The notes beneath the pieces are model-generated. The model was not told the DNA's origin, did not search any database, and saw nothing but the letters and a program-made list of their open reading frames with translations. DNA of 64,000 nucleotides, taken from the NCBI GenBank assembly GCA_020686985.1, contig JAJEPU010000008.1, positions 1 through 64,000 of the forward strand, given 5' to 3'. This DNA is from Brotaphodocola catenula (GTDB lineage Bacteria > Bacillota > Clostridia > Lachnospirales > Lachnospiraceae). This document shows positions 1-64,000 of this stretch, piece after piece; position 1 is the first letter of the stretch, and the number at the start of each line of letters is the position of its first letter. The translations under genes were made by a program, and so were the position numbers.

Positions 1-160
1 ACCGTTCTACTGTTGTTTGGTTTGTTTTTGTTCTGAATTTCTCAATTCAAAGATGTCTTTACCAAAAGACTCTTTTTTATAAGAATTTTCAGGGTTTTAA
101 ACACTGTTCAATCTTTCATTTTCAAGGTTCAGTTTGTTGCTTTGTTTTCCAACAGCAACT
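1..160 (-). other. Probable pre-16S leader of an rRNA operon lying left of the window
   Basis: This AT-rich stretch follows three tandem consensus promoters that fire leftwards. On the minus strand it contains GAACCTTGAA (121-130), a phrase common in clostridial rRNA leaders and spacers. No open reading frame of quality is present. The inference is that 16S rRNA begins just beyond position 1 on the minus strand; the rRNA itself is not visible. Confidence 0.5.
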
Positions 161-165
161 TTTAT

Positions 166-194
166 ATTCTATCACGTTGCTTTTGAATTGTCAA
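166..194 (-). promoter_or_regulatory. Sigma-A promoter P1 of tandem rrn-type array
   Basis: On the minus strand a perfect -35 TTGACA (189-194) and a -10 TAGAAT (166-171) are separated by exactly 17 bases. It is the promoter nearest the presumed rRNA genes. Confidence 0.85.
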
Positions 195-262
195 GCACTT
201 TTTTATTTTATTTTGAAGTTTTTTGACTTCTTCGTTGTTTACATCTCAGCGACAACTTTTAT

Positions 263-291
263 ATCATATCACATTGTCATCGATCTGTCAA
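263..291 (-). promoter_or_regulatory. Sigma-A promoter P2 of tandem rrn-type array
   Basis: On the minus strand a -35 TTGACA (286-291) and a -10 TATGAT (263-268) are 17 bases apart. The surrounding sequence is an imperfect copy of P1, including the GTGATA before or across the -10 and the AAAAGTTG start region. Confidence 0.85.
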
Positions 292-355
292 CAACTTTTT
301 TATTTTTCTCTGATTTTCTTTTTAAATCAGTGCCCCTTTTTCAGGGGCGAGATTT

Positions 356-384
356 ATAATATCACACACAATCGAGAACGTCAA
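356..384 (-). promoter_or_regulatory. Sigma-A promoter P3 of tandem rrn-type array
   Basis: On the minus strand a -35 TTGACG (379-384) and a -10 TATTAT (356-361) are 17 bases apart. The three promoters lie 92-97 bases apart, the arrangement expected of a multi-promoter rRNA operon. Confidence 0.8.
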
Positions 385-519
385 GCATTTTTTCTACTTT
401 TTTCTGTTTTTTTCGTTTATATATATTTTCACGTTTTTCGCGGATATATAAAACGCTTCAAAGCGAAATCATCTTTTGCCTGCTTCAATACTACCTTTAT
501 ACTAATCCGTATCAATCCC

Positions 520-1461
520 TCATGCAGGATCCTGCATATGATCCTGCATGAATTGAATCACAATCTTCTGAATCTTTTCTGTCCAGAACTCGCTTCCACC
601 GTGGTCTGCGCCCTCCAGGAAATACAGCTTCACTTCTTTCCCACACTGTTTTAACCGATCATAAACGGCAACGCTCACTCGCGGATTGATTGTTCTGTCC
701 TTCGTTCCATGAAACATCAGGACAGGCGGTAATTTCGTATTTTCATCTATATTACATTCCACTGACAACTTTCGGCACAATTCCGGATGATTTCGCAGAT
801 TGACACCACCCATCTGTTTTCCCTCCGGGCTTTCTGGAAGATGATGGTCTATCGTGCTCGGCATTCCGTCTTCGAGCATCACGCTACAAGCACCATAAAA
901 CGAAATGAGTCCTTTTACATCTGCATTTATACCCGGATAAAGATTCGTATCCTCATAATCATCCTGAATAATCTGTGAAAAGAAGGCAGCATGTCCGCCT
1001 GACGAATCTCCCCCGACAAACATTTTCTCTGTATCAACCATATATTCTGCGCCGTGCAATTTCATAAAACGGATCGCATTTCTTGTATCGATCGCAACTG
1101 CCGGAAACGAAGCAATTCCTGAGTCCCTGTATTCTACCACTGCAATGACATACCCTTTTTCGGCGAGTCTGGCAAGCAGTCCCAATTTTGCATTGATATT
1201 CTGTTTCATCCATGCAGAGCCCTGAACATAGACGATACATGGGTACTTTTCCGTCTCCTTCTTCATATTGCGTGTCTGTGGCGTGATAATCTGCAAATGC
1301 AGGGCTACTCCATCGATATTCGCATATTCTACATTCGAATAGATGTAGGTTCCCTTTTCATTTCCAGCTGTAGGTATTCTGATTGCCCCTTCTACTTCTT
1401 CATCAAAGGAAGGGTATTCTTCATATGTCCATTTTTTAATTTCCATTTTTCTTTTCCCCAT
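520..1461 (-). CDS. Alpha/beta hydrolase (acetyl-esterase/lipase-like)
   Basis: A 313-residue soluble hydrolase without a signal peptide. The nucleophile elbow GGDSSGGH sits near residues 150-157 with Ser153 as the likely nucleophile. An oxyanion-hole segment YVQGSAW lies near residue 78, Asp is in HGTKDR and His in EGADHGG near the C terminus. The fold matches the esterase/lipase group that includes feruloyl and acetyl esterases; the substrate is unknown. A second start at Met6 is possible, since GGGG lies upstream of it. It is transcribed toward the rRNA promoters, and no clear terminator separates them. Confidence 0.8.
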   Translation of the reverse strand: MGKRKMEIKKWTYEEYPSFDEEVEGAIRIPTAGNEKGTYIYSNVEYANIDGVALHLQIITPQTRNMKKETEKYPCIVYVQGSAWMKQNINAKLGLLARLAEKGYVIAVVEYRDSGIASFPAVAIDTRNAIRFMKLHGAEYMVDTEKMFVGGDSSGGHAAFFSQIIQDDYEDTNLYPGINADVKGLISFYGACSVMLEDGMPSTIDHHLPESPEGKQMGGVNLRNHPELCRKLSVECNIDENTKLPPVLMFHGTKDRTINPRVSVAVYDRLKQCGKEVKLYFLEGADHGGSEFWTEKIQKIVIQFMQDHMQDPA

Positions 1462-1479
1462 TTCCGTTTATGAAAATGC

Positions 1480-2850
1480 CTACTCATGTACAAATAACAC
1501 CACGGTTTCCACATGACCCGAATTAGGGAACATGTCGCAGCCGCGGACGCGCACAACCCGATATCCATGCTCCCCTAAATACTTCACATCCCGTGCGAGT
1601 GTCGCGGAATCACAGCTCACATAGACAACGCGCTTCGGTGCCATCTTCACAATCGTGTTCAGGCAGACTTCGTCACAGCCCTTGCGTGGCGGATCTACCA
1701 CAATCACATCCGCATAGACCTGATTTTTCTCATACTGCTCAGGCAAAATCTCCTCCGCCTTTCCGACAAAAAATTCCACATTCTCAAATCCATTGATCTT
1801 GGCATTCTCGCGCGCATCGTCGATCGCCTGCGGGACGATCTCAACGCCATAGACCTTCTTCGCCTTCTGTGCGAGGAACAGAGAGATCGTTCCAATTCCA
1901 CAGTAGAGATCCCAGACGATCTCTCCGCCGTTTAATCCAGCATACTCAAGCGCAGTCTGGTACAGACGCTCGGTCTGAACCGGATTGACCTGGTAAAACG
2001 AGAGCGGAGAAATCTGGTATTTGACATTTCCAATATAATCCGTGATAAATCCCGGTCCGTACAGGTTCACGATTTCCTTTCCCATAATTACATTCGTCTT
2101 CTCAGTGTTAATACTACAAGAAATACTCATCATGTTCGGATAAAGGATTCTCAACTTTTCCACAAGCTGATCGATTGCCGTAAACTTCTTTACTTTTCCA
2201 TTCAGGACAAGGCACACCATCATTTCTCCGGTTCGGAAGCCTTTTCGGATCAGGACATGGCGAACAAGCCCGGTATGCGCCGTCTCGTCATACGGGGCAA
2301 TGTGATATTCTTCCATATGAGTGCGAATGCAGTCGAGAATCTTCTGGTTCTCCTCGACTCCGAGCAGACAGTCTTCGCTCTCGATAATCTGGTGGGTTCT
2401 GCCCGCATAGAATCCTGTGATGATTCTTCCGTTCTTATCTCGTCCAAATGGAAACTGTGCCTTGTTGCGATAGCGCCACGGCTCCTCCATCCCGATGATC
2501 GGCTCCATCGGAATCTCCGTCAGCCCACCGATTCTCTGCAAATTGTTGCGGATCTTATTCTCCTTGAATCGAAGCTGTGCCTTGTAGCTCATATTCTGAA
2601 GCTGACATCCTCCGCACGGACGGGCAACCGGACATTTCGGCTCCGTGCGATCCGTCGACGGCTCTATCACGCGGATGAGTCTCGCAAACCCATACGACTT
2701 TTTCGTCTTCATCACACTTGCTTCCACGAGGTCTCCGGTCACCGTGTCTTTGATAAACCATGCAAAACCATCGGTCTTTCCGATTCCCTCACCCTCACTG
2801 CTCATGTCCTCGATTCTTACCTGAAACACTTCATTCTTCTTAAATTCCAT
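1480..2850 (-). CDS. rlmD: 23S rRNA (uracil-5-)-methyltransferase, RlmD/RumA family
   Basis: A 456-residue SAM-dependent methylase that makes 5-methyluridine in 23S rRNA. It has an N-terminal TRAM domain (EVFQVRIEDMSSEGEGIGK), a 4Fe-4S cysteine cluster (CPVARPCGGCQLQ), the SAM motif DLYCGIGTISLF, the DPPRKG motif and the catalytic cysteine in VYVSCDSATLARD. The start at 2850 is chosen because AAAGGAATAAGTGT precedes it; an upstream in-frame ATG at 2880 lacks this. Gram-positive members may modify two sites (RlmCD), so the exact target base is inferred. Confidence 0.9.
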   Translation of the reverse strand: MEFKKNEVFQVRIEDMSSEGEGIGKTDGFAWFIKDTVTGDLVEASVMKTKKSYGFARLIRVIEPSTDRTEPKCPVARPCGGCQLQNMSYKAQLRFKENKIRNNLQRIGGLTEIPMEPIIGMEEPWRYRNKAQFPFGRDKNGRIITGFYAGRTHQIIESEDCLLGVEENQKILDCIRTHMEEYHIAPYDETAHTGLVRHVLIRKGFRTGEMMVCLVLNGKVKKFTAIDQLVEKLRILYPNMMSISCSINTEKTNVIMGKEIVNLYGPGFITDYIGNVKYQISPLSFYQVNPVQTERLYQTALEYAGLNGGEIVWDLYCGIGTISLFLAQKAKKVYGVEIVPQAIDDARENAKINGFENVEFFVGKAEEILPEQYEKNQVYADVIVVDPPRKGCDEVCLNTIVKMAPKRVVYVSCDSATLARDVKYLGEHGYRVVRVRGCDMFPNSGHVETVVLFVHE

Positions 2851-3046
2851 ACACTTATTCCTTTGCTCAATTCTTAACAAAAACTCAAAATTTCGTTATA
2901 CTTTCTTTCTAATCTTCCCAAATCCTTTAGAAACCGCTCAAACTTTAGACACATTTTTCCAGTAAGATATAACCATGATGTGAGGGAGACAGAAAAACCT
3001 TCCGAAACATTCCATAATGAACAATCAACTAAAAAGGTTCATTATA

Positions 3047-3199
3047 TTATTTACCATAAAAGGGCCTGGTGGCAAACCGCGCGCAACCGTTACCGGGACC
3101 GTCCAAAAATATGACGTGACATGATTCCATGACAGAAGACAGCACAACATTACATCATAACATTCTTCGTCGCGTTTTACCATAGATAGAAAACACCAT
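3047..3199 (-). other. Mini-ORF with strong Shine-Dalgarno and in-frame TGA
   Basis: A perfect AGGAGG (3207-3212) lies 7 bases before an ATG at 3199. The ORF reads 14 codons (MVFSIYGKTRRRML), meets TGA at 3155-3157, then stays open 35 more codons to TAA at 3047. It could be a leader peptide, a decayed small gene or a recoded ORF. Nothing recognisable is encoded. The rest of 2851-3334 holds a 9-bp inverted repeat (3014-3045) and no other gene. Confidence 0.3.
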
Positions 3200-3215
3200 A
3201 CAACTACCTCCTTTT

Positions 3216-3279
3216 GAAAAGGGCTACCACGGGATACGGAATGAATCCGCTTTCTGCGGTAGCCCTTTTCTTTTTTACT
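3216..3279. terminator. Long bidirectional hairpin terminator
   Basis: A 13-bp perfect stem GAAAAGGGCTACC / GGTAGCCCTTTTC (3216-3228 with 3258-3270) is followed on the plus strand by TTTTTT. On the minus strand it lies just downstream of the 3335-4971 gene pair and probably ends that transcript. Confidence 0.65.
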
Positions 3280-3334
3280 TCTACTTTCCACTTTTGTTTC
3301 GGTATTCTCGGTACTTTTTCTATCAAACAGTTAC

Positions 3335-3964
3335 TTAAAAGTAATCCCTTTGTTTTAGCAGGATAAGACCGCCTTTTTCCCGGTATCCAGTCTCCCACAG
3401 CTCCTGAAAGTCCAGCCACTGTGATTCACTGTATGTAACCGTCTTCACCCGCAGACGTGCGTTCGGCGCATCCGGTGTATCCTCCACCTCATAACCAATG
3501 AGGAGAAACCAGTGCCACACATAGTCTTCCATCTTAGGATTCTTGTGTTTGAGGATCAGGCATGGAACCGGGTAGCCCGCATCAATCTGATCGCGCAGTC
3601 TCTTCCCCGCTTCCTCCCATGGAAGATCTCCGGCGAGAGGTTCGGTGACAAGCTCCGGTGATCCCGCATCACGAAAATACTTCTCGATTCCCTCCATATA
3701 GATGTCGAGGCGGTTGATCCCCATCGGACGCGGACTTAAGTATGGGCGCATTTTATCCGCAAAGCGCACATAGTCATCTTTCTCCACGGGATCAAGACTG
3801 TACGGGTACAGGTTCGTCATGCCGAAATACTTTGCCAGATAAACGCTGATATCACACGCAGTCTCCGCACCGCATCCGCCTTTTTTCATCATAAATCCCG
3901 AGAACCACTCCTGGTTTCCACCAAGAGAGTCCCCAATATAGAAATAGTTCAGTTCTTTTTTCAT
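3335..3964 (-). CDS. Conserved hypothetical protein, possible cysteine-peptidase-like fold
   Basis: A 209-residue soluble protein of unknown function. It contains GGCGAETACD near residue 32 and HWFLLIGYE in the C-terminal half, a Cys...His spacing reminiscent of papain-like or C39-like folds; this is only an inference. It lies directly downstream of yhaM and is probably co-transcribed. The frame is open further up to a TTG at 4015, 8 bases after the yhaM stop. Neither that nor the ATG at 3964 has a good ribosome binding site, so the start is uncertain. Confidence 0.6.
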   Translation of the reverse strand: MKKELNYFYIGDSLGGNQEWFSGFMMKKGGCGAETACDISVYLAKYFGMTNLYPYSLDPVEKDDYVRFADKMRPYLSPRPMGINRLDIYMEGIEKYFRDAGSPELVTEPLAGDLPWEEAGKRLRDQIDAGYPVPCLILKHKNPKMEDYVWHWFLLIGYEVEDTPDAPNARLRVKTVTYSESQWLDFQELWETGYREKGGLILLKQRDYF

Positions 3965-4023
3965 AATTAAATTAAAACAGTATTCAAACAGTCTTTCCGT
4001 CTTTTTTGTTCTCAAAAATCAGA

Positions 4024-4971
4024 TCAATTCTCAGAAGTCTTTCGGATATTGGTCTCGAGGAAACGGTTGTATCCAAGCCATCCCGGATTCTCGCCACCAC
4101 TCTCAAGTGCCTCAATCATCGTCTCCAGCTTTGCGTCTGCATTGTCTGCAAAGTTCAGTGCAAGCGCCTCAAGCAGAGCCGGCTTCTTCGGGGAACCGTA
4201 CTCCAACTCACCGTGATGCGCCAGAATACAATGTTCCAACTCAGATGCCAGCTTTTTCGGGAATCCCGGAATCGTCTTGATTCGCTCGCTGAGCATCATC
4301 GTGCCGATGATAATATGCCCGAGGAGCTGACCGTCATCGGTGTAATCATTCTCTGGGAACACGGACAACTCTTTCATCTTGCCAATATCGTGGAACATCG
4401 CCGAGGTCAGCAAAAGATCACGGTTGAGCGTCGGATATGCATGGGAAAAATAATCGCACATCTTTGTGACACCGAGCGTATGCTCGAGAAGACCGCCCAC
4501 AAATCCATGATGAACACTCTTTGCTGCGCTGTGAAACTGGAAGGCTTTCGCAAAATCTGCATCCTCCACAAAGTAGCTCTCTGCCAGCTTTTTCAGGTAA
4601 GGATTCTTCATGCTTGCAATCAAGTTCAGAAGCTCTGCGTACATCTTTCCAATGTCCTTCTTGGAAACCGGAAGATAATCCGCCGGAATATACTCGTCCT
4701 CGTCTGCCTTGCGAATTCTCTTTACATTGAGCTGACAGGAACCCATGAACATCGTCACATCTGCATCCACAGATACATAGTCCATCGCATCAAAATTTCC
4801 GATTCCCGGGGAACCCAGATCCCAGATCTTTGCATCCACGGTTCCCGTCTTGTCCTGAAGCACCAGACTTCCGTACTCTTTTCCTGCCTTCGTCAGAGAG
4901 ATCTGTCTGCTCTTGCACAGATACACCTCCGAAATTCGCATTCCTTCCTTCAAGCTACCAATATACTTCAT
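4024..4971 (-). CDS. yhaM: 3'-5' exoribonuclease YhaM
   Basis: A 315-residue protein with an N-terminal OB-fold (residues about 1-110) and a C-terminal HD phosphohydrolase-type domain. The HD signature is clear: HHGFVGGLLEHT, then MFHDIGKM and ILAHHGE. YhaM degrades single-stranded RNA and DNA from the 3' end in Firmicutes; length and domain order match. The start is preceded by AGAGGAAACG. It overlaps nothing and is followed by the 3335-3964 gene. Confidence 0.9.
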   Translation of the reverse strand: MKYIGSLKEGMRISEVYLCKSRQISLTKAGKEYGSLVLQDKTGTVDAKIWDLGSPGIGNFDAMDYVSVDADVTMFMGSCQLNVKRIRKADEDEYIPADYLPVSKKDIGKMYAELLNLIASMKNPYLKKLAESYFVEDADFAKAFQFHSAAKSVHHGFVGGLLEHTLGVTKMCDYFSHAYPTLNRDLLLTSAMFHDIGKMKELSVFPENDYTDDGQLLGHIIIGTMMLSERIKTIPGFPKKLASELEHCILAHHGELEYGSPKKPALLEALALNFADNADAKLETMIEALESGGENPGWLGYNRFLETNIRKTSEN

Positions 4972-5046
4972 TTTTTTCGTTTCCTCTTCTTTCTTTTTTA
5001 CCTCGTCTGACTTACTTTTCTGACTTTTTTATGCGATCTCTGATCT

Positions 5047-6360
5047 TTACCTTGAACCGATCGTGACCGGAAATTCCAGCTGTGCGTACTGCTCACGCCC
5101 GTTGCGCTCCACGCTGACTGTCGCCTGCTGTCCGACTTCCATTCCATCGACAGCACTCTGATACTCTTTCATCGAAGTAATCGAAGCTCCATTGATTCCG
5201 ACAATCACATCACCGCTCTGGATGCCCGCATTGTAGGCAGGGCTGTCCGTAACTACATTCATCACATAAATTCCGCTCGGCAGTCCCTGAGCAGTCATGC
5301 TCTCAGACACTTCCTGACCAATTACACCGAGATATGGCGCTTGAGCACCATTTGTCAACCTTTCGAGAATCCCCTTATAGTCAGAGATACCCATAATCTG
5401 TACCGTCGAATTTACGCTCCCGTCCGCATTTCCCTGGGGTTCCATCGCCCATCCGATGAGTTCTCCCGACGTATTCAGCAGAAATGTTCCCTTCTGAGCA
5501 TCTGCCGAAATGCGTGAGTACAGCACACGGCACACACGATCTGCCATCAGGGCATTTTTCTGAACATAGGATACATACCCGTAATCGAGAGAATGTACAA
5601 TTCCGGAAGGACCTCCGACTGCCAGAATCAGATCGCCCTGCCGAACGGTGTAGGAATTTCCCAGTGTGAGAACTTCGAGAGAATCTTTCACACTGTTCTC
5701 GAGTGCTCCGATACTGACACTGACAACTGCCATACCCGACACGGTATCTTTCTGCTTGATCTGACCATCCGTCTCCTGTTTCTCTCCAAATACTACCCGG
5801 ATCGAATCGGCATTCTCAACTGCTGAATCGGGAGTCAGAATCAGGATCTCCTGCCCGTTATCCGCCACAATGGCTCCGGCATACAGACCTGTCGTCTCCA
5901 TGGAATTGTCAAACCAGTCTGTCCCCTGCTGAACGGAATGAACCGTCACAATTCCCTTCTCTGCCTTCTGCACCTGCATCCGCAGACTGCTCAGCATGGA
6001 ATTCATATCGTCCACCGTGAAACGGTAATTTTCCATAACCGTCTGCACCTGCTCTTCAATCGGCTCACTCTCTGTCGGTTCCGTCTCATCAGGTGCCGAG
6101 ACATCGGTCGGTTCATCTTTCGGTATGAATACGGGTGTCTCAGTCGGCTCTTCCTCTCCGAAAAGCCGTCCAGCAAACGGCTTCACTGCCATAAAACTGA
6201 ACGCAGACACCGCACCAAATATCAGCGCCGTACAGACCACAAAGACCCCGCGCGTGGCAACCTGCCTCTTTGTCAGAGGTTGCTTTACGATCTTTTCGCT
6301 GATAAACTGCCGGCTCTTTTTTTCGCCAGATCCTTTCTTAGGACCCTGTATTTCAGGCAT
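5047..6360 (-). CDS. HtrA/DegP-like membrane protein with PDZ domain, catalytic triad missing
   Basis: A 437-residue protein with a cytoplasmic basic N terminus, one membrane segment (about 38-58), an acidic Thr/Glu/Pro linker (66-105), a chymotrypsin-like domain (about 130-330) and a PDZ domain (about 340-430). In active HtrA proteins the triad lies in TNxHV, DLAV and GNSGGP. Here the matching stretches read LTPDSAV (Ser179 for His), SGMAVV (Gly for Asp) and AQKGTFLLN (no Ser), so it should be proteolytically inactive. It probably acts as an extracytoplasmic binding or sensing protein. The start follows TTAGGAGGTTTACG. Confidence 0.82.
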   Translation of the reverse strand: MPEIQGPKKGSGEKKSRQFISEKIVKQPLTKRQVATRGVFVVCTALIFGAVSAFSFMAVKPFAGRLFGEEEPTETPVFIPKDEPTDVSAPDETEPTESEPIEEQVQTVMENYRFTVDDMNSMLSSLRMQVQKAEKGIVTVHSVQQGTDWFDNSMETTGLYAGAIVADNGQEILILTPDSAVENADSIRVVFGEKQETDGQIKQKDTVSGMAVVSVSIGALENSVKDSLEVLTLGNSYTVRQGDLILAVGGPSGIVHSLDYGYVSYVQKNALMADRVCRVLYSRISADAQKGTFLLNTSGELIGWAMEPQGNADGSVNSTVQIMGISDYKGILERLTNGAQAPYLGVIGQEVSESMTAQGLPSGIYVMNVVTDSPAYNAGIQSGDVIVGINGASITSMKEYQSAVDGMEVGQQATVSVERNGREQYAQLEFPVTIGSR

Positions 6361-6405
6361 CGTAAACCTCCTAACCTCATAATCCTCCCTGAAAAACCTA
6401 ACCTA

Positions 6406-6434
6406 ATTATAAGGTTCTTCGTTTAATTCTGCAA
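6406..6434 (-). promoter_or_regulatory. Promoter of the HtrA-like gene
   Basis: On the minus strand TTGCAG (6429-6434) and TATAAT (6406-6411) are 17 bases apart, 46 bases before the start codon. Confidence 0.75.
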
Positions 6435-6533
6435 CTACAAACTTTTCGCCATCCTTGTTCCGAATTTGAAGCAAAAGTACATTTCTGTCACAAAAAAACT
6501 TTCCGGAAATGATTTTTCAAATTTCAGGAGGTC

Positions 6534-6562
6534 TTTCACGAAAAAAAAAATCATGATATAAT
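6534..6562 (+). promoter_or_regulatory. Promoter upstream of mutS2
   Basis: TTTCAC (6534-6539) and a perfect TATAAT (6557-6562) are 17 bases apart. A second TATAATGAGCG at 6666-6676 repeats the -10 region but lacks a good -35. Confidence 0.6.
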
Positions 6563-6676
6563 GAGCGTTAACGAGGGGAAACAAGTTTACTTGTTCATCC
6601 CGAGTGGCGAATGGCGATCACGATAGCTACGAAGTAGCTTCAAGTACCGAAGGTATGAATCGTGGTATAATGAGCG
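6557..6676 (+). repeat. Direct repeat TATAATGAGCG enclosing a structured leader element
   Basis: TATAATGAGCG occurs at 6557 and 6666. Between the copies are a hairpin AACAAGT/ACTTGTT (6580-6595) and a three-way junction: outer stem CACGAT/ATCGTG (6619-6624 with 6659-6664) enclosing AGCTAC-GAA-GTAGCT and TACC-GAA-GGTA. It looks like a small inserted element or a folded 5' leader of the mutS2 mRNA. Confidence 0.6.
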
Positions 6677-6735
6677 CAAAAGAAAACCCATAAAACATTA
6701 TAGAATTTTAGAAATGAGGATTTTGAGATTTAATT

Positions 6736-9126
6736 ATGAATAAAAAAGCATTAAAGACTCTCGAATACGAAAAAATCATCTCCCAGCTGACCGAGTACGC
6801 GGGCTCTGCTCCCGGAAAACTGCTCTGCAAAAATCTTGTTCCGTCCTCGGATTTAAACGAGATCCGTCAGGCACAGGCAGAAACCAGCGATGCCGTGACC
6901 CGTGTCCGCATGAAGGGAAATCTCTCGCTGAGCGGAGTTCGCGACATCCGCGACTCCTTAAAGCGTCTCGAGATCGGAAGCGCCTTGAGCATCCCGGAAC
7001 TGCTCTCGATCAGTTCCCTTTTGACTGTCTGCGCGCGTGCACGCTCCTACGGTCGCCACGATGTGTCCGAGGAATTTCCAGATGACTCCCTCGATGAGAT
7101 GTTCCGCGAACTTGAGCCCCTGACTCCTGAGAACAACGAGATCAAGCGCTGTATCCTCTCCGAGGATGAGGTTGCCGACGATGCAAGCCCGGGACTCCAC
7201 AAAGTCCGCCGTTCGATGAGCACCATCAACGACCGGATTCACACCCAGTTAAACAGCGTACTCAATTCCTGCCGTACCTATCTTCAGGATGCCGTCATTA
7301 CAATGCGTGACGGTCGCTATTGTCTGCCGGTCAAGGCAGAGTACAAGGGACAGGTAAACGGTATGGTTCACGACCAGTCTGCAACAGGTTCCACGCTCTT
7401 CATCGAGCCGATGGCAGTGATTCAGCTGAACAACGAACTTCGCACGCTTGAGATTCAGGAGCAGAAAGAGATCGAGGCAGTGCTTGCAACCTTGAGTGAG
7501 CGTCTCGCCCCGTACACCGAAGTTCTCGCGATCAATTTACAGCTTTTGACTCACCTCGATTTTGTGTTTGCAAAAGCCGCTCTCTCCCGCCACTACAAGG
7601 GAAGTGAGCCGGTTTTCAATACCGAGGGACGCATCCACATCAAGGACGGTCGCCATCCTCTGCTCGACCCGCAGAAGGCAGTCCCGATCACGATCTGGCT
7701 CGGTCAGGACTTCGACCTGCTGATCGTCACGGGTCCGAATACCGGTGGTAAGACGGTTTCTTTAAAAACCGTCGGTCTGTTTACTTTAATGGGACAGGCT
7801 GGTCTCCACATTCCGGCATTCGACGGCTCCGAGCTTGCTGTCTTCGATGAGGTATTTGCCGACATCGGAGATGAGCAGAGCATTGAGCAGAGTCTGAGTA
7901 CATTCTCCGCTCATATGACAAGCATCGTCGATATTCTCGGAAAAGCCGACAGCCACTCTCTCTGCCTCTTTGATGAGCTTGGTGCCGGAACTGACCCGAC
8001 CGAGGGTGCTGCTCTCGCAATCGCAGTGCTGAATTTCCTCCACAATATGAAATGCCGGACGATGGCAACGACCCATTACAGCGAGCTCAAAGTCTACGCC
8101 CTCAGCACACCGGGCGTTGAGAATGCCTGCTGTGAATTTGATGTTCAGACGCTTCGCCCGACCTACCGCCTTCTGATTGGTGTTCCGGGAAAGAGTAATG
8201 CATTTGCGATCGCAAGCCGTCTCGGTCTTCCGGATTACATCATCGAGGATGCAAAGAGCCATATTGAGACCGAGGATGAGACATTCGAGGATGTGATCAG
8301 TCGTCTCGAGGAGAGCCGTGTGACGATCGAGAAAGAGCGCGAGGAGATCCAGTCCTACAAGGCTGAAATCGCAAGCCTGAAGTCCCGTCTGGAACAGAAG
8401 GAAGAGCGGTTTGATGAGCGCAAGAACAAGATGATCCGCTCTGCAAATGAAGAAGCCCAGCGCATTCTGCGTCAGGCAAAAGAGACAGCCGACCGCACAA
8501 TCAAGAACATCAATAAGCTCGCTGCCTCCTCCGGCGTCGACACCCGCGCACTTGAGGCAGAGCGAACGAAGATCCGCGAAAACTTAAAGAAAGTCGACAG
8601 CAAGCTCTCATTAAAGCAGGAGAGCAAACCGCACAAGGCGATCAATCCGAAGACCCTGCGTCTCGGCGACAGCGTCCGCGTCCTCTCGATGAACCTCAAG
8701 GGAACGATCAGCTCCCTTCCGGACGCTCAGGGCAACCTCTTTGTCCAGATGGGAATCCTTCGCTCCAAGGTAAATTTGAGCGACCTTGAGCTGATCCAGG
8801 AGAACTCAATCAGTGCACCGGGACTTGACACCCGCAGAAAAGGAAGCGGAAGCAGTTCGATCAAGATGTCGAAATCTTCCACGGTTTCGATGGAAATCAA
8901 CCTGCTCGGAAAGACTGTCGACGAGGCAATCCCGGAACTCGACAAGTACCTCGACGATGCCTATATCGCCCATCTTCCGCAGGTTCGCGTCGTTCACGGA
9001 AAGGGAACCGGTGCTCTGCGCGCAGGTATTCACCGCCATTTAAAGAAGCTGAAATATGTAAAAGAATTCCATCTCGGCGGTTTTGGAGAAGGCGATGCCG
9101 GCGTTACGATCGTTGTCTTCAAATAA
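6736..9126 (+). CDS. mutS2: Endonuclease MutS2 / ribosome-rescue ATPase
   Basis: A 796-residue protein with the MutS2 order: core and clamp helices, ATPase with Walker A GPNTGGKTVSLK (near residue 333), Walker B LFDELGAGTDP, a long coiled coil (about 510-620), a KOW-like segment (LRLGDSVRVLS) and a C-terminal Smr domain with HGKGTGALR. MutS2 suppresses homologous recombination and, in Bacillus, splits collided ribosomes. Length is normal. A response regulator follows after 40 bases in the same direction, so the two may be co-transcribed. Confidence 0.95.
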   Translation: MNKKALKTLEYEKIISQLTEYAGSAPGKLLCKNLVPSSDLNEIRQAQAETSDAVTRVRMKGNLSLSGVRDIRDSLKRLEIGSALSIPELLSISSLLTVCARARSYGRHDVSEEFPDDSLDEMFRELEPLTPENNEIKRCILSEDEVADDASPGLHKVRRSMSTINDRIHTQLNSVLNSCRTYLQDAVITMRDGRYCLPVKAEYKGQVNGMVHDQSATGSTLFIEPMAVIQLNNELRTLEIQEQKEIEAVLATLSERLAPYTEVLAINLQLLTHLDFVFAKAALSRHYKGSEPVFNTEGRIHIKDGRHPLLDPQKAVPITIWLGQDFDLLIVTGPNTGGKTVSLKTVGLFTLMGQAGLHIPAFDGSELAVFDEVFADIGDEQSIEQSLSTFSAHMTSIVDILGKADSHSLCLFDELGAGTDPTEGAALAIAVLNFLHNMKCRTMATTHYSELKVYALSTPGVENACCEFDVQTLRPTYRLLIGVPGKSNAFAIASRLGLPDYIIEDAKSHIETEDETFEDVISRLEESRVTIEKEREEIQSYKAEIASLKSRLEQKEERFDERKNKMIRSANEEAQRILRQAKETADRTIKNINKLAASSGVDTRALEAERTKIRENLKKVDSKLSLKQESKPHKAINPKTLRLGDSVRVLSMNLKGTISSLPDAQGNLFVQMGILRSKVNLSDLELIQENSISAPGLDTRRKGSGSSSIKMSKSSTVSMEINLLGKTVDEAIPELDKYLDDAYIAHLPQVRVVHGKGTGALRAGIHRHLKKLKYVKEFHLGGFGEGDAGVTIVVFK

Positions 9127-9166
9127 ACAATAAATACTAGACTAACAGGAAAGGGATGAACCGATC

Positions 9167-9877
9167 ATGGCTGAAAAACAGCGAATTTTGATTGTAGATG
9201 ACGATGAGAACATTGCAGAATTAATCTCTCTCTATCTCATGAAAGAATGTTACGAGACGAAGATTGTAAATGACGGAGAGATGGCACTTCGGGTCTTTCC
9301 TGATTTTAAACCAAACCTGATTCTGCTTGACCTGATGCTTCCGGGCATTGACGGATATCAGGTCTGCCGGGAGCTTCGCATGACCTCCCAGGTTCCAATT
9401 ATCATGCTCTCCGCAAAGGGCGAGATCTTCGACAAAGTGCTCGGTCTTGAGCTTGGCGCAGACGACTACATAATCAAACCGTTTGATTCGAAGGAACTTG
9501 TCGCCCGCGTCAAAGCGGTTCTTCGCCGTTATCAGGCAGTTCCGTCACCGGCGACGACAGAGCCGAAACAGCAGGGCGAATATGTGGAATACCCGGATTT
9601 AATCGTAAATCTGACAAACTACTCCGTCACCTACTGCGGACACTCCGTGGAAATGCCACCGAAAGAGCTTGAGCTTCTGTATTTTCTGGCTTCCTCCCCG
9701 AATCAGGTGTTCACGAGAGAACAGCTTCTCGACCACATCTGGGGATATGAGTACATTGGTGACACAAGAACTGTGGATGTCCACATCAAACGTCTGCGTG
9801 AAAAGATCAAAGATCACGCAAATTGGGCACTGACAACCGTCTGGGGAATCGGCTACAAGTTTGAGGTGAAAAAGTAA
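9167..9877 (+). CDS. OmpR/PhoB-family response regulator
   Basis: A 236-residue two-domain regulator. The receiver domain has the acidic pocket DDD (11-13), phospho-acceptor Asp55 in LLDLMLPG, and the conserved Lys in IIKPFD. The C-terminal winged helix (about 135-235) has the typical RTVDVHIKRLREKI. AGGAAAGG lies before the start. No kinase is adjacent on this strand. The nearest one is encoded convergently at 11370-12779, separated by feoA and a secreted-protein gene, and is the obvious partner candidate. Confidence 0.9.
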   Translation: MAEKQRILIVDDDENIAELISLYLMKECYETKIVNDGEMALRVFPDFKPNLILLDLMLPGIDGYQVCRELRMTSQVPIIMLSAKGEIFDKVLGLELGADDYIIKPFDSKELVARVKAVLRRYQAVPSPATTEPKQQGEYVEYPDLIVNLTNYSVTYCGHSVEMPPKELELLYFLASSPNQVFTREQLLDHIWGYEYIGDTRTVDVHIKRLREKIKDHANWALTTVWGIGYKFEVKK

Positions 9878-9885
9878 TAAAAAAA

Positions 9886-9910
9886 GAGCGGGTCAAATTT
9901 TGATCCGCTC
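9886..9910 (-). terminator. Terminator of feoA, overlapping its stop codon
   Basis: Stem GAGCGGATCAAA/TTTGACCCGCTC on the minus strand is followed by TTTTTTTATT. It lies between the convergent response regulator and feoA. Confidence 0.8.
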
Positions 9911-10105
9911 CGCTACTTCCCCGGCAATCGCAAATCGTCGATTTCCAATTCCGGCAATCACACCGCTCTTTCCTTTCTGAAACACTCGAATCAGATTTCC
10001 CTCCTTAATCTCGTGCCTTCTCAGAAATTCCATCACGACAGAATTCCCCATCATCCATTTGACTGTACCAGATTCTCCAACTTTCATTTCCCACAACGAC
10101 TGCAT
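9893..10105 (-). CDS. feoA: FeoA-domain protein
   Basis: A 70-residue stand-alone FeoA domain (SH3-like beta barrel) with the typical ending GNRRFAIAGEVAERI. FeoA helps the ferrous iron transporter FeoB, but no feoB is nearby, so its partner is unknown. A very strong GGGAGGGG precedes the ATG. The hairpin terminator overlaps the last codons. A promoter lies about 140 bases upstream. Confidence 0.8.
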   Translation of the reverse strand: MQSLWEMKVGESGTVKWMMGNSVVMEFLRRHEIKEGNLIRVFQKGKSGVIAGIGNRRFAIAGEVAERIKI

Positions 10106-10245
10106 GATTCACCCCTCCCATGCCTGTGTATGCAACACACAACTCTACTGAATCTTTCCGGTTTTTCTATGTTATTGATCTATCAATACATTTCTTATCC
10201 TTTGCAGGTTCTTTGGTTTCTATTCGGTTTTTATTCCTTTTTTTC

Positions 10246-10275
10246 AGTATAATCATGCAGATGTCTGTTAGTCAA
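10246..10275 (-). promoter_or_regulatory. Likely promoter of feoA
   Basis: On the minus strand TTGACT (10270-10275) and TATACT (10246-10251) are 18 bases apart. The leader to feoA would be about 135 bases. Confidence 0.65.
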
Positions 10276-10344
10276 TAGCAACATTTCTAGATAAATTTTC
10301 TGACATTTATTACTGTTCGCGCACTGCACAAATAGCGACGACAT

Positions 10345-11193
10345 TTACGAAATCCACACTCCGTCTGCACCCACCGAATATCCGTCCGGCGTCTCTGTCC
10401 CAGTAAGCATCGCTCCACTCTCGTCACAGTAATACCATTTTGTCTTGTACTTGATCCAGCCAGTCTTCATATAGCCATTTTCATCAAAGAAATACCACTT
10501 GCCATTGATTTTCGCCCAGCGTGAACTCGGATAATTGCCATCTGCATAGCGATACCGTCCACTTTTGGAAGTTGCCTCCGAAAAATCGTAGGTTGTGTTC
10601 TTTGTCATCCGTGTCGAGCCAACTGCAACATCATTGCGGTAAAGTTTTACCTGATAGACTCTCGCGTTGTCATTCTCCTCCCACTCTGCAAATCCGTCTT
10701 CCTCGTTCCATGAAAGTCCATGCACACTCAGATCATCCTCATCACTTCCGAGCGTAAAAATCAGGGTCATGCCAGAACCATTGTTTTTCACCTTTGCAGA
10801 GACGAAGGTAATCTCATCTCCCTCGAATGAAAACATTTCCTCATCCGCAGTTCCGAAATAATATCCTTTCTTCGCCTTGAATTCGACAGAGATTTTCGGT
10901 GCAGCCTTGCTCCAATCCTCATTCTCATTCAGAACCTCAATATTTCTGATGCGATAGGTCGTGTCCCCGGTGCTTACACTCACATCGCCTCTGCTCTCTG
11001 AATCTTCCAGATATGCCTCAATCTCCAAATTGACTTCCATGATCTTTTCCGACTCCGACGCAAAAGCAGAGCACGCAATATTCAAAGCAAAGATCATGAC
11101 AAGCAGAGGTCTCAAAAGTCCTTTTGTTCTTCCCATAATTCCTGCGTTTCCCATCATTTTGATTCTTCCTGCCTGTTTTCCGGCTTGTTTCAC
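10345..11193 (-). CDS. Secreted protein with C-terminal cell-wall-binding repeats
   Basis: A 282-residue protein with a GTG start preceded by AAGGAG, a long signal peptide (about 1-46, ending AFAS), an N-terminal beta domain, a fibronectin-like segment (AEWEENDNARVYQVKLY) and two aromatic choline-binding-type repeats (WAKINGKWYFFDENGYMK, WIKYKTKWYYCDESGAML). The repeats suggest non-covalent wall attachment. The first two domains resemble those of the 13371-14351 product, so the two are probable paralogues placed on either side of the sensor kinase. Confidence 0.8.
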   Translation of the reverse strand: MKQAGKQAGRIKMMGNAGIMGRTKGLLRPLLVMIFALNIACSAFASESEKIMEVNLEIEAYLEDSESRGDVSVSTGDTTYRIRNIEVLNENEDWSKAAPKISVEFKAKKGYYFGTADEEMFSFEGDEITFVSAKVKNNGSGMTLIFTLGSDEDDLSVHGLSWNEEDGFAEWEENDNARVYQVKLYRNDVAVGSTRMTKNTTYDFSEATSKSGRYRYADGNYPSSRWAKINGKWYFFDENGYMKTGWIKYKTKWYYCDESGAMLTGTETPDGYSVGADGVWIS

Positions 11194-11236
11194 ACTGTCT
11201 CTCCTTCCCTGAAAACTTTAAATTTCATTTTCTTCT

Positions 11237-11377
11237 ATTCAAAATCACTGCGAATCTCCGTTCCACTGCGGTCGGTGCATAACAAATATAACTCAGAAGA
11301 GGATTGTCTCCCCTCCCGAGAAAGTTTGCGATACCCACACCTATATAGGAGGGGGATATCCGCTCTGAGTTACAGGT
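11237..11377. repeat. Intergenic repeat family A, copy 1
   Basis: The copy starts AATCACTGCGAATCTCCG and contains CCACTGCGGTCGGTGCATAAC. It then has AACTCAGAAGAGGAT and ends ATATCCGCTCTGAGTTA. The outer TAACTCAGA/TCTGAGTTA is inverted. Copies occur at about 12.9-13.1 kb and 49.3 kb, with an inverted partial at 22.9 kb. The kinase stop codon lies inside the right arm. This copy lacks the internal GCGCCACTGGCGC hairpin. Confidence 0.8.
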
Positions 11378-12779
11378 TCGTGGAACGTGGCAGGGAGAAG
11401 ATAAATTCTGATCCAACTCCCTCGGTGCTGATCACATCAATATTTTCTCCATGTGCCTGAATAATCTCCTTGACGATCGCGAGTCCAAGTCCGGTTCCCT
11501 TCTTATCCTTTCCGCGCGAGAGATCCGTCTTGTAAAACCGCTCCCAGATCTTTTTCACACTGTCACGCGGAATGCCGATTCCGGTATCCTTTACCGAGAC
11601 AAAAATCTTTTCGTTTCTCGTATACGCCTGCACAAAAATCGTCGAACTGTCATGACTGAATTTGATCGCATTGTCGATCAGGTTGTAGAGCACCTGCTGA
11701 ATTTTTCCGAGATCTGCATACACCATCAAAATCGTGTCGGAAAACGTCAGATCAAACGTGATGTCTCTCGACCCGCAGATTCCCTCAAACGAGGCGACTG
11801 TATCCTTGATCACCCTCGTAATATCAAAATTGCTTCTGGAAAGATAACCTTTGCTGTCGAGGGAATTTAACGTCAACATTCCCTGAGTCAGCTTTGTGAG
11901 TCGCTCCGTCTCAGAAATCACCCTCGTCAGATATTTCTCATAAAATTCCGGCGGAATCGTTCCGTCGATGATCGCCTCCAAATAGCCCTTGATCGAGGTC
12001 AGCGGAGAGCGGAAATCGTGGGAGACATTTGCAATAAAAGTTCTCTGGTACTCCTCCATCTTGTTGAGTTCCCCGGACATGTAGTTTAAAGTTCCCGCAA
12101 GGTATCCCATCTCATCCTGCGAGTGAAGGTCAATGCGGTAATCCAGATTTCCTGCGGCATACTCATTTGCTCCCTCCGTGATCTTCTTTAACGGAAAATA
12201 GACGGTCTTTGTGAACACCACCAGGATCACCAGCGAGAGTAGGAAAATCATCGCGGAAGAGATATAAATCACATTCAGACTGCGATTGCTCTCCTCCCAA
12301 ATCTGGGAAATTGGAAGATGAATCAACACATATCCGTAAGTCTTATAATTTCCGGTAATCGGTGCGCATACCGTCAGCACCTGATGCGAAAACTGACCAA
12401 AGTAATCTCCGATGCAGTAAGGGCGATTGCCGGTGACTGTCGGGTCAAAGCCCTCAATCGTGTTTCCCGCGCGTGTAGGGGACTCGCTGTCCACAGTGAT
12501 CACGCCATCGCGGTTGACCATCCAGATTTGCGCCTGAACAAACTTCGACACCGCCTGAAGCTGTTGACTCACAGACTGTAAATCCTGCTTTTTTCCGCGG
12601 ATGTAAATATCGCTGTATGTACCTGCAATCGTGACTGCCTCATCGTACATGGCTTCCGAGCGTTCTTCTACGAGGTGATTGTACATCATCTTCGAGGAGA
12701 ATGTGGAAATCGCCACAAATCCAAGCAGTCCAAAAACCAGATACCCTAGAATAAATTTGTAGTAAAGGGAATGTTTCAT
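11370..12779 (-). CDS. Membrane sensor histidine kinase
   Basis: A 469-residue kinase with membrane segments at about 9-29 and 168-190 enclosing an extracytoplasmic sensor domain of about 140 residues. HAMP follows (191-243), then a dimerisation/phosphoacceptor domain with His254 in NVSHDFRSPL, and an ATPase domain with N box (LIDNAIKFS), G1 (DTGIGIP), F box (WERFYK) and G2 (GTGLGLAIV). It sits between two secreted-protein genes on the same strand. Its likely partner is the convergent response regulator at 9167-9877. The last codons and stop lie in a repeat element. GATGAGGCAGAAAAC precedes the start. Confidence 0.9.
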   Translation of the reverse strand: MKHSLYYKFILGYLVFGLLGFVAISTFSSKMMYNHLVEERSEAMYDEAVTIAGTYSDIYIRGKKQDLQSVSQQLQAVSKFVQAQIWMVNRDGVITVDSESPTRAGNTIEGFDPTVTGNRPYCIGDYFGQFSHQVLTVCAPITGNYKTYGYVLIHLPISQIWEESNRSLNVIYISSAMIFLLSLVILVVFTKTVYFPLKKITEGANEYAAGNLDYRIDLHSQDEMGYLAGTLNYMSGELNKMEEYQRTFIANVSHDFRSPLTSIKGYLEAIIDGTIPPEFYEKYLTRVISETERLTKLTQGMLTLNSLDSKGYLSRSNFDITRVIKDTVASFEGICGSRDITFDLTFSDTILMVYADLGKIQQVLYNLIDNAIKFSHDSSTIFVQAYTRNEKIFVSVKDTGIGIPRDSVKKIWERFYKTDLSRGKDKKGTGLGLAIVKEIIQAHGENIDVISTEGVGSEFIFSLPRSTNL

Positions 12780-12894
12780 GTTTTCTGCCTCATCTTCCTG
12801 TGTATTGTATAAATATCATTCCATATCTTCGTTCTTGTTCAGTATAACATGGATGCAAGACAAAAAGAAAGAGTCTGGCATCTTTCTCTGATTC

Positions 12895-13103
12895 CAGACT
12901 CTGAATATTGGTTTCAAATCGACGCAGGCTTCGACTTGGTGCGTGATTTTGGTCAGCTTTGCTGACATCTTCTCATCAAAATAACTGCGCATCTCCGTTC
13001 CACTGCGGTCAGTGCATAACAAGCGCCACTGGCGCTTTGCACCCTCGCGGAGGGTATGACTCAGAAGGGGATTGTCTCCCCTCCTGAGAAAATTTCCCGT
13101 CTT
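12895..13103. repeat. Intergenic repeat family A, copy 2
   Basis: The order is TCGACGCAGGCTTCGACTT, GGTCAGCTTTGCTGACATCTT, ATAACTGCGCATCTCCGTTC, then CACTGCGGTCAGTGCATAAC. A hairpin AAGCGCCACTGGCGCTT follows, then CTCGCGGAGGGTATGACTC and AGAAGGGGATTGTCTCCCC. The right arm is replaced by unrelated sequence. It fills most of the 590-base gap between the kinase and the next gene. Confidence 0.8.
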
Positions 13104-13213
13104 CGTACCGCAATAGACGAAACAGACCCTGACACGATTTCTACGGTCTATCAAAATCAAAGAATCGTCAAAAACAATTACAAGCAAAAAATTCATTTAG
13201 CAAATCAGAAGAA

Positions 13214-13259
13214 AAGCGACAGCGACGAAAAGAATGCGCTTTTCGTCAAACTGTCGCTT
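13214..13259 (-). terminator. Terminator of the 13371-14351 secreted-protein gene
   Basis: Two stacked perfect 9-bp stems, AAGCGACAG/CTGTCGCTT and GACGAAAAG/CTTTTCGTC, form one long hairpin. On the minus strand it is followed by TTTTCTTCTG. Confidence 0.65.
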
Positions 13260-13370
13260 AAAAGTAATCCCATTGGGATAGGGCTTTGTGAATAGCCATA
13301 AGCCACTTATCGTAGTCTTTTGGAAACCACGCCTGATGGCGTAGGCAACGAAGACTTCAGACGTGGTAAT

Positions 13371-14351
13371 TCATTGTCCCTGAATAGAGAAACTTCCGTC
13401 CTCCTGGACTGTCATAACATTCGACAGCACCCAGTCGCTCTTCGCATTGTTTCCACTGCGGACGGAGCGCACCTTAAACTGGTAAGTTCCTGCGCCCGGA
13501 AGAAGCTCGGAGAAATCATAATTCGTGCGGTAGATCGAGCGCATGATTCCGATCTCTCTGCCATCTTTGACAAGGAAGATCTGATAATACTTTGCTGACT
13601 CAACCGGAGCCCAGACGGCACGCCCTTTGACTGACGGGTCCCAGCCTCTGACCTTCTCCGTATTGCTACCCGTGCCACTATTACTTGAATCTGTTCTCTG
13701 GTCGGTGCCTGTCCGATCTGTTCCTGCTTCCACGGAAGTTCCCGCACCGATGACAGTTGCCCCTGTCGTCTCTGTTGTCCCTGCTGTGCCGGAGACTGCC
13801 GGCGAATTTACCTTTCTTGTGTCTGCCTTCTTGTCGAAAATCAAACGCCCCCGAATCACAAGCTCAGAATTATCATTCTGGCGTTTTGCACTGATCAGCT
13901 CCACCTTGTCATACTTCGACTTTGCGGTCGTCGCAAGATCAAGGCGAACTGCCGAGCTTCCAGTCTTTGCAAAATAATATTCTTCCTCGTCCTGTGAGAC
14001 AAGCGTGATCTCAAATTCCGGTGGATTCGTGTTGCTGAACTCTTCCCCGCCATCGTTGACGAGCTGAACATCATCGATGCGGTAGCGGTCCGTATTTCCT
14101 CCGTCCGGTGTCACATACACATCCCCGCTTACATCCGCCTTGATTCCGACATCTGCATCCACAACCAGCCAGACTTTTCCGATCTTCGTCTTCTTACTCT
14201 CGCTCTTCTCCGACGCCCAGACTTTTACGGTCGGACAGCTTGCAACTACAACACAGGTTGCAAACAGAAATGCCATCGCGCACTGTCTTCCCCTCCGCCA
14301 AAACGGAGTCCTCTTTTTTTCTGTCCTTGTTTTTACTCTAAATATGCTCAT
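13371..14351 (-). CDS. Secreted protein with fibronectin-like domain, paralogue of the 10345-11193 product
   Basis: A 326-residue protein with a signal peptide (about 1-47, ending VWAS), an N-terminal beta domain (KVWLVVDADVGIKADVSGD), a Thr/Gly/Ser-rich linker (about 185-225) and a fibronectin-III-like segment (GRAVWAPVESAKYYQIFL). It lacks the wall-binding repeats of its paralogue. The stop of the cytidylate-kinase-like gene lies 5 bases upstream, so the start leans on translation of that gene. TGGAGATG in that gene's end may serve as ribosome binding site. Confidence 0.75.
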   Translation of the reverse strand: MSIFRVKTRTEKKRTPFWRRGRQCAMAFLFATCVVVASCPTVKVWASEKSESKKTKIGKVWLVVDADVGIKADVSGDVYVTPDGGNTDRYRIDDVQLVNDGGEEFSNTNPPEFEITLVSQDEEEYYFAKTGSSAVRLDLATTAKSKYDKVELISAKRQNDNSELVIRGRLIFDKKADTRKVNSPAVSGTAGTTETTGATVIGAGTSVEAGTDRTGTDQRTDSSNSGTGSNTEKVRGWDPSVKGRAVWAPVESAKYYQIFLVKDGREIGIMRSIYRTNYDFSELLPGAGTYQFKVRSVRSGNNAKSDWVLSNVMTVQEDGSFSIQGQ

Positions 14352-14356
14352 ACTAT

Positions 14357-14971
14357 TTATTTCATCTCCATCTGATTATAGAGCGCACAAATCATTTCTA
14401 CACAACCATTTAAGCCAAGGCGACCGCTGTTTAATGACACATCATAGCTCTCTGTCGATCCCCAGCGTTTTCCGGCATAACACTCATAATAATTTCTTCT
14501 CGTCTTGTCTTCCTTTCGGATCAGATTCAATGCCTGATCGCGAAGCACCCTGCGCTTCTCACTGACTCTCTCAATCCGGCTTCCGAGATTCGAAAAAATG
14601 AATACCGAGCGCATATTCTCCTGCTCCCTGAGCACATAGTCCGCGCACCGTCCGACGATGATGCAGGACTCCCTCTCCGCGAGCTGGCGAATCACTGCTG
14701 ACTGGAGGTTGAATACCATATCGTTGATTGATCCGCCATGCCCGGTACGATCATTCTGAACCTCGCGCGGAACAGAAAACAGAAATGGATTTGCACGTTT
14801 CTCCTCCGCGTCCTTCATTCGCTCAAGATCCACATTTCCGTACTTGCACGCCAGCTCAATCAAACGCTTGTCGTAGCACTCGATTCCCAGTCGTCTTGCC
14901 ACTTCCCGTCCAATATAGCTTCCGCCGCTTCCAAGCTGTCTTCCTATCGTAATGACCCGATTCTTTCCCAT
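14357..14971 (-). CDS. Cytidylate-kinase-like family protein
   Basis: A 204-residue P-loop protein of the cytidylate kinase-like (Cytidylate_kin2) group. It opens MGKNRVITIGRQLGSGGSYI, where GRQLGSGG replaces the canonical Walker A. It has CIIVGRCADYVL and a lid-like basic region (RIERVSEKRR). The true substrate of this group is not established. The start at 14971 is chosen for GGGAAGGAG upstream and match to family length. An in-frame extension to 15028 exists. It is followed within 6 bases by the secreted-protein gene. Confidence 0.8.
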   Translation of the reverse strand: MGKNRVITIGRQLGSGGSYIGREVARRLGIECYDKRLIELACKYGNVDLERMKDAEEKRANPFLFSVPREVQNDRTGHGGSINDMVFNLQSAVIRQLAERESCIIVGRCADYVLREQENMRSVFIFSNLGSRIERVSEKRRVLRDQALNLIRKEDKTRRNYYECYAGKRWGSTESYDVSLNSGRLGLNGCVEMICALYNQMEMK

Positions 14972-15102
14972 AGCTTCTGTCTCTCCTTCCCGTAGTCTTC
15001 TTCGTTCCATTCCACCCAACACGAACACGACTCTATCCCGATTATCCTGATAATTCTAATAATCCCTGTCTTTCCAATAACAACTTCTCTTTGATTAACG
15101 GA

Positions 15103-17154
15103 TTAACGGTTCTTAAAGATCTCGATAATCGCCTGAACCATCTTTACAAGCACATTCCACATTCTCTTTAATGGTCCCTCAGATGCCTTTGCAGACTCCG
15201 CATCGAGCACTTCATCGTCATCATCAAGGCTGATCTCCTTCGTTCTCAGAATGACCTGAAGTGTATCCGGCTCCTCGTTCTGATCCGAAGTGAACGAAAC
15301 TTTCTCCGCGGACGGATCCATGTAGAGGAATCTCGTATCGCCGTCGAGATCATCCCACTCGCGATCCATCGTATCCTTCATCGTTCTTCCCGCCATACGC
15401 ATCGACGTCGTGCTGTCGAGAACGCGCAGGCTCTTGTCGAGGACCTCCATGCTTCCGCGAATGCTGTCACGTGCTGCCGCATCGAGGGAATCACTGCTTG
15501 CTCTCATCGTATTCTGAATCAGCGTCAGCGTGCTCACACTCGTGTCGAGCGCATTTGTCATCCGGTTTACCAGTTCCTCAGAATCATCAAGTGCAAGCTG
15601 AAAATCTGAGTAATACGTCTCAAGAGAATCATACAGAGCCGTGCTGTCCTCAAGGATGAAATCAATCTCATCGACGAGCTCTCCCATCGAACGAGATGCG
15701 TCTGATGTATCATCGAGAAGTGACGAAAGTTTTCCTGCAAGAGAGGTACTTGCTGAGGAAAGTTTTTCAAGGTAGGCTTTCTTCTGCGTCAGAGCAATGA
15801 GAAGCTGCTGAGTATTCAGCGTCACCCCCGGAATTCCAGCCGCCGTTGCAGAAGACGGGGTTGCCGTCTGCGCCGATGCATTTACGTCATCGATCAGATC
15901 CACATCGCCGTCGTAATAATCATTCTCCACCTGCTCAAGGCTGACTCCGAGAGAAGCAAGCTGGGTCACATAGATCTGCTCGCTCGACTGAAGCGTCGCG
16001 TCAAGCGCAATCAGCGTCTGCATCAGCTGATTTAACGGAGCGACACTGGCAGCAAGATCCTCGGTATTGCTCTTGATTCCGCGCAGGCTCGTGTTGAGCT
16101 TTCTCAGCGGATCCTGCATCTCTCTCATCGAATTCACAATGTCACCGAGACTGTCATGAACGATCTCGGCTGACTCTTTTGCGGACTCAATATGAGGAAC
16201 CATCGCCTGCATCTGCTCCGACACCGCAGTCAGAGAAGCAAGCGCCTTATCATTGTTGTCCAGGATATTGTCCTTAGAACCGCTCCAGACACCTCTCACA
16301 TTCTCCGCTGATCCAAGTCCGCTCTGAAGATCATTGACTCCATCACGCATCGACTCCACAGAGAGTGCCATCTGTTCCATACTGTCATAGAGCTGGTCTC
16401 CGGCTTCCTTCCAGGTATCCTTTGCATCCTTGAGATCCTTGACATGCTCAAGATCCTTTGTCGTGCCCGGAATCATCGTCATCAGCACGCCAGCACTCTC
16501 AAAGCTGTCCGAACCGATGCGAACCGTGTAGTCTCCATCCTCACCCGGAAGTGCCGTGAAAACGACTCCGGTCTGACTGCCGATGTTCTGAACCTGAGCC
16601 CCGTCCGCCTCAACGCTGTAACACTTTGTCAGATCGACAAGGACTGCGACTGCGAGCATCATGTTGTTGCGGTAATACTCGCGTGCATTCTCATTTGCCG
16701 TTGCATCAATGTGAATCTCCACGGTTCCGGATGCACCTGCAAGTTTATCTGCATCTGTCGGAACTCCGTTTAATTTATAGGATACGTCAAACGTCCACGG
16801 CAGAGTCACCTGATCGTTCTTCATGACTCCCTTATAATAGAACCGTCCATTCTGATCCGGTGCAAAGTTCCAGGTAACGCTTCCATCCCCGAGAACCGGT
16901 TCCGTATGATCTGTCATATTTGTTACATCGGTGTAATCGCCGTAATCCGTGAAACTCAAAGTTCCATTCAGGCTGATGCTCTTGACCATATTCACCTTGT
17001 CAATCTGACCATAGTAATCAAGATTGACGTACATCGCCTCATCCACACTCGCAGAGGCCTCTCCTGCCAGCACTGCTTGCGCCGGAACCAGACTCGTGGC
17101 AAGCGTGACAACCGTCATCACGGTCGCACCCATTCTTCTATATCTGTTTTTCAT
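15103..17154 (-). CDS. Secreted coiled-coil protein, YhgE/Pip-like partner of the MMPL exporter
   Basis: A 683-residue protein with a signal peptide (about 1-31, VPAQAVLAG). A beta-rich N-terminal third follows, then a very long alpha-helical, coiled-coil part (about 230-640) rich in LxxxVxxLxxxL spacing. The end is acidic, with a short amphipathic helix (RMWNVLVKMVQAIIEIF). Similar proteins sit beside MMPL-type exporters in Firmicutes and are thought to assist them outside the membrane. The exporter gene is 80 bases upstream on the same strand. Confidence 0.75.
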   Translation of the reverse strand: MKNRYRRMGATVMTVVTLATSLVPAQAVLAGEASASVDEAMYVNLDYYGQIDKVNMVKSISLNGTLSFTDYGDYTDVTNMTDHTEPVLGDGSVTWNFAPDQNGRFYYKGVMKNDQVTLPWTFDVSYKLNGVPTDADKLAGASGTVEIHIDATANENAREYYRNNMMLAVAVLVDLTKCYSVEADGAQVQNIGSQTGVVFTALPGEDGDYTVRIGSDSFESAGVLMTMIPGTTKDLEHVKDLKDAKDTWKEAGDQLYDSMEQMALSVESMRDGVNDLQSGLGSAENVRGVWSGSKDNILDNNDKALASLTAVSEQMQAMVPHIESAKESAEIVHDSLGDIVNSMREMQDPLRKLNTSLRGIKSNTEDLAASVAPLNQLMQTLIALDATLQSSEQIYVTQLASLGVSLEQVENDYYDGDVDLIDDVNASAQTATPSSATAAGIPGVTLNTQQLLIALTQKKAYLEKLSSASTSLAGKLSSLLDDTSDASRSMGELVDEIDFILEDSTALYDSLETYYSDFQLALDDSEELVNRMTNALDTSVSTLTLIQNTMRASSDSLDAAARDSIRGSMEVLDKSLRVLDSTTSMRMAGRTMKDTMDREWDDLDGDTRFLYMDPSAEKVSFTSDQNEEPDTLQVILRTKEISLDDDDEVLDAESAKASEGPLKRMWNVLVKMVQAIIEIFKNR

Positions 17155-17234
17155 CTTATTCTCCCTCCGATGATCCCTGACTCTCTAAAAAATGCATTTC
17201 TCATTTCAATGCAATCCTTATTCCAATGCAAGTC

Positions 17235-19463
17235 TTATGATTCAAAATGCTTTGCAAGTTTTGCTTTCACCTGACCCTGCATCTGTTTCCGCTTTTCGCG
17301 CATCTTTTCCCGGTAAGTCTGAATCGGATGCGTCCACGCCTTGTCGATGATGATCTTGTCACACAGCACAAGGAGCGACGGAAGCAGGAAAAGCACAAGA
17401 ACCAGACTGAACAGTCCTCCTCGTCCGATCAGATGTCCCAAATCTCCGATCGCTGCGGTCGTCGAAATCAGATGAACGATATAACCGGCAAGCGTGATGA
17501 TCGTGCCCGATGTGAGGATCGAGGAACAGGACTGGGCGATCGCTGAGATGCACGCCTCTTTCTTCGGAAGTTCCTGACGCTTTGCAATGTAGTTGTTTGT
17601 CAGCAGAATTGAGTAATCCACGGTCGCACCGAGCTGAATACTGCTGACAATGATGTATCCCATGTAAATCATGTCGACACCCTGAATATACGGCATCGCC
17701 ATATTGAAGTAGATCGCGACCTCAATCGGAATCATAACGATGATCGGAATCAACGCCGACTTAAAACTGAACATGACGACAATGAATACACCGAGCAGAG
17801 TCAGCACATTTACGCGGGCATTATCTGCAATGATCGTCGTCTTAATGTCCTGTGTGGACGGTGTCTCACCGACCAGATAGGAGTTATCCGGATAATATTT
17901 TTTCACAATCTCACGGATCTGATCGGTGTACTCGAACGAAGCATCACTCTCGCCTTTCGTGCGGATGTAAATCAGCATGCGCGCCGTGTCTCCGCGGTGC
18001 AGAAGTTTTGCCGTCGAGTACGGAATGATGTCCTCCGGAACTCCCTCCGGAAGTGTTCCTGCCATTGAGGTCACACTCTTCACATACGGCAGATCCTCAA
18101 GCTCATCCGTGAGCTCCTTCTCCGTCACATTGGAGGTGTTCGGGTAAATCGCAAGAAGCATATTGCTTCGTCCAAACTTTGCGACGATCTCCTGATCGTC
18201 CTCGTAAACCTTCGTTCCCTCTGAAGAACCAACCGCATCATTTCCAAACAGGAAATCATTCATTCCCTGTGCGACATAGGCAGGAGGTGTCAGCACAATG
18301 ACAAGCGCCAGGATCACATATCGAACTTTGTATACAAGTTTTCCAAGCGGTGTGAAATTCGGAAGGAACGAACGATGTCTCGTCTTATCGTTCCACTTCG
18401 CAAACTTCAGAATCATCGCCGGCATGAAGAAGACAACTGCAAGCAGACTGCAAATGATTCCCTTTGCAAGCACCAGTCCCATATCGAAGCCAATGTTGAA
18501 CTTCATCGTCACAAGCGCAAGGAAGCCGACAACCGTCGTCAGACTGCTCGCGAAAATCGAGTTGATCGCTTCCTCAACTGCCTTGACGATCGCCTCCTCC
18601 TCGGAGAAACCTGCATTTCTCCATCTCAGGAAGGCATCGAGCAGGAAAATCGAGTAGTCCATCGAGGTCGCAAGCTGAAGAATAATCGCCACATTGTTCG
18701 TCAGAAACGAAACGGTTCCGATAAATATGTTTGTTCCACGGTTCAAAAGCACCGCCACCCCCATGACAAGCATGAAAAGAATCGGCTCCGTCCACGCCGT
18801 CGTCGTCAGTGCAAGAACCGCAAAGATCATGATCACGGCAACGACAAGAATTGTCTGCATCTCGCTCGCCGTCGTCTCAATCAGAGATTTGTTCTGGATT
18901 GCCATTCCGGAGAAACATCCCTTATCTCCGGTGATCTCCTTCAGCTCGGTGATCGCATTCTTCGTGCGGTTGGAATCCGACTCCTCATCAAACGTGATAT
19001 CCATGACCGCACAATTATCCTTGTAGTAATCTTTGATGTCGTCCATGTTGATGAAATCTTCTCCGGCATACACATTGACGGTCGTGTCGCACCAGAGCAC
19101 CTGATCGACTCCATCGACGGCTTCAAATTTTTCTTTATATTGTTTCGCCTCATATAGCGAAACGTCCTTTATCATGACTCTCGCCGTTCCCGGGTATCCA
19201 AAGACTTCCTTCATCTTGTCAAGTCCCTGAGCGGACACGGCACTCTTCGGCACATACTTTGTCAAATCATAGTTTACATCGACAAAAAGCATCGCAAGCA
19301 GAGAAAACAGACACCCAATTGCAAACAGAATCTCAATGAATCCGCGCTTTTTGATAATCTGGTACGCCAGCATCGTGGAAAATCCACCCTCTGCCCCTTT
19401 CTCCGCCATCGGTTTTTCTCTGTGTCTCAGGCCTTTTATCCGATTAAACAGTTTCTGTCCCAT
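17235..19463 (-). CDS. MMPL/RND-superfamily transporter
   Basis: A 742-residue polytopic protein with the RND plan: a membrane helix near residue 40, an extracellular loop, a five-helix block (about 200-365), a second loop (about 385-540) and a second five-helix block. The helix phrases ATSMDYSIFLLDAF and GATVDYSILLTNN are the paired MMPL signatures with the proton-relay Asp. Substrates may be lipids, peptides or drugs; none is indicated. AAGGAG lies before the ATG. It forms an apparent operon with the coiled-coil partner downstream and the CAP-like secreted protein upstream. Confidence 0.9.
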   Translation of the reverse strand: MGQKLFNRIKGLRHREKPMAEKGAEGGFSTMLAYQIIKKRGFIEILFAIGCLFSLLAMLFVDVNYDLTKYVPKSAVSAQGLDKMKEVFGYPGTARVMIKDVSLYEAKQYKEKFEAVDGVDQVLWCDTTVNVYAGEDFINMDDIKDYYKDNCAVMDITFDEESDSNRTKNAITELKEITGDKGCFSGMAIQNKSLIETTASEMQTILVVAVIMIFAVLALTTTAWTEPILFMLVMGVAVLLNRGTNIFIGTVSFLTNNVAIILQLATSMDYSIFLLDAFLRWRNAGFSEEEAIVKAVEEAINSIFASSLTTVVGFLALVTMKFNIGFDMGLVLAKGIICSLLAVVFFMPAMILKFAKWNDKTRHRSFLPNFTPLGKLVYKVRYVILALVIVLTPPAYVAQGMNDFLFGNDAVGSSEGTKVYEDDQEIVAKFGRSNMLLAIYPNTSNVTEKELTDELEDLPYVKSVTSMAGTLPEGVPEDIIPYSTAKLLHRGDTARMLIYIRTKGESDASFEYTDQIREIVKKYYPDNSYLVGETPSTQDIKTTIIADNARVNVLTLLGVFIVVMFSFKSALIPIIVMIPIEVAIYFNMAMPYIQGVDMIYMGYIIVSSIQLGATVDYSILLTNNYIAKRQELPKKEACISAIAQSCSSILTSGTIITLAGYIVHLISTTAAIGDLGHLIGRGGLFSLVLVLFLLPSLLVLCDKIIIDKAWTHPIQTYREKMREKRKQMQGQVKAKLAKHFES

Positions 19464-19566
19464 CTCTTCTACTCCTTCTGATTCTGTTTTCTTTCCTGTT
19501 CACAGGTATTCTCGCAACTGTTCAGTAGCTTCACAGTCACGAGCAAAAATCCATCGAAAATGTCTT

Positions 19567-20379
19567 CTATCTCATCAGCACAATCATAAAATAGTGTGCG
19601 CCGTCTTTCTCTGCATGCGCCATTCCGAGACTTCGATAATATTCCAGCGAATAGAGATGCTTTCCAGAAGTATCATACTTCTTCTGAGTCCGATCCATCA
19701 CCTTGTCAAACGCATCGTCGGCATCATCCCGCCTCTGTATGTAGAGTTCCAGACTCGTCGCATGTTTGCGGTAGCCAACCTGCCCTAAATAATCTTTCAG
19801 GCTTCCTTCTCCCGGAATTGTGCTGTCCACGCTGTACCCGTTCTCCATTGCCATCTCAAGTCGATGGGAAGCAATCTTGTTCAGATTCACATCCATCTTG
19901 AATCCGGCATACCGGTCGTACATCGCATGGTCATCACCATCGTACTCATTCTCGCGATCCGGATATTCCTCAAAGAACAGATCTTTCTTCTCGTCATTGA
20001 GCTGATCGAAGAGCGCCTGCTCCTCCTCATCATAGCAGACAACCGGATAAGCACCTCCTCCGGTATTCGGAATCCAGTGTGCGCTCTGAAGCGTTCCATC
20101 CTTCTCAAACTCGTAAACGGCATCGTCAAACGTCAGCTCTTTTCGGTTTTTTGTCCCATCCTCCAGATAGTAAAACCACTCGCCTTCCTCAAATCTCCAT
20201 CCGGTCGAACTCTGTTCCGTTCCCTGAGTCTTTTGTATTTCCTGAGTCTGCTGTATCTCCTCTGTACCCTGCACTTCCTCTGCCCGGACCTGCCAAACCT
20301 GTCCCGGCATTCCAGCCATCAGAAAAACCATCGCCGCAGCGATCGTCCAAAGATATGCTTTACAACATTTCTGAGACAT
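19567..20379 (-). CDS. Secreted CAP-superfamily-like protein
   Basis: A 270-residue protein with a signal peptide (ending QVRAEE), a Gln/Thr/Glu-rich linker, one aromatic wall-binding-type repeat (WRFEEGEWFYYLEDGTK) and a C-terminal domain resembling CAP/SCP proteins (NKIASHRLEMAMENGYSVD, then YRSLGMAHAEKDGAHYFMIV). The classical CAP His/Glu residues are not all evident, so the assignment is tentative. The start at 20379 is preferred because GGAGGA lies 7 bases before it; the ATG at 20385 is too close. Confidence 0.65.
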   Translation of the reverse strand: MSQKCCKAYLWTIAAAMVFLMAGMPGQVWQVRAEEVQGTEEIQQTQEIQKTQGTEQSSTGWRFEEGEWFYYLEDGTKNRKELTFDDAVYEFEKDGTLQSAHWIPNTGGGAYPVVCYDEEEQALFDQLNDEKKDLFFEEYPDRENEYDGDDHAMYDRYAGFKMDVNLNKIASHRLEMAMENGYSVDSTIPGEGSLKDYLGQVGYRKHATSLELYIQRRDDADDAFDKVMDRTQKKYDTSGKHLYSLEYYRSLGMAHAEKDGAHYFMIVLMR

Positions 20380-20597
20380 CCTCATTCCTCCATTTCTATC
20401 TTTTTACGCTTGCCTTTGCAAATCTCGCTCTCATCCACACTCCGCGCAGCTGCCAACAACTCCTGCAAAGGCTCCGCCCTGTAAACTGAAAAAATCTGCT
20501 ACCGCCACGGTATCATACGGCATTTTCCGTTCAGAAAATGCCTATCCGTGCACAGTGACTCCTCTGTTTCTGAACATATTGAAGTAACTATCATTTC

Positions 20598-20667
20598 TTG
20601 CACTATTATCTATGTTTATGGTAAAATACTCAAGTATCATATTTTTGTGGAGCGTTTCAAATGAAAC
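20598..20667 (+). promoter_or_regulatory. tetR promoter and candidate auto-operator
   Basis: TTGCAC (20598-20603) and TAAAAT (20622-20627) are 18 bases apart. A 14-bp perfect palindrome GTTTCAAATGAAAC (20654-20667) lies in the leader and is a good operator candidate for the TetR protein. The rest of 20380-20758 shows no gene. Confidence 0.55.
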
Positions 20668-20758
20668 AGTTTTATGCGCTTTGTCCTATTTGACACAAAA
20701 GTGTTATTCCGTTTCTTTTCGCTTATTTTTTAGAATTTTTTTGGAGGAGCAATCTATT

Positions 20759-21376
20759 ATGAGCCGAAATAACCCATCAAAAGAGCACATTACAGTACGG
20801 CGCACCTATGCCCTGCTTCGTGGCGCATTTTTGAAAGAACTGAGCATGCTTCCACTCGAACAAATCACCTTGACGGAGATTTGCAATACCTCTCTGGTTT
20901 CCCGATCAACCTTTTACCGCTACTTTGAAGACAAGTACGATCTTCTCCACTACTGCCTTCTCTCTCTGATCGAGGAAGTTGGTCTGACAGAAGAAGTCAT
21001 CAGCCTTCAAAACATCGATTCCCTGAAAAACTTCCTGACGATCCTGATTGAGCACATCAGTGAAAACAAGATTCAGTATCAGAAAATTTATCAGGCAAAT
21101 AAGGACGGAGATCTGATCCGGATTCTGAGAAAAGGACTTCAGGATATTCTCAGTGACAAACTGCGCTCTGCAGAAGAAAACGGCTATCATGCAAAGATTG
21201 CCTCTCCGATCTTTTCTTCCATGCTCGGCGATCTGTTTTTCAGCATCATCAAATGCTATTTAGAGGAAGCTGACCAGTTCGATACGGAGACTTTTATCGA
21301 AAACGTCAGTCTCTTCATCCGAAGAGATTTCTTTGAGCCGATCTCACAGACTCCTGTTCACACACACAATCAATAA
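20759..21376 (+). CDS. TetR/AcrR-family transcriptional regulator
   Basis: A 205-residue regulator with the N-terminal helix-turn-helix ending LVSRSTFYRYFEDKYDLLHY, the TetR signature, and an all-helical C-terminal ligand/dimer domain. The start at 20759 follows GGAGGAG; the frame is open upstream but lacks protein character. It is divergent from the CAP/MMPL/coiled-coil genes, so it plausibly controls that export cluster as well as itself. Confidence 0.85.
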   Translation: MSRNNPSKEHITVRRTYALLRGAFLKELSMLPLEQITLTEICNTSLVSRSTFYRYFEDKYDLLHYCLLSLIEEVGLTEEVISLQNIDSLKNFLTILIEHISENKIQYQKIYQANKDGDLIRILRKGLQDILSDKLRSAEENGYHAKIASPIFSSMLGDLFFSIIKCYLEEADQFDTETFIENVSLFIRRDFFEPISQTPVHTHNQ

Positions 21377-21436
21377 ACAAAACTATTTTCAAAACATTCC
21401 AACACAACTTTTCAAATCAACACTTGCAAAAGTTTG

Positions 21437-21565
21437 AACACAAAAAGGCGCTCTGCTTGCGGGACAGAGCGCCTTTTCATAGGAGTTGAGTCGTTGCCTC
21501 CACGGGTCAGATGGGGCAATGTTGAAATGTATAGAATATTCACATGTGGTTAGCTATTGCTAACT
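21437..21565 (-). ncRNA. Small RNA gene, copy 1 of a near-identical pair
   Basis: Minus-strand promoter TTGATT (21595-21600), 17 bases, TAATAT (21572-21577) with a TGC extension. The transcript of about 125 bases has a 5' hairpin (GTTAGC/GCTAAC), a conserved core, and a terminator with stem GGCGCTCTG/CAGAGCGCC, loop CTTGCGGGA on the plus strand, then TTTTTGTG. No ORF is present and no minus-strand gene follows, since tetR is convergent; this argues for a free RNA, not a leader. Ends are estimated. Confidence 0.75.
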
Positions 21566-21623
21566 GTTTATATATTAGCATAAGGTTTTTGGAAAATCAA
21601 GTACATTTTTTCGTACAATTTTC

Positions 21624-22238
21624 TCATCTAACGGTTTCTTCCTTCTCTGATCCATCATCGAGAATCCGGTATTCTCCGTCTTTCAATTCAAGAACGGCGA
21701 TCGCACAGTTCGGGAGCTTAATTTTCCAGAAATCACCAAGCGCAATCCCGGCAATCGGATTCAGGATCGTTCGGTTGACAACTGCATGAGCGACAAGAAG
21801 AACGGCATCAAAGTCGTGTTCCCGTTTCTTTAAGTCTTCCATGAAAGCGCCCGTACGGCGATATACAGCCTCAAAGGTCTCTGCCCCCTCCGGCGGAAGA
21901 TAGTGTGCTGGATCACTGAAAAAGTTATGAACCGGATCAGCTGGGTTTGCCTCAATTTTTTCTCTCTCCCGTCCTTCTTCCACACCAAAAGCAATCTCCG
22001 CAAGACGGTCTTCGGGCTTCAAGATCCCCTTCTGGTCTCCGAGAATAATCTGGGCAGTCTCCTGAGCACGAATCAGAGGAGAGCAGAAGGCGCCATCAAA
22101 TACAACATCTCTCAATTTTTCCGATGCTTTCTCTGCCATCTCACGTCCACAGTCATTCAGAGAAATGTTGTGTCTTCCCTGAATCTTGTGCGCCTTATTC
22201 CAATCCGTCTGACCATGTCTCACCAGATAAATTCTCAT
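21624..22238 (-). CDS. Histidine phosphatase family protein
   Basis: A 204-residue enzyme of the phosphoglycerate-mutase-like superfamily. The N terminus MRIYLVRHGQTDWN carries the catalytic His8. Arg is in SPLIRAQETA, Glu in FGVEEGRE and the second His in VAHAVVNR. Members hydrolyse small phosphate esters; the substrate cannot be read from sequence. The gene lies alone between the two small RNA genes, on the same strand. Confidence 0.85.
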   Translation of the reverse strand: MRIYLVRHGQTDWNKAHKIQGRHNISLNDCGREMAEKASEKLRDVVFDGAFCSPLIRAQETAQIILGDQKGILKPEDRLAEIAFGVEEGREREKIEANPADPVHNFFSDPAHYLPPEGAETFEAVYRRTGAFMEDLKKREHDFDAVLLVAHAVVNRTILNPIAGIALGDFWKIKLPNCAIAVLELKDGEYRILDDGSEKEETVR

Positions 22239-22370
22239 CTCAGCCGTTCCCTTTCTTCTTTATCCATCTCTCTATTTGTTACCGTTCATGCATGACACAA
22301 ACGGTAATCGATTTCTTTCTCTTATTGCGATTTTTTATGATCTTTTTTCACACCGTGTATATTGCTCTCT

Positions 22371-22399
22371 ATTTTGACCTCCCACGTTCAAAAAGTCAA
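22371..22399 (-). promoter_or_regulatory. Possible promoter of the histidine phosphatase gene
   Basis: On the minus strand TTGACT (22394-22399) and CAAAAT (22371-22376) are 17 bases apart, just downstream of the small RNA terminator. Confidence 0.45.
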
Positions 22400-22421
22400 G
22401 TCTATTTTTCCATACAACATC

Positions 22422-22465
22422 GCTTTTATTTTATGATAGGACGCAATTTCCTATGAAATAAAAGC
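22422..22465. repeat. Terminator-linked palindrome, copy 1
   Basis: Core ATAGGA-CGCAATT-TCCTAT with outer arms GCTTTTATTT/AAATAAAAGC. The right arm is the T-tract and last stem bases of the small RNA terminator read on the minus strand. The core arms differ slightly from the other copies. Confidence 0.8.
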
Positions 22466-22583
22466 ACCCTGCTTGCGGGACAGGGTGCTTTCTTCATAGG
22501 AGTTGAGTCGTTGCCTCCACGGGTCGAATGGGGCAATGTTGAAATGTATAGAATATTCACATGTAGTTAGTTGTCGCTAACTG
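22455..22583 (-). ncRNA. Small RNA gene, copy 2 of a near-identical pair
   Basis: Minus-strand promoter TTGACA (22613-22618), 17 bases, TAATAT (22590-22595) with TGC extension. The 5' hairpin is GTTAG/CTAAC, followed by the shared core of about 75 bases. The terminator stem is AAGCACCCTG/CAGGGTGCTT (22462-22490) with the same loop CTTGCGGGA as copy 1. The stem bases differ from copy 1 by paired substitutions, which supports RNA structure. It ends in TTTTATTT, which merges with the palindromic repeat. Ends are estimated. Confidence 0.78.
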
Positions 22584-22799
22584 AGTATTATATTAGCATA
22601 TGCTAACCATATTGTCAATCCTTTTTTCATATTTTTTTCATCTAATTTTATTTACTTGCACAAATCAATTACCCTCCATATTTCCAATCGTTCAAAGTCA
22701 ATGCCCAACGATTTTAAGTCGGGGTAGTTCACAGAGCCAATCCTAATACCTGCCCAGCCTTTGCAAACGGACGATGTAAATAAAACTTGAAAGAGATTC

Positions 22800-22975
22800 C
22801 TAACGCGACGAAGGGCGGGCAAGTATATGCAAACGCGTTCGCATAACTTTGCCCGCCCATAGGAGCGAACTCAAAATATAACTCAGAGTGGATGCGCAGT
22901 AATTCTGATGGGAAGATGTCAGCAAAGCTGACCAGAATTGCGCGCCAAGTCTCCACGAGCGTCGACTTGAATTTT
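22800..22975. repeat. Inverted partial copy of repeat family A plus long palindrome
   Basis: At 22814-22860 GGGCGGGCAAGTATATGC pairs with GCATAACTTTGCCCGCCC. It is followed by TATAACTCAGAGTGGATGCG, then AAGATGTCAGCAAAGCTGACC and AGTCTCCACGAGCGTCGACTT. These are the reverse complement of family A segments found at 12.9-13.0 kb and 49.4 kb, here in a different order. No gene is supported in 22600-23011. Confidence 0.75.
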
Positions 22976-23011
22976 ATCTCTATATCTTATTCACTATAAA
23001 AAAGTCCTCAA

Positions 23012-23509
23012 TCACTCATTCCAATGAAGCCGATGAAGATTCCCCTCCATCGTCATCGCCTCAAACCCATTCTGGCGCAGTGCCTCATAGAGCACAATCG
23101 CCACAGAATTCGCCAAATTCAGAGAGCGGATGTCTCCCCACATCGGAATCCGCACACAGGTCTCCTCATTCTCCACAAGGATTTCCTCAGGAATTCCTGC
23201 ACTCTCCTTTCCAAACATGATGTAACAATCCGGCTCATACCTGACATCGGTGTAGACATGCTTCGCCTTTGTCGTTGCCATATAGATCTTTGCGCCCAGA
23301 TTCTTGTCGAGGAAATCCTGATAATCGCAGTAGACCGTCACATCGAGCTTGTCCCAGTAATCGAGACCCGCACGGCGGATTGCCTTCTCATTGAGCTTAA
23401 ATCCCAGCGGTTCAATCAAATGAAGCCTCGTGTTTGTCGCCACACAGGTACGCCCGATATTTCCCGTATTCAGTGGCATTTCCGGCTCAAACAAAACAAT
23501 GTTCATCAT
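23012..23509 (-). CDS. trmL: tRNA (cytidine/uridine(34)-2'-O)-methyltransferase TrmL
   Basis: A 165-residue SPOUT methylase. It shows the three family motifs: NTGNIGRTC, YIMFGKESAGIPEEIL and RIPMWGDIRSLNLANSVAIVLYE, the last forming the trefoil-knot SAM site. It 2'-O-methylates the wobble base of certain tRNAs. The ATG overlaps the stop of the upstream aminotransferase gene (ATGATGA), with AGGTGA before it, indicating translational coupling. Confidence 0.9.
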   Translation of the reverse strand: MMNIVLFEPEMPLNTGNIGRTCVATNTRLHLIEPLGFKLNEKAIRRAGLDYWDKLDVTVYCDYQDFLDKNLGAKIYMATTKAKHVYTDVRYEPDCYIMFGKESAGIPEEILVENEETCVRIPMWGDIRSLNLANSVAIVLYEALRQNGFEAMTMEGNLHRLHWNE

Positions 23510-24750
23510 TTTGCTTCACCTGCTTTTTCCATGTTCACCACATTTTCCACACTTCCCTCAGCCCCTCTTGGAGCACTCTCACTCTCCGCATCGAGACGCT
23601 TGACAAAACGCTCAATTCTGCTGAGTGCTTCCTTCAGGCTCTTCAATGAGTACGCATAGGAGATTCGCAGAAATCCCTCTCCACACGCACCAAACGCCGT
23701 TCCCGGAACAACTGCCACTTTTTCCTCCTCAAGAAGTCTGAGTGCAAACTCCTCCGAAGTCATGCCGAAACGCTTAATGCTCGGGAAGATGTAAAATGCG
23801 CCGAGAGGCTCAAAACACTCCATTCCCATCTCGCGAAGCGCATGAAGCAGATAACGTCTGCGCTGGTCGTAGGACTCTCTCATATGAGCCACATCCTCAT
23901 CGCTGTTCTTGAGTGCATCGACTGCCGCATACTGGCTTGTCGTAGGTGCACACATGATCGCATACTGGTGAATCTTGAGCATCTGCTTTAAGATAATCTC
24001 CGGTCCGCACGCATATCCAAGTCTCCATCCGGTCATTGCAAATGCCTTCGAGAAACCATTGATCAGGATCGTGCGGTCTCTCATTCCAGGAATCGAGGCG
24101 ATCGTGACATGTGGCTCCTCTCCGTAAGTCAGCTCTCCGTAGATCTCATCAGAGAGCACAAAGAGATCATGCTCCTCCACAATCTCTGCAATCTTCTCAA
24201 GATCCTCGCGGGTCATGATCGCACCGGTTGGATTGTTCGGGAACGGAAGCACCAGAATTTTCGTCTTCGGCGTGATCTTCTCAAGCAATTTCTCCGGAGT
24301 CAGGCGGAACTGATCTTTCTCTTCCAATTCGATAATCACCGGAACTCCATCTGCAAGAACCGCACACGGATCATAGGAGACATAGCTCGGCTGTGGGATC
24401 AGAACCTCATCCCCCGGATTGAGCATCGCACGCATCGCAAGGTCAATCGCCTCACTACCGCCGACCGTCACAATAATCTCAGAGTCCGCATCATAGGAAA
24501 CGTTGTACTTTCTGTGCACATAATTGTGAATCTCCTCACGCAGTTCCTTCAAACCTGCATTGGAGGTATAAAATGTTCTTCCCTTTTCCAGAGAATAGAT
24601 ACCTTCCTCGCGGATGTGCCACGGCGTATCAAAATCCGGCTCGCCCACGCCGAGGGAGATCGCATCTTTCATCTCGCTTACAATGTCAAAGAACTTACGG
24701 ATTCCAGACCACGGAATCGATTCAATCTTGTCAGATAATGGATTTCTCAC
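23506..24750 (-). CDS. PLP-dependent aminotransferase, class I/II
   Basis: A 414-residue fold-type I aminotransferase. The PLP lysine is in NGFSKAFAMTGWRLGYA (near residue 233). The substrate-binding NNPTGA and SDEIYGELTY motifs are present, and the Arg of FLRISYA near the end binds the carboxylate. It is close to PatA/aspartate-type enzymes. The GTG start overlaps the stop of the upstream Lrp-type regulator by 4 bases, so the regulator and enzyme form one unit. The C-terminal 30 residues are a low-complexity tail. Confidence 0.88.
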   Translation of the reverse strand: MRNPLSDKIESIPWSGIRKFFDIVSEMKDAISLGVGEPDFDTPWHIREEGIYSLEKGRTFYTSNAGLKELREEIHNYVHRKYNVSYDADSEIIVTVGGSEAIDLAMRAMLNPGDEVLIPQPSYVSYDPCAVLADGVPVIIELEEKDQFRLTPEKLLEKITPKTKILVLPFPNNPTGAIMTREDLEKIAEIVEEHDLFVLSDEIYGELTYGEEPHVTIASIPGMRDRTILINGFSKAFAMTGWRLGYACGPEIILKQMLKIHQYAIMCAPTTSQYAAVDALKNSDEDVAHMRESYDQRRRYLLHALREMGMECFEPLGAFYIFPSIKRFGMTSEEFALRLLEEEKVAVVPGTAFGACGEGFLRISYAYSLKSLKEALSRIERFVKRLDAESESAPRGAEGSVENVVNMEKAGEAK

Positions 24751-25229
24751 GGTGTAATCAGCATCCTTTCATCCTGGATCTCGTCACAGAGTACCGTTCC
24801 GTGATCCTTGTATTTTTTCAGAACAAAGTGGGTTGCTGTGCTGAGCACAGAATCAAGCGGAGCCAGCTTGTCAGAGACAAACTGTGCAACCTGGCGCATC
24901 GTCTTTCCCTCGATGATGACCATGAAATCAAAGGCTCCCGCCATCAGATACAGGGAATTGACCTCATTGTACTGGTAAATTCTCTCTGCCAGCTTGTCAA
25001 ATCCCATTCCTCTCTGAGGAGTTACCTTGACCTCAATCAGAGCGTTGACCTTTTCCTCGCTGGTATTATCCCAGTTAATCAGAGTATGATATCCGCAGAT
25101 GATATGCTCTTTCTCCATCTCCGCAATCTCGTTCGCCACCGCGACCTCACTCTCACCCAAGAGAATGGCAAGATCATGAATATCAATTCTGCTGTTCTTC
25201 TCAATTACCGCCAGTATCTTTTCTCTCAT
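24747..25229 (-). CDS. Lrp/AsnC-family transcriptional regulator
   Basis: A 160-residue regulator with an N-terminal winged helix-turn-helix (about 1-50) and a RAM ligand-binding domain (VNALIEVKVTPQRGMGFD to the end, with GAFDFMVIIEGKT). GGGAGG precedes the ATG. Its 4-base overlap with the aminotransferase gene suggests that it senses an amino acid handled by that enzyme; this is inference. Confidence 0.88.
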   Translation of the reverse strand: MREKILAVIEKNSRIDIHDLAILLGESEVAVANEIAEMEKEHIICGYHTLINWDNTSEEKVNALIEVKVTPQRGMGFDKLAERIYQYNEVNSLYLMAGAFDFMVIIEGKTMRQVAQFVSDKLAPLDSVLSTATHFVLKKYKDHGTVLCDEIQDERMLITP

Positions 25230-25298
25230 TACGACATTTCCTCCCGTTCCGAATCTTTCTTTATCTGAATTCTTTTTTGAATCCTTCTTTATCTTTAT

Positions 25299-26006
25299 TT
25301 ATCTTTCTTTTCTGAATCCTTTTTTATGCTCTTGATCAGCCATCGATTCCTTCTGATCGTTCGCTTTCCAATCACTGCTCATCCCGAGTGAACTACCCCG
25401 GCTTAAAGAAGTTGGAGCTTCCTGCTTAAAATATCCGGGAAAAATCTTCTCGAGTTCATCCGGCTGTGGGCGCTCAAGAAAACCATGTCCATTCTCCACA
25501 ATCATCTCGCGCGCAATGCCCTTCGTCACACTTCCGATCACCTGAGCCGGGATTCCCTTTTCTCTGAGATTCTCGACTGTCCGACCACCGTTTTTCGACG
25601 ACAGCAACCAACATCCATGACTGTAAAGTCGGTAAGGATTCAACTCCAGACGCTCGCAGATCTCAATCGTGTCCTGACGAACCGGGATTTTTCTCAGAGC
25701 AAATTCCACTCCGGTACCATAGGCTCCGGAGAGACACCAGATCGCAGACAGGATACCGCCCTCGCCTGCGCTCTCCCAGTCTGTCGCTCCGACCTCCGAC
25801 CAGTCGATCTTATCTTGCTCAGGCGAGATCTCCATCTCGCCTGCCTGATCGAGCCATTTCTCCGAAAACCACCCTCTCAGGCGCTCATACTGATCTTTCT
25901 CTTTCACCAGAAGTACACTTCCGGCCAGCCCCGCATATCCCGCCACAACCAGGTCTTGTCCCGGTTTCAAAAGCCCGGTATTCTCTCGCTCAATTTTCCG
26001 CATCAT
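25299..26006 (-). CDS. AIR-synthase-related protein (HypE/PurM C-terminal-like)
   Basis: A 235-residue protein whose middle and C-terminal parts match the C-terminal domain of the PurM/HypE/SelD superfamily: GGILSAIWCLSGAYGTGVEF, then LYSHGCWLLSSKNGGRTVEN, then GIPAQVIGSVTKG. No full ATP-binding N-terminal domain is present, so it is a shortened, stand-alone member with unknown activity. The last 40 residues are a polar tail. GAGGAG lies 9 bases before the start. It is the gene next downstream of the VanW gene. Confidence 0.75.
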   Translation of the reverse strand: MMRKIERENTGLLKPGQDLVVAGYAGLAGSVLLVKEKDQYERLRGWFSEKWLDQAGEMEISPEQDKIDWSEVGATDWESAGEGGILSAIWCLSGAYGTGVEFALRKIPVRQDTIEICERLELNPYRLYSHGCWLLSSKNGGRTVENLREKGIPAQVIGSVTKGIAREMIVENGHGFLERPQPDELEKIFPGYFKQEAPTSLSRGSSLGMSSDWKANDQKESMADQEHKKGFRKER

Positions 26007-26043
26007 ACAAAAATGCTCCTCTCTGATCGAAGTGAACTTTCAT

Positions 26044-27735
26044 TTACTGCGCGGCTTCCACAACAGGAGAGGCAGCAGGTGTCTCAGACTCCGGTGCCGG
26101 CGCTGGTGCTGGTGCTGGTGCTTCGGTATGAGACTCTGTCTGGGCTTCAGTCGGTGCCGGTGCGCTCACGCCCGGTCCGCCATTCTCCCCCTCGACTGCC
26201 GGAGATTTCGTCTCAGGTGCAGTCTCCGCCGAAGTCGTCGTCTCCGCACTCGTGCCTCCACCATTATGAGCGCCAGATGTCTCCGGTGCCGATGTCGGCT
26301 GTTCCGGCGTAGCCGGCTGAGTCGTCGGGGTCGCTGCCTTCGGTCCAACCAGAACGATCGCTTTTGACGCGTTGTAAGTATCCGTGTGGAGAATCGTTCT
26401 CTCCGTCTCGACTCCATCAACCGTCACAACCTTCCAGAGACGAGACTTCAAACCGGTATGTGCAGACTGAACCTGCTTTCTTGTTCCCGGTGCAAGTGAA
26501 TTGTCTACCTTCTCCTTCGGTGCTCCCGGATCGGTCGTACCGAGTGTCTCCGAGATGTACTCCACCTTGCGGTTTGCCGGACGAGTCTCCTTTCCGTAAA
26601 TCGTGAATGTGAGCTTTCGTCCGCTCGTTCCACCCTCGACATAAATCGGAGTGTCATATGGATTTGTGATCTTAATATCCTTGTAGGTTCCCGCGATCGC
26701 CGCATCCATCGACGGCTTTACATAATTGACAATCATAGAGTGATTCTGTCTCTGTGTGATCGTCAGCTCAGCCATCAAAGAGGCATCATAAAGTGTCGTC
26801 GCAATCTGGCAGACACCGCCTCCGACGCTGTCGACAACCTGTCCATTCTCATAAGCTGCAGCTGTGAAGTATCCATTATCGGTTGTAAACGGACTCATGC
26901 ACTCATATCCGGAGAGCGTATCTCCCGGCATCAAAATTTTTCCGTTGATCTTCTTCGCCCCATTTGCAAGATTCTTTGAGCGCGCCTCTCCACTGCTCGA
27001 AAAGTCGGTCGTGCAGGTGCCGAGCACATCTTTGATGCTCTTCAAATCATCTTCCTTGATTCTCGGCTCTTCCTCATTCACCACAGCGCTGACCTTAATT
27101 ACCATACCGTCGGCATCCTCCGCTGGCACTGCCTCTGCGCCTTCCGTCGTCTTATTTTCCCCGCCGATTCCGGAGGCTCCACCTGTCAGCGCCTCATCGA
27201 TCGCCTGACTCGTCGCATCGAGATCAACCACCTTTCCGGAGCTTCCCGGAGTAATCTTAAAGGTTCCGTTCTCACGGACAATCGACGCATCCACCGGCGC
27301 GCCCACAATTCCGGCACACGTTTTCTTAATGAAGGCATCCACCTTCTCCTCATCCACAGATGCCTCGATCTCAATGTGAACCGGATTCTTTTCCAGATCC
27401 TTCGTTCCCATATATCGACGGATCAGATTGCCCTCAAGTGCATGACTCGCAGCCGCCTCAACGACATTCTCATTGCTCCAGGCATATCCCAAATCACGCG
27501 CCGTCGTCTCCACCGTCGTTCCGTCCACATCGAGGGAGATCGTTCTATCCGAAAGCCCGTCCACATAGGTCGCGACTTCCTCCTCCGCCTTCTCCTTTGT
27601 GAGTCCTCCCAGACTGAACTCACCGACATAGATTCCATCCGGTATGGTTTTCTCCTCTGCATACGCCGGCACTGCAGAACTGATTCCTGCAACCGCAATC
27701 AGAGCCATACCACTCAGCAATCTCAATTTTCTCAT
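26044..27735 (-). CDS. VanW-family secreted protein with Pro/Ala/Thr-rich tail
   Basis: A 563-residue protein with a signal peptide (1-26, PAYAEE). A peptidoglycan-binding-4-type region is repeated (about 30-210), and a VanW domain (about 260-390) carries GGGVCQIATTLYDASLMA and NHSMIVNYV. A G5-like stretch follows, then a tail of about 100 residues rich in Pro, Ala, Thr and Glu, including an alternating Ala-Pro run. VanW proteins occur in vancomycin-resistance clusters but also widely as wall-associated proteins of unknown role. No van genes are near. Confidence 0.85.
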   Translation of the reverse strand: MRKLRLLSGMALIAVAGISSAVPAYAEEKTIPDGIYVGEFSLGGLTKEKAEEEVATYVDGLSDRTISLDVDGTTVETTARDLGYAWSNENVVEAAASHALEGNLIRRYMGTKDLEKNPVHIEIEASVDEEKVDAFIKKTCAGIVGAPVDASIVRENGTFKITPGSSGKVVDLDATSQAIDEALTGGASGIGGENKTTEGAEAVPAEDADGMVIKVSAVVNEEEPRIKEDDLKSIKDVLGTCTTDFSSSGEARSKNLANGAKKINGKILMPGDTLSGYECMSPFTTDNGYFTAAAYENGQVVDSVGGGVCQIATTLYDASLMAELTITQRQNHSMIVNYVKPSMDAAIAGTYKDIKITNPYDTPIYVEGGTSGRKLTFTIYGKETRPANRKVEYISETLGTTDPGAPKEKVDNSLAPGTRKQVQSAHTGLKSRLWKVVTVDGVETERTILHTDTYNASKAIVLVGPKAATPTTQPATPEQPTSAPETSGAHNGGGTSAETTTSAETAPETKSPAVEGENGGPGVSAPAPTEAQTESHTEAPAPAPAPAPESETPAASPVVEAAQ

Positions 27736-27755
27736 ATATTCTCTGCTCCTCTTAT

Positions 27756-27881
27756 TTACTGGAACACGCTGACGAGCGTTCCCGCTACCATCGGAACCAC
27801 CATCGCAAGAATCAGGATGATGACAATCACTCCCGATACGATTCTCTTTGTTTTATTCTTATTATTATGTGAGTTTGCCAT
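27756..27881 (-). CDS. Small single-pass membrane protein (41 residues)
   Basis: A short ORF with a basic N terminus (MANSHNNKNKTKR) and one hydrophobic helix (IVSGVIVIILILAMVVPMVA). AGAGAGG lies about 10 bases before the ATG, and the stop is 20 bases before the VanW start. The charge pattern predicts the N terminus inside. The spacing suggests co-transcription with the VanW gene. It matches no family that I recognise. Confidence 0.65.
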   Translation of the reverse strand: MANSHNNKNKTKRIVSGVIVIILILAMVVPMVAGTLVSVFQ

Positions 27882-27942
27882 GATACATGAACCTCTCTTT
27901 CTTTTTCATCTTATTTTTTTCTTGTTCCAAATACACCCGCGC

Positions 27943-28728
27943 TCATTTTTTGACAATCCTGCCGTATTGCAAAATCAACTGATCATGAAGTCTTGAGGCT
28001 TCGCTACGGCTCAATTCTTCAAAGCGCACAGGTAAACTTATTTTATGATATTTTATAAAATACCGCAAGTCTTCTTTTTGCTTTTCCGATGCCGGCTGAT
28101 CCCGTTTTACCTTGTAAATAAGCGGTTTTGGAACAAAAAGCTCCGGCTTGTTCTGCCCGAATTGTCTCGCAATCTTTGTATACAATCTCACCGTGTCCCA
28201 CGCATCCGAGCATGCCCGATGTGCCCGCTCCCGCTCAATCTCAAAAAACGCACAGGCGACAGCTAGGTTTTTCCTCTCCTCCACCGGCATAAATGCCCGG
28301 CAGAGCGCAAGCGTATCAATTCCGTTCCGCTCAAAAGATTCCCCCTGATTTACTGTCGCCCGTTTCAGAAAACGGTAATCAAACATCACCTGATGCCCCA
28401 CAATCGGAAGTTCTCCACAGAATTTCAAAAATTCATCGAGAACCTCCCCGATCAGCGGCGCTTTTTCCACCATCTCATCCGTAATTCCGGTCAGATCGGA
28501 TACAAAATCGGGAATCGGACATCCGGGATTGACTAACTGCTGATACTCTCCCGCGACCTCTCCATTCTCCACGCGAATTGCGCCGATCTCGATAATCCGA
28601 TCTTTCTTTGGATCAAGTCCCGTCGTCTCAAGATCAACCGCCACAAAACTCAACTGTTCTGCCAAATTTCCCTGATCACACTGATCACATTCCCATTTTT
28701 TCTCAGATTTTTCAGATTTCTCAGACAT
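27943..28728 (-). CDS. DnaQ-like 3'-5' exonuclease
   Basis: A 261-residue protein with a DEDD exonuclease domain (about 28-190). Exo I is FVAVDLETTGLDPKKD, exo II VGHQVMFDYRFL, and exo III AHRACSDAWDT. It resembles the proofreading domain of PolC and the stand-alone epsilon-type exonucleases. The C-terminal 70 residues (KQKEDLRYFIKYH) form a separate small domain. The ATG at 28728 overlaps the stop of the dCMP deaminase gene by 8 bases. The frame is also open to 28785, inside that gene. Confidence 0.85.
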   Translation of the reverse strand: MSEKSEKSEKKWECDQCDQGNLAEQLSFVAVDLETTGLDPKKDRIIEIGAIRVENGEVAGEYQQLVNPGCPIPDFVSDLTGITDEMVEKAPLIGEVLDEFLKFCGELPIVGHQVMFDYRFLKRATVNQGESFERNGIDTLALCRAFMPVEERKNLAVACAFFEIERERAHRACSDAWDTVRLYTKIARQFGQNKPELFVPKPLIYKVKRDQPASEKQKEDLRYFIKYHKISLPVRFEELSRSEASRLHDQLILQYGRIVKK

Positions 28729-29221
28729 CGATCTCAATCTTTCTTCCACTGCACTCATACTGGTAATAGCGAACACCCGCTGCATTTAACATGCGCTTTG
28801 ACGCACGGACAGACGGAGAATCCGGATACTTGTCTTCCTTATAGATAATCGTCTGAATTCCTGCCTGAATGATCGCCTTCGCACACTCATTGCACGGGAA
28901 CAGCGTCACATAGAGCTTGCTTCCCTCAAGGCTTCCGCCCCGATAATTCAAAATCGCATTGAGCTCGCTGTGCGTCACATAGAGGTATTTTGCACTGTAC
29001 GGATCTGTCGTCTCCGCCTCTTTTCCCCACGGGAACTCATCATCGGAACAGCCCTTCGGAAATCCATTGTATCCCATCGACATGATTTTGTTATCCTGGC
29101 TGACGATGCAGGCTCCTACCTGCGTGTTCGGATCTTTCGATCGACGACCGGAAAGGTCTGCAACTCCCATAAAATACTCATCCCAGGAAATGTAATCCCG
29201 ACGCTTCTTCGTCTCTGACAT
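28721..29221 (-). CDS. Deoxycytidylate (dCMP) deaminase, ComEB-type
   Basis: A 166-residue zinc deaminase that makes dUMP for thymidylate synthesis. The zinc site is HSELNAI plus PCNECAK. The usual HAE reads HSE here, keeping the catalytic Glu. QVGACIVSQDNKIMSMGYNG is the substrate-binding loop. AAGGAG lies before the ATG. It overlaps the exonuclease gene downstream. Confidence 0.9.
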   Translation of the reverse strand: MSETKKRRDYISWDEYFMGVADLSGRRSKDPNTQVGACIVSQDNKIMSMGYNGFPKGCSDDEFPWGKEAETTDPYSAKYLYVTHSELNAILNYRGGSLEGSKLYVTLFPCNECAKAIIQAGIQTIIYKEDKYPDSPSVRASKRMLNAAGVRYYQYECSGRKIEIDV

Positions 29222-29309
29222 AAAATTCTCCTTTTTCTATTTTTTATCTTTTTTGGTGCACGATTATCTTTCTCAAACTCAAATTATCTCTTATCTGTCT
29301 TTTGTCTCC

Positions 29310-30365
29310 TCAGACTTTCAGGATATGGTATCCTGCCGCCTTTGTCAGACGGTTCATGATCGCCTGACCGAGATGATCTTTAGAGAAACTCTCCGAATAA
29401 ATCACATCGACATCGAGATCATCAAACTCTCTGAGGACAGCAAACAGGTTGTGGGCGATCGTCTCTTCCTTTGCACGCTCTCCGACACTGCGGACAAGTC
29501 CGTCCGGATAGCTCGACCGGCTCTCATCGGTGCAGATCACACCTACCCGCAGATTCTGCTCAAGTCCTTCTTTTACAAGCTCATTGATCTTGTTTGCGAC
29601 TGCCTCTGCCTCGCCCTCCACAAGTGTCATCTGTGCATGAGGAGCGTAGTGGCGGTACTTCATGCCCGGAGCCTTCGGATGAAAATCAGCAGTTGGCGGT
29701 CCCTGAATCGCCGGATCGATCTCGACATGACCGACGGTCTTTTCAAGCATCTCCATCGTCACAGCGCCCGGACGAAGAAGCGTCGGCACTTCACCGGACA
29801 CATCGACAATCGTCGACTCCACACCGATTCCGACCGGACCTCCATCAAGAATCATCTCGATTCTTCCATTCATATCCTGCCATACATGCTGAGCTGTCGT
29901 CGGACTTGGACGACCGGAAGTATTCGCACTCGGCGCTGCAACCGGAACTTTCGCAAGATGAATCAGACGGCTTGCAACCGGATCGCTCGGCATCCGCACC
30001 GCCACGGTCTCAAGACCACCCGTTGTTCCATACGGCACGATACTGCTCTTCGGAAAAATCATCGTCAACGGTCCCGGCCAATATGCCTCGGCAAGTTTTC
30101 TTCCCGCTTCCGGAATTTCCTTCACAAGGGGTTCAAGCTCCTCCATGCAGGAAATATGCGCGATCAGCGGATTGTCCGACGGACGCCCCTTCGCCGCATA
30201 GATTTTTTTCGCTGCCTCCTCATTCAGAGCATTCGCACCGAGTCCATAAACTGTCTCCGTCGGAAATGCTACAAGCCCTCCATCCCGAAGAATCTGCGCT
30301 GCCTCCGCCAGCTCCTCATCTCGTATCTCTGCTGTATCCTGTATTTTCACCATCTTTGTTTCCAT
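29310..30365 (-). CDS. tsaC: Threonylcarbamoyl-AMP synthase (Sua5/YwlC type)
   Basis: A 351-residue protein of the long Sua5 form. The N-terminal YrdC domain (about 15-210) has GLVAFPTETVYGLGANA, KGRPSDNPLI, APSANTSGRPSPTTA and the PGAVT motif. A linker and a C-terminal Sua5 domain (about 240-350) follow. It makes threonylcarbamoyl-AMP for t6A37 of tRNAs decoding ANN codons. GAGGAA precedes the ATG. Confidence 0.92.
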   Translation of the reverse strand: METKMVKIQDTAEIRDEELAEAAQILRDGGLVAFPTETVYGLGANALNEEAAKKIYAAKGRPSDNPLIAHISCMEELEPLVKEIPEAGRKLAEAYWPGPLTMIFPKSSIVPYGTTGGLETVAVRMPSDPVASRLIHLAKVPVAAPSANTSGRPSPTTAQHVWQDMNGRIEMILDGGPVGIGVESTIVDVSGEVPTLLRPGAVTMEMLEKTVGHVEIDPAIQGPPTADFHPKAPGMKYRHYAPHAQMTLVEGEAEAVANKINELVKEGLEQNLRVGVICTDESRSSYPDGLVRSVGERAKEETIAHNLFAVLREFDDLDVDVIYSESFSKDHLGQAIMNRLTKAAGYHILKV

Positions 30366-30430
30366 TGGTGTGTTCCTCTTTTCTTTTTCAGATAAATATT
30401 TCCCAATATCATATCTCGTATCATATCACA

Positions 30431-30474
30431 AAAAAACCGGAAAGGAAATATAAAGCCTTCCTTTCCGGTTTTTC
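30431..30474. terminator. Terminator of ribU (bidirectional)
   Basis: A 13-bp perfect stem AAACCGGAAAGGA/TCCTTTCCGGTTT (30434-30471) with A and T tracts on both sides. It lies between ribU and tsaC. Confidence 0.85.
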
Positions 30475-30531
30475 CAGATTCTGCTATTTATTATGTTCTT
30501 TATCTTATTGTTCTACATCCTTTATGCGAAG

Positions 30532-31158
30532 TTATGCCCGAACGCCCCGTCTCGCCTGACTGGCTGTGCTGTGAATCACAACACTGACTCTCTTATACAC
30601 AAGAGCGGTGATCAGGGAAACCACAATGCCCTTTACCACATTGAACGGTCCCACACACAGAAGAGCGAACGTCCACACATTGCTGACTGCCGGATTGATC
30701 TGTGCTCCCATCGAGATGATCGTGTCAAGTGGCATGAAGTGAGAATAGAACGGAAGCATCACGACAGCATTGAGGACAACTCCTGCCATTGCCATCAGAA
30801 TCGTTCCAACTGTCATTCCAATTCCGGCGCCTTTCTTCGTGCGATTGAAGTGGTAAATCAATCCTGCCGGGATCACAAGTGCACATCCAATCGTAAAGTT
30901 CGCAAACTCTCCGACAAATCCGGTGCTCGTCGGCTTAATTACGAGCTTCACCAGAATCTTCACTGCCTCAATCACAATCCCTGCAACCGGGCCAAGTGCA
31001 AAGCTCCCGACAAGTACCGGAACCTCACTGAAATCAAGTCCGTAAAAACTCGGTGCCAGAAATACGAGCGGCACCTCAAACATCATCAGCACACCCGCCA
31101 GCGCGCCGAGCATTCCCATCAATACCACATTTCTTGTCGTAAACAGTTTCTCTCTCAT
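30532..31158 (-). CDS. ribU: Riboflavin ECF transporter S component
   Basis: A 208-residue membrane protein with about six helices and the S-component N-terminal helix (LFTTRNVVLMGMLGALAGVL). PSFYGLDFSEVPVLVGSFALG resembles RibU. The FMN riboswitch upstream independently points to riboflavin uptake. It would work with a shared ECF energising module encoded elsewhere. The last residues are a basic tail. Confidence 0.88.
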   Translation of the reverse strand: MREKLFTTRNVVLMGMLGALAGVLMMFEVPLVFLAPSFYGLDFSEVPVLVGSFALGPVAGIVIEAVKILVKLVIKPTSTGFVGEFANFTIGCALVIPAGLIYHFNRTKKGAGIGMTVGTILMAMAGVVLNAVVMLPFYSHFMPLDTIISMGAQINPAVSNVWTFALLCVGPFNVVKGIVVSLITALVYKRVSVVIHSTASQARRGVRA

Positions 31159-31380
31159 TGTTGACTCCTCCTCTTGCCATGATGTAAGTTCCTTTCAGTC
31201 ACAGCACATCCGTCCTCGCCTTCTGAGTACTTTCACTTTCTTTATAAAAAAACTTCACCCAGAAATAAATTTTTGATGCACCGCAGGGAGTATCATGCGA
31301 AACAAATGAGTGTTTGAGTCGACGCTCGCAGAATATTTTTCATGAACGCAATCTTCCATCTTTTATGCTTCTATGAATAA

Positions 31381-31470
31381 AAAAGAATGTGCCCTGGCAC
31401 ATTCTCGCGCCGAGGCGCGGTTGCTTCGGCAACCCTCTTCCCCTGCGCCGAGTGCGCATCCTCGCGGAGC
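31381..31470. repeat. String of short hairpin modules next to palindrome copy 2
   Basis: Five short inverted repeats follow each other: AGAATGTGCCCTGGCACATTCT as first stem-loop, CGCGCCGAGGCGCG, GGTTGCTTCGGCAACC, TGCGCCGAGTGCGCA, CTCGCGGAG. The first and last modules recur beside palindrome copies at 50.7 kb and 57 kb, and the last also inside repeat family A. Confidence 0.7.
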
Positions 31471-31512
31471 GTTTTTGTATGATAGGACGCAATTTCCTAT
31501 CATATCAAAAAG
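31471..31512. repeat. Terminator-linked palindrome, copy 2
   Basis: TATGATAGGA-CGCAATT-TCCTATCATA with outer GTTTTTG and TCAAAAAGC. The right side is the T-tract of the FMN riboswitch terminator. Confidence 0.85.
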
Positions 31513-31541
31513 CCCCAGATTTGCTTGAAATCTGGGGCTTG
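31505..31541 (-). terminator. Riboswitch-controlled terminator upstream of ribU
   Basis: A 13-bp perfect stem AAGCCCCAGATTT/AAATCTGGGGCTT (31510-31540) with loop of 5, followed on the minus strand by TTTTTGAT. It lies about 65 bases after the FMN aptamer. Confidence 0.85.
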
Positions 31542-31603
31542 CTTTCTGAGTGAAGATCTGTCACTTTCTAACTCTCTATATTCTGACATCTATTCGCATA
31601 ATC

Positions 31604-31731
31604 TCTTCTTTCATCCAGACTTTACTGTCGGTTCCGGAATCTCACCGGATCAGCCACTTGCGCAGGTCGCGGACTTCTCTTCTCTCAAAGAGTCACCGCC
31701 GGTGGGGAATCGCACCCCGCCCCGAAGAACT
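31604..31731 (-). promoter_or_regulatory. FMN riboswitch (RFN element)
   Basis: On the minus strand the conserved RFN blocks are seen in order: CTTCGGGGCGGGGTGCGATT, CCCCACCGGCGGTGA, AGTCCGCGACC, CTGATCCGGTGAGATTCCGG, AACCGACAGTAAAGTCTGGA. It is followed by an intrinsic terminator and then ribU, so FMN binding should shut off riboflavin uptake. Confidence 0.95.
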
Positions 31732-31753
31732 TATTTTTTATTTATTTGCTGTC

Positions 31754-31782
31754 AGTATAATCACTTTTTCCTGTCTCGTCAA
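31754..31782 (-). promoter_or_regulatory. Promoter of the FMN riboswitch-ribU transcript
   Basis: On the minus strand TTGACG (31777-31782) and TATACT (31754-31759) are 17 bases apart, just before the aptamer. Confidence 0.8.
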
Positions 31783-31890
31783 TCCTTTTTTACAAAATCT
31801 GTTGCCGTTTGTGCCACACATGAACGGTAACAAAAATTTTTCTCACAAAACTCATTCCCATCCATGCGCAATACCCACAACAAAAATGCT

Positions 31891-33870
31891 TTATCTCTGA
31901 CCATTCGAACTGTGAGACGGGAACTTCTCGATGATACGTCCACTTCGGTATGCCTCAAGCAGATACTCAAGATCTGCAATATCCGCTTTAAGTTTTCGTC
32001 CGCTGTCCGTATCTCCGACGAGCTCCCTCTCCGTCGATCTCTGAATGATCACACTGTCGGAGTGAATGTCACTCTCATTCTCGATCGCAGACTCGGTCGA
32101 CTCAAACGGCTTATGCGCCGCAAGAATCAGTCCGTAAGAATTGTAAATCAGTGTATATCCGGCGATTCCGGTCTCCTTCTGGTAAGCGCGCGAGAAACCA
32201 CCATCAATAACGAGAACCTTTCCTCCACACTTGACCGGGCTCTCTCCATTCTTCGTCTTGACCGGAACATGACCGTTGATGATGTGACCGTCCTCTGGTG
32301 ACAAACCAAATTCCTCAAGAATCCTGTTTGCAACCTCCTCGTCCTCGATCAGCGTGTAGTATGGATTCTTCTTCTCCCTGTGTGTCTCCTTCTCCGCGAG
32401 GAAATACCGCTCAAATGTCGCCATCTTCGTCTTTCCAAACAGCGGGGAATTCTCGTGAAGCCAGATATACCACATCAGATCACGACCGCGCTTGCGCTCC
32501 ACAAGATCCTCTGCGACAAAGCCTTTTCGGATATACTCATCAAAAAACTCGTAGAGAGATCTGCCACTGCAACGATGTCCGTAAAGCTCCACCTCGCGGA
32601 AACTGCCGTTCTCATTTAACGGCACACAGCCGTGAAAGAGCAGATTTCCGTTGTATACTTTGTACAGACTTCCCTTTGCAAGCAGGAAACGCATGTGTTC
32701 CTGAAGTTTTTCACACTTCTGGAAGGCATTCTCGAGACGCTCCATCACCTGCTCCTCGGCATCACTCAGGCGATACGGGTCTTTCGGATCTACAGTCGGG
32801 AAATTCATATCCAGAAGTTTATATTCTTTTCCGTCGAGCGTGATCACACCGCGCTCATAGTCAATGCGGTGAAGAAGCGCACGCCCCTCCAGACCGAACT
32901 CCGGATGCTCCTTGCTCATCTGTCCCTCGACCTTGAACTGAATGATTGAGATCGCCTTGTGCATCTTTAAGTTCATCTCTCTCTCATTCTTGTTTTTCGG
33001 AGGCTCCCCTTTCAGTGCAAAACAGGTACACGGATCATTCTCATACGCCTGCATCGCAAATGTCGCAAGCGGAAGAAGATTGATTCCATAGCCCTCCTCC
33101 AGAATATCCAGATTACCATAACGGGCACAGATTCGGAGTGCATTTGCAATGCAGGCTCTCTGTCCGGTCGCTGCTCCCATCCAGAGTACATCGTGATTGC
33201 CCCACTGTACATCCACGGAATGATATGCCATCAGATCATCCATAATGATGTGCGGGCCTGGACCACGGTCATAGATATCGCCGAGAATATGAAGATGATC
33301 GACGACAAGTCTCTGAATCAGTTCACACAGAGCCGCGATAAAATCCTCCGCTCTTCCAAGACGAATGATCGTCTGCACAATCGCATCGTAGTAAGATTCC
33401 TTGTCTCTGACATCGTCCTTCTCAGTAATCAGCTCCTCGATCACATACGCAAATTCCGGCGGAAGTGCCTTGCGAACCTTTGATCGCGTGTACTTGCTGG
33501 CAGCTCTCTTGCTGACTGCAATCAGACGGTAAAGCGTGATCTTATACCAATCCTTCTTGTTCTTTGTCTTTGCGAGAATCCGTGCCATCTTCTCGCGCGG
33601 ATAATAAATCAGGGTTGCTAACGTGCGCTTATCCTGATCGCTCAGCGTTGTTCCGAATACCTCGTTCACCTTACGTCGCACAGCACCCGAACCGTTCTTG
33701 AGCACATGGGCAAACGCCTCATACTCTCCGTGCACATCCGTCAAAAAATGCTCGGTTCCCTTTGGCAGGTTCAAAATTGCCTCCAGATTGATGACTTCCA
33801 TCGATGCGGCTGCAATCGTCGGATACAGTTCTGACAATCTTTCCAGATATCTTGTCTGTAAATCGTGCAT
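31891..33870 (-). CDS. fbp: Fructose-1,6-bisphosphatase, class III
   Basis: A 659-residue enzyme of the Firmicutes-type Fbp, a metallophosphoesterase-fold gluconeogenic enzyme unrelated to class I. Metal motifs are FLTDVHGEYEAF (near residue 42), LGDIYDRGPGPH, VQWGNHDVLWMG and INGHVPVK. The length agrees with the family. The start at 33870 follows AAGGAGTTTGGGG; an in-frame extension to 33924 is not conserved in type. Confidence 0.95.
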   Translation of the reverse strand: MHDLQTRYLERLSELYPTIAAASMEVINLEAILNLPKGTEHFLTDVHGEYEAFAHVLKNGSGAVRRKVNEVFGTTLSDQDKRTLATLIYYPREKMARILAKTKNKKDWYKITLYRLIAVSKRAASKYTRSKVRKALPPEFAYVIEELITEKDDVRDKESYYDAIVQTIIRLGRAEDFIAALCELIQRLVVDHLHILGDIYDRGPGPHIIMDDLMAYHSVDVQWGNHDVLWMGAATGQRACIANALRICARYGNLDILEEGYGINLLPLATFAMQAYENDPCTCFALKGEPPKNKNEREMNLKMHKAISIIQFKVEGQMSKEHPEFGLEGRALLHRIDYERGVITLDGKEYKLLDMNFPTVDPKDPYRLSDAEEQVMERLENAFQKCEKLQEHMRFLLAKGSLYKVYNGNLLFHGCVPLNENGSFREVELYGHRCSGRSLYEFFDEYIRKGFVAEDLVERKRGRDLMWYIWLHENSPLFGKTKMATFERYFLAEKETHREKKNPYYTLIEDEEVANRILEEFGLSPEDGHIINGHVPVKTKNGESPVKCGGKVLVIDGGFSRAYQKETGIAGYTLIYNSYGLILAAHKPFESTESAIENESDIHSDSVIIQRSTERELVGDTDSGRKLKADIADLEYLLEAYRSGRIIEKFPSHSSNGQR

Positions 33871-33933
33871 ACCCCAAACTCCTTCCTTTTCTTCTCCCCT
33901 CATCACTTTCTGCCATGTATACAATGTATCTTT

Positions 33934-33942
33934 ATTATAACA
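33934..33942 (-). promoter_or_regulatory. Extended -10 promoter of fbp
   Basis: TGTTATAAT on the minus strand, an extended -10 with perfect TATAAT, about 65 bases before the start codon. No good -35 accompanies it. Confidence 0.6.
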
Positions 33943-34062
33943 GATTTGGAGACTTCCAAAAAGAGTTTTGCCTTATGTACCTTCCAAAGTGCATGTTATC
34001 CGTTACTGTTCACACGCCCTGCAAACGGTACATGATGTATGGCACAAACGGTAACGCCTCAA

Positions 34063-34770
34063 TCATCTCTGATTCAAATATTCCAGAATTCCGACATGGA
34101 TTGTCCACGCGAGTCGATCCTGGTATTCCTCTGTCTTTAACTTTTTCGTTTCCTCCCAGTTTGAGAGGAAACCACACTCTACAATCGCAGAGACGCACTT
34201 CACATTTTTAAGCAGATAATAACTCCCATTTGCCTTTGCAAGTCTCGTATTCTTATCCCTTAAGACATAATCAAAGCGTTTCTGCAAAATCTCCGCCAGT
34301 TTCTTTCCCTCCTCCGAGTTGGAAAAGTAAAAGACCTGACCACCAGAGATTGCTTCCTGATGATAACTGTTCTGGTGAATGCTGACCATGAGATCTGGCT
34401 TTTCTTCATTGATCTTCGCACAGCGATTTCTCATATCGGCCGTCTTCTTCTGCGTATCGGTCTCCTCATAAAGTCCTCTGTCATCCTCACGAGTCAAAAT
34501 CACCTCCACATCCGATGCCTCGAGATAATCTCTTAATTTTTTCGCAATGCTTAAATTGATCTCCTTCTCCGGTGTTCCATCGACCGCAATTTTCCCCGGA
34601 TCATTGCCCCCATGACCTACATCCACACAGACCACCGGGTGCTTTTTTCCAGAAGCCTCTGCCATTGCCTCCCGGTTATCCAGAGTAAGCTCTCCTGCCC
34701 TTTGCGAGATCAGAAAGACTGCCATCAGAAAAAGGATTGCCATCAGATGTTCCGCTCTTCGATTCTTCAC
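34063..34770 (-). CDS. cwlD: N-acetylmuramoyl-L-alanine amidase, CwlD-like
   Basis: A 235-residue Amidase_3 enzyme with an N-terminal membrane anchor (about 8-22). Zinc and catalytic motifs are VDVGHGGNDPG, the Glu of GTPEKEINLSIA, LMVSIHQNS and ECGFLSN. Size and order match CwlD, which makes muramic delta-lactam in the spore cortex. Supporting a sporulating host, yyaC is also present. A GTG start is used, with AAGG before it. Confidence 0.82.
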   Translation of the reverse strand: MKNRRAEHLMAILFLMAVFLISQRAGELTLDNREAMAEASGKKHPVVCVDVGHGGNDPGKIAVDGTPEKEINLSIAKKLRDYLEASDVEVILTREDDRGLYEETDTQKKTADMRNRCAKINEEKPDLMVSIHQNSYHQEAISGGQVFYFSNSEEGKKLAEILQKRFDYVLRDKNTRLAKANGSYYLLKNVKCVSAIVECGFLSNWEETKKLKTEEYQDRLAWTIHVGILEYLNQR

Positions 34771-34854
34771 GCCACACCTTTTCGGACTGTTCTCTCTCCT
34801 ATTATATCTTTCCGACTAGAGGAAAAGACATTGCAGTTAAAAAATACATTCCGG

Positions 34855-36471
34855 TTACTTGCTTCTCAACAGGTTGTAATCCGTTTTTGCGTCTCTCAAA
34901 ATATACTCGATGTATTCCGGCAGCTCTGTAAGCGCATTGTTGTCCATCCAGAGCTCATATGCCGGATCTTGATACGCCTGTTTGCAAATCCGATAAGCCG
35001 TTCCCTGATAGTAGGCATCATTCAGATCCGCATAATAATCCGACATCTGCTTCTTCTGCGCATCCGTCAAACCTGGAATATTTTCCAGTGCTTTCTGGGA
35101 CTGGTTATAAAATACCTTTCTCAGAAATTCTCCCTGAAACTCATCAAAGTTCAGAAGATCCGCCTTCTTGCTTCCATGTTCTTTCGCCCACTTTTCGACA
35201 TCCACCGCCCAGGTTCGATAATAAAATTCTCCGTCCGGGGAATAGCTGAGCACTCCATACTTGCATCCCGGTGTCGCCAGCGAACTCGTCACCATCTCAG
35301 GAAGTCCTTTATTATCGGAGGAACGCTTATAATGCTGAACATGGAGATGACCGCTGAGGAAAAACGGTGCATCCCACTCTTCAAGGAGATCCACAAGCTG
35401 TTCTCCATGTTCAATCGTACAGTCATCTACATAGATCTCACTCTCATCAAGAAGATTGTGATGGGCAATCGGAATCAGCATCACTCCATCCTCCCACGCT
35501 GATCGCAGTTGCTCCTCAATCCAGTCATAAGTATCTGAGAGAATCGCGCCTCCGACTTTTGCAACCGGGCAATACTGGCAGGTATCGAGCATCAAAATTC
35601 TTGTCTCATCATCCAGCTCATAGACATAACTCAGACTTGTCTTGTCCTCACTGAGCGCCTCATCATAGCCAAAATCGCGGTATATTTCGCGAAACTCCTC
35701 CGGTGTCGTGTACTCTGCGGGCATTCTCTGTGTTCCCTTATACTTTCCGGCTTTTCGGTTATTGATATCATGGTTTCCCGGAATTACAAGAACCGGAATT
35801 CCGGCATCCTCCACTTTTTCGAGCTTTTTCGCCAACTCCTGATGGCTCTTCTTCTCACCCTCAAGTGTCAGATCCCCGCTCAAGATCAGTGCATCCGGGC
35901 AGTACTCCATCACCTCGTCGAGAAAGGCATCCGTGATCGCATCGATATAGGTGACAATCTTTCCGTCTCCATACTCCACCATCTCCTGAAAACGTGGTCC
36001 GTTGTCCGTCAGCTCCTTTGCAAAGTAGTGGATGTCCGATCCCTGAATCAGATGACTCTCCCACTCGCCATCTCTCTCAAATCTCTTTTTTTCGTCTTTT
36101 CGATCCCAGCGATTAAAGCTCGAAGACATAGAACTTGAATTTTTGCTCTGATCTCCGTCAGAACCTTTGGTTTGATTGTCCGCCTGATTCTCTTTACCTT
36201 GATTCCCATCATTTCGATTTTCGTCATTTGCTTCTTCGGATGAGGCTTCGGCAGACGAGGATAGGGACGAAGATTCCGAGGAAAATTTCGACGGAGAGGA
36301 TTCCGCTGAACTTGAGGACGACTGCGAAGAATCCTCAGAAGCGTACTCTGCAGTTGACGACGAAGATGCCAGATCCCCATTCGCATTTCTCGCACATCCA
36401 GAACTCCCCAACAGAACGCTTCCCGCAATCAAAACCACGGATGTCAGTTTCCAGAATTTTCGTTTTCTCAT
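34855..36471 (-). CDS. Metallophosphoesterase lipoprotein
   Basis: A 538-residue exported enzyme. The lipobox LLGSSGC puts a lipidated Cys at about residue 26. A long Ser/Glu/Asn-rich linker follows (about 30-120), then a calcineurin-type phosphoesterase domain with GSDIHYF, LSGDLTLEG, IPGNHDINN, AHHNLL and SGHLHVQHY. The substrate is unknown. The start at 36471 is preferred because it begins the signal peptide (MRKRKFWKL); an ATG at 36492 precedes it. It lies 84 bases upstream of cwlD on the same strand. Confidence 0.85.
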   Translation of the reverse strand: MRKRKFWKLTSVVLIAGSVLLGSSGCARNANGDLASSSSTAEYASEDSSQSSSSSAESSPSKFSSESSSLSSSAEASSEEANDENRNDGNQGKENQADNQTKGSDGDQSKNSSSMSSSFNRWDRKDEKKRFERDGEWESHLIQGSDIHYFAKELTDNGPRFQEMVEYGDGKIVTYIDAITDAFLDEVMEYCPDALILSGDLTLEGEKKSHQELAKKLEKVEDAGIPVLVIPGNHDINNRKAGKYKGTQRMPAEYTTPEEFREIYRDFGYDEALSEDKTSLSYVYELDDETRILMLDTCQYCPVAKVGGAILSDTYDWIEEQLRSAWEDGVMLIPIAHHNLLDESEIYVDDCTIEHGEQLVDLLEEWDAPFFLSGHLHVQHYKRSSDNKGLPEMVTSSLATPGCKYGVLSYSPDGEFYYRTWAVDVEKWAKEHGSKKADLLNFDEFQGEFLRKVFYNQSQKALENIPGLTDAQKKQMSDYYADLNDAYYQGTAYRICKQAYQDPAYELWMDNNALTELPEYIEYILRDAKTDYNLLRSK

Positions 36472-36590
36472 ATTCCCATCCCCCATTTCCACAACTGTTT
36501 CATCTCATCTTAATCCACAAATATCTCTGCCAGAATTTTAATTATCCGTAATATTCCTTCCGAGTATTTCTGTCTTACAATTCCTATCTC

Positions 36591-38270
36591 CTACGGCAGC
36601 TTCACAATATCCCAGATATCCGATGGCTCAAATCCAAGTTTCCAGCATGCAACACCCGCCAGATTGTTCGTTCGGATCAGATCTATCTTCAAGCCGATCG
36701 ACCGCTCCTCTTCCATCCAGATGCGGTACGTCGTTCCATTTTCTGTCTTCTCTCCGTAATACTGTCCGAGTGCATCCTCCCAAGTCAATTCAACCTGATT
36801 ATCCTGAACCCACTGCTTTGCCTTCGTGATTCCCATCGCCTGAGACGTCACTCCATTTACATCCTCCTGCCATACCCGTGTGTAGAATGGAATCGCACTG
36901 ATCAGCTTCTCCTTCGGCACCTCTCTGAGGGCATCCTCAATTCCCTGTTTCTCATATCCAAGAGAGGCAACTGAGCCGGCATCTCCACCTGCATAGTGCT
37001 CATCATATCCCATAATCACGACATAGTCTGCCACGCGCCCCTGCTCAGCACGGTTGTAAAATACGGTGTACGCGGATGGAACATAAGTATCCACAGAGAG
37101 AATGATTCCATTTTTTCGACAATCCACAGAAAGCTCGCGGATGAATTCCACATAGTGCGGACCCACGGAAGATTTAATTCCCTCAATATCCAGATTGATT
37201 CCGTCTATTCCATATGCCTGCACATCCTTAATCAGCCCCGCAATCAGCTTTTTTCTCGCTGAGGTATCTGCAAAAAGGACACCAGAATCCACATTGTCTC
37301 CCTTATTGAAGTTATCAAGAACCGCCCATACCTGCACATCCATCGCATGTGCCTTCTCCACATAGGAATGATCTGCCAGACACTCATAATTTCCCTGATT
37401 GTCTGTCAGAAGAAACCACGTCGGAGCAATTACATTGACACCCTTTGTGTTTGCCATCAGCTTTTCCATCGTCTTATTCGCATCCCGGGTCGTCACCTGA
37501 TGCCAGACAAGACAGATCGGCTCATCCAAAGAAATATTCGTGTAGACTGGCTCCTCAAAACGACTGACTGGCTGTTCTTCCGTGCGATCTTTCAAGGTAT
37601 TATTCTTGATATAACCCAGATAGCCGTCCTCGGTTCTGACTCTCGACCAGTTCTCCATCTCATCGAGAATCGTCACCTGCGTCCCTTTTGCTTTCTGAGT
37701 GACAACCTTACTCTTCACACCTCCGCGAATACGAATGGCCGTCTTCTTTTTCAGGACTGCCGTTTCCTCTGTATCCCAACTGCTATCGAGAAAGAAGCGG
37801 TTTGCGTCCCCATCTGTAAAAGTCTCCGTCCGGATATCGGTGTACTCCTGAACGAGATCTGCCAGCACCCAAACCTGATCATCCTCCTCCACAAACAGAG
37901 AGCTTCCATCATCCGAGCAATCCGTCTCACTAATATAACGAATGGATTCCGGAAATGTGTAAATCATCTGTTTATCCGCCTCATCCCAGTAAAATCGTTC
38001 ATTGATGCTGTTGCTCACCCAATCCTGCGGAAGATAAACCGTTCCCTCAATCATTTTTCCCTTGATTCCATCCGTCCGCTGTCCATTCCAGATGATTGCC
38101 ACCTCATCCTGACTGCTAACCGCAAACACTTCTTGAATATCCGCCTGCTCTTTCGACGGCGCTAAATATTTCCAAACGGTAAATCCTCCTGCCACAGCCG
38201 CAAAGATCAAGACTACCGTAGCCAATCTCGCAAATGAAATAAAATGTTTCTTCCGTCTTCTCCGCTTCAT
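36591..38270 (-). CDS. Glycosyl hydrolase family 18 protein with SH3 domain
   Basis: A 559-residue membrane-anchored or secreted protein. It has a basic N terminus and one membrane helix (about 14-35), a copper-amine-oxidase-N-like region (about 55-175), an SH3 domain (about 180-240, TAIRIRGGVKSKV) and a GH18 barrel. The catalytic DxxDxDxE motif reads DGINLDIEG (near residue 358). Related proteins act on N-acetylglucosamine polymers and spore or wall peptidoglycan. The start at 38270 has GAGGAG 9 bases upstream. Confidence 0.85.
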   Translation of the reverse strand: MKRRRRKKHFISFARLATVVLIFAAVAGGFTVWKYLAPSKEQADIQEVFAVSSQDEVAIIWNGQRTDGIKGKMIEGTVYLPQDWVSNSINERFYWDEADKQMIYTFPESIRYISETDCSDDGSSLFVEEDDQVWVLADLVQEYTDIRTETFTDGDANRFFLDSSWDTEETAVLKKKTAIRIRGGVKSKVVTQKAKGTQVTILDEMENWSRVRTEDGYLGYIKNNTLKDRTEEQPVSRFEEPVYTNISLDEPICLVWHQVTTRDANKTMEKLMANTKGVNVIAPTWFLLTDNQGNYECLADHSYVEKAHAMDVQVWAVLDNFNKGDNVDSGVLFADTSARKKLIAGLIKDVQAYGIDGINLDIEGIKSSVGPHYVEFIRELSVDCRKNGIILSVDTYVPSAYTVFYNRAEQGRVADYVVIMGYDEHYAGGDAGSVASLGYEKQGIEDALREVPKEKLISAIPFYTRVWQEDVNGVTSQAMGITKAKQWVQDNQVELTWEDALGQYYGEKTENGTTYRIWMEEERSIGLKIDLIRTNNLAGVACWKLGFEPSDIWDIVKLP

Positions 38271-38309
38271 TTCCGGATTCTCCTCTTTTATGATCAAAAT
38301 TTTGTCTTT

Positions 38310-38318
38310 ATTATAGCA
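38310..38318 (-). promoter_or_regulatory. Extended -10 promoter of the GH18 gene
   Basis: TGCTATAAT on the minus strand, 40 bases before the start codon. No clear -35. Confidence 0.55.
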
Positions 38319-38536
38319 TAAAACAGGAGTCCCCTCTCTTACATTTTCCTGACTATTCCCTCCCCATGCTTTTTTCCAGGCTGAATTGGAATTCTCTCAA
38401 AGCCCCTCCCCTTCCTGCGATGGACAAGAAGATATCAGCTTCTTCCACTGCAGACCAGTCAGTCGTTTGTTTTGATTGCTTATTTCAAATTGCTTATTTC
38501 AGATTACTTGTCTCAAATCACTTCATTACCTATCAC

Positions 38537-39058
38537 TCATTTATTGTATACAAGATCAAAACGGATCTGTCTCAAAATTTTTCTCCCCGCTGTGGCAGTC
38601 CCAAGTCCCACCTGTGCACTTCTCGCCGGAATATTCGATAACTCCGGAAACATTTCTCCATTCTCCATTCCATTATCATCTACATTGCCAGTCGCACACG
38701 GGCAATAACCGCGCCCCTGTTCTCTCACACTTTCGACCAGACGACTCTGGCTCCTGTTGCTCTCATTCTGTCCGAAATCCTGCCCAAACTTCTGACTAAA
38801 ATCCTGGTTGAAATTCTGACGAAAATCCTTACGGAATGCCTCACAACAATCGTCATCTCCATCTTCCGGAAGATCCTCAAGGATATAATCTCCCATATAA
38901 AATCCACCGTCACTGCGAATCTCAAACAATCGCTCCCACAGCGTGTCATCCGCCTCCTTTCCGTCAATTAAAACAGAAACTCCCTTCGCCTGATAACGCT
39001 TGAGTCCCTGCACATAAGCCTTTCTGCTTCGTGCATTCATTCTCAACTTTTTCTTCAT
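38537..39058 (-). CDS. Hypothetical protein
   Basis: A 173-residue protein that I do not recognise. It starts with a basic segment (MKKKLRMNARSRKAYVQGLK) followed by a compact part (VSVLIDGKEADDTLWERLFE). In the middle is a degenerate repeat of Phe-Gly/Ser-Gln-Asp/Lys (NFNQDFSQKFGQDFGQ). It has no signal peptide. AGAAGGGGGAG precedes the ATG. It may be the first gene of the transcript that starts near 39880. Confidence 0.55.
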   Translation of the reverse strand: MKKKLRMNARSRKAYVQGLKRYQAKGVSVLIDGKEADDTLWERLFEIRSDGGFYMGDYILEDLPEDGDDDCCEAFRKDFRQNFNQDFSQKFGQDFGQNESNRSQSRLVESVREQGRGYCPCATGNVDDNGMENGEMFPELSNIPARSAQVGLGTATAGRKILRQIRFDLVYNK

Positions 39059-39885
39059 ACTCCCCCTTCTGTTCGGACAGCAGTCCAGACGACCAGGGAG
39101 GGATAAGCCGTGACACAAATTCTCCTGTCTGTTCTACTGTCCCGGGCTCTGCACCCGTTTCTTCCGTCAGCCGGATTTTCTTTTTCAAATTCCGCCAACA
39201 GGCAGAGATGATTTCTGTCTTCCGATCTTCCGCGACATTTCCTCTTGCTTATTTTGCCCAATCTGCTTACTCTGCCGATCTTTCTGACGGCACTTTTTTC
39301 CATGCTTTCCTCTTTCGGGAATGATTCAGATTTTGGCACTCTGGCTTTCTGCCGTTCCACATTCCAAATTCACACTGGCTTTCACAAACCATTTTTAACA
39401 CGTTACTTTCATACAAATTCCATACGGAATATAGATTTTGTCTGCGCGCAAAAGGCAGTACCAATGGCAAAAAGGATATTTTGTTTTGCGTTTCGTTCTT
39501 TCATGTGATTTCTGTATTTTGTGTGATTTCTGTGAATGTTTCTATGAGCTTCCATGAATTTCATATAGAACTGTGTCCCGCTCGGATTTTTCATCATACG
39601 CAAGATGCACAGGCAGAATCAGCGCCCCATGTCTGCCGGATTTTATGGCAAAAGCATATCGTTCTGATCGCAGAATTGCATTTCACTTTAATATTAAAAA
39701 CAGGGTTTTCTCACTGAATGTAAGATCTTTTATTCACCGGACGGCTGTTGAGAATCCTTCGGACTTCTCACTGCCATTGAATATGTCCCTTGCAAGAAAC
39801 AAGGAACGCATAAGAAATCGTTTTGATGCTGCTCTCTTCAAAAATGTCGTTTCCTCTGTTCGACAGCTATCATCTCTGTAAAGCC
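39059..39885 (-). other. Transcribed-looking region without a supported gene
   Basis: A consensus promoter feeds this stretch from the right, yet only short ORFs of poor quality are present. One small ORF near 39740-39830 reads RSPKDSQQPSGE before its stop. It has the look of a decayed or repetitive element, but I cannot assign it. Confidence 0.35.
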
Positions 39886-39886
39886 C

Positions 39887-39915
39887 ATTCTAATACAAAC
39901 ACCGACATTTATCAA
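39887..39915 (-). promoter_or_regulatory. Consensus promoter facing 39.9 to 38.5 kb
   Basis: On the minus strand TTGATA (39910-39915) and TAGAAT (39887-39892) are 17 bases apart. No good coding sequence follows for over 800 bases. Confidence 0.65.
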
Positions 39916-40017
39916 GAAGATTTTTCAATTTTTATGTCTTTATTTTCTTTTTCATAAAAAATCATCGCCTAAAACGCGCCAAATGTATATTTTTGTTGCA
40001 TATTTTCAAGTGGAGCG

Positions 40018-40056
40018 TTTTTGTATGATAGGACGCAATTTCCTATCATACAAAAA
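40018..40056. repeat. Terminator-linked palindrome, copy 3
   Basis: A perfect 16-bp stem, TTTTTGTATGATAGGA pairing with TCCTATCATACAAAAA, loop CGCAATT. The right arm is the T-tract of the rpsR terminator. Confidence 0.9.
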
Positions 40057-40090
40057 AAGAGACCCTGCACGAATCTCATGCAAGATCTCT
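40052..40090 (-). terminator. Terminator of rpsF-ssb-rpsR
   Basis: A 12-bp stem (40058-40069 with 40079-40090), fully paired on the minus strand when G-U pairs are allowed, followed by TTTTTTTG. Confidence 0.8.
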
Positions 40091-40130
40091 CTATTTTCAA
40101 CATTCTGCTGTTTCCAACACAGAGTATATC

Positions 40131-40397
40131 TTACTCCATGGTGTACGGCATCAGAGCGATGTGACGTGCTCTCTTGATAGCAACGGTCAGAGCTCTCTGG
40201 TGCTTTGCACAGTTTCCGGTAATTCTTCTCGGAAGAATTTTACCTCTCTCAGAAACGTATCTCTTCAGCTTGTTTGTATCCTTGTAATCGATTACGCCAT
40301 TCTTGTCGCCACAGAATACGCAAACTTTCTTTCTTCTGCGAATGCCGCCTCTTCTAACCTTAGCGCCATCAGCTTTATCAGTCTTATTGAATGCCAT
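40131..40397 (-). CDS. rpsR: 30S ribosomal protein S18, zinc-type
   Basis: An 88-residue ribosomal protein. The core [19 protein letters not shown] and [15 protein letters not shown] is diagnostic. CVFCGD plus NCAKH indicates the zinc-binding form. It is last in the rpsF-ssb-rpsR operon. Confidence 0.97.
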
Positions 40398-40457
40398 TGG
40401 TAGTGCCTCCTTCTCTCAAATATCGTTGCACGCTCAATTTCTCACGCCAACCTGCGC

Positions 40458-40925
40458 TTAGTTGAACGGCAACCCTTCGTCTTCCACACCATCCGGAATG
40501 TTCATGAATCCGTCACCGATCGCACTTGAAGGAGCTGGACGGGAGGTCGGCTGGTAAGAACCACCGCCCATACCACCGTTGCCTGCGCCAGCACCCTTGC
40601 TGTCTGCAAATTCCTGATCATCTACGATGATGTCTGTGGTATAAACGCGCTGACCTTCTTTGTTGGTGTAACTGCCAGTCTGAATTCTTCCGGAAACGAG
40701 AACTCTCATTCCCTGACGGAAATACTTCTCTGCGAACTCACCTGCTCTGTCAAATGCTACGATATTGATAAAGTCTGCGGTCTGTCCCTGATCGCCATCC
40801 TGACCTCTGCGACCTCTGCGGTCTACTGCCAGAGTGTATCTTGCGATCGCCATGGAACGCTCGCCCTGTGAGTACCGAACTTCCGGATCTCTGGTCAATC
40901 TTCCCATAAGGATTACTCTATTCAT
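40458..40925 (-). CDS. ssb: Single-stranded DNA-binding protein
   Basis: A 155-residue SSB with an OB-fold (about 1-110; MNRVILMGRLTRDPEVRYS), a Gly-rich linker (AGNGGMGGGS) and the acidic protein-interaction tip EDEGLPFN. It lies between rpsF and rpsR, the conserved place. Confidence 0.96.
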   Translation of the reverse strand: MNRVILMGRLTRDPEVRYSQGERSMAIARYTLAVDRRGRRGQDGDQGQTADFINIVAFDRAGEFAEKYFRQGMRVLVSGRIQTGSYTNKEGQRVYTTDIIVDDQEFADSKGAGAGNGGMGGGSYQPTSRPAPSSAIGDGFMNIPDGVEDEGLPFN

Positions 40926-40949
40926 ACCATCACTCTTTCTAAATTGTAT

Positions 40950-41243
40950 TTACTGCTCGTCCTGCTTCACGCAAAGATATCTTACAACCTGCTCCATGAT
41001 ACGGATGTGTGCTTCCACTTCGTTAGAGCAGTCAGAATTCTCAGACTCGAACTTGATGAAGTAGTAGAAAGCCTCCTTGGACTTCTGGATCTCGTATGCA
41101 AGTCTCTTCTTGCCCCAGTCGTCAACGCCGGTAACAGTACCGCCAAAGCGGGTGATGTATCCCTGTACCTTCTCCAGTGCTGCTGCTCTCTCCTCGTCTT
41201 CGAGTTTTGCGCTCAGAACAACTGCTAATTCGTATTTGTTCAT
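40950..41243 (-). CDS. rpsF: 30S ribosomal protein S6
   Basis: A 97-residue S6 (MNKYELAVVLSAKLEDEERA, then DDWGKKRLAYEIQK). The start at 41243 follows CAAGGAGGTAAAGCA; the frame is open upstream to 41294. The leader of about 70 bases contains a stem CTTGAA/TTCAAG that might be the S6:S18 autoregulation site; the CCG motif of that site is not evident. Confidence 0.96.
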   Translation of the reverse strand: MNKYELAVVLSAKLEDEERAAALEKVQGYITRFGGTVTGVDDWGKKRLAYEIQKSKEAFYYFIKFESENSDCSNEVEAHIRIMEQVVRYLCVKQDEQ

Positions 41244-41318
41244 TGCTTTACCTCCTTGTGGTCTCTGGCCCTTGAATTCCATTTTCAAGAGCAAGGATTT
41301 ATTGTGTCACGAGTAACT

Positions 41319-41347
41319 ATTCTAACAGAAACATTTTATAATTGCAA
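41319..41347 (-). promoter_or_regulatory. Promoter of rpsF-ssb-rpsR
   Basis: On the minus strand TTGCAA (41342-41347) and TAGAAT (41319-41324) are 17 bases apart. Confidence 0.8.
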
Positions 41348-41396
41348 GTACTTTTTTCACGATTTTTCTTTAAAAAACGTAGGTTTTCCACACACA

Positions 41397-41452
41397 AAAA
41401 AAGAGAACTTCTGTCAGAAATACACTTCAAACATGTAAATGTATTCTGACAG
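41397..41452 (-). terminator. Second, strong terminator downstream of bioY
   Basis: A long stem, CTGTCAGAATACA pairing with TGTATTTCTGACAG, followed by AAGTTCTCTTTTTTTG on the minus strand. Confidence 0.75.
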
Positions 41453-41465
41453 ATAATCCTCTCAT

Positions 41466-41490
41466 GAAAAAGAATCCGACTTACCGGATT
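41466..41490 (-). terminator. First terminator downstream of bioY
   Basis: A 6-bp stem AATCCG/CGGATT (41473-41490), then CTTTTTC on the minus strand. A promoter-like TTGACT-17-TATAGG lies between it and the bioY stop, so a short independent RNA from here is possible. Confidence 0.55.
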
Positions 41491-41575
41491 TTCGCCTCAA
41501 AATGCAGTCTCTTTGACAACCCTATAGTAAGTATTTAAATCCAAGTCAACACAAGCATCGATTTCGCCCGTAATT

Positions 41576-42148
41576 CTAGCGATCCAGTCTGCGAACCTCC
41601 CGGCGCAGTCTCGGTCCAAATGCAACTGCCAGAACAATCTTCACAGCATCTCCCGGCAGATACGGAATTACACCAACGCTCAGTCCCTCAATGAAGGTAC
41701 GTCCGAGCTGTGCAGACAGCCATACAGTTCCGAAAATATAGCAGATTGCAAGTCCAATCACCATTCCAACAACCTCAATCACACGGTTTCCAGAAGAGTG
41801 ATCAAACAGAAAACCGGTAACAATTGCGAGGAAAATAAAGCCAACCAGGTATCCACCTGTCGGTCCTGCCACTTTTGCCACGCCACCGCTGAATCCGGAA
41901 AATACCGGAAGTCCTGCAAATCCGAGGAGCAGATAAACAAGGTAGCTTAAGGTTCCCGCTTTCATGCCAAGCACATACAGCGCCAGATAAATCACAAGGT
42001 TTGTAAACGAAATCGGTACCGGGCTAAACGGAATCGGAATTGCGAGTGGTCCTGCGACACAAGTCACCGCTGTCATCAGACCGATCAGCGCAATCTGTTT
42101 CGTCGACAATCCTTTTCTCTGTGTTTCACCAGAAATTGTCTTTTCCAT
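41576..42148 (-). CDS. bioY: Biotin transporter BioY (ECF S component)
   Basis: A 190-residue membrane protein with six helices and the BioY marks VAGPLAIPIPFSPVPISFTN and GPTGGYLVGF. The start at 42148 has AGGAGG 9 bases upstream; the frame is open further to 42250 across promoter and operator, which rules that out. A BirA-type operator controls it. Confidence 0.93.
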   Translation of the reverse strand: MEKTISGETQRKGLSTKQIALIGLMTAVTCVAGPLAIPIPFSPVPISFTNLVIYLALYVLGMKAGTLSYLVYLLLGFAGLPVFSGFSGGVAKVAGPTGGYLVGFIFLAIVTGFLFDHSSGNRVIEVVGMVIGLAICYIFGTVWLSAQLGRTFIEGLSVGVIPYLPGDAVKIVLAVAFGPRLRREVRRLDR

Positions 42149-42196
42149 ACAAATTGTCCTCCTGAAGAGTTGTAAACATTTCTTACAATAACCCCC

Positions 42197-42225
42197 ATTA
42201 TAAACAGAGTCGGGATTATTGTCAA
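42197..42225 (-). promoter_or_regulatory. Consensus promoter of bioY
   Basis: On the minus strand TTGACA (42220-42225) and TATAAT (42197-42202) are exactly 17 bases apart, both perfect. Confidence 0.9.
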
Positions 42226-42251
42226 CCAATAAATCATTTTCAGTTAACAAT
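42218..42251 (-). promoter_or_regulatory. BirA operator over the bioY promoter
   Basis: On the minus strand half-sites ATTGTTAACT and GGTTGACAAT are separated by 14 bases, the known BirA pattern in Firmicutes. The right half-site contains the -35 box, so bound biotinyl-BirA would block transcription. Confidence 0.85.
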
Positions 42252-42298
42252 CTGTATCCAAAAAACAGAAAACGACTACGCTTTTATTACAAATTTCA

Positions 42299-42496
42299 CT
42301 ACGCTTCCTTCTTTTTCAGAGCTCTGGCATTTTTTTCCACCAGTTTGCGCTCCACCATAATCTGATGTCCGCATCCCATGCATTTCAGACGAAAATCTGC
42401 GCCAACCCGCAATATTTCCCATTCCTGACTTCCGCATGGATGCGGTTTCTTTAATTTTACAACATCTCCAACTTCAAAATTCCACTTCTGATCCAT
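42299..42496 (-). CDS. DUF951-family protein
   Basis: A 65-residue protein with the family pattern FEVGDVVKLKKPHPCGS, EWEILRVGADFRLKC and CxxC (CMGC). The paired cysteines suggest zinc binding. Members often occur near DNA replication or ribosomal genes; the function is unknown. Confidence 0.85.
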   Translation of the reverse strand: MDQKWNFEVGDVVKLKKPHPCGSQEWEILRVGADFRLKCMGCGHQIMVERKLVEKNARALKKKEA

Positions 42497-42627
42497 GTTT
42501 CGTCTGTCCTGTCTCTTCCTTAATCGCTTAAATAACTAATAACGCTTCTTTAACTTGACGTGAACTTATTCTAAACTCGTCCAGTTTTCGTTCCCTACTT
42601 AATCCCACTTAATTTTCTTCTACTCAA

Positions 42628-43629
42628 TTATTTTTCTGCGAGAATTGCATCGATTGCATCAAGTTCATCCTGAGTGAAATCATGGTGGGTCAGAACCGCC
42701 ACGTTGTCATCAAGCTGAGAGGTACGGCTTGCCCCGATCAGCACACTCGTAACCTCCGGACGACGCATTACCCAGGCAATCGCCATCTGCGCCAGACTCT
42801 GACCACGATCTTGTGCAATCTCATTGAGCTTGCGAACTTTCTCCAGCTTGCTCTCCGACAGGTATCTTCCGGCAATGCTCGTTCCTTCACGGGAAGCACG
42901 GGAGCCATCCGGGATTCCATGCAGATATTTGTTCGTCAGCGCGCCCTGTGCAAGCGTGCTGTATGCGATACAGCCGACTCCTCCGCGGTCTAACACGTTC
43001 AGAAGTCCATCCTCAACCCAACGCTCAAACATGTTGTAGCGAGGCTGACAGATCAGACAAGGAGTCTTGTTTTCCTTCAAAATCTGAATGGCTTCCTGCG
43101 CCTGCTGTGCGTTATAGTTGGAAATGCCGACATAGAGTGCCTTTCCCTGACGCACCATATCAGACAATGCTCCCATCGTCTCCTCGATCGGAGTCTCCGG
43201 GTCTGGACGATGATGGTAGAAAATATCCACATAGTCGAGCTTCATTCTCTTCAGACTTGCATCCAGACTCGACATCAGGTATTTGCGAGATCCCCAGTTT
43301 CCATAGGGACCCGGCCAGAAATCATACCCTGCCTTTGTAGAAATCAGCATCTGCTCCCGGTAAGCTTCCATGTTTTCGTGCAGGATCTTTCCGAAATTCT
43401 CCTCCGCAAGACCTCTTGCCGGATGACCATAGTTATTTGCCAGATCGAAATGTGTGATTCCCAGATCAAACGCATGGAAAATAATTTCCTTCTGCTCATC
43501 CAAAGTCTTCTCAAGTCCGAAATTCTGCCAGAGTCCAAGTGAAAGTCGTGGAAGCAGAATTCCGCTTTTTCCACATCTCTTGTACTCCATCTTGTCATAG
43601 CGTTTCTCATCTGCCTGATAGGTCTGCAT
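42628..43629 (-). CDS. Aldo/keto reductase (YghZ/Mgr-type)
   Basis: A 333-residue NADPH-dependent reductase. The tetrad residues appear as DLANNYG (Asp, Tyr), STKAGYD (Lys) and FYHHRPD (His). WPGPYGNWGSRKYL is typical of the L-glyceraldehyde-3-phosphate reductase subgroup related to YghZ, which helps detoxify methylglyoxal. AGGGGGATTTACAAC precedes the ATG. Confidence 0.88.
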   Translation of the reverse strand: MQTYQADEKRYDKMEYKRCGKSGILLPRLSLGLWQNFGLEKTLDEQKEIIFHAFDLGITHFDLANNYGHPARGLAEENFGKILHENMEAYREQMLISTKAGYDFWPGPYGNWGSRKYLMSSLDASLKRMKLDYVDIFYHHRPDPETPIEETMGALSDMVRQGKALYVGISNYNAQQAQEAIQILKENKTPCLICQPRYNMFERWVEDGLLNVLDRGGVGCIAYSTLAQGALTNKYLHGIPDGSRASREGTSIAGRYLSESKLEKVRKLNEIAQDRGQSLAQMAIAWVMRRPEVTSVLIGASRTSQLDDNVAVLTHHDFTQDELDAIDAILAEK

Positions 43630-43655
43630 GTTGTAAATCCCCCTTGTCTTATTAT

Positions 43656-44405
43656 TTATAAGTTAAGTTCTGAAAAAATTTCCCCGATTTTCCCACTGAC
43701 AACGAGATCTGCCCGGCTGTCCATCGGCGTCACATCACGATTGATCAGAACCAGTTTCTTTCCACGGTAATAATCGATGAGTCCCGCTGCCGGATAAACC
43801 GTCAGTGACGTTCCCCCGATAATCAGAACATCTGCCTGAGAAATATAGGAGACCGCCTTCTTCAAAGTCTGCTGGTCAAGCCCCTCCTCGTAGAGCACGA
43901 CATCCGGCTTGATGATTCCACCACATTCACAGTACGGGACCCCATCCATCGCAAGAATCTGATCGAGCGTATAAAACTTTCCGCACCGCGTACAGAAATT
44001 CCGGTGAACCGAGCCGTGAAGTTCAAGCACTTCCTTACTCCCGGCAAGCTGATGAAGTCCGTCAATATTCTGGGTGATGACTGCCTTCAGCTTGCCCTCC
44101 TGCTCCAGCTTTGCAAGTGCCAAATGTGCCGGATTCGGCTTTGCAGACGGAAAGATCATCTTGTTCTTATAGAAACGGTAAAATTCTTTCGGATTTCTCT
44201 GATAAAAGCTGTGGCTGATGATCGTCTCCGGCGGATAGTCATACTGTTGATTGTACAGTCCGTCAACACTTCTGAAATCCGGGATTCCGCTCTCCGTCGA
44301 GACTCCTGCCCCGCCGAAAAACACAATGTTATCGCTCTCGTCAATCCATTTTTTCAGGCATGCGATCTTCTCTGCCAGATTCGGATCCTCTCTCCTCTCT
44401 CTCAT
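43656..44405 (-). CDS. NAD-dependent protein deacylase (sirtuin)
   Basis: A 249-residue SIR2 protein with the NAD motif GGAGVSTESGIPDFRS, TQNIDGLH, the catalytic His in ELHGSVH, zinc cysteines CTRC and CEC, and IKPDVVLYEE. The start at 44405 follows GGAGGTTCTGTT. The frame is open upstream. It removes acyl groups from lysines; specificity is not predicted. Confidence 0.9.
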   Translation of the reverse strand: MRERREDPNLAEKIACLKKWIDESDNIVFFGGAGVSTESGIPDFRSVDGLYNQQYDYPPETIISHSFYQRNPKEFYRFYKNKMIFPSAKPNPAHLALAKLEQEGKLKAVITQNIDGLHQLAGSKEVLELHGSVHRNFCTRCGKFYTLDQILAMDGVPYCECGGIIKPDVVLYEEGLDQQTLKKAVSYISQADVLIIGGTSLTVYPAAGLIDYYRGKKLVLINRDVTPMDSRADLVVSGKIGEIFSELNL

Positions 44406-44511
44406 AACAGAACCTCCTTCTCCGATCTGATTTCTGTTTACCATCACCTTGTTACACTTTCTGCGTTACCTGTGTTGTAAAGACACCACCTATATTGCGC
44501 AGGTATCCACA

Positions 44512-45774
44512 TCAAACCACTTCGTCTAGAAAAACGCCTTTCAACGGTTCCACGACCTTGTCCCACTCACCGACAACTGCCGGAACCGAGTATCCAAACA
44601 GCCATGAGGTGAACTCTGCAATACTCATGCACAGATCCCACTCACATTCACACTCTGTCTTATGTTTATACTCACAAATAGTCTCGCCCGAAATTCCTGC
44701 GACTTTTGCACCGTCCTTAATCCCAGATGTTTTGCACAATCCCGTTTCCTCGCACTTTTCCACAATGGATTTTTCATCGAGTTTTCCACAATCCGCAGAT
44801 CCTTCGGTTATCCACTTTTTGTCGTTCTCCCCTCGCTCCATCCAGGACATCTCATGATTCAAATGCCAGATCCAAAGCCCGTCATTTTCCGGAATCAGCG
44901 GATCTTCGAGATAAAGGCGAATCGCCCTCTCATCTTCCCGTTCTTCACTTCTCAGATGAATTGCTTTCACAAAAACTTCCGGTGTGATGATTCTTGCCAT
45001 AATTGCGGGTTTCTCAGTGTCTTTTTCTTCCTCCACATACGGCTCTTTTCCGTACAACAGTCTCTGCTCGACCTCATCAATCCCCCAGAATGCCTGCATG
45101 CCTGCAATTCCATGGCGATCCATCAAAACATCAAAACTTCCATTCTCCGATGCGAGTTCCAGAAAAAGGCGTCTGAGGTATGCCTCATCGCGCACGGCAT
45201 AGACTTGATAGCGTGCAGACAACCATTGGTTCATCCATTTCGCCAGTTCTCCGAGATAACCGCGCCTGCCCGGACGGTTATAATCTTCTCCGATATTAAG
45301 ATCTCCCTTACAAAGAACCTGCTTTCTCGCAAATCCCTCCGAAAAAGAGTCAGAACCAGATCCCAAACTGCGAAGTCTCCACTTGGACTGACGAAAAATA
45401 AAGGTAAATCCAAACGGCAGATAAATCGCCTCTCTCGCAGGCATCAGAAAACAGAACGGCATTTTCTCCGTCCTCATCTCCGCCATCATCGCAGTCAAGA
45501 GACGCGTCATATATCCCTGATGACGCTTCTCCGGACAGGTCGCAACTCCCACGAGATAATCCACTCTCCACCGCCATTTGCCGACTGCAAGCAGATAGGG
45601 ATTCTGGTGAAGCATCGCCTGCAAAACTCCGTCTTCCCGAATTGCAAGCACTCGGTTATCCTTCATCTTCTCCCTGTAATAGTAATCCACAAAGGAACGA
45701 GAATCCTCCGAAAAGATGCCCTCCCACAGTTCTCTCGTCTCCTGTTTTTGTGCATCATCCAAATATTCCGGCAT
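44512..45774 (-). CDS. GNAT N-acetyltransferase, Eis-like
   Basis: A 420-residue protein. The N-terminal GNAT domain has VGVATCPEKRHQGYMTRLL (acetyl-CoA loop), followed by PAREAIYLPFGFTF, the Eis-type second domain, and an SCP2-like C-terminal region ending with AEFTSWLFGY. Eis proteins acetylate aminoglycosides or other amines in some bacteria; the native substrate is unknown. Extra Lys/Glu/Cys-rich sequence (about 330-375) interrupts the C-terminal domain. AAGGAGGAAGGACA precedes the start. Confidence 0.82.
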   Translation of the reverse strand: MPEYLDDAQKQETRELWEGIFSEDSRSFVDYYYREKMKDNRVLAIREDGVLQAMLHQNPYLLAVGKWRWRVDYLVGVATCPEKRHQGYMTRLLTAMMAEMRTEKMPFCFLMPAREAIYLPFGFTFIFRQSKWRLRSLGSGSDSFSEGFARKQVLCKGDLNIGEDYNRPGRRGYLGELAKWMNQWLSARYQVYAVRDEAYLRRLFLELASENGSFDVLMDRHGIAGMQAFWGIDEVEQRLLYGKEPYVEEEKDTEKPAIMARIITPEVFVKAIHLRSEEREDERAIRLYLEDPLIPENDGLWIWHLNHEMSWMERGENDKKWITEGSADCGKLDEKSIVEKCEETGLCKTSGIKDGAKVAGISGETICEYKHKTECECEWDLCMSIAEFTSWLFGYSVPAVVGEWDKVVEPLKGVFLDEVV

Positions 45775-45867
45775 TGTCCTTCCTCCTTGTTCCGGCTCCA
45801 TGAGATCGCTCTCGATCTGATCGACTTTAACTCGATGAACTTTCTTTCCAATCGACTTTCAATTCCA

Positions 45868-46377
45868 TCACTTGCCAGCGTGTTCCATCATCGTTCTCAG
45901 CTCATCGACAATCACTCCTGCACTCTTTCCGGTTTCATCGATCGTAATATCCGCATACTTCTCGTAGAGCGGAATTCTCTCGTCATAGAGATCCTTGAGC
46001 GTCATTCCATCTTTGAGTGCGACTCCGCGGTCTTTCAGATCTCCAAGACGCATTTTTACATCCTCATAGGACAGTTTCAGATAGACAACCACACTGATCT
46101 CCTTCAGATGTTTCATCGCCTTCGGTCCGTAGATCACACTTCCTCCCGGAGCAATCACAGAGCGCTGTACATCCAGCTCACTATTGACGTTTTCCTCCAC
46201 TTTCAGAAATCCGTCCGTTCCCTGCTCTGCAATGATTTCCTTAAGCAATTTTCCGGTCTTCTCCTGAATGACAATGTCTGCATCCACAAAGGAATATCCA
46301 AGTCGTTTTGCAAGAAGAACACCGACCGTACTTTTTCCTGATGCCGGCATTCCAATCAGAGTAATATTTGTCCTCAC
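45868..46377 (-). CDS. Shikimate-kinase-like P-loop kinase
   Basis: A 169-residue kinase with Walker A GMPASGKST, a Walker-B-like VDADIVI and a hydrophobic core like AroK. Several shikimate-contacting features are changed: the F-R-x-x-E motif reads GFLKVEE without Arg, GGG reads GGS, and the lid RPLL is absent (KDGMTLKDLYDERIPLY). It may be a divergent shikimate kinase or act on another substrate. A GTG start overlaps the upstream flavin reductase stop by 4 bases. No other aro gene is near. Confidence 0.7.
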   Translation of the reverse strand: MRTNITLIGMPASGKSTVGVLLAKRLGYSFVDADIVIQEKTGKLLKEIIAEQGTDGFLKVEENVNSELDVQRSVIAPGGSVIYGPKAMKHLKEISVVVYLKLSYEDVKMRLGDLKDRGVALKDGMTLKDLYDERIPLYEKYADITIDETGKSAGVIVDELRTMMEHAGK

Positions 46378-47102
46378 TTAATTTTCCTCCTGTCTGCATA
46401 CTTTTTCGCAGGTTTTCTAAAATCCGGTTTCCCAGAACCATTTTTCCCGGAACTCATTCTGATGTCTCTTTTGTCTTTCGCGTCTTTCGTATTTTTTATC
46501 TCTTTGGTTCCCTTGGTGTTTTTCGTATCTTTTTTGTTCTTGTCTTTGCGCACGGAAAAACCAAAGGTTCCAAGTGCCTCTCCAAGTTCAAAATACGTTC
46601 CATGAGAATACGCGGTCAGCTTTGCGTCGTTCAGATGAAACGTTCCCTTCTCATCTATGTAACGCTCATCCACAGAAACGCCGACCACTTCCGCGAGAAA
46701 CATGTCGTGAGTGCCAAGCGGAATCTGTTGTTTCACTTTGCACTCCAGAATCAGAGGACTCTCTGCAATTCCGGGAGCGCTGATGTACTTGGACGGCTGT
46801 TCCGTCAGCTTCATTTCCCGAAACTTATCCACATCTCGCCCCGAACGCACCCCGCAGTAATCCGTCGCAAATGTCAACTCTTTATTGACCAGATTCACGG
46901 CAAACTCCCCGGTCTCCTCAATGATGCGGTGAGCGTAGCGCTCCTTTCTCACAGAGATAGAAAGCATTGCCGGGGCAGAACATACCGTTCCCGCCCATGC
47001 CACCGTAATGATATTCGGGCGCTCTCCCGGTCTCATGCAACTGACCATCACAGCCGGAACCGGATACAGCATATTTCCTCCCCGCCAGTACTGTCTTCCC
47101 AT
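46374..47102 (-). CDS. Flavin reductase-like (FMN-binding split barrel) protein
   Basis: A 242-residue protein. Residues 1-190 form the flavin reductase-like domain (PNIITVAWAGTVCSAPAMLS, EFAVNLV, HDMFLAEVVGV). The last 50 residues are an unusual tail of Lys/Asp/Thr-rich short repeats (KDTKNTKGTKEIKNTKD). AGGAGG precedes the start. It is coupled to the kinase-like gene downstream. Confidence 0.85.
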   Translation of the reverse strand: MGRQYWRGGNMLYPVPAVMVSCMRPGERPNIITVAWAGTVCSAPAMLSISVRKERYAHRIIEETGEFAVNLVNKELTFATDYCGVRSGRDVDKFREMKLTEQPSKYISAPGIAESPLILECKVKQQIPLGTHDMFLAEVVGVSVDERYIDEKGTFHLNDAKLTAYSHGTYFELGEALGTFGFSVRKDKNKKDTKNTKGTKEIKNTKDAKDKRDIRMSSGKNGSGKPDFRKPAKKYADRRKIK

Positions 47103-47357
47103 ATAATCCTCCTGATTTTTTCTTATCCTGATTCTGTTATTCTTTATTACTTTGTGTTTCTTTCTTCTTTGTGTTTCTCTAGTTCTCTATGTTTCTTTTT
47201 ATCTCTTTTTGATTCTATGAGTATAACTATAAATCTTTTAGGCTTCTTTATCCAGCACAATTTTTCATCCGCGCATAATTTTTCCGTTCAGAAACTTTCT
47301 ATTTTCCTACTTTCTATCCATGCATGCACGGTACCAAATTCATGTACGGTATACTAT

Positions 47358-49034
47358 TTATGCCTCGCACGCAATCATAATTGCCGGGATCAGCTGTTTT
47401 TTTCTCGAAACCACGCCCGGAAGTGTCACTGCACACTCTTTTACGTCCAAATGCTCCGGCTCCTGCTGTTCCATATGGAAGGCCTTGAGAATCATCGACT
47501 CTGCGCCCGAACCCTGGCACAGAAGCTCTGTCGACTGCGTCAGAATATTCGTCAGCATGAAGAAGAGCATATCGAGACCATGTTCCTGCTGTACCTTGAC
47601 CATGTACGGAGCAAGACGTTTTTTCAGCTGTTCAAGCTCATCCGCATTCAGCGAGCTGATCTGACCAACACCGAAAGCTACCTTTCCTGCGGAGAAGCGC
47701 TTGAAATCCTGATAAAAGATCTCCTGCTCGCTCTTTCCCTTAAGATTGCTTCCTGCCGCAAACATATCGGCTGCATACTTGTCGATATCAATTCCTGCTG
47801 CACACGCAAGTGCAAGACCTGCCACGCGGTCTGTCTCTGTACAGGTCGGGGAGCGGAACAGAAGTGTATCGGAAATGATTGCACTGCACAGAAGACCTGC
47901 AGTCTCGCGGTCGATCTCTAAATTGTTCTCGTTGTACATCTGGTAAATAATCGTCGCCGTACATCCAAGAGGCTGATTGCGGAAAAATACCGGTGAGATC
48001 GTCTCCACGGTTCCGAGCTTGTGATGATCGATAATCTCGAGAATATCTGCATTCTCAACTCCATTTACTGCCTGCGCACGCTCATTGTGATCAACAAGAA
48101 TAATACGTTTTCCTCTTGCGCCGAGAAGATTTCGACGAGAGATCATTCCCTTATACTTTCCATTTTTATCAAGGATCGGGAAATCACGGTGACGCTTGCT
48201 TGTCATCACTTCCTTGATTTCGTCAATGTAATCGGTATCCTCAAATGTGATCAGGTTCTCCGTTTTCATGAAATAGCTGATCGGCATACTCTGGTTGACG
48301 AGACGGGTTGCCGTGTAGGTGTCATAAGCCGTCGTAATCACAGCACAACCGCGCTCCTGAGCAAGCTTGCGGATCGTCATTGAGACACCTGCACCCTCGC
48401 ACACGATGATACAGTCTGCTTCCATCTCAATCGCACACAGCTGGGACTCGTAACGGTTTCCGAGGATGACAAGGTCATGAGGCTTGATGTAATACTCCAT
48501 CAGATCCGGGTTTGCAGCGGCGATCAGAACCTTTCCCTGATCAAAATAGTCGTTCTCATCTCCGACTACCATCGTTCCATCAAGAGTCTCCAAAATATTT
48601 TTATACTGAGTCTTTGCCTTGGAAAGAACATCGCTGTCATAAATACTCATGTAAGATTTTGCAATATCGCCTACGGTGATCAGACCTTCGAGGACTCCGC
48701 CCTCGCTGACTGCTGGCAGAGTGACAACATTCTCATCCTGCATCAGATTCCATGCCTTCTTCAGAGAGATGTTTCGGTCTACGCCCTGCGTTCTACGGAT
48801 CTCAATATCCTTGACTTGCGTCTTGACATTTTCCACAAGGCGCGGAGGCTCAATACCAAAGTAGTCCAGCACAAACTGTGTCTCCGCATTTACATGTCCG
48901 GCGCGGCATGGCTCATACTCCATCCCCGTCAGTTTCTGTTTCATCTTTGCATAACAAATCGCAGAACAGATCGAATCCGTGTCCGGGTTCTTATGTCCAA
49001 TTACGATCGTCTTTCGCTTTTTTTCGTCCAGCAT
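47358..49034 (-). CDS. ppaC: Manganese-dependent inorganic pyrophosphatase with CBS and DRTGG domains
   Basis: A 558-residue family II pyrophosphatase with regulatory insert. The DHH part begins VIGHKNPDTDSICSA; VDHNE and IDHHKLG follow the insert. The insert (about 65-300) carries a CBS-DRTGG-CBS module, which in characterised enzymes binds AMP/ATP or diadenosine polyphosphates. The C-terminal DHHA2 domain completes it. The start at 49034 follows AAGGAGGAAATT. Confidence 0.93.
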   Translation of the reverse strand: MLDEKKRKTIVIGHKNPDTDSICSAICYAKMKQKLTGMEYEPCRAGHVNAETQFVLDYFGIEPPRLVENVKTQVKDIEIRRTQGVDRNISLKKAWNLMQDENVVTLPAVSEGGVLEGLITVGDIAKSYMSIYDSDVLSKAKTQYKNILETLDGTMVVGDENDYFDQGKVLIAAANPDLMEYYIKPHDLVILGNRYESQLCAIEMEADCIIVCEGAGVSMTIRKLAQERGCAVITTAYDTYTATRLVNQSMPISYFMKTENLITFEDTDYIDEIKEVMTSKRHRDFPILDKNGKYKGMISRRNLLGARGKRIILVDHNERAQAVNGVENADILEIIDHHKLGTVETISPVFFRNQPLGCTATIIYQMYNENNLEIDRETAGLLCSAIISDTLLFRSPTCTETDRVAGLALACAAGIDIDKYAADMFAAGSNLKGKSEQEIFYQDFKRFSAGKVAFGVGQISSLNADELEQLKKRLAPYMVKVQQEHGLDMLFFMLTNILTQSTELLCQGSGAESMILKAFHMEQQEPEHLDVKECAVTLPGVVSRKKQLIPAIMIACEA

Positions 49035-49221
49035 AATTTCCTCCTTATTTTGCATATTTCACAATTTTTTTAATTTTCATTCGCTAAAATTGTCCTGTTT
49101 TCACAATCTGTTTACATTGTGTTCATATTTTATTCATAATTGTTCCATATACTAAATACATAGAAAACATTGGATGTAACTTGATTTAACCATCAAATTG
49201 CACATAGATTTTTCATAATTG

Positions 49222-49251
49222 CCCCGGTCGGATGAGAATCCGCCGGGGTCT
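49222..49251. terminator. GC-rich hairpin upstream of ppaC
   Basis: Stem CCCCGG/CCGGGG with extended pairing of CCCCGGTCGGATGAGAATCC to CGCCGGGG; the 3' side on the plus strand is only weakly T-rich. It could be a terminator or a structural repeat. Confidence 0.4.
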
Positions 49252-49271
49252 CCTCATTTTCTGAGATCTTT

Positions 49272-49442
49272 CTATCAGAATTACTGCGTTTCTCTGTTTT
49301 ACTGCGGTCGGTGCATAACAAGCGCCACTGGCGCTTTGCACCCTCGCGGAGCGTATAACTCAGAAGGGGATTGTCTCCCCTACTGAGAAGACCTGTGATA
49401 CCCCCACCTAAAGAGGAGGGGGATATCCACTCTGAGTTATAT
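49272..49442. repeat. Intergenic repeat family A, copy 3 (most complete)
   Basis: Modules in order: TATCAGAATTACTGCG, ACTGCGGTCGGTGCATAAC, hairpin AAGCGCCACTGGCGCTT, TTGCACCCTCGCGGAGCG, TATAACTCAGAAGGGGAT, hairpin CCCCCACCTAAAGAGGAGGG, GGGATATCCACTCTGAGTT. The outer TATAACTCAGA/TCTGAGTTATA is inverted. It occupies the ppaC-glcK gap; 49035-49587 holds no gene. Confidence 0.85.
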
Positions 49443-49536
49443 TTGAGACCTTTTAACCCCGTTTTTCTTCCATAACGCTTCCATAAATTAAAAACCCAAA
49501 TTTACTTAAACATAACTTGAACATGAAAGCCATTTG

Positions 49537-49572
49537 AAACACAAGAGCCCGGCAAGCCGGACTCTCGTTTCT
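49537..49572 (-). terminator. Terminator of glcK
   Basis: Stem GAGTCCGGC/GCCGGGCTC with 2-base loop on the minus strand, 16 bases after the stop; the T-tract (TTGTGTTTC) is imperfect. Confidence 0.6.
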
Positions 49573-49587
49573 CATTTTCTTGTATTT

Positions 49588-50535
49588 TTAGTCCAAAACC
49601 AGACGAGCTGCTCCGTAGATTCCAGCATCATTTCCGAGCTTTGCAAGACCAATCACTGCCTTGTTCTCTGAGATCGGAGTGTAATGACGATAATATTTAT
49701 CAATGACATCGATCAGGAACTGACCTGCCTTTGATACACCTCCGCCGATGACAAACATCTGCGGGTCCACAGTCATTGCCAGCTGTGCCAGAACAAGTCC
49801 AAGATAACGTCCAACCGTCTCCACAACCTCAAGCGCCAGATCATCTCCATTCTTTGCCTCATCGAGAACATCTTTTGCGGTCACATCATCGCCAAACTTG
49901 CGCAGAGCAGACGGGGTATCCGTCGCCTTCATCTTTCTGCGCGCCTCTCTCGCAATTCCGGTTGCACTTGCAACCTGCTCAAGACAGCCAACACCACCAC
50001 AGTTGCAGTGCTCCGTCTCCTCATCGCGAACGTGGATATGACCGATCTCACCAGCGAGACCATGCTTACCGGCAATGATCTTCTCATCGATGATCACGCC
50101 ACCGCCGACGCCCGTTCCAAGCGTTACCATGACGATGTCGGTGTATCCCATACCACCGCCCTGCCACATCTCACCGAGCGCTGCCACGTTTGCATCGTTT
50201 CCGCTCTTAACCGGAATTCCGTCAAGAAGATCACTGAGCACCTTCTGCGGATTTAAATCGTGCCATCCAAGATTAACACAAACCTCTACATAGCCATCTG
50301 GCATCACCGGTCCTGGTACTCCCATTCCGGCACCAACGATCTCATCTTTATGGATTTCTTTTTCAATCAGGACACGACGAATGGAATCTGCCACATCCTC
50401 AAGGATGTAACGTCCGCCCTCTTCCTTTCTGGTCGGAACCTCCCACTTGAAAATCAGTGTTCCATCTTTCTCAAACAGTCCCAACTTCACCGAAGTTCCG
50501 CCAATATCGACTCCAATACACTTTTTCTTCTCCAT
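49588..50535 (-). CDS. glcK: ROK-family glucokinase
   Basis: A 315-residue sugar kinase. It has the phosphate loop GVDIGGTSVKLGLF, KSGNDANVAALGE, GTGVGGGVIID, and the ROK zinc signature CNCGGVGCLEQVAS. It phosphorylates glucose for glycolysis. The start at 50535 fits the family length. The ORF is open to 50607 without support. Confidence 0.93.
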   Translation of the reverse strand: MEKKKCIGVDIGGTSVKLGLFEKDGTLIFKWEVPTRKEEGGRYILEDVADSIRRVLIEKEIHKDEIVGAGMGVPGPVMPDGYVEVCVNLGWHDLNPQKVLSDLLDGIPVKSGNDANVAALGEMWQGGGMGYTDIVMVTLGTGVGGGVIIDEKIIAGKHGLAGEIGHIHVRDEETEHCNCGGVGCLEQVASATGIAREARRKMKATDTPSALRKFGDDVTAKDVLDEAKNGDDLALEVVETVGRYLGLVLAQLAMTVDPQMFVIGGGVSKAGQFLIDVIDKYYRHYTPISENKAVIGLAKLGNDAGIYGAARLVLD

Positions 50536-50690
50536 ATCCTTACTCCCTCTCCTTCTCCATTTTTCAGATCCCAAAACAACTCTGTTTTTCTGTAAACCAT
50601 GTGTCAAACATCACAAGTCTTCTCGGCTTGATTATAAAAGAAAGCCACTCTGATTGCAAGTATAAAATCGCATACCCGAACAACTGAAAA

Positions 50691-50719
50691 AAATGTGCCT
50701 TGGCGCATTCTAGCGGAGC
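50691..50719. repeat. Short hairpin module beside palindrome copy 4
   Basis: AAATGTGCCTTGGCGCATT is a stem-loop, followed by CTAGCGGAGC. It is a minimal version of the module string at 31.4 kb. Confidence 0.6.
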
Positions 50720-50761
50720 TTTTTTTATATGATAGGACACAATTTCCTATCATATGAAAAA
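50720..50761. repeat. Terminator-linked palindrome, copy 4
   Basis: TTTTTTTATATGATAGGA, loop CACAATT (one base changed), TCCTATCATATGAAAAA. The right arm is the T-tract of the tkt terminator. Confidence 0.88.
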
Positions 50762-50792
50762 CCGCCCGGACAGAATTTCTCCATCCAGACGG
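50757..50792 (-). terminator. Terminator of tkt
   Basis: A 9-bp stem CCGTCTGGA/TCCGGGCGG, fully paired on the minus strand with two G-U pairs, then TTTTT. Confidence 0.78.
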
Positions 50793-50873
50793 TCTCTCGG
50801 CAAAAACGAATTTTTTAATTTTTCAAACCTTAATGCTTAATTGCCAAATGGTGAATGGTGAACCTTGCGGAAA

Positions 50874-52865
50874 TTAGCCGAGCTTGCGTGCGGTCTCCAC
50901 AACGTTCTCAACCGTGAAGCCAAAGTGCTCAAACAGCTGTTTTGCCGGACCACTTGCTCCGAATCCATTCATCGTCACATAAGCGCCATCAAGACCTACA
51001 TAGCGTCCCCATCCGAAGTCGCTGAGTGCCTCGATTGCAACACGCTTGCGAACTGCCTTCGGAAGAATGGACTCCTTGTACTCCTCGCTCTGCTCCTCGA
51101 ACAGATCCATACACGGCATGGATACGACACGGACTTTCTTGCCCTCTGCGCTCAAAACTTCCTTTGCCTTCACAGCCAGCTCTACCTCAGAACCGGAAGC
51201 CATCAGGATCAGCTCCGGAGTTCCCTCACAGTCATCAAGTACATAAGCACCTTTAAGTGCCTCACGACTGCTTCCTGCCATCGGGGTCAGGTTCTGTCTC
51301 GTCAGAACGAGAGCGGTCGGTGTCGTCTCAGAAGTCACTGCGCTGTACCATGCGGATGCAGTCTCCACGGCATCACATGGACGGAATACATGGAAGTTCG
51401 GCATTGCGCGGAACATCGCAAGCTGCTCGATCGGCTCATGGGTCGGACCATCCTCACCGACACCGATGCTGTCGTGTGTGAATACGAAGGTCAGCGGAGT
51501 CTTCATCAGAGCAGACAGACGTGCCATCGGCTTCGTGTAATCGCTGAATACGAAGAAGGTTGCGACATAGGACTGAAGACCACCGTGAAGCATCATTCCG
51601 TTTCCGATCGCGGTCATTGCAAGCTCACGAACACCGAAGTGCATGTTGCGTCCTGCGCGGTTCTCCTTCGAGAAATCTCCCTCGCCGTTCATATAGGTCT
51701 TGTTCGACGGTGCCAGATCCGCAGATCCGCCCATCAGGTTCGGCATCAGATCTTTCAGGCGATTGATGACCTTTCCAGAAAGGCTACGGGTTGCCTCCGG
51801 CTTCTCAGTCTGTGCCCAGAAGCTCTCATCCTCCCAGAGTGCCTTCTTAACGGCTTCCTTTCCGTCAAAATACTGGTTCCAGAGTGCTTCCATCTCCGGA
51901 TACTCCTCGCAGTATCCAGCAAACATGGCTTTCCACTCTGCCTCAGCCTCAGCCTTTTCTTCACCTGCTCTGCTGAAGTTCTCATAAACTTCCTTCGGTA
52001 CCTCAAACGGCTCCTCACATGGCCACTCGAGGAACTTTCTCAGCTCTGCCACATTCTCCACACCAAGAGGCTCACCGTGAGCGCTTGCCTTGCCCTGCTT
52101 TGCCGGGCATCCGTATCCGATCTGGGTCTTGATCATGATGAAGGACGGTCTGCTCAAATCTGCCTTTGCCTCCTCGATTGCATTTCCGATTGCAGTCAGA
52201 TCATTTCCGTCCTCCACAGTCAGAGTCTGGAAGCCAAATGCCTGCATACGCTCCTGTACATTCTCGGTAAATGCAATATCCGTGCTTCCCTCGATAGAAA
52301 TCTGGTTGGAATCATAGAGTACGATCAATTTTCCAAGTCCGAGTGTTCCTGCGAGTGAAAATGCCTCGGAGGAGATTCCCTCCATCATGCATCCATCTCC
52401 GCCGAGAACAAAGGTGTAGTGATCCACTACCGGATAATTTTCCTTATTGAACACCTCTGCGAGATGTGCCTCTGCAATCGCCATGCCGACTGCCATTCCC
52501 ATACCTGCTCCGAGCGGTCCGGTCGTAGCCTCAACGCCTACAGTATGACCGTACTCCGGATGACCTGCGGTCTTGGAGCCGAGCTGACGAAAATTCATCA
52601 GATCTTCCTTGGAAAGATCTCCGTAGCCAAACAGGTGAAGCAGAGAATACAGCAACATCGAGCCGTGTCCTCCAGAAAGAATGAAGCGGTCGCGGTTTGC
52701 CCACTTCGGGTCTGCCGGATTGTGGTTCATGTGGTTCATCCACAGCTCATAGGCAGTCGGAGCGCATCCAAGCGGAAGTCCCGGGTGACCGGAATTTGCC
52801 TTCTGGATCGCATCTGCTGATAACACACGGATCGCATTAACTGACAACGTATCAATCGTACTCAT
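50874..52865 (-). CDS. tkt: Transketolase
   Basis: A 663-residue full-length transketolase with the thiamine diphosphate motif (GGDGCMMEGISSEAF), NANSGHPGLPLG near the N terminus, THDSIGVGEDGPTHEP, and the pyrimidine domain. It links the pentose phosphate pathway with glycolysis, matching nearby glcK, fbp and ppaC. AAAGGAGGATTACCA precedes the ATG. It follows the DUF5711 gene after only 35 bases. Confidence 0.96.
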   Translation of the reverse strand: MSTIDTLSVNAIRVLSADAIQKANSGHPGLPLGCAPTAYELWMNHMNHNPADPKWANRDRFILSGGHGSMLLYSLLHLFGYGDLSKEDLMNFRQLGSKTAGHPEYGHTVGVEATTGPLGAGMGMAVGMAIAEAHLAEVFNKENYPVVDHYTFVLGGDGCMMEGISSEAFSLAGTLGLGKLIVLYDSNQISIEGSTDIAFTENVQERMQAFGFQTLTVEDGNDLTAIGNAIEEAKADLSRPSFIMIKTQIGYGCPAKQGKASAHGEPLGVENVAELRKFLEWPCEEPFEVPKEVYENFSRAGEEKAEAEAEWKAMFAGYCEEYPEMEALWNQYFDGKEAVKKALWEDESFWAQTEKPEATRSLSGKVINRLKDLMPNLMGGSADLAPSNKTYMNGEGDFSKENRAGRNMHFGVRELAMTAIGNGMMLHGGLQSYVATFFVFSDYTKPMARLSALMKTPLTFVFTHDSIGVGEDGPTHEPIEQLAMFRAMPNFHVFRPCDAVETASAWYSAVTSETTPTALVLTRQNLTPMAGSSREALKGAYVLDDCEGTPELILMASGSEVELAVKAKEVLSAEGKKVRVVSMPCMDLFEEQSEEYKESILPKAVRKRVAIEALSDFGWGRYVGLDGAYVTMNGFGASGPAKQLFEHFGFTVENVVETARKLG

Positions 52866-52900
52866 TGGTAATCCTCCTTTGGGGTGGTTGTGTAATTTTG

Positions 52901-54178
52901 TTACCTTAACTTGATCTCCCGCATCTGTTGCGGTCCGGACACTACAAGAGTGTTCGGAAATCTACCTTTTCGTATCTTTGAAACCGTAAAATCAAATGTG
53001 GCATACAGCTTCTGAACCCCCGCCATATTAAAGATTTCACATGAATTCTCATTATACAGAATAATCAAATCATCGTCAATATCAAGGTGAGTATACTCAT
53101 AGGTAAAATCTTTCGTAAACATATGACTTCCGTCTTTTCGGTAGACCTGAAGACTGCTCGTATATTCTCCCGAAGGATTCTTTAAAATCATCGCCACATA
53201 ATCTTTGTTGTAACAAACGCTCTGAATCTCCGATTCCACTGCGACCTGCGCCACAAGCGCCGGGGACGCGATATTTTCCGTGGAAAAGAACGTCAGCCCC
53301 GTTCCCGAAATTGCACAGGAGTAGGAATTGTTCATGTAGAACACACGCGGGACAATCGTTCCGTCAAACGGATCGTCAAATCCTCCGACAATTCGATCCG
53401 GAACATTTTTTCCGACCTCGGAAAAATCATAAAATACCACGCGGTTTTTCAGCTCGCCGTTCTTGATATACACAACAGAACACATCAGCTGTGTACCGTC
53501 CTCCGAGAGTGCCTCTCCGAGCACATATCCATCTCCCGAAATGATCGTCTTGATTCCTACCTGAAGAGAGCTTCCATCACGGTCATAAAACATGACGTAA
53601 CTCGCAGTAGAATCCTCGACAACCGCCGCAACAATCCCCGTTCCCGAGATCGTCACCTTACTGATCGGAAGCACCGTCGATGCCTCCCCGACTTTTCCGG
53701 TTGAACCGAAAATATAGATCTTGTTTCCCTGCCGGTCTGCAATCGCGACATAGTCGCCCTGCTTTGTGACAATCGGATTCTTCATCTCATAGCTCTCTGT
53801 CCAGACCGTCTTTCCGTGATTGTCCAGATAGGAAGCACCATCCTTTGTGTACTTGAGTACATTATTCCCAAAACTTTCGTATCCGACCAGGCTTCCCTCA
53901 TTCATATCGGTCTGCCACGCCGTCTCATAGCTGACATACTGATAATTTCTCTGGTAATAATAAAGTCCGCCTCCTGCTCCACCTATCACTGCCAGCAAAG
54001 CGACAAGAAGGATCAGCTTGCGCCTTCGCGCTTTCTTGTATGCCTGGACTGCTGTCTCTTCCCCATCCGGGTTAAGTTCCGAACGCAACTCCGGTGGGAT
54101 CGGAGCTCCTGCGGAAATCACTCTCTGTCGCAGTTTTTGTTTCTTGCTTTCTCTGCTCATGGAGCTCATATCACTCAT
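52901..54178 (-). CDS. DUF5711-family membrane-anchored beta-propeller-like protein
   Basis: A 425-residue protein with a cytoplasmic N terminus (about 50 residues), one membrane helix (about 54-74, LILLVALLAVIGGAGGG) and a large extracellular region made of repeated beta strands (VAIADRQGNKIYIFG, SSLQVYRKDGS and similar), consistent with a propeller. The family is known only as DUF5711. It lies between the LysM gene and tkt on the same strand. Confidence 0.82.
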   Translation of the reverse strand: MSDMSSMSRESKKQKLRQRVISAGAPIPPELRSELNPDGEETAVQAYKKARRRKLILLVALLAVIGGAGGGLYYYQRNYQYVSYETAWQTDMNEGSLVGYESFGNNVLKYTKDGASYLDNHGKTVWTESYEMKNPIVTKQGDYVAIADRQGNKIYIFGSTGKVGEASTVLPISKVTISGTGIVAAVVEDSTASYVMFYDRDGSSLQVGIKTIISGDGYVLGEALSEDGTQLMCSVVYIKNGELKNRVVFYDFSEVGKNVPDRIVGGFDDPFDGTIVPRVFYMNNSYSCAISGTGLTFFSTENIASPALVAQVAVESEIQSVCYNKDYVAMILKNPSGEYTSSLQVYRKDGSHMFTKDFTYEYTHLDIDDDLIILYNENSCEIFNMAGVQKLYATFDFTVSKIRKGRFPNTLVVSGPQQMREIKLR

Positions 54179-54448
54179 GATTCCTTATCTCCCAAATATG
54201 ATTCTGTCATATTTTTCCATATAAGATTTTTACTCGGACAGATTCATATCTCTTTTCTCGTATTCATTATTAATTTCTGTTTCCGAAAATGATCTTTGCA
54301 TTTCTCTCTCAGATATAAACTGCCACATCTGCTTCTGTTGATCCAGGCGTGGTACTCTGCAATTTTGATAGATGCACAGATCTTTATGCAAAAGTACATT
54401 TTGAAACACGCTCTAGTATATCTCATTTTGAGATACGGGTCAAAGAGT

Positions 54449-55894
54449 TTACGGATTGATTTCCGGTGGGAGATAAATCTTCTGCCCCACAGAGAGATGA
54501 CTTCCATCTCCAAGCTGATTCCATGCACAGATCGTCTCCAAATTTGCGAGGCTGTGATACCGATCCATGCAGATCCCATACAAAGTCTCTCCGGTCTGCA
54601 CGACATGAGAAATCGCATTCGACGGAATGGACACCTGCTGAACCTGCTGAGATTGTGAACCTGATGAAGCTGACAGGTTCTGCTCACTTGAGTTATTTGA
54701 ACTATTTGAGCTATTTTGTGAACCTGAGAGATCTGAGGAGTCTGGTTCACTTGAGGAACTCGACACACTTGACACACTTGACGCACCTGGAGATTCCACA
54801 GAAAGGCTCAATGACTCTGTCTGCGCTCCATTTGCGCTCTGTCCGCTCCCCTCTGCGCCGTCCATCCCACTCATTCCTGAACGTTCATCGCTTCCTGCAT
54901 TCCCTGACGAACTCAGTGAATTTGACGAATTTGATGAATCTGACGAATTCGCAGAATCGTCTCCCGCATCCCCGAGCTGAATTTCTGCAAGCGTCGGATA
55001 GACTTCCCCCGGCACATGCTCGATCTCAACCTCATCTGCTGTGCCCCCTGCCTGAGAACCGACTGCCTGTCCGGTCTTTGCTCTCAAAATTCTCGTCCAG
55101 TCCCCCGCACTGCCCTCAGGCACCACAGACGCGAGCACTGCCTCCATCTGTTGCATCTTGTGGTAATTGTTCACCATGACGACACCGCCCGCAAGCACGA
55201 CGAGGGAGAGCACCCCACAGGCTGTACCGAGCGTTCCGGTTAGACTCCTGCGTTTTCCCGCCTTCACCTGGTTCTCTTCCATTTTTTTTCGGAAATCACG
55301 GATCACTCCGTCCCTCGTCTGGCTCTCAATCCGCCTTGCGTCTTTTCGAGAAACCATGTAGTCCTGCATCATCTGATTTTTTTCGTAGTAAATGTTGTAT
55401 CCCCGCAATTTATAAAATCCGTCCTCCGAGGCAGTATACACTGCTTCCTCCCCCTCAAGTCCGCTGTTGACATACATCAGCTGATTCTTTCCGGAAAAAT
55501 ACGTCCCATGCTGTTTCCAATAGTTGAGCGGGCTGAGCATCGCTCCGGGAGCACCGCAGAGAAACCATCCAAGGACGATCCGTCTCGGAAACATCTGCTC
55601 CATATCTCGATATGCCTTTTTCCAGAGTTCTTCAGAAAATTCTACTTTTTCTCCTCCGATGGACGCGCCCTCTATCTCGAGTGCCCCATCCACAAACAGA
55701 TAGGGAACACCGTCCTCCTCCCGATTTTCGCCCAGCAAAAGTCCGACCCGCAGATCCTGTCCGCCGGTCGGGTAGAGACGCCTCAAATATGTATTTACAT
55801 AGTCTTCGACATAAAGCTTTAAAACCGGGTCCCGCTCCCCGATCTGCCGGATATTTTTCGGCAACTTCGGGTATGGATTATAACATTCTCCCAT
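54449..55894 (-). CDS. Membrane-spanning LysM protein
   Basis: A 481-residue protein with three parts. Residues 1-215 form a soluble cytoplasmic domain (LRVGLLLGENREEDGVPYLF, DMEQMFPRRIVLGWFLCG) that weakly recalls JAB/MPN-type folds. One membrane helix (about 222-245) follows. The extracellular part has a long Ser/Asn/Gly-rich linker (about 310-425) and a C-terminal LysM domain (HVVQTGETLYGICMDRYHSL). It could link the wall to a cytoplasmic activity. The ribosome binding site is weak (GGTGAG). Confidence 0.8.
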   Translation of the reverse strand: MGECYNPYPKLPKNIRQIGERDPVLKLYVEDYVNTYLRRLYPTGGQDLRVGLLLGENREEDGVPYLFVDGALEIEGASIGGEKVEFSEELWKKAYRDMEQMFPRRIVLGWFLCGAPGAMLSPLNYWKQHGTYFSGKNQLMYVNSGLEGEEAVYTASEDGFYKLRGYNIYYEKNQMMQDYMVSRKDARRIESQTRDGVIRDFRKKMEENQVKAGKRRSLTGTLGTACGVLSLVVLAGGVVMVNNYHKMQQMEAVLASVVPEGSAGDWTRILRAKTGQAVGSQAGGTADEVEIEHVPGEVYPTLAEIQLGDAGDDSANSSDSSNSSNSLSSSGNAGSDERSGMSGMDGAEGSGQSANGAQTESLSLSVESPGASSVSSVSSSSSEPDSSDLSGSQNSSNSSNNSSEQNLSASSGSQSQQVQQVSIPSNAISHVVQTGETLYGICMDRYHSLANLETICAWNQLGDGSHLSVGQKIYLPPEINP

Positions 55895-56173
55895 AATCTA
55901 ATCTCACCATCCTGCCATTTCTTTCTCCGTGAGTGCGTCCCAGATGTTCCAGAAATGCCACTGAGTCAGACACCAAATGCTCTGTCTTGCGCATCTCTCG
56001 CCTGTCCGTCCTGTCGCATAATAACCGGCAGATAACCGAAAAAAACATTTCTTTTTAGGTTGGCACACACTCTGACAACCGAACAGGCTGCAAAGAAGTT
56101 ACAAGGTTATAACCTTAGCCTGTCCAGATGTCTGATCACAGCAGAGTATATCACGGGAAAAGCAAAGAATTTG

Positions 56174-56935
56174 TCAAATCCAGGTACGATTTTCGAGGAA
56201 CTGTTCGACAAGAAATGCCGATTCACAGATGTAATCTGCCATCTGCATAACGAGTGAAAGTCGAACGCTCTGGAGCATCAGCGGATCGCGATTTCCATAT
56301 CCACCCACAATGCCCGTTAGAAAAATATCCCCGACCGCCTGTAATTCCTTCGCCACTCCAAGTCCCGGTCGGAGTGAGCCACGCCCGAGTGTCACACAGC
56401 CGACATGCTCCATGCTCCCGACGGAGGCATCCACAGCAACGATCACACTGCGTGGATAACGTTGGTGAATCATCCGGACATATTGTTCGAGATTCATCGC
56501 ATGAACAGGGCGCTCGAGCGTTCCGACAACCTGAAGTCTTCGCACATTTCCCGATGACAATTTGTAACCGATCAGAGGTCCGAGACTGTCCCCGGTCGAG
56601 CGATCCGTCCCTATGCACAAAAAGACAACTCCATTTCGTTCCCTCGTGCTCAGAAGCTCCCCAATCATCGCGCACATCAGCCCTGCACAGTAGCGGACAT
56701 CTCCCCTCTGTCGCGAGTCAAAATAATAAATCCCATATCGGTTTCCGTTTTTTCGTTCTGCCTGCTGTACTTGCTCCATCTGTGCTTTTATCTGTGTTTT
56801 TATTGGCGCTTTCATTGGCGTTTTTACCTGTGTTTCTACCGCCGTTTCTACCTGTGTTCTGATTTGAGGAGTGATTCGCATTATTTTCCCCTGTTCCTCT
56901 ATTTTCATTTCTGATTTTCTCTTCAATAATTTCAT
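56174..56935 (-). CDS. yyaC: Spore protein YyaC (DUF1256)
   Basis: A 253-residue protein. Residues from about 70 onward match YyaC, a germination-protease-like spore protein: FLCIGTDRSTGDSLGPLIGY, VVGTLERPVHAMNL, VAVDASVGSMEHVGCVTL, GVGGR-type glycine loops and FLTGIVGGYGN. The first 65 residues are unusual, made of a 4-residue repeat (Lys-Thr/Ala-Pro/Gln-Met/Ile) coded by a 12-base tandem repeat. The start is uncertain: 56938, 56935, or 56881, which has AGGGGAAAATA upstream. Confidence 0.82.
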   Translation of the reverse strand: MKLLKRKSEMKIEEQGKIMRITPQIRTQVETAVETQVKTPMKAPIKTQIKAQMEQVQQAERKNGNRYGIYYFDSRQRGDVRYCAGLMCAMIGELLSTRERNGVVFLCIGTDRSTGDSLGPLIGYKLSSGNVRRLQVVGTLERPVHAMNLEQYVRMIHQRYPRSVIVAVDASVGSMEHVGCVTLGRGSLRPGLGVAKELQAVGDIFLTGIVGGYGNRDPLMLQSVRLSLVMQMADYICESAFLVEQFLENRTWI

Positions 56936-56961
56936 CATTTTCCGCCTGTGCCATTTTTTGT

Positions 56962-56967
56962 TAGTAT
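56962..56967 (-). promoter_or_regulatory. Possible -10 box upstream of yyaC
   Basis: TATACT(A) on the minus strand about 25 bases before the first start codon. No clear TTGACA precedes it, so a sporulation sigma factor is possible but unproven. Confidence 0.35.
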
Positions 56968-57009
56968 AGACGGAAAATTCGAAAATTATGTATGGATGAG
57001 TATTGAAGG

Positions 57010-57058
57010 TATGAGTGAAAAAGAATGTGCCGAGTGCGCTTCTTCGTTCCACTGCGGA
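57010..57058. repeat. Hairpin module beside palindrome copy 5
   Basis: AGAATGTGCCGAGTGCGCTTCT is a partial stem-loop, followed by TCGTTCCACTGCGGAGC. The CGTTCCACTGCGG phrase is otherwise found in repeat family A, so this copy joins both families. Confidence 0.6.
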
Positions 57059-57104
57059 GCATTTTTTATTTCATAGGGCACAATTTCCTGTCATATAAAA
57101 ATGC
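57059..57104. repeat. Terminator-linked palindrome, copy 5 (diverged)
   Basis: GCATTTTTTATTTCATAGG, loop region GCACAATTT, CCTGTCATATAAAAATGC. The outer GCATTTTT/AAAAATGC pairing is specific to this copy and matches its neighbouring terminator. Confidence 0.78.
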
Positions 57105-57142
57105 GACCACATCTGACATGTATAACATGCATCTGTGATCGC
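57098..57142 (-). terminator. Terminator of the 57225-58334 gene
   Basis: Stem GCGATCACA/TGTGGTCGC with further inner pairing on the minus strand, followed by ATTTTTATATG. Confidence 0.7.
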
Positions 57143-57224
57143 CATTCCTTCCTTTATTCCCTGTTTCCTTATTTCCTTATTTATTAGTCGCCAGCTCTGT
57201 TTTCTATTACGGTTCCAAAAGTAC

Positions 57225-58334
57225 CTACTTCTGAACCGTAACTACTTTCGCCTTTGTCCGGTAAACCTCAATCGCCTCACTGATATTGGAGGCCTCTCCC
57301 CTCTCGATCATACCCTTCAAATCCTGAATCTTCAACGGATCGAGAAATTCTCTCCCGAGATAGGTGCTGTAATGATCTGCCAGATCCAATCGTCTCTCCT
57401 TCACCTCCGTCGAGGTCTTCTTGAGTTGACTGCGAACTTCCTCATACTCATTCTGAAGACGCACAAGGTCAGCCTCATGGTTATGCTCAATCTCATCCTG
57501 AAGAATTGTCTTTGTCACATTCTCAAACGTATTCAATGTATCTTTCTTTTTCAGAGCCACACTGCTGAGTTCCTGCTGGATTCTAGCAATCTCATCGTCA
57601 TATTTTTCCAGATCATAGAAAGACTCATTCCGATCTTTCCGAATCGTGGAAGTGATCACGCGGATTTTCCTGTCGTTCGCATGAATCTCATCGAGAATCT
57701 GACGTCCCTCCTTGAGAGGTTCCATGTAGCGCATCTTTGTATGGTTGCTCAGTCCGACATACATTCCTCCAAAAATCAGGATATCAAGCGCATAAATTCC
57801 TGCAAGATAAATTGTTCTGTGATTCGGAATTAAAAGATAAATTCCACACGGCAGCGCCACAAACAAAACTGCCACAAACAAGAGCAGAGTCAGAAATTCT
57901 TTTATCCACCTCGGGAAAAACAGCGAGTAATACAGACGACTTTTGCAAAATCCCGGCACATGATTCTGTCTAAAAACAGTCTTCATTCTCAGTCTCAGTT
58001 CTTTGTTGTGTGAGTGTAGTTCAAACGTCTCCTCGGCGATTCTCTCCTTCACTCCCTGATTTTTTGCCTTCTCCCGTCTGGCTCTGGCTTTTTTGAGCTG
58101 TTCCTGCGCTTTTCCGATCTCTGTATCATAACTGGAATCAATCTCATCCCTGCGCTTTTTGATTGTCTGTGTGACCAGCTCCGCAACCTGTTTGCGCTCC
58201 ATCTCCAGAAGTTTTTTCTTTTTTCCCTCATCCTGAATCAACTGTTTTTCTCTGTCTTCCACAACAGCCAACGCTTCCACCGCATTTCTGGCATTTTCCA
58301 GAAATTCCACGCATTCCTTTCCCGTCTGTGCCAT
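57225..58334 (-). CDS. Coiled-coil membrane protein of unknown function
   Basis: A 369-residue protein: a charged coiled coil (about 15-110), two membrane helices close together (about 147-170 and 176-195), and a second coiled coil (about 215-330) with a short C-terminal domain (LKGMIERGEASNISEAIEVYR). Both coils are predicted cytoplasmic. I do not recognise the family. The start at 58334 is preferred because AGGAGG lies 9-10 bases upstream; the ATG at 58343 is too close to it. Confidence 0.75.
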   Translation of the reverse strand: MAQTGKECVEFLENARNAVEALAVVEDREKQLIQDEGKKKKLLEMERKQVAELVTQTIKKRRDEIDSSYDTEIGKAQEQLKKARARREKAKNQGVKERIAEETFELHSHNKELRLRMKTVFRQNHVPGFCKSRLYYSLFFPRWIKEFLTLLLFVAVLFVALPCGIYLLIPNHRTIYLAGIYALDILIFGGMYVGLSNHTKMRYMEPLKEGRQILDEIHANDRKIRVITSTIRKDRNESFYDLEKYDDEIARIQQELSSVALKKKDTLNTFENVTKTILQDEIEHNHEADLVRLQNEYEEVRSQLKKTSTEVKERRLDLADHYSTYLGREFLDPLKIQDLKGMIERGEASNISEAIEVYRTKAKVVTVQK

Positions 58335-58627
58335 TCTGTCCATTCCTCCTCGCCGTAATCTGCTACCATCACTGTGTCGTCTGTATTATCCACAATTATC
58401 TGTATTGTCTGTATCATTTATATCTTTATATCTCTATCACATAGCAATTTTTTATTCGGAAGATTCCATATTCCATTTAGAAAATTTTTTCCTGTAAATG
58501 GTAACATTTATTTATTTTTCCGAGCATTCTCTCTTCTCTTTAGTTTACTACGAAATGACATATCCCACAAGGGGCACAAAGATCTCCTTACCGCCCATTC
58601 GTCGCACAAACCGCAATAAGATCTCTC

Positions 58628-58656
58628 TTGTCAATCCCTCTCAGTTCCGCTATAAT
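58628..58656 (+). promoter_or_regulatory. Promoter of the 58697-58963 gene
   Basis: TTGTCA (58628-58633) and TATAAT (58651-58656) are 17 bases apart. The rest of 58335-58627 is AT-rich with no gene seen. Confidence 0.8.
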
Positions 58657-58696
58657 GTTGCCTGAACACGAACCACAACCAGAAGGGAGAATTTTT

Positions 58697-58963
58697 ATGT
58701 TTCGTATGTGGGGAAAAATCTGGAAAGACAATCATATGATAAAAGATACGGTCATCGCAAACGGGGATTACAATCAGTCTCGCACCACTATGGTCTTTCA
58801 GGCAGTAGAGGACATCTGTCGTCAATTCGATCTGAGTTGCCCGATCTGGCTGGATTCCAACATCAATGATTTCAAGTTGCATGCAAAAACGCGCTTCACT
58901 CAGGACAGCTTTATTGAATCCATCGACTTTGATTCTCTGGAAATTCATGTCATTGAAGAATAA
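58697..58963 (+). CDS. Small conserved-looking hypothetical protein
   Basis: An 88-residue soluble protein (MFRMWGKIWKDNHMIKDTVI, then ICRQFDLSCPIWLDSNINDF). It has its own promoter, a good AAGGGAG site and a terminator, so it is expressed as a single gene. The composition is normal, with no known motif. It is divergent from the coiled-coil membrane protein. Confidence 0.7.
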   Translation: MFRMWGKIWKDNHMIKDTVIANGDYNQSRTTMVFQAVEDICRQFDLSCPIWLDSNINDFKLHAKTRFTQDSFIESIDFDSLEIHVIEE

Positions 58964-59051
58964 AAGAAATAATAAAAACAATAAGAAAGGCAATAGGAAA
59001 AGCAGCAAGAAAAGCAACATTAAAAGTAACATTAAACCTGACTGTGAAGGA

Positions 59052-59108
59052 CATAAAACAGGCATACCAGAGAAATTTTGTAACATTCTCTGATATGCCT
59101 GTTTTTAT
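59052..59108. terminator. Bidirectional terminator between convergent genes
   Basis: Long stem AAAACAGGCATA(c)CAGAGAA pairing with TTCTCTG(a)TATGCCTGTTTT, with A and T tracts on each side. It serves both the plus gene ending at 58963 and the minus gene ending at 59133. Confidence 0.88.
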
Positions 59109-59132
59109 TTCACATCAATATTCATGTTTCAT

Positions 59133-60206
59133 TTAAATTAAATACTGCTTCAAAATATCTCCGATCAGCTCTACCTCCTCAGGGCTTAAATCCTTCAGCC
59201 AGTTCTCTGTCCCTTCCCGATGCTTTTCCCGGCTCGCTGCCATCTGCTCCAGACTGCGTTTCAGATACTCGGTATCGGAAACGCCATTCTTGTCTCCGGG
59301 TTTTCCCTGACTTCCCTGACGGGTATGTAAATCTGCCTGACCGGAAGCATTACGAATTCCTGTGATTGATGAGGTCTCGCTCTGAGCACTCGAAGTCATT
59401 GCATCGCTATTTTCAGCGGATACCCCCTGATTTGCGCGTCTCTGCCGTTTTCCATTTCCAAACACTGCTCGATTATTTCCATTGCTTCCACTATTTCTGA
59501 CACCACCCTGCATCACTGTTCCGGAAAATCCGCTATATTCTCTGCTATTCTCCCTCTCAGTCTCCTCGTTTTCCGTCTCCTCTTTCTCACTGTTCATCTC
59601 TGAGCGCAGAGACAGACGTCCCAGACTGCGCATTCCCTTTGAAGTTGGAACCGGTCGAATTCCAGATGCAGAGTTTTCACCATCCAACGGCTGATTGCGC
59701 GCCATTCTCGGATACATCACATTTTCCAGATAATCCTGAAGCGCCATCATCAGCTGTTCTCTTCTGACTCCGGCCGTCACTCCGTCAAATACCAGCGTCA
59801 ACATTGCCAGCAGAATTCCACCCGCACCATAAAGCACCATACAGGAAGTATCCAGACGATACCAGTATGCGAGAAATGCGCCAGTTCCTCCTGCAAGCAG
59901 ACACAGCCAGGTCCACTGCATTGCCAGCCCGCTCCAACCGTTCAGCGTAAATCCCATGATCTTCATCTCATTCAGCTGATGTTCGAGCCACGCTCCGGTA
60001 TCCCGCATGCCCTGATTGACGCGGTAGACATTCTCCGCTCTTGTCTTTAGTTCTTTCAATGTCCGATTCTTCGTCACCGTGAGGTTGGTGCTTTCTTTCA
60101 GTAATCCTTTGTAGAGGCGTCGGGTCAGTCCTCTGGTCAGAATTCCCATCAGACAGAGTCCCGCTAAGACATACAATGCCTTCCCTGTTTCCAATAACTG
60201 CATCAT
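59133..60206 (-). CDS. Membrane protein of unknown function
   Basis: A 357-residue protein with membrane helices near residues 10-26, 90-112 and 118-140, followed by a long polar, low-complexity region (about 175-320; Glu/Asn/Ser-rich with SEKEETENEETERENSRE) and an amphipathic C-terminal helix (LSPEEVELIGDILKQYL). The start at 60206 follows GGGGAG. The topology resembles secretion-system-type TadC fragments only faintly; no function is claimed. Confidence 0.7.
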   Translation of the reverse strand: MMQLLETGKALYVLAGLCLMGILTRGLTRRLYKGLLKESTNLTVTKNRTLKELKTRAENVYRVNQGMRDTGAWLEHQLNEMKIMGFTLNGWSGLAMQWTWLCLLAGGTGAFLAYWYRLDTSCMVLYGAGGILLAMLTLVFDGVTAGVRREQLMMALQDYLENVMYPRMARNQPLDGENSASGIRPVPTSKGMRSLGRLSLRSEMNSEKEETENEETERENSREYSGFSGTVMQGGVRNSGSNGNNRAVFGNGKRQRRANQGVSAENSDAMTSSAQSETSSITGIRNASGQADLHTRQGSQGKPGDKNGVSDTEYLKRSLEQMAASREKHREGTENWLKDLSPEEVELIGDILKQYLI

Positions 60207-60389
60207 AAAAACAGCTCCCCTTTCTTTCCTGAATTGTTCGAACAGGATCATTATACTGTTTCCTGTCCGTTTTGGAAAGTTCAGGGAGCCTAGAATCGTT
60301 CGTCAAAGTTCGCTAAAAAACGATTTTCAAGCATGTAAACGGGTTTGAAAATACGTTTGAAGATACATAAAAGATGTTTGATTATTGCA

Positions 60390-61082
60390 TCAGCATGCCT
60401 GAATTAAAGCGCGGGTCAGGCGAACGCTGTGAAGCACTGCCAGTCTCTCAAACTCAGCATAATCCATAGATGCGCTGTCATCTGCCTTATCGGAAATCGC
60501 GCGCACAATCAGAAACGGAACATGGTTTAAATATGATGCCTGTGCAATCGCAGCGCCCTCCATCTCTGTGCAGTATCCATCAAAAGTCTCAATCAGCCAT
60601 TTCTTCTTCTCTTTGCTGGAAATGAACTGGTCACCGGTCAGAACGCGTCCCTCAAATACAGCGAGTTCCGGATTTACTTTATGGCAACATTCCTTTGCGA
60701 GTGCACGGAGCTTCTCATCTGCCGGAAATGCCTGTACATCCATCTGCGGGATCTTTCCCAGCGGGTATCCAAATGTTGTCGCATCGACATCATGCTGGAT
60801 TGCATCTGTGGATAATACCATATCTCCAATGTTAATTTCTGCATGCAGGGAACCTGCAATTCCTGTATTTACAATTCCGTCAACACCGAAACGGTCCACG
60901 AGAATCTGAACGCAAACTCCTGCATTTACTTTGCCGATTCCAGATCTCACGACAACAGTCATCTTTTCGCCGATTCTTCCCTTATAAAATTCCATTCCGG
61001 CAATTTTGGTCACTTCCGGACATGCCATATCCTGCTTTAACTGCTCTACTTCTTCTGCCATTGCACCGATAATTCCTAACAT
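60390..61082 (-). CDS. mtnN: 5'-methylthioadenosine/S-adenosylhomocysteine nucleosidase
   Basis: A 230-residue Pfs enzyme. It has GIIGAMAEEVEQLK at the N terminus, SGIGKVNAGV, NTGIAGSLH, the catalytic Glu region CTEMEGAAIAQ and AISDKADDSA with the proton-donating Asp. It recycles by-products of SAM and, in some bacteria, starts autoinducer-2 synthesis; no luxS is nearby. GGGAG precedes the ATG. Confidence 0.95.
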   Translation of the reverse strand: MLGIIGAMAEEVEQLKQDMACPEVTKIAGMEFYKGRIGEKMTVVVRSGIGKVNAGVCVQILVDRFGVDGIVNTGIAGSLHAEINIGDMVLSTDAIQHDVDATTFGYPLGKIPQMDVQAFPADEKLRALAKECCHKVNPELAVFEGRVLTGDQFISSKEKKKWLIETFDGYCTEMEGAAIAQASYLNHVPFLIVRAISDKADDSASMDYAEFERLAVLHSVRLTRALIQAC

Positions 61083-61223
61083 GGTCTTTTCTCCCTTTTC
61101 TTTTTTCTTTACTAAAGTTTCTTTTTTGCTAAATTTTCTTCTTGGTTAAACTTTCTTTTTTGCTTTTGATTGCATTTCGTTATAGGGTTATGGGGTGCTC
61201 CGACGGTTGAATAAAATTCATGC

Positions 61224-61318
61224 GAACACGTTCTCACTCCGGGTTCATCGTAGCGGTGCATAAGACCGTAAAATACACGGTCTAAGCACCGACGATTCAC
61301 ACGGGTTCGCATTGAATC
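61224..61318. repeat. Nested hairpin element
   Basis: Outer arms ATGCGAACACG and CGGGTTCGCAT enclose ATCGT/ACGAT and an inner perfect-looking stem GGTGCATAAGACCGT/ACGGTCTAAGCACC. The GGTGCATAA start of the inner stem is the same as in repeat family A. It sits in the 630-base gap 61083-61713, which shows no gene. Confidence 0.65.
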
Positions 61319-61542
61319 TTTTCAGCCTCTGTCGCACCAATAAAACCTTCTCAACCACAAAATACATTCTGACACAAACCATAAATATTCTTGCACAACT
61401 ATAAACGATTCCCACTCATAAAACTCAGAGCTTTTTACTCAAACTCACTTCCATAAGAATCCCTTGCGCAATTCTGATCCATTCTCTTCATATCCTTCAA
61501 TCAGAAACACTGCGCATCCCATTATATCTACGAATTCTTCCC

Positions 61543-61571
61543 TTGACAATCTTTTTCGAGAATGACATAAT
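61543..61571 (+). promoter_or_regulatory. Promoter of the TSCPD gene
   Basis: TTGACA (61543-61548) and CATAAT (61566-61571) are 17 bases apart. The leader is about 135 bases. Confidence 0.75.
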
Positions 61572-61713
61572 GAAATTTAAGCAGTTCACTGCGAAAAATT
61601 ATCATTATCTTTCAAATATGCGTAATTTTCAAGAAAAACAACCCAAGTATCTTTGAAAAGTAATAGAAAAATATTTGAAGAAATTCATATCAACATACGG
61701 AGGAAAATAGATT

Positions 61714-61962
61714 ATGGTTTACAAGACTAGAGGCGTTTGTTCCAGAGAGATTCATTTTGATGTAAAAGATAATAAAGTAGTTAATGTACAGTATGTAGGC
61801 GGTTGCTCCGGAAATACTCAGGGTGTTGCTCGTCTGATCGAAGGTATGGACATTGACGAGGCAATCAGCCGTATCGAGGGCATCCATTGCGGTCCGCGTC
61901 CTACATCCTGCCCAGACCAGCTTGCACAGGCTTTAAAGCAGTATAAGGCAGCTCAGCAGTAA
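61714..61962 (+). CDS. TSCPD-domain protein (TIGR03905 family)
   Basis: An 82-residue protein. The TSCPD domain is read from GVCSREIHF, VGGCSGNTQGVARLIEGM and CGPRPTSCPDQLAQAL. The same domain forms the C-terminal zinc-binding tail of some ribonucleotide reductases; the stand-alone form has no proven role. GGAGG lies 10 bases before the start. A terminator follows, so it is a single-gene unit. Confidence 0.92.
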   Translation: MVYKTRGVCSREIHFDVKDNKVVNVQYVGGCSGNTQGVARLIEGMDIDEAISRIEGIHCGPRPTSCPDQLAQALKQYKAAQQ

Positions 61963-62021
61963 GATACTCTAATTAGGTCAGACCTGCTTGCCAAAGCATA
62001 TACGCTACACACCTATGCACA

Positions 62022-62070
62022 TAAAAAAATCTCCGTCGGATGAGTCATTTTCCGGCGGGGATTTTTTTAT
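62022..62070 (+). terminator. Terminator of the TSCPD gene
   Basis: Stem ATCTCCGTCGGA/TCCGGCGGGGAT (62029-62062), fully paired in RNA with G-U pairs, then TTTTTTTATTTT. Confidence 0.85.
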
Positions 62071-62140
62071 TTTAATCTTTCTTGTTACAACTATTCAAAT
62101 AAACTGTCTCTCACTACAAATTAGCAATTGTAGATAAATA

Positions 62141-62626
62141 TTATTCAAGATATAACGCTGCTGTTGCAGCTCTCCAGTTTTCACTACCCAAATCGTCACT
62201 AAATGCACCAAAGACACATCTCAAGCGATATTTTTCACCACGTTTCTGATTTGGAATATCATACGATACAATCGCTTTATTTAAGCTCTGATTCGGATAA
62301 TCCTCAGCAAGCCAGTCAAACTGTTTATGTGATACAGCAATCCAACTTCCCGTTGATACCTGGCGCTCCAGATAAACCCATATTATCAACTCATCCATAG
62401 CTTCATGACAAAGCAATTCTGCATAAGCTCCAATCGTTCCTTTTCCCTCATCAGTAATCTGGACATCCACAGATGAAATCAATCTTCCTCTTGTACTATT
62501 TAAAACTTCTATTGTTTCAATTCCCTGTTTTTTGGCATACTCATCAAATGCAAATGCCTGAAACTGCATCATCAAAGTCATAAAAATACATATAAAAATC
62601 CCATATAATTTTATTTTCTTTTTCAT
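62141..62626 (-). CDS. Secreted DUF6147-like protein
   Basis: A 161-residue protein with a signal peptide (about 1-27, QAFAFDEY) and a small beta-sandwich-like domain (GTIGAYAELLCHEAMDELII, IYLERQ-type strands, YRLRCVFGAF). It resembles the DUF6147 group of Lachnospiraceae; function unknown. It is more AT-rich than the genes left of it. It lies 25 bases after the DUF4367-like gene on the same strand. Confidence 0.6.
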   Translation of the reverse strand: MKKKIKLYGIFICIFMTLMMQFQAFAFDEYAKKQGIETIEVLNSTRGRLISSVDVQITDEGKGTIGAYAELLCHEAMDELIIWVYLERQVSTGSWIAVSHKQFDWLAEDYPNQSLNKAIVSYDIPNQKRGEKYRLRCVFGAFSDDLGSENWRAATAALYLE

Positions 62627-62651
62627 ACTACAACAATTATCCTTTCTACAA

Positions 62652-63998
62652 TCATTTGAATGTTAAGCCTTCGATCATTGCCTTAAACTCACCCTCACTT
62701 ACCATTCCAGATAAATAGTACTCTGCATCATTTTCTTCTATTTGCGCACTATATTCAATTAGATTATCCTGTAATATATTTCTTTCTATCACAACATTTC
62801 TATCAATCCATTTACTATATACTTCTAAAAATGGAATTCGATCGGATAATTTTGATTGAGATGCTTCTTTTGAAACTATTTTGTGTTCTTCTCTTAAATA
62901 AATATATTTATCTTTATATTGAAATTCAATAATCGCAATATTCCTTTTTACACTTAAACTTATAAATTTCATTCCATCCGGAATATGTTGAAGTTCTAAC
63001 ACCGGAATCCCTAACTCATCCTCAATCCTCTGATAAGCCATCTCCAAATTATCTGCTGTGTCCAGAACGGCATTATTCTTCATTACAAGATTCTGCTTTC
63101 CCACGATCGGATAAATCCCATAATTGTATTCTCGTTTTCCAGATGCCACTATTGTTCCACCGAAGACTGCAATGCCTGCTGCCACGGCGACGAGCAGAAC
63201 CTTCATGCGCTTTTTGTGGAAAATGGATTGGGATTTTCGGAATGATGGCGTTTCTTTTTTCACCTCCTCTGATATAACAACAGCCGGACTCGCTCCGTGT
63301 TTTTGCGATCCGGCTGTGACTGCCGGAGGCGTTTTGATGCTGACCGGATTGTCTGCTGTTCTTGTCTGTGTAGATGTCTTCTGGAATTCTTCTGTCCAAT
63401 CCTGAATTTTCATGATTTCTTCCGCTAAATCCAATACCTCGTCACGTTCCAAAAATGAATTTCTCGACTTTATTTCTATTGCTTTGGATTGGATTTTCGG
63501 ACCTCTTCGCCTTTTCGTGAAAATACACATCTTTTTCGGACAGAATGTTTGTCCATTCAAAGAACTTAAATTCTTTGCAAGACCATATCTTAGAATCTTT
63601 GATGAATCTTCCGTCATTGTTCTTACTGCTTCGCTTCTTCGCTCAAATTCATCTTCTGAAATCGGCTGAATTTTTGCTGCTTGAATTCGTTTCATCAAAT
63701 CTTGAAAACTGTCTGCAAGATCATCGTCATCCCCATCTGCATCCATGTCCGTCTCTCTTAGTTTTCCACCCATTTCAACGTTAGTTTTCTCTTTCGTTTC
63801 AAATGGCTTCTGATCATGGAGAAATGAATCTTCTGATGCCACAGACATATCAGACTCCTTAACCTCTTCTTCAGAAGTTAATCCACAGGCTTTTTCTCCT
63901 TCTTTGATCTCCTGCCAAAGTTTCCGCTCACTCCACTCTTCGAGATGCTTTAAAGAATTTAAGTCTACTCTTGTCTGACGGTGCCCGTTTCTGCTCAC
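62652..63998 (-). CDS. DUF4367-like membrane protein, 5' end probably outside the window
   Basis: At least 448 residues. A long acidic cytoplasmic region (with GDDDDLADS) is followed by a basic stretch (FTKRRRGPK), one membrane helix (about 265-285, VLLVAVAAGIAVFGGTIVA) and an extracellular C-terminal domain (about 320-448; ELQHIPDGMKFISLS, MIEGLTF) typical of DUF4367. Such proteins often act as anti-sigma factors or with them. The frame is open to the right edge, where the first codon is GTG, so the true start may lie beyond. Confidence 0.65.
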   Translation of the reverse strand: MSRNGHRQTRVDLNSLKHLEEWSERKLWQEIKEGEKACGLTSEEEVKESDMSVASEDSFLHDQKPFETKEKTNVEMGGKLRETDMDADGDDDDLADSFQDLMKRIQAAKIQPISEDEFERRSEAVRTMTEDSSKILRYGLAKNLSSLNGQTFCPKKMCIFTKRRRGPKIQSKAIEIKSRNSFLERDEVLDLAEEIMKIQDWTEEFQKTSTQTRTADNPVSIKTPPAVTAGSQKHGASPAVVISEEVKKETPSFRKSQSIFHKKRMKVLLVAVAAGIAVFGGTIVASGKREYNYGIYPIVGKQNLVMKNNAVLDTADNLEMAYQRIEDELGIPVLELQHIPDGMKFISLSVKRNIAIIEFQYKDKYIYLREEHKIVSKEASQSKLSDRIPFLEVYSKWIDRNVVIERNILQDNLIEYSAQIEENDAEYYLSGMVSEGEFKAMIEGLTFK

Positions 63999-64000
63999 TT

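Follow-up and report, generated by a model that had tools for sequence, protein, structure and literature searches.

In the Bacillus cereus group, a Firmicute lineage, the bcr1 repeat has the characteristics of a mobile element; it is likened to the element described here by description, not by sequence.

REP and BIME repeats, which are associated with RAYT transposases, are short palindromes with many intergenic copies, genome-specific families, composite arrays and complementary stem changes. All of these traits recur in the present element. It differs in lying in a single orientation behind terminators, in that the tandem units seen are mostly head to tail, and in that no rayt gene is flanked by its copies. 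The GT(A/G)G head is also missing: the core is preceded by a T-tract and one base, and a GGAG lies upstream, within another hairpin (P4).

Group IIC introns take intrinsic terminators as their target and insert just behind them, in the same sense, according to the available parts of two sources (PMC4424553, PMC8919778). The present element shares this target, and at one locus (L289) the two occupy a single site, where the 3' end of a group II intron abuts the element core. Unlike the introns, it is about 130 bp long with neither a domain V match nor an open reading frame, and it is abundant in a genome in which no intron or reverse transcriptase was detected.

The SPRITE, BOX and RUP repeats of Streptococcus pneumoniae are MITE-like: small and structured, one of them terminator-like, found in clusters and with insertions of one into another (PMC10969869, as far as the available text goes). 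The resemblance is by description, not sequence; the host is another one, and the available text does not describe insertion behind terminators.

Copies in the window and the composite element

The window is a 64,000-nucleotide stretch of Brotaphodocola catenula DNA. A sequence-only reading had reported in it five copies of a 10-bp stem with the loop CGCAATT, all in one orientation and each beside a minus-strand terminator. Orientation (5/5) and terminators were borne out, the host flanks of all five copies folding as strong hairpins (-20.9 to -29.2 kcal/mol). The shared sequence held for fewer copies. The 10-bp stem is exact at 31478, 40024 and 50728 (loop CACAATT at 50728); the copy at 22432 has the right arm TCCTATGAAA and that at 57069 is degenerate (TTTCATAGGGCACAATTTCCTGTCATA). 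With up to three mismatches, the core is found four times in the window and never in 100 shuffles. The names given to neighbouring rpsR, tkt and the FMN riboswitch were correct; Rfam yields nothing up to E 2 for the "small RNA" beside copy 1, nor Pfam for the open reading frame beside copy 5.

The five hairpins are real and well beyond chance; the observation is partly confirmed. They form one end of a larger modular element that had been missed. This composite of about 130 bp has the 27-bp palindrome on its terminator-proximal side, followed by a T-tract, P4 (a small hairpin with a GGA loop), a branched TTCC module, and finally P1, a perfect hairpin with an A-tract. Read on the other strand, P1 and its A-tract resemble an intrinsic terminator.

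Table 1. Element copies, their parts and their host terminators in the window.
Feature	Position	Strand	Basis or remark
Copy 1, core only	22422..22465	-	
Host terminator hairpin of copy 1	22464..22488	-	folding
Copy 2, complete with A-tract, P1 hairpin, branched module, P4, T-tract and core palindrome (no other copy in the window is full-length); FMN riboswitch terminator on one side, ECF transporter gene on the other	31379..31504	- (sense of host terminator)	sequence; architecture matches alignment A1
P1 of copy 2: perfect 10-bp hairpin AGAATGTGCC/GGCACATTCT, then T6 on the minus strand (terminator-like)	31384..31405	-	
P4 of copy 2: small hairpin CGC-GGA-GCG, precedes T-tract	31463..31471	+	
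Core palindrome of copy 2: TATGATAGGA CGCAATT TCCTATCATA	31478..31504	.	
FMN riboswitch terminator hairpin, host target of copy 2	31512..31538	-	aptamer at 31599-31733
Copy 3, truncated (P4 remnant, T-tract, core), behind rpsR terminator	40010..40050	-	
rpsR, gene with the terminator targeted by copy 3	40131..40397	-	Pfam PF01084
Copy 4, short form in which a P1-like hairpin and P4 are fused, with T-tract and core; follows tkt terminator	50687..50754	-	
tkt (transketolase), gene with the terminator targeted by copy 4	50874..52865	-	Pfam
Copy 5, short and degenerate, behind terminator of the 57225-58343 open reading frame	57018..57095	-	covariance model match at 57045-57102

Relatives share the architecture, with different stem sequences. 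Among 80 accepted P1 stems, 18 distinct sequences occur and 61 stems are perfect, a share biased upward because stems pairing at fewer than 8 of 10 positions were not accepted. Beyond the inner stem of the palindrome, four base pairs differ between lineages with their pairing kept; these arm pairs (1-4) are Watson-Crick in 122-128 of 141-142 cases, against shuffle means of 50-91. An alignment of 41 copies has 64 double-change cells, compared with 16.8 after shuffling (0/500), and P4 (helix 1 of the alignment) has double changes at two of its three pairs. Wobbles are symmetric (25 G-T, 25 A-C), so strand-specific wobble is absent, and the idea that wobble reveals a constraint on the RNA is rejected.

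The outer arms had been said to co-vary with the tail of each local terminator. The complementarity quoted for them exists, that of copies 3 and 5 being mainly an element T-tract opposite a host A-tract; within the window a locus-specific inverted copy is found at copy 1 only, where the arms extend into 10 nt that repeat the terminator tail in inverted form (GCTTTTATTT / AAATAAAAGC). Pooling of 234 copies by arm type gives more pairs than expected at positions 6-10 (950 against 927.6, 0/500) and at position 5 (127 against 99.2, 0/500), with 409 against 392.9 at positions 11-16 (58/500). The signal at positions 6-10 disappears inside 13 subfamily clusters (84 copies, after dropping clusters of fewer than three and copies with less than 62 nt of left flank), where 352 pairs compare with 352.8 expected; position 5 keeps a slight excess (42 against 35.5, 4/1000 shuffles). 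Because T- and A-tracts pair no better than shuffled within subfamilies, the claim fails. Covariation occurs between lineages and concerns the arm positions adjoining the inner stem.

Distribution and position behind terminators

The genome of the window has 38 core matches with up to three mismatches, against none for a reversed control. It holds 52 element sites, four found by pattern only and 48 by covariance model, the latter after removing 30 opposite-strand echoes from 78 rows. Stem sequences vary between genomes, whereas copies inside one genome resemble each other, with median identities of 0.94 in G007, 0.92 in G009, 0.81 in G011 and 0.78 in G019. Uniformity among the copies of the last two is limited.

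In a class-wide scan (E up to 1e-6), 16 of 291 genomes match, the window's own included, and the top score outside its family is 45.8 bits. The exact species core has no match in named genomes. A relaxed core pattern occurs there in at least 117 stretches, of which at least five of those listed are probable chance matches (Chryseobacterium, Flavobacterium, a gammaproteobacterium, Marinoscillum and Ornithinibacillus). One strict pattern finds nothing in viral contigs, nor a single element used as query in plasmids. Twenty unannotated faecal "Bacteriophage sp." records match, four of them with 80% or more of the query covered, and may be bacterial contamination. At five element loci the neighbours (FMN, T-box) match Rfam and the element matches no curated family; a lone match touching an element edge, to NsiR1, is below its gathering score. 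No description was found in the literature searched, mainly the main texts of open-access papers, and six core 15-mers are absent from the paper texts searched.

Of 236 copies, 185 immediately follow a same-sense intrinsic terminator (37/43 in the window's genome), compared with 3/236 for shuffled flanks, 4/213 for far-left flanks and 49/3000 for random positions. Some of the 51 copies that fail this test follow a T-run without a stem, and some lie behind other repeats. Occupancy of orthologous terminators is species-specific: by eye, within 230 nt, the core stands behind rpsR at 3 of 23 loci, with one partial copy more, and behind tkt at 3 of 19.

Some copies are situated within attenuators that precede a gene, read as thrS, pheS, valS or an ECF transporter; P1 is seemingly intact at three such loci (L018, L016, L056) and imperfect at two (L157, L181). 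Among the matches listed, tandem units have their core behind the P1 T-tract of the neighbouring unit, and run head to tail at L046, L060, L111, L171 and L303. At L322 a single terminator separates two copies that face each other.

Past the terminator, flanking sequence does not align from one species to another, so insertion events are inferred; an empty site at strain level was not observed. Comparison of the flanking bases by eye gave no consistent target-site duplication, and alignment A1 has no apparent inverted repeat linking the two element ends.

Proposed mode of spread and alternative explanations

The element probably represents a non-autonomous, REP/BIME-like mobile family of Lachnospiraceae that uses terminators as attachment sites. 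It appears to spread in gut Lachnospiraceae, settling in one orientation right behind them. A terminator-targeting mobile element was the first of several roles proposed earlier and is the best supported by the terminator counts and species-specific occupancy, so that the earlier interpretation as a whole is supported in part. Copies located within attenuators, and those that follow a P1 of the element itself, lend further support. Selection, instead of targeting, could also account for copy number and position.

A full unit, a set of hairpins of about 130 bp, would insert the same way round each time, immediately past the T-tract at an intrinsic terminator's 3' edge. Host transcripts would normally stop upstream, making insertion cheap. 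With the palindrome as terminator-proximal end, the distal P1, a terminator-like hairpin with a T-tract, may act as an element-borne copy of the target, which would make tandem arrays possible. Spread would be by transposition in trans, through an enzyme recognising the conserved hairpins, perhaps as single-stranded DNA, as the absence of strand-specific wobble suggests.

An unlikely alternative is a host-maintained module behind terminators: a site for protein binding or backup termination, by which transcript ends are shaped or read-through is blocked. P1 would then terminate a second time, and P4 and the core would be protected hairpins. The fixed orientation relative to the terminator, the terminator-like P1 and T-tract on the same strand, and the conservation of structure while sequence changes would all fit. 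Sporadic occupancy at rpsR and tkt argues against it, as do the symmetric wobbles, the truncated and core-only copies in the window's own genome, and the copies that separate the terminators of T-boxes or riboswitches from their genes (read as aminoacyl-tRNA synthetases and a transporter), where a backup terminator should harm expression.

A retroelement related to group IIC introns, or mobilised in trans by them, is quite improbable. The common target and the abutting intron at L289 favour it, and another family of small repeats located behind terminators has the ending CCTACTCGAT, as that intron does. However, no reverse transcriptase matched in G009, G001, G002, G004 or G007, and no group II domain V in G009 (99% complete, 39 model matches), G001 or G002; G007, which is 83% complete, has two domain V matches. 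No Rfam group II family matched at five element loci (E up to 5), and the element ends are unlike the intron consensus.

Mobilisation of a REP/PATE-type element by an IS200/IS605 or RAYT (Y1) transposase is very doubtful: covarying palindromes, arrays and genome-specific families recall REPs and BIMEs (PMC2817692, in its available part) and 17 of 24 genus genomes have Y1 genes, but G007, G004 and G018 carry copies without a Y1 match, the Y1 gene of G009 has an internal stop, no GT(A/G)G head adjoins the palindrome, and only two of 34 Y1 loci (L262, L281) have an element nearby, on one side and never both, the IS200-type gene at L262 seeming to interrupt it.

Y1 transposase, reverse transcriptase and IS110 were all rejected as required movers, being undetected in some genomes with copies. 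IS110 transposase was not found in G009, G007, G019 or G002, and the near-complete, element-rich G009 has no intact IS200-type transposase, group II intron or IS110. Among 166 left modules, none has a gene between it and its right module, and the nine without an adjacent right module have no distant one, leaving no autonomous copy among the loci covered; no candidate enzyme co-occurs with the element. An enzyme since lost is possible, since G007 is incomplete and the copies of G009 differ by about 8%. More tentatively, the mobile family may be a terminator-attached transposition system, a multi-hairpin element with its own terminator-like hairpin, moved by something outside HUH-Y1, group II reverse transcriptase and IS110.

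Terminators as a possible niche for mobile DNA

Terminators are safe harbours in compact genomes. In the literature consulted, as far as its sources were available, group IIC introns are the element family documented at them. Were a second, tiny family in gut bacteria to use them as well, terminators would look like a general niche for mobile DNA. The element also puts hairpins within T-box and riboswitch leaders, and it gives the search for the missing mobilising enzyme a defined form.

Copies of the element and their position

The element is a DNA repeat of about 130 bp with several hairpins. Comparison of oriented copies shows that the 27-bp palindrome at its terminator-proximal end, the core, forms the right-hand end of a longer unit. 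In plus-strand order the unit consists of an A-tract, hairpin P1 (10 bp, e.g. AGAATGTGCC/GGCACATTCT), a branched module that in most copies contains a TTCC stretch, P4, a T-tract and the core; the A-tract and terminator of the host follow. P4 is a small hairpin with a GGA loop (CGC-GGA-GCG, AGC-GGA-GCT, TGC-GGA-GCA or CCC-GGA-GGG). In other genomes the architecture is kept and the stem sequences are changed.

The sequence-only reading described the palindrome as present five times in one orientation, each time at a minus-strand terminator. The five copies do share a single orientation, and every right-hand flank folds as a minus-strand terminator hairpin (-20.9 to -29.2 kcal/mol). The copies are beyond chance expectation, with no core match in 100 shuffled windows. 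A search of the whole genome, proposed in the same reading, gives 38 core copies at up to three mismatches, against none for a reversed control. A covariance model of the element's right part finds at least 48 sites there (78 rows less 30 opposite-strand echoes, from 150 scored of 2116 first-look candidates); four pattern sites absent from the model set bring the total to 52.

Element copies in the window and other arrangements with coordinates
Feature	Position	Core or arrangement	Identified by	Extent of unit
Copy 1	22432	core with two mismatches	pattern match	core only
Copy 1 with its arms	22422-22465	far arm is an inverted copy of the host terminator tail, as if made by template switching		
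Copy 2	31478	TATGATAGGA-CGCAATT-TCCTATCATA	pattern match	full length, the only one in the window
Copy 3	40024	TATGATAGGA-CGCAATT-TCCTATCATA	pattern match	truncated
Copy 4	50728	loop CACAATT in place of CGCAATT	pattern match	short variant
Copy 5	57069	degenerate core	sequence reading	short variant
Locus L262 (genome G001)	1440-2205	IS200-type transposase gene between terminator-like hairpin and core		
Locus L289 (genome G011)	1314-1510	group II intron with reverse transcriptase; its end touches the core		
Locus L322 (genome G019)	897-1058	facing pair of copies, one on either side of a single terminator		

The association with terminators also extends across genomes. By a fixed rule, 185 of 236 copies lie directly behind a terminator, compared with 3/236 shuffled flanks, 4/213 far-side flanks and 49/3000 random places. 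These 236 had sufficient flank among 238 copies with a recognisable core, a set uncurated by hand that counts at least one site on both strands (L052/L178) and includes at least one chance hit (L132). In the window's own genome the proportion is 37/43. Many of the 51 copies that fail the rule have a T-run whose stem is imperfect or missing. Where flank allowed (214 copies), an open frame on the same strand as the terminator ends no more than 220 nt away in 139; the frame is opposite in 28 and absent in 47. The facing pair at L322 is as expected if its terminator is bidirectional and used from both strands. In tandem units (L046, L060, L111, L171, L303), the core lies behind the P1 T-tract of the adjacent unit.

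Some copies are found at attenuators. Copy 2 lies behind an FMN riboswitch, ahead of an ECF transporter gene. Other copies lie behind T-boxes, identified by an Rfam match at L056 and by eye at L016, L157 and L181; we take the downstream genes to be pheS at L056, thrS at L016 and L181, and valS at L157. The P1 hairpin is apparently intact at L018, L016 and L056; at L157 and in the thrS copy of L181 it looks imperfect. In two different genomes (L016, L181) the element separates a T-box-like terminator from a thrS-like gene, and at L016 P1 together with its T-tract seems intact.

Covariation of the stems

Four positions beyond the inner stem are paired in 122-128 of 141-142 cases, where shuffling gives means of 50-91 (143 copies, all outside the own genome). 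A chosen set of 41 aligned full-length copies contains 64 double-change cells compared with 16.8 after shuffling (0/500). Double changes occur in five core-helix pairs and two P4 pairs; among the T/A-tract pairs, one of five has such a cell, and a single one. With the partners slid out of register, the score falls from 0.264 to no more than 0.077. The simplest example, seen when species of the window's genus are compared, is the change of TATG/CATA to TATC/GATA. The inner stem looks invariant in part because the search pattern fixed its sequence; it reads ACAGGA/TCCTGT in copies of G011, G018 and one copy of G019. Wobbles in the 236 copies are symmetric (25 G-T, 25 A-C) and give no sign of RNA-strand selection, as expected of a DNA hairpin or of plain decay.

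The outer arms had been read as co-varying with each local terminator tail, a claim that fails within subfamilies. When copies are pooled by arm type, arm positions 5-10 seem locus-specific. When the 84 copies of 13 subfamily clusters are compared inside their clusters, positions 6-10 form 352 pairs against 352.8 expected, so composition accounts for the pairing of the T- and A-tracts; position 5 has a small excess (42 against 35.5, 4/1000). Copy 1 is an exception: it carries an inverted copy, 10 nt long, of its own terminator tail.

Distribution and probable mobility

Copies inside one genome are related to each other, judging from sequence identity: medians, which cover a part of each genome's counted matches, are 0.939 (16 copies, G007), 0.920 (8, G009), 0.814 (6, G011) and 0.778 (6, G019). 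Matches occur in at least 20 of 23 same-genus relatives and at least 52 of 116 genomes, own genome included; these are lower bounds, since the filters were stricter and no more than 48 candidates were scored in any genome. A class-wide sample has matches in 16/291 genomes, with scores above 46 bits in the own family only. Among the named carriers are Clostridium fessum, Hungatella effluvii and numerous assemblies of Lachnospiraceae. Two genomes of other families in the order (G104, G107) have 17 and 41 weaker matches, possibly a distant relative or AT-rich chance palindromes. Element-like stretches, most without P1, also occur in 20 unannotated faecal 'Bacteriophage sp.' records (H1-H20), and may reflect phage carriage or bacterial contamination.

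Orthologous terminators, whose comparison the sequence-only reading proposed, differ in occupancy. Read by eye over the 230 nt that follow the stop codon, the core lies behind the rpsR terminator in L213, L220 and L223, is partial in L214, and is not seen in the other 19 of 23 loci; behind tkt, 3 of 19 orthologous loci (L236-L254) carry it, namely L236, L242 and L243. Flanks beyond the terminators are unalignable between species, so the result is one of occupancy and not a clean empty site.

The reading favoured by the analysis is that of a non-autonomous mobile element targeting terminators. At the loci examined, no gene lies between the two modules of any copy (166 left modules); nine left modules lack an adjacent right module, and none has a distant one. 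In G009 (99% complete), searches for reverse transcriptase, group II domain V and IS110 gave no match, and its sole IS200/IS605- or RAYT-type (Y1) transposase gene carries an internal stop. G007 (83% complete) has no match to Y1, reverse transcriptase or IS110 and two to group II domain V. The mobilising enzyme may since have been lost from present carriers. The IS200-type gene at L262 seems to have been inserted into the outer arm of the element.

Relation to known systems

Group IIC introns, as described in parts of PMC4424553 and PMC8919778, insert at or just after terminators, the same target site as the element's. At L289 the intron's end abuts the core, so that the two share one site; at L292 the start of a group II intron lies behind a terminator-like hairpin. 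A second family of small structured repeats (ATGCACAGGCC...GAGTAGGGGAAGA..TCTTCCCCTACTCGAT) lies directly behind terminator T-tracts at L047, L063, L163, L055, L235 and L234 (G013, G019 and a named record), and immediately ahead of the core in some loci. Since its 3' end matches that of the L289 intron, this family may represent a group IIC intron that has lost its interior.

The element works like REP/BIME repeats as part of PMC2817692 presents them. In the tests made it lacks two of the features that define them, the head motif and a flanked rayt gene, so it is not filed as REP. No Rfam family matches it and no published description was found in the open-access literature.
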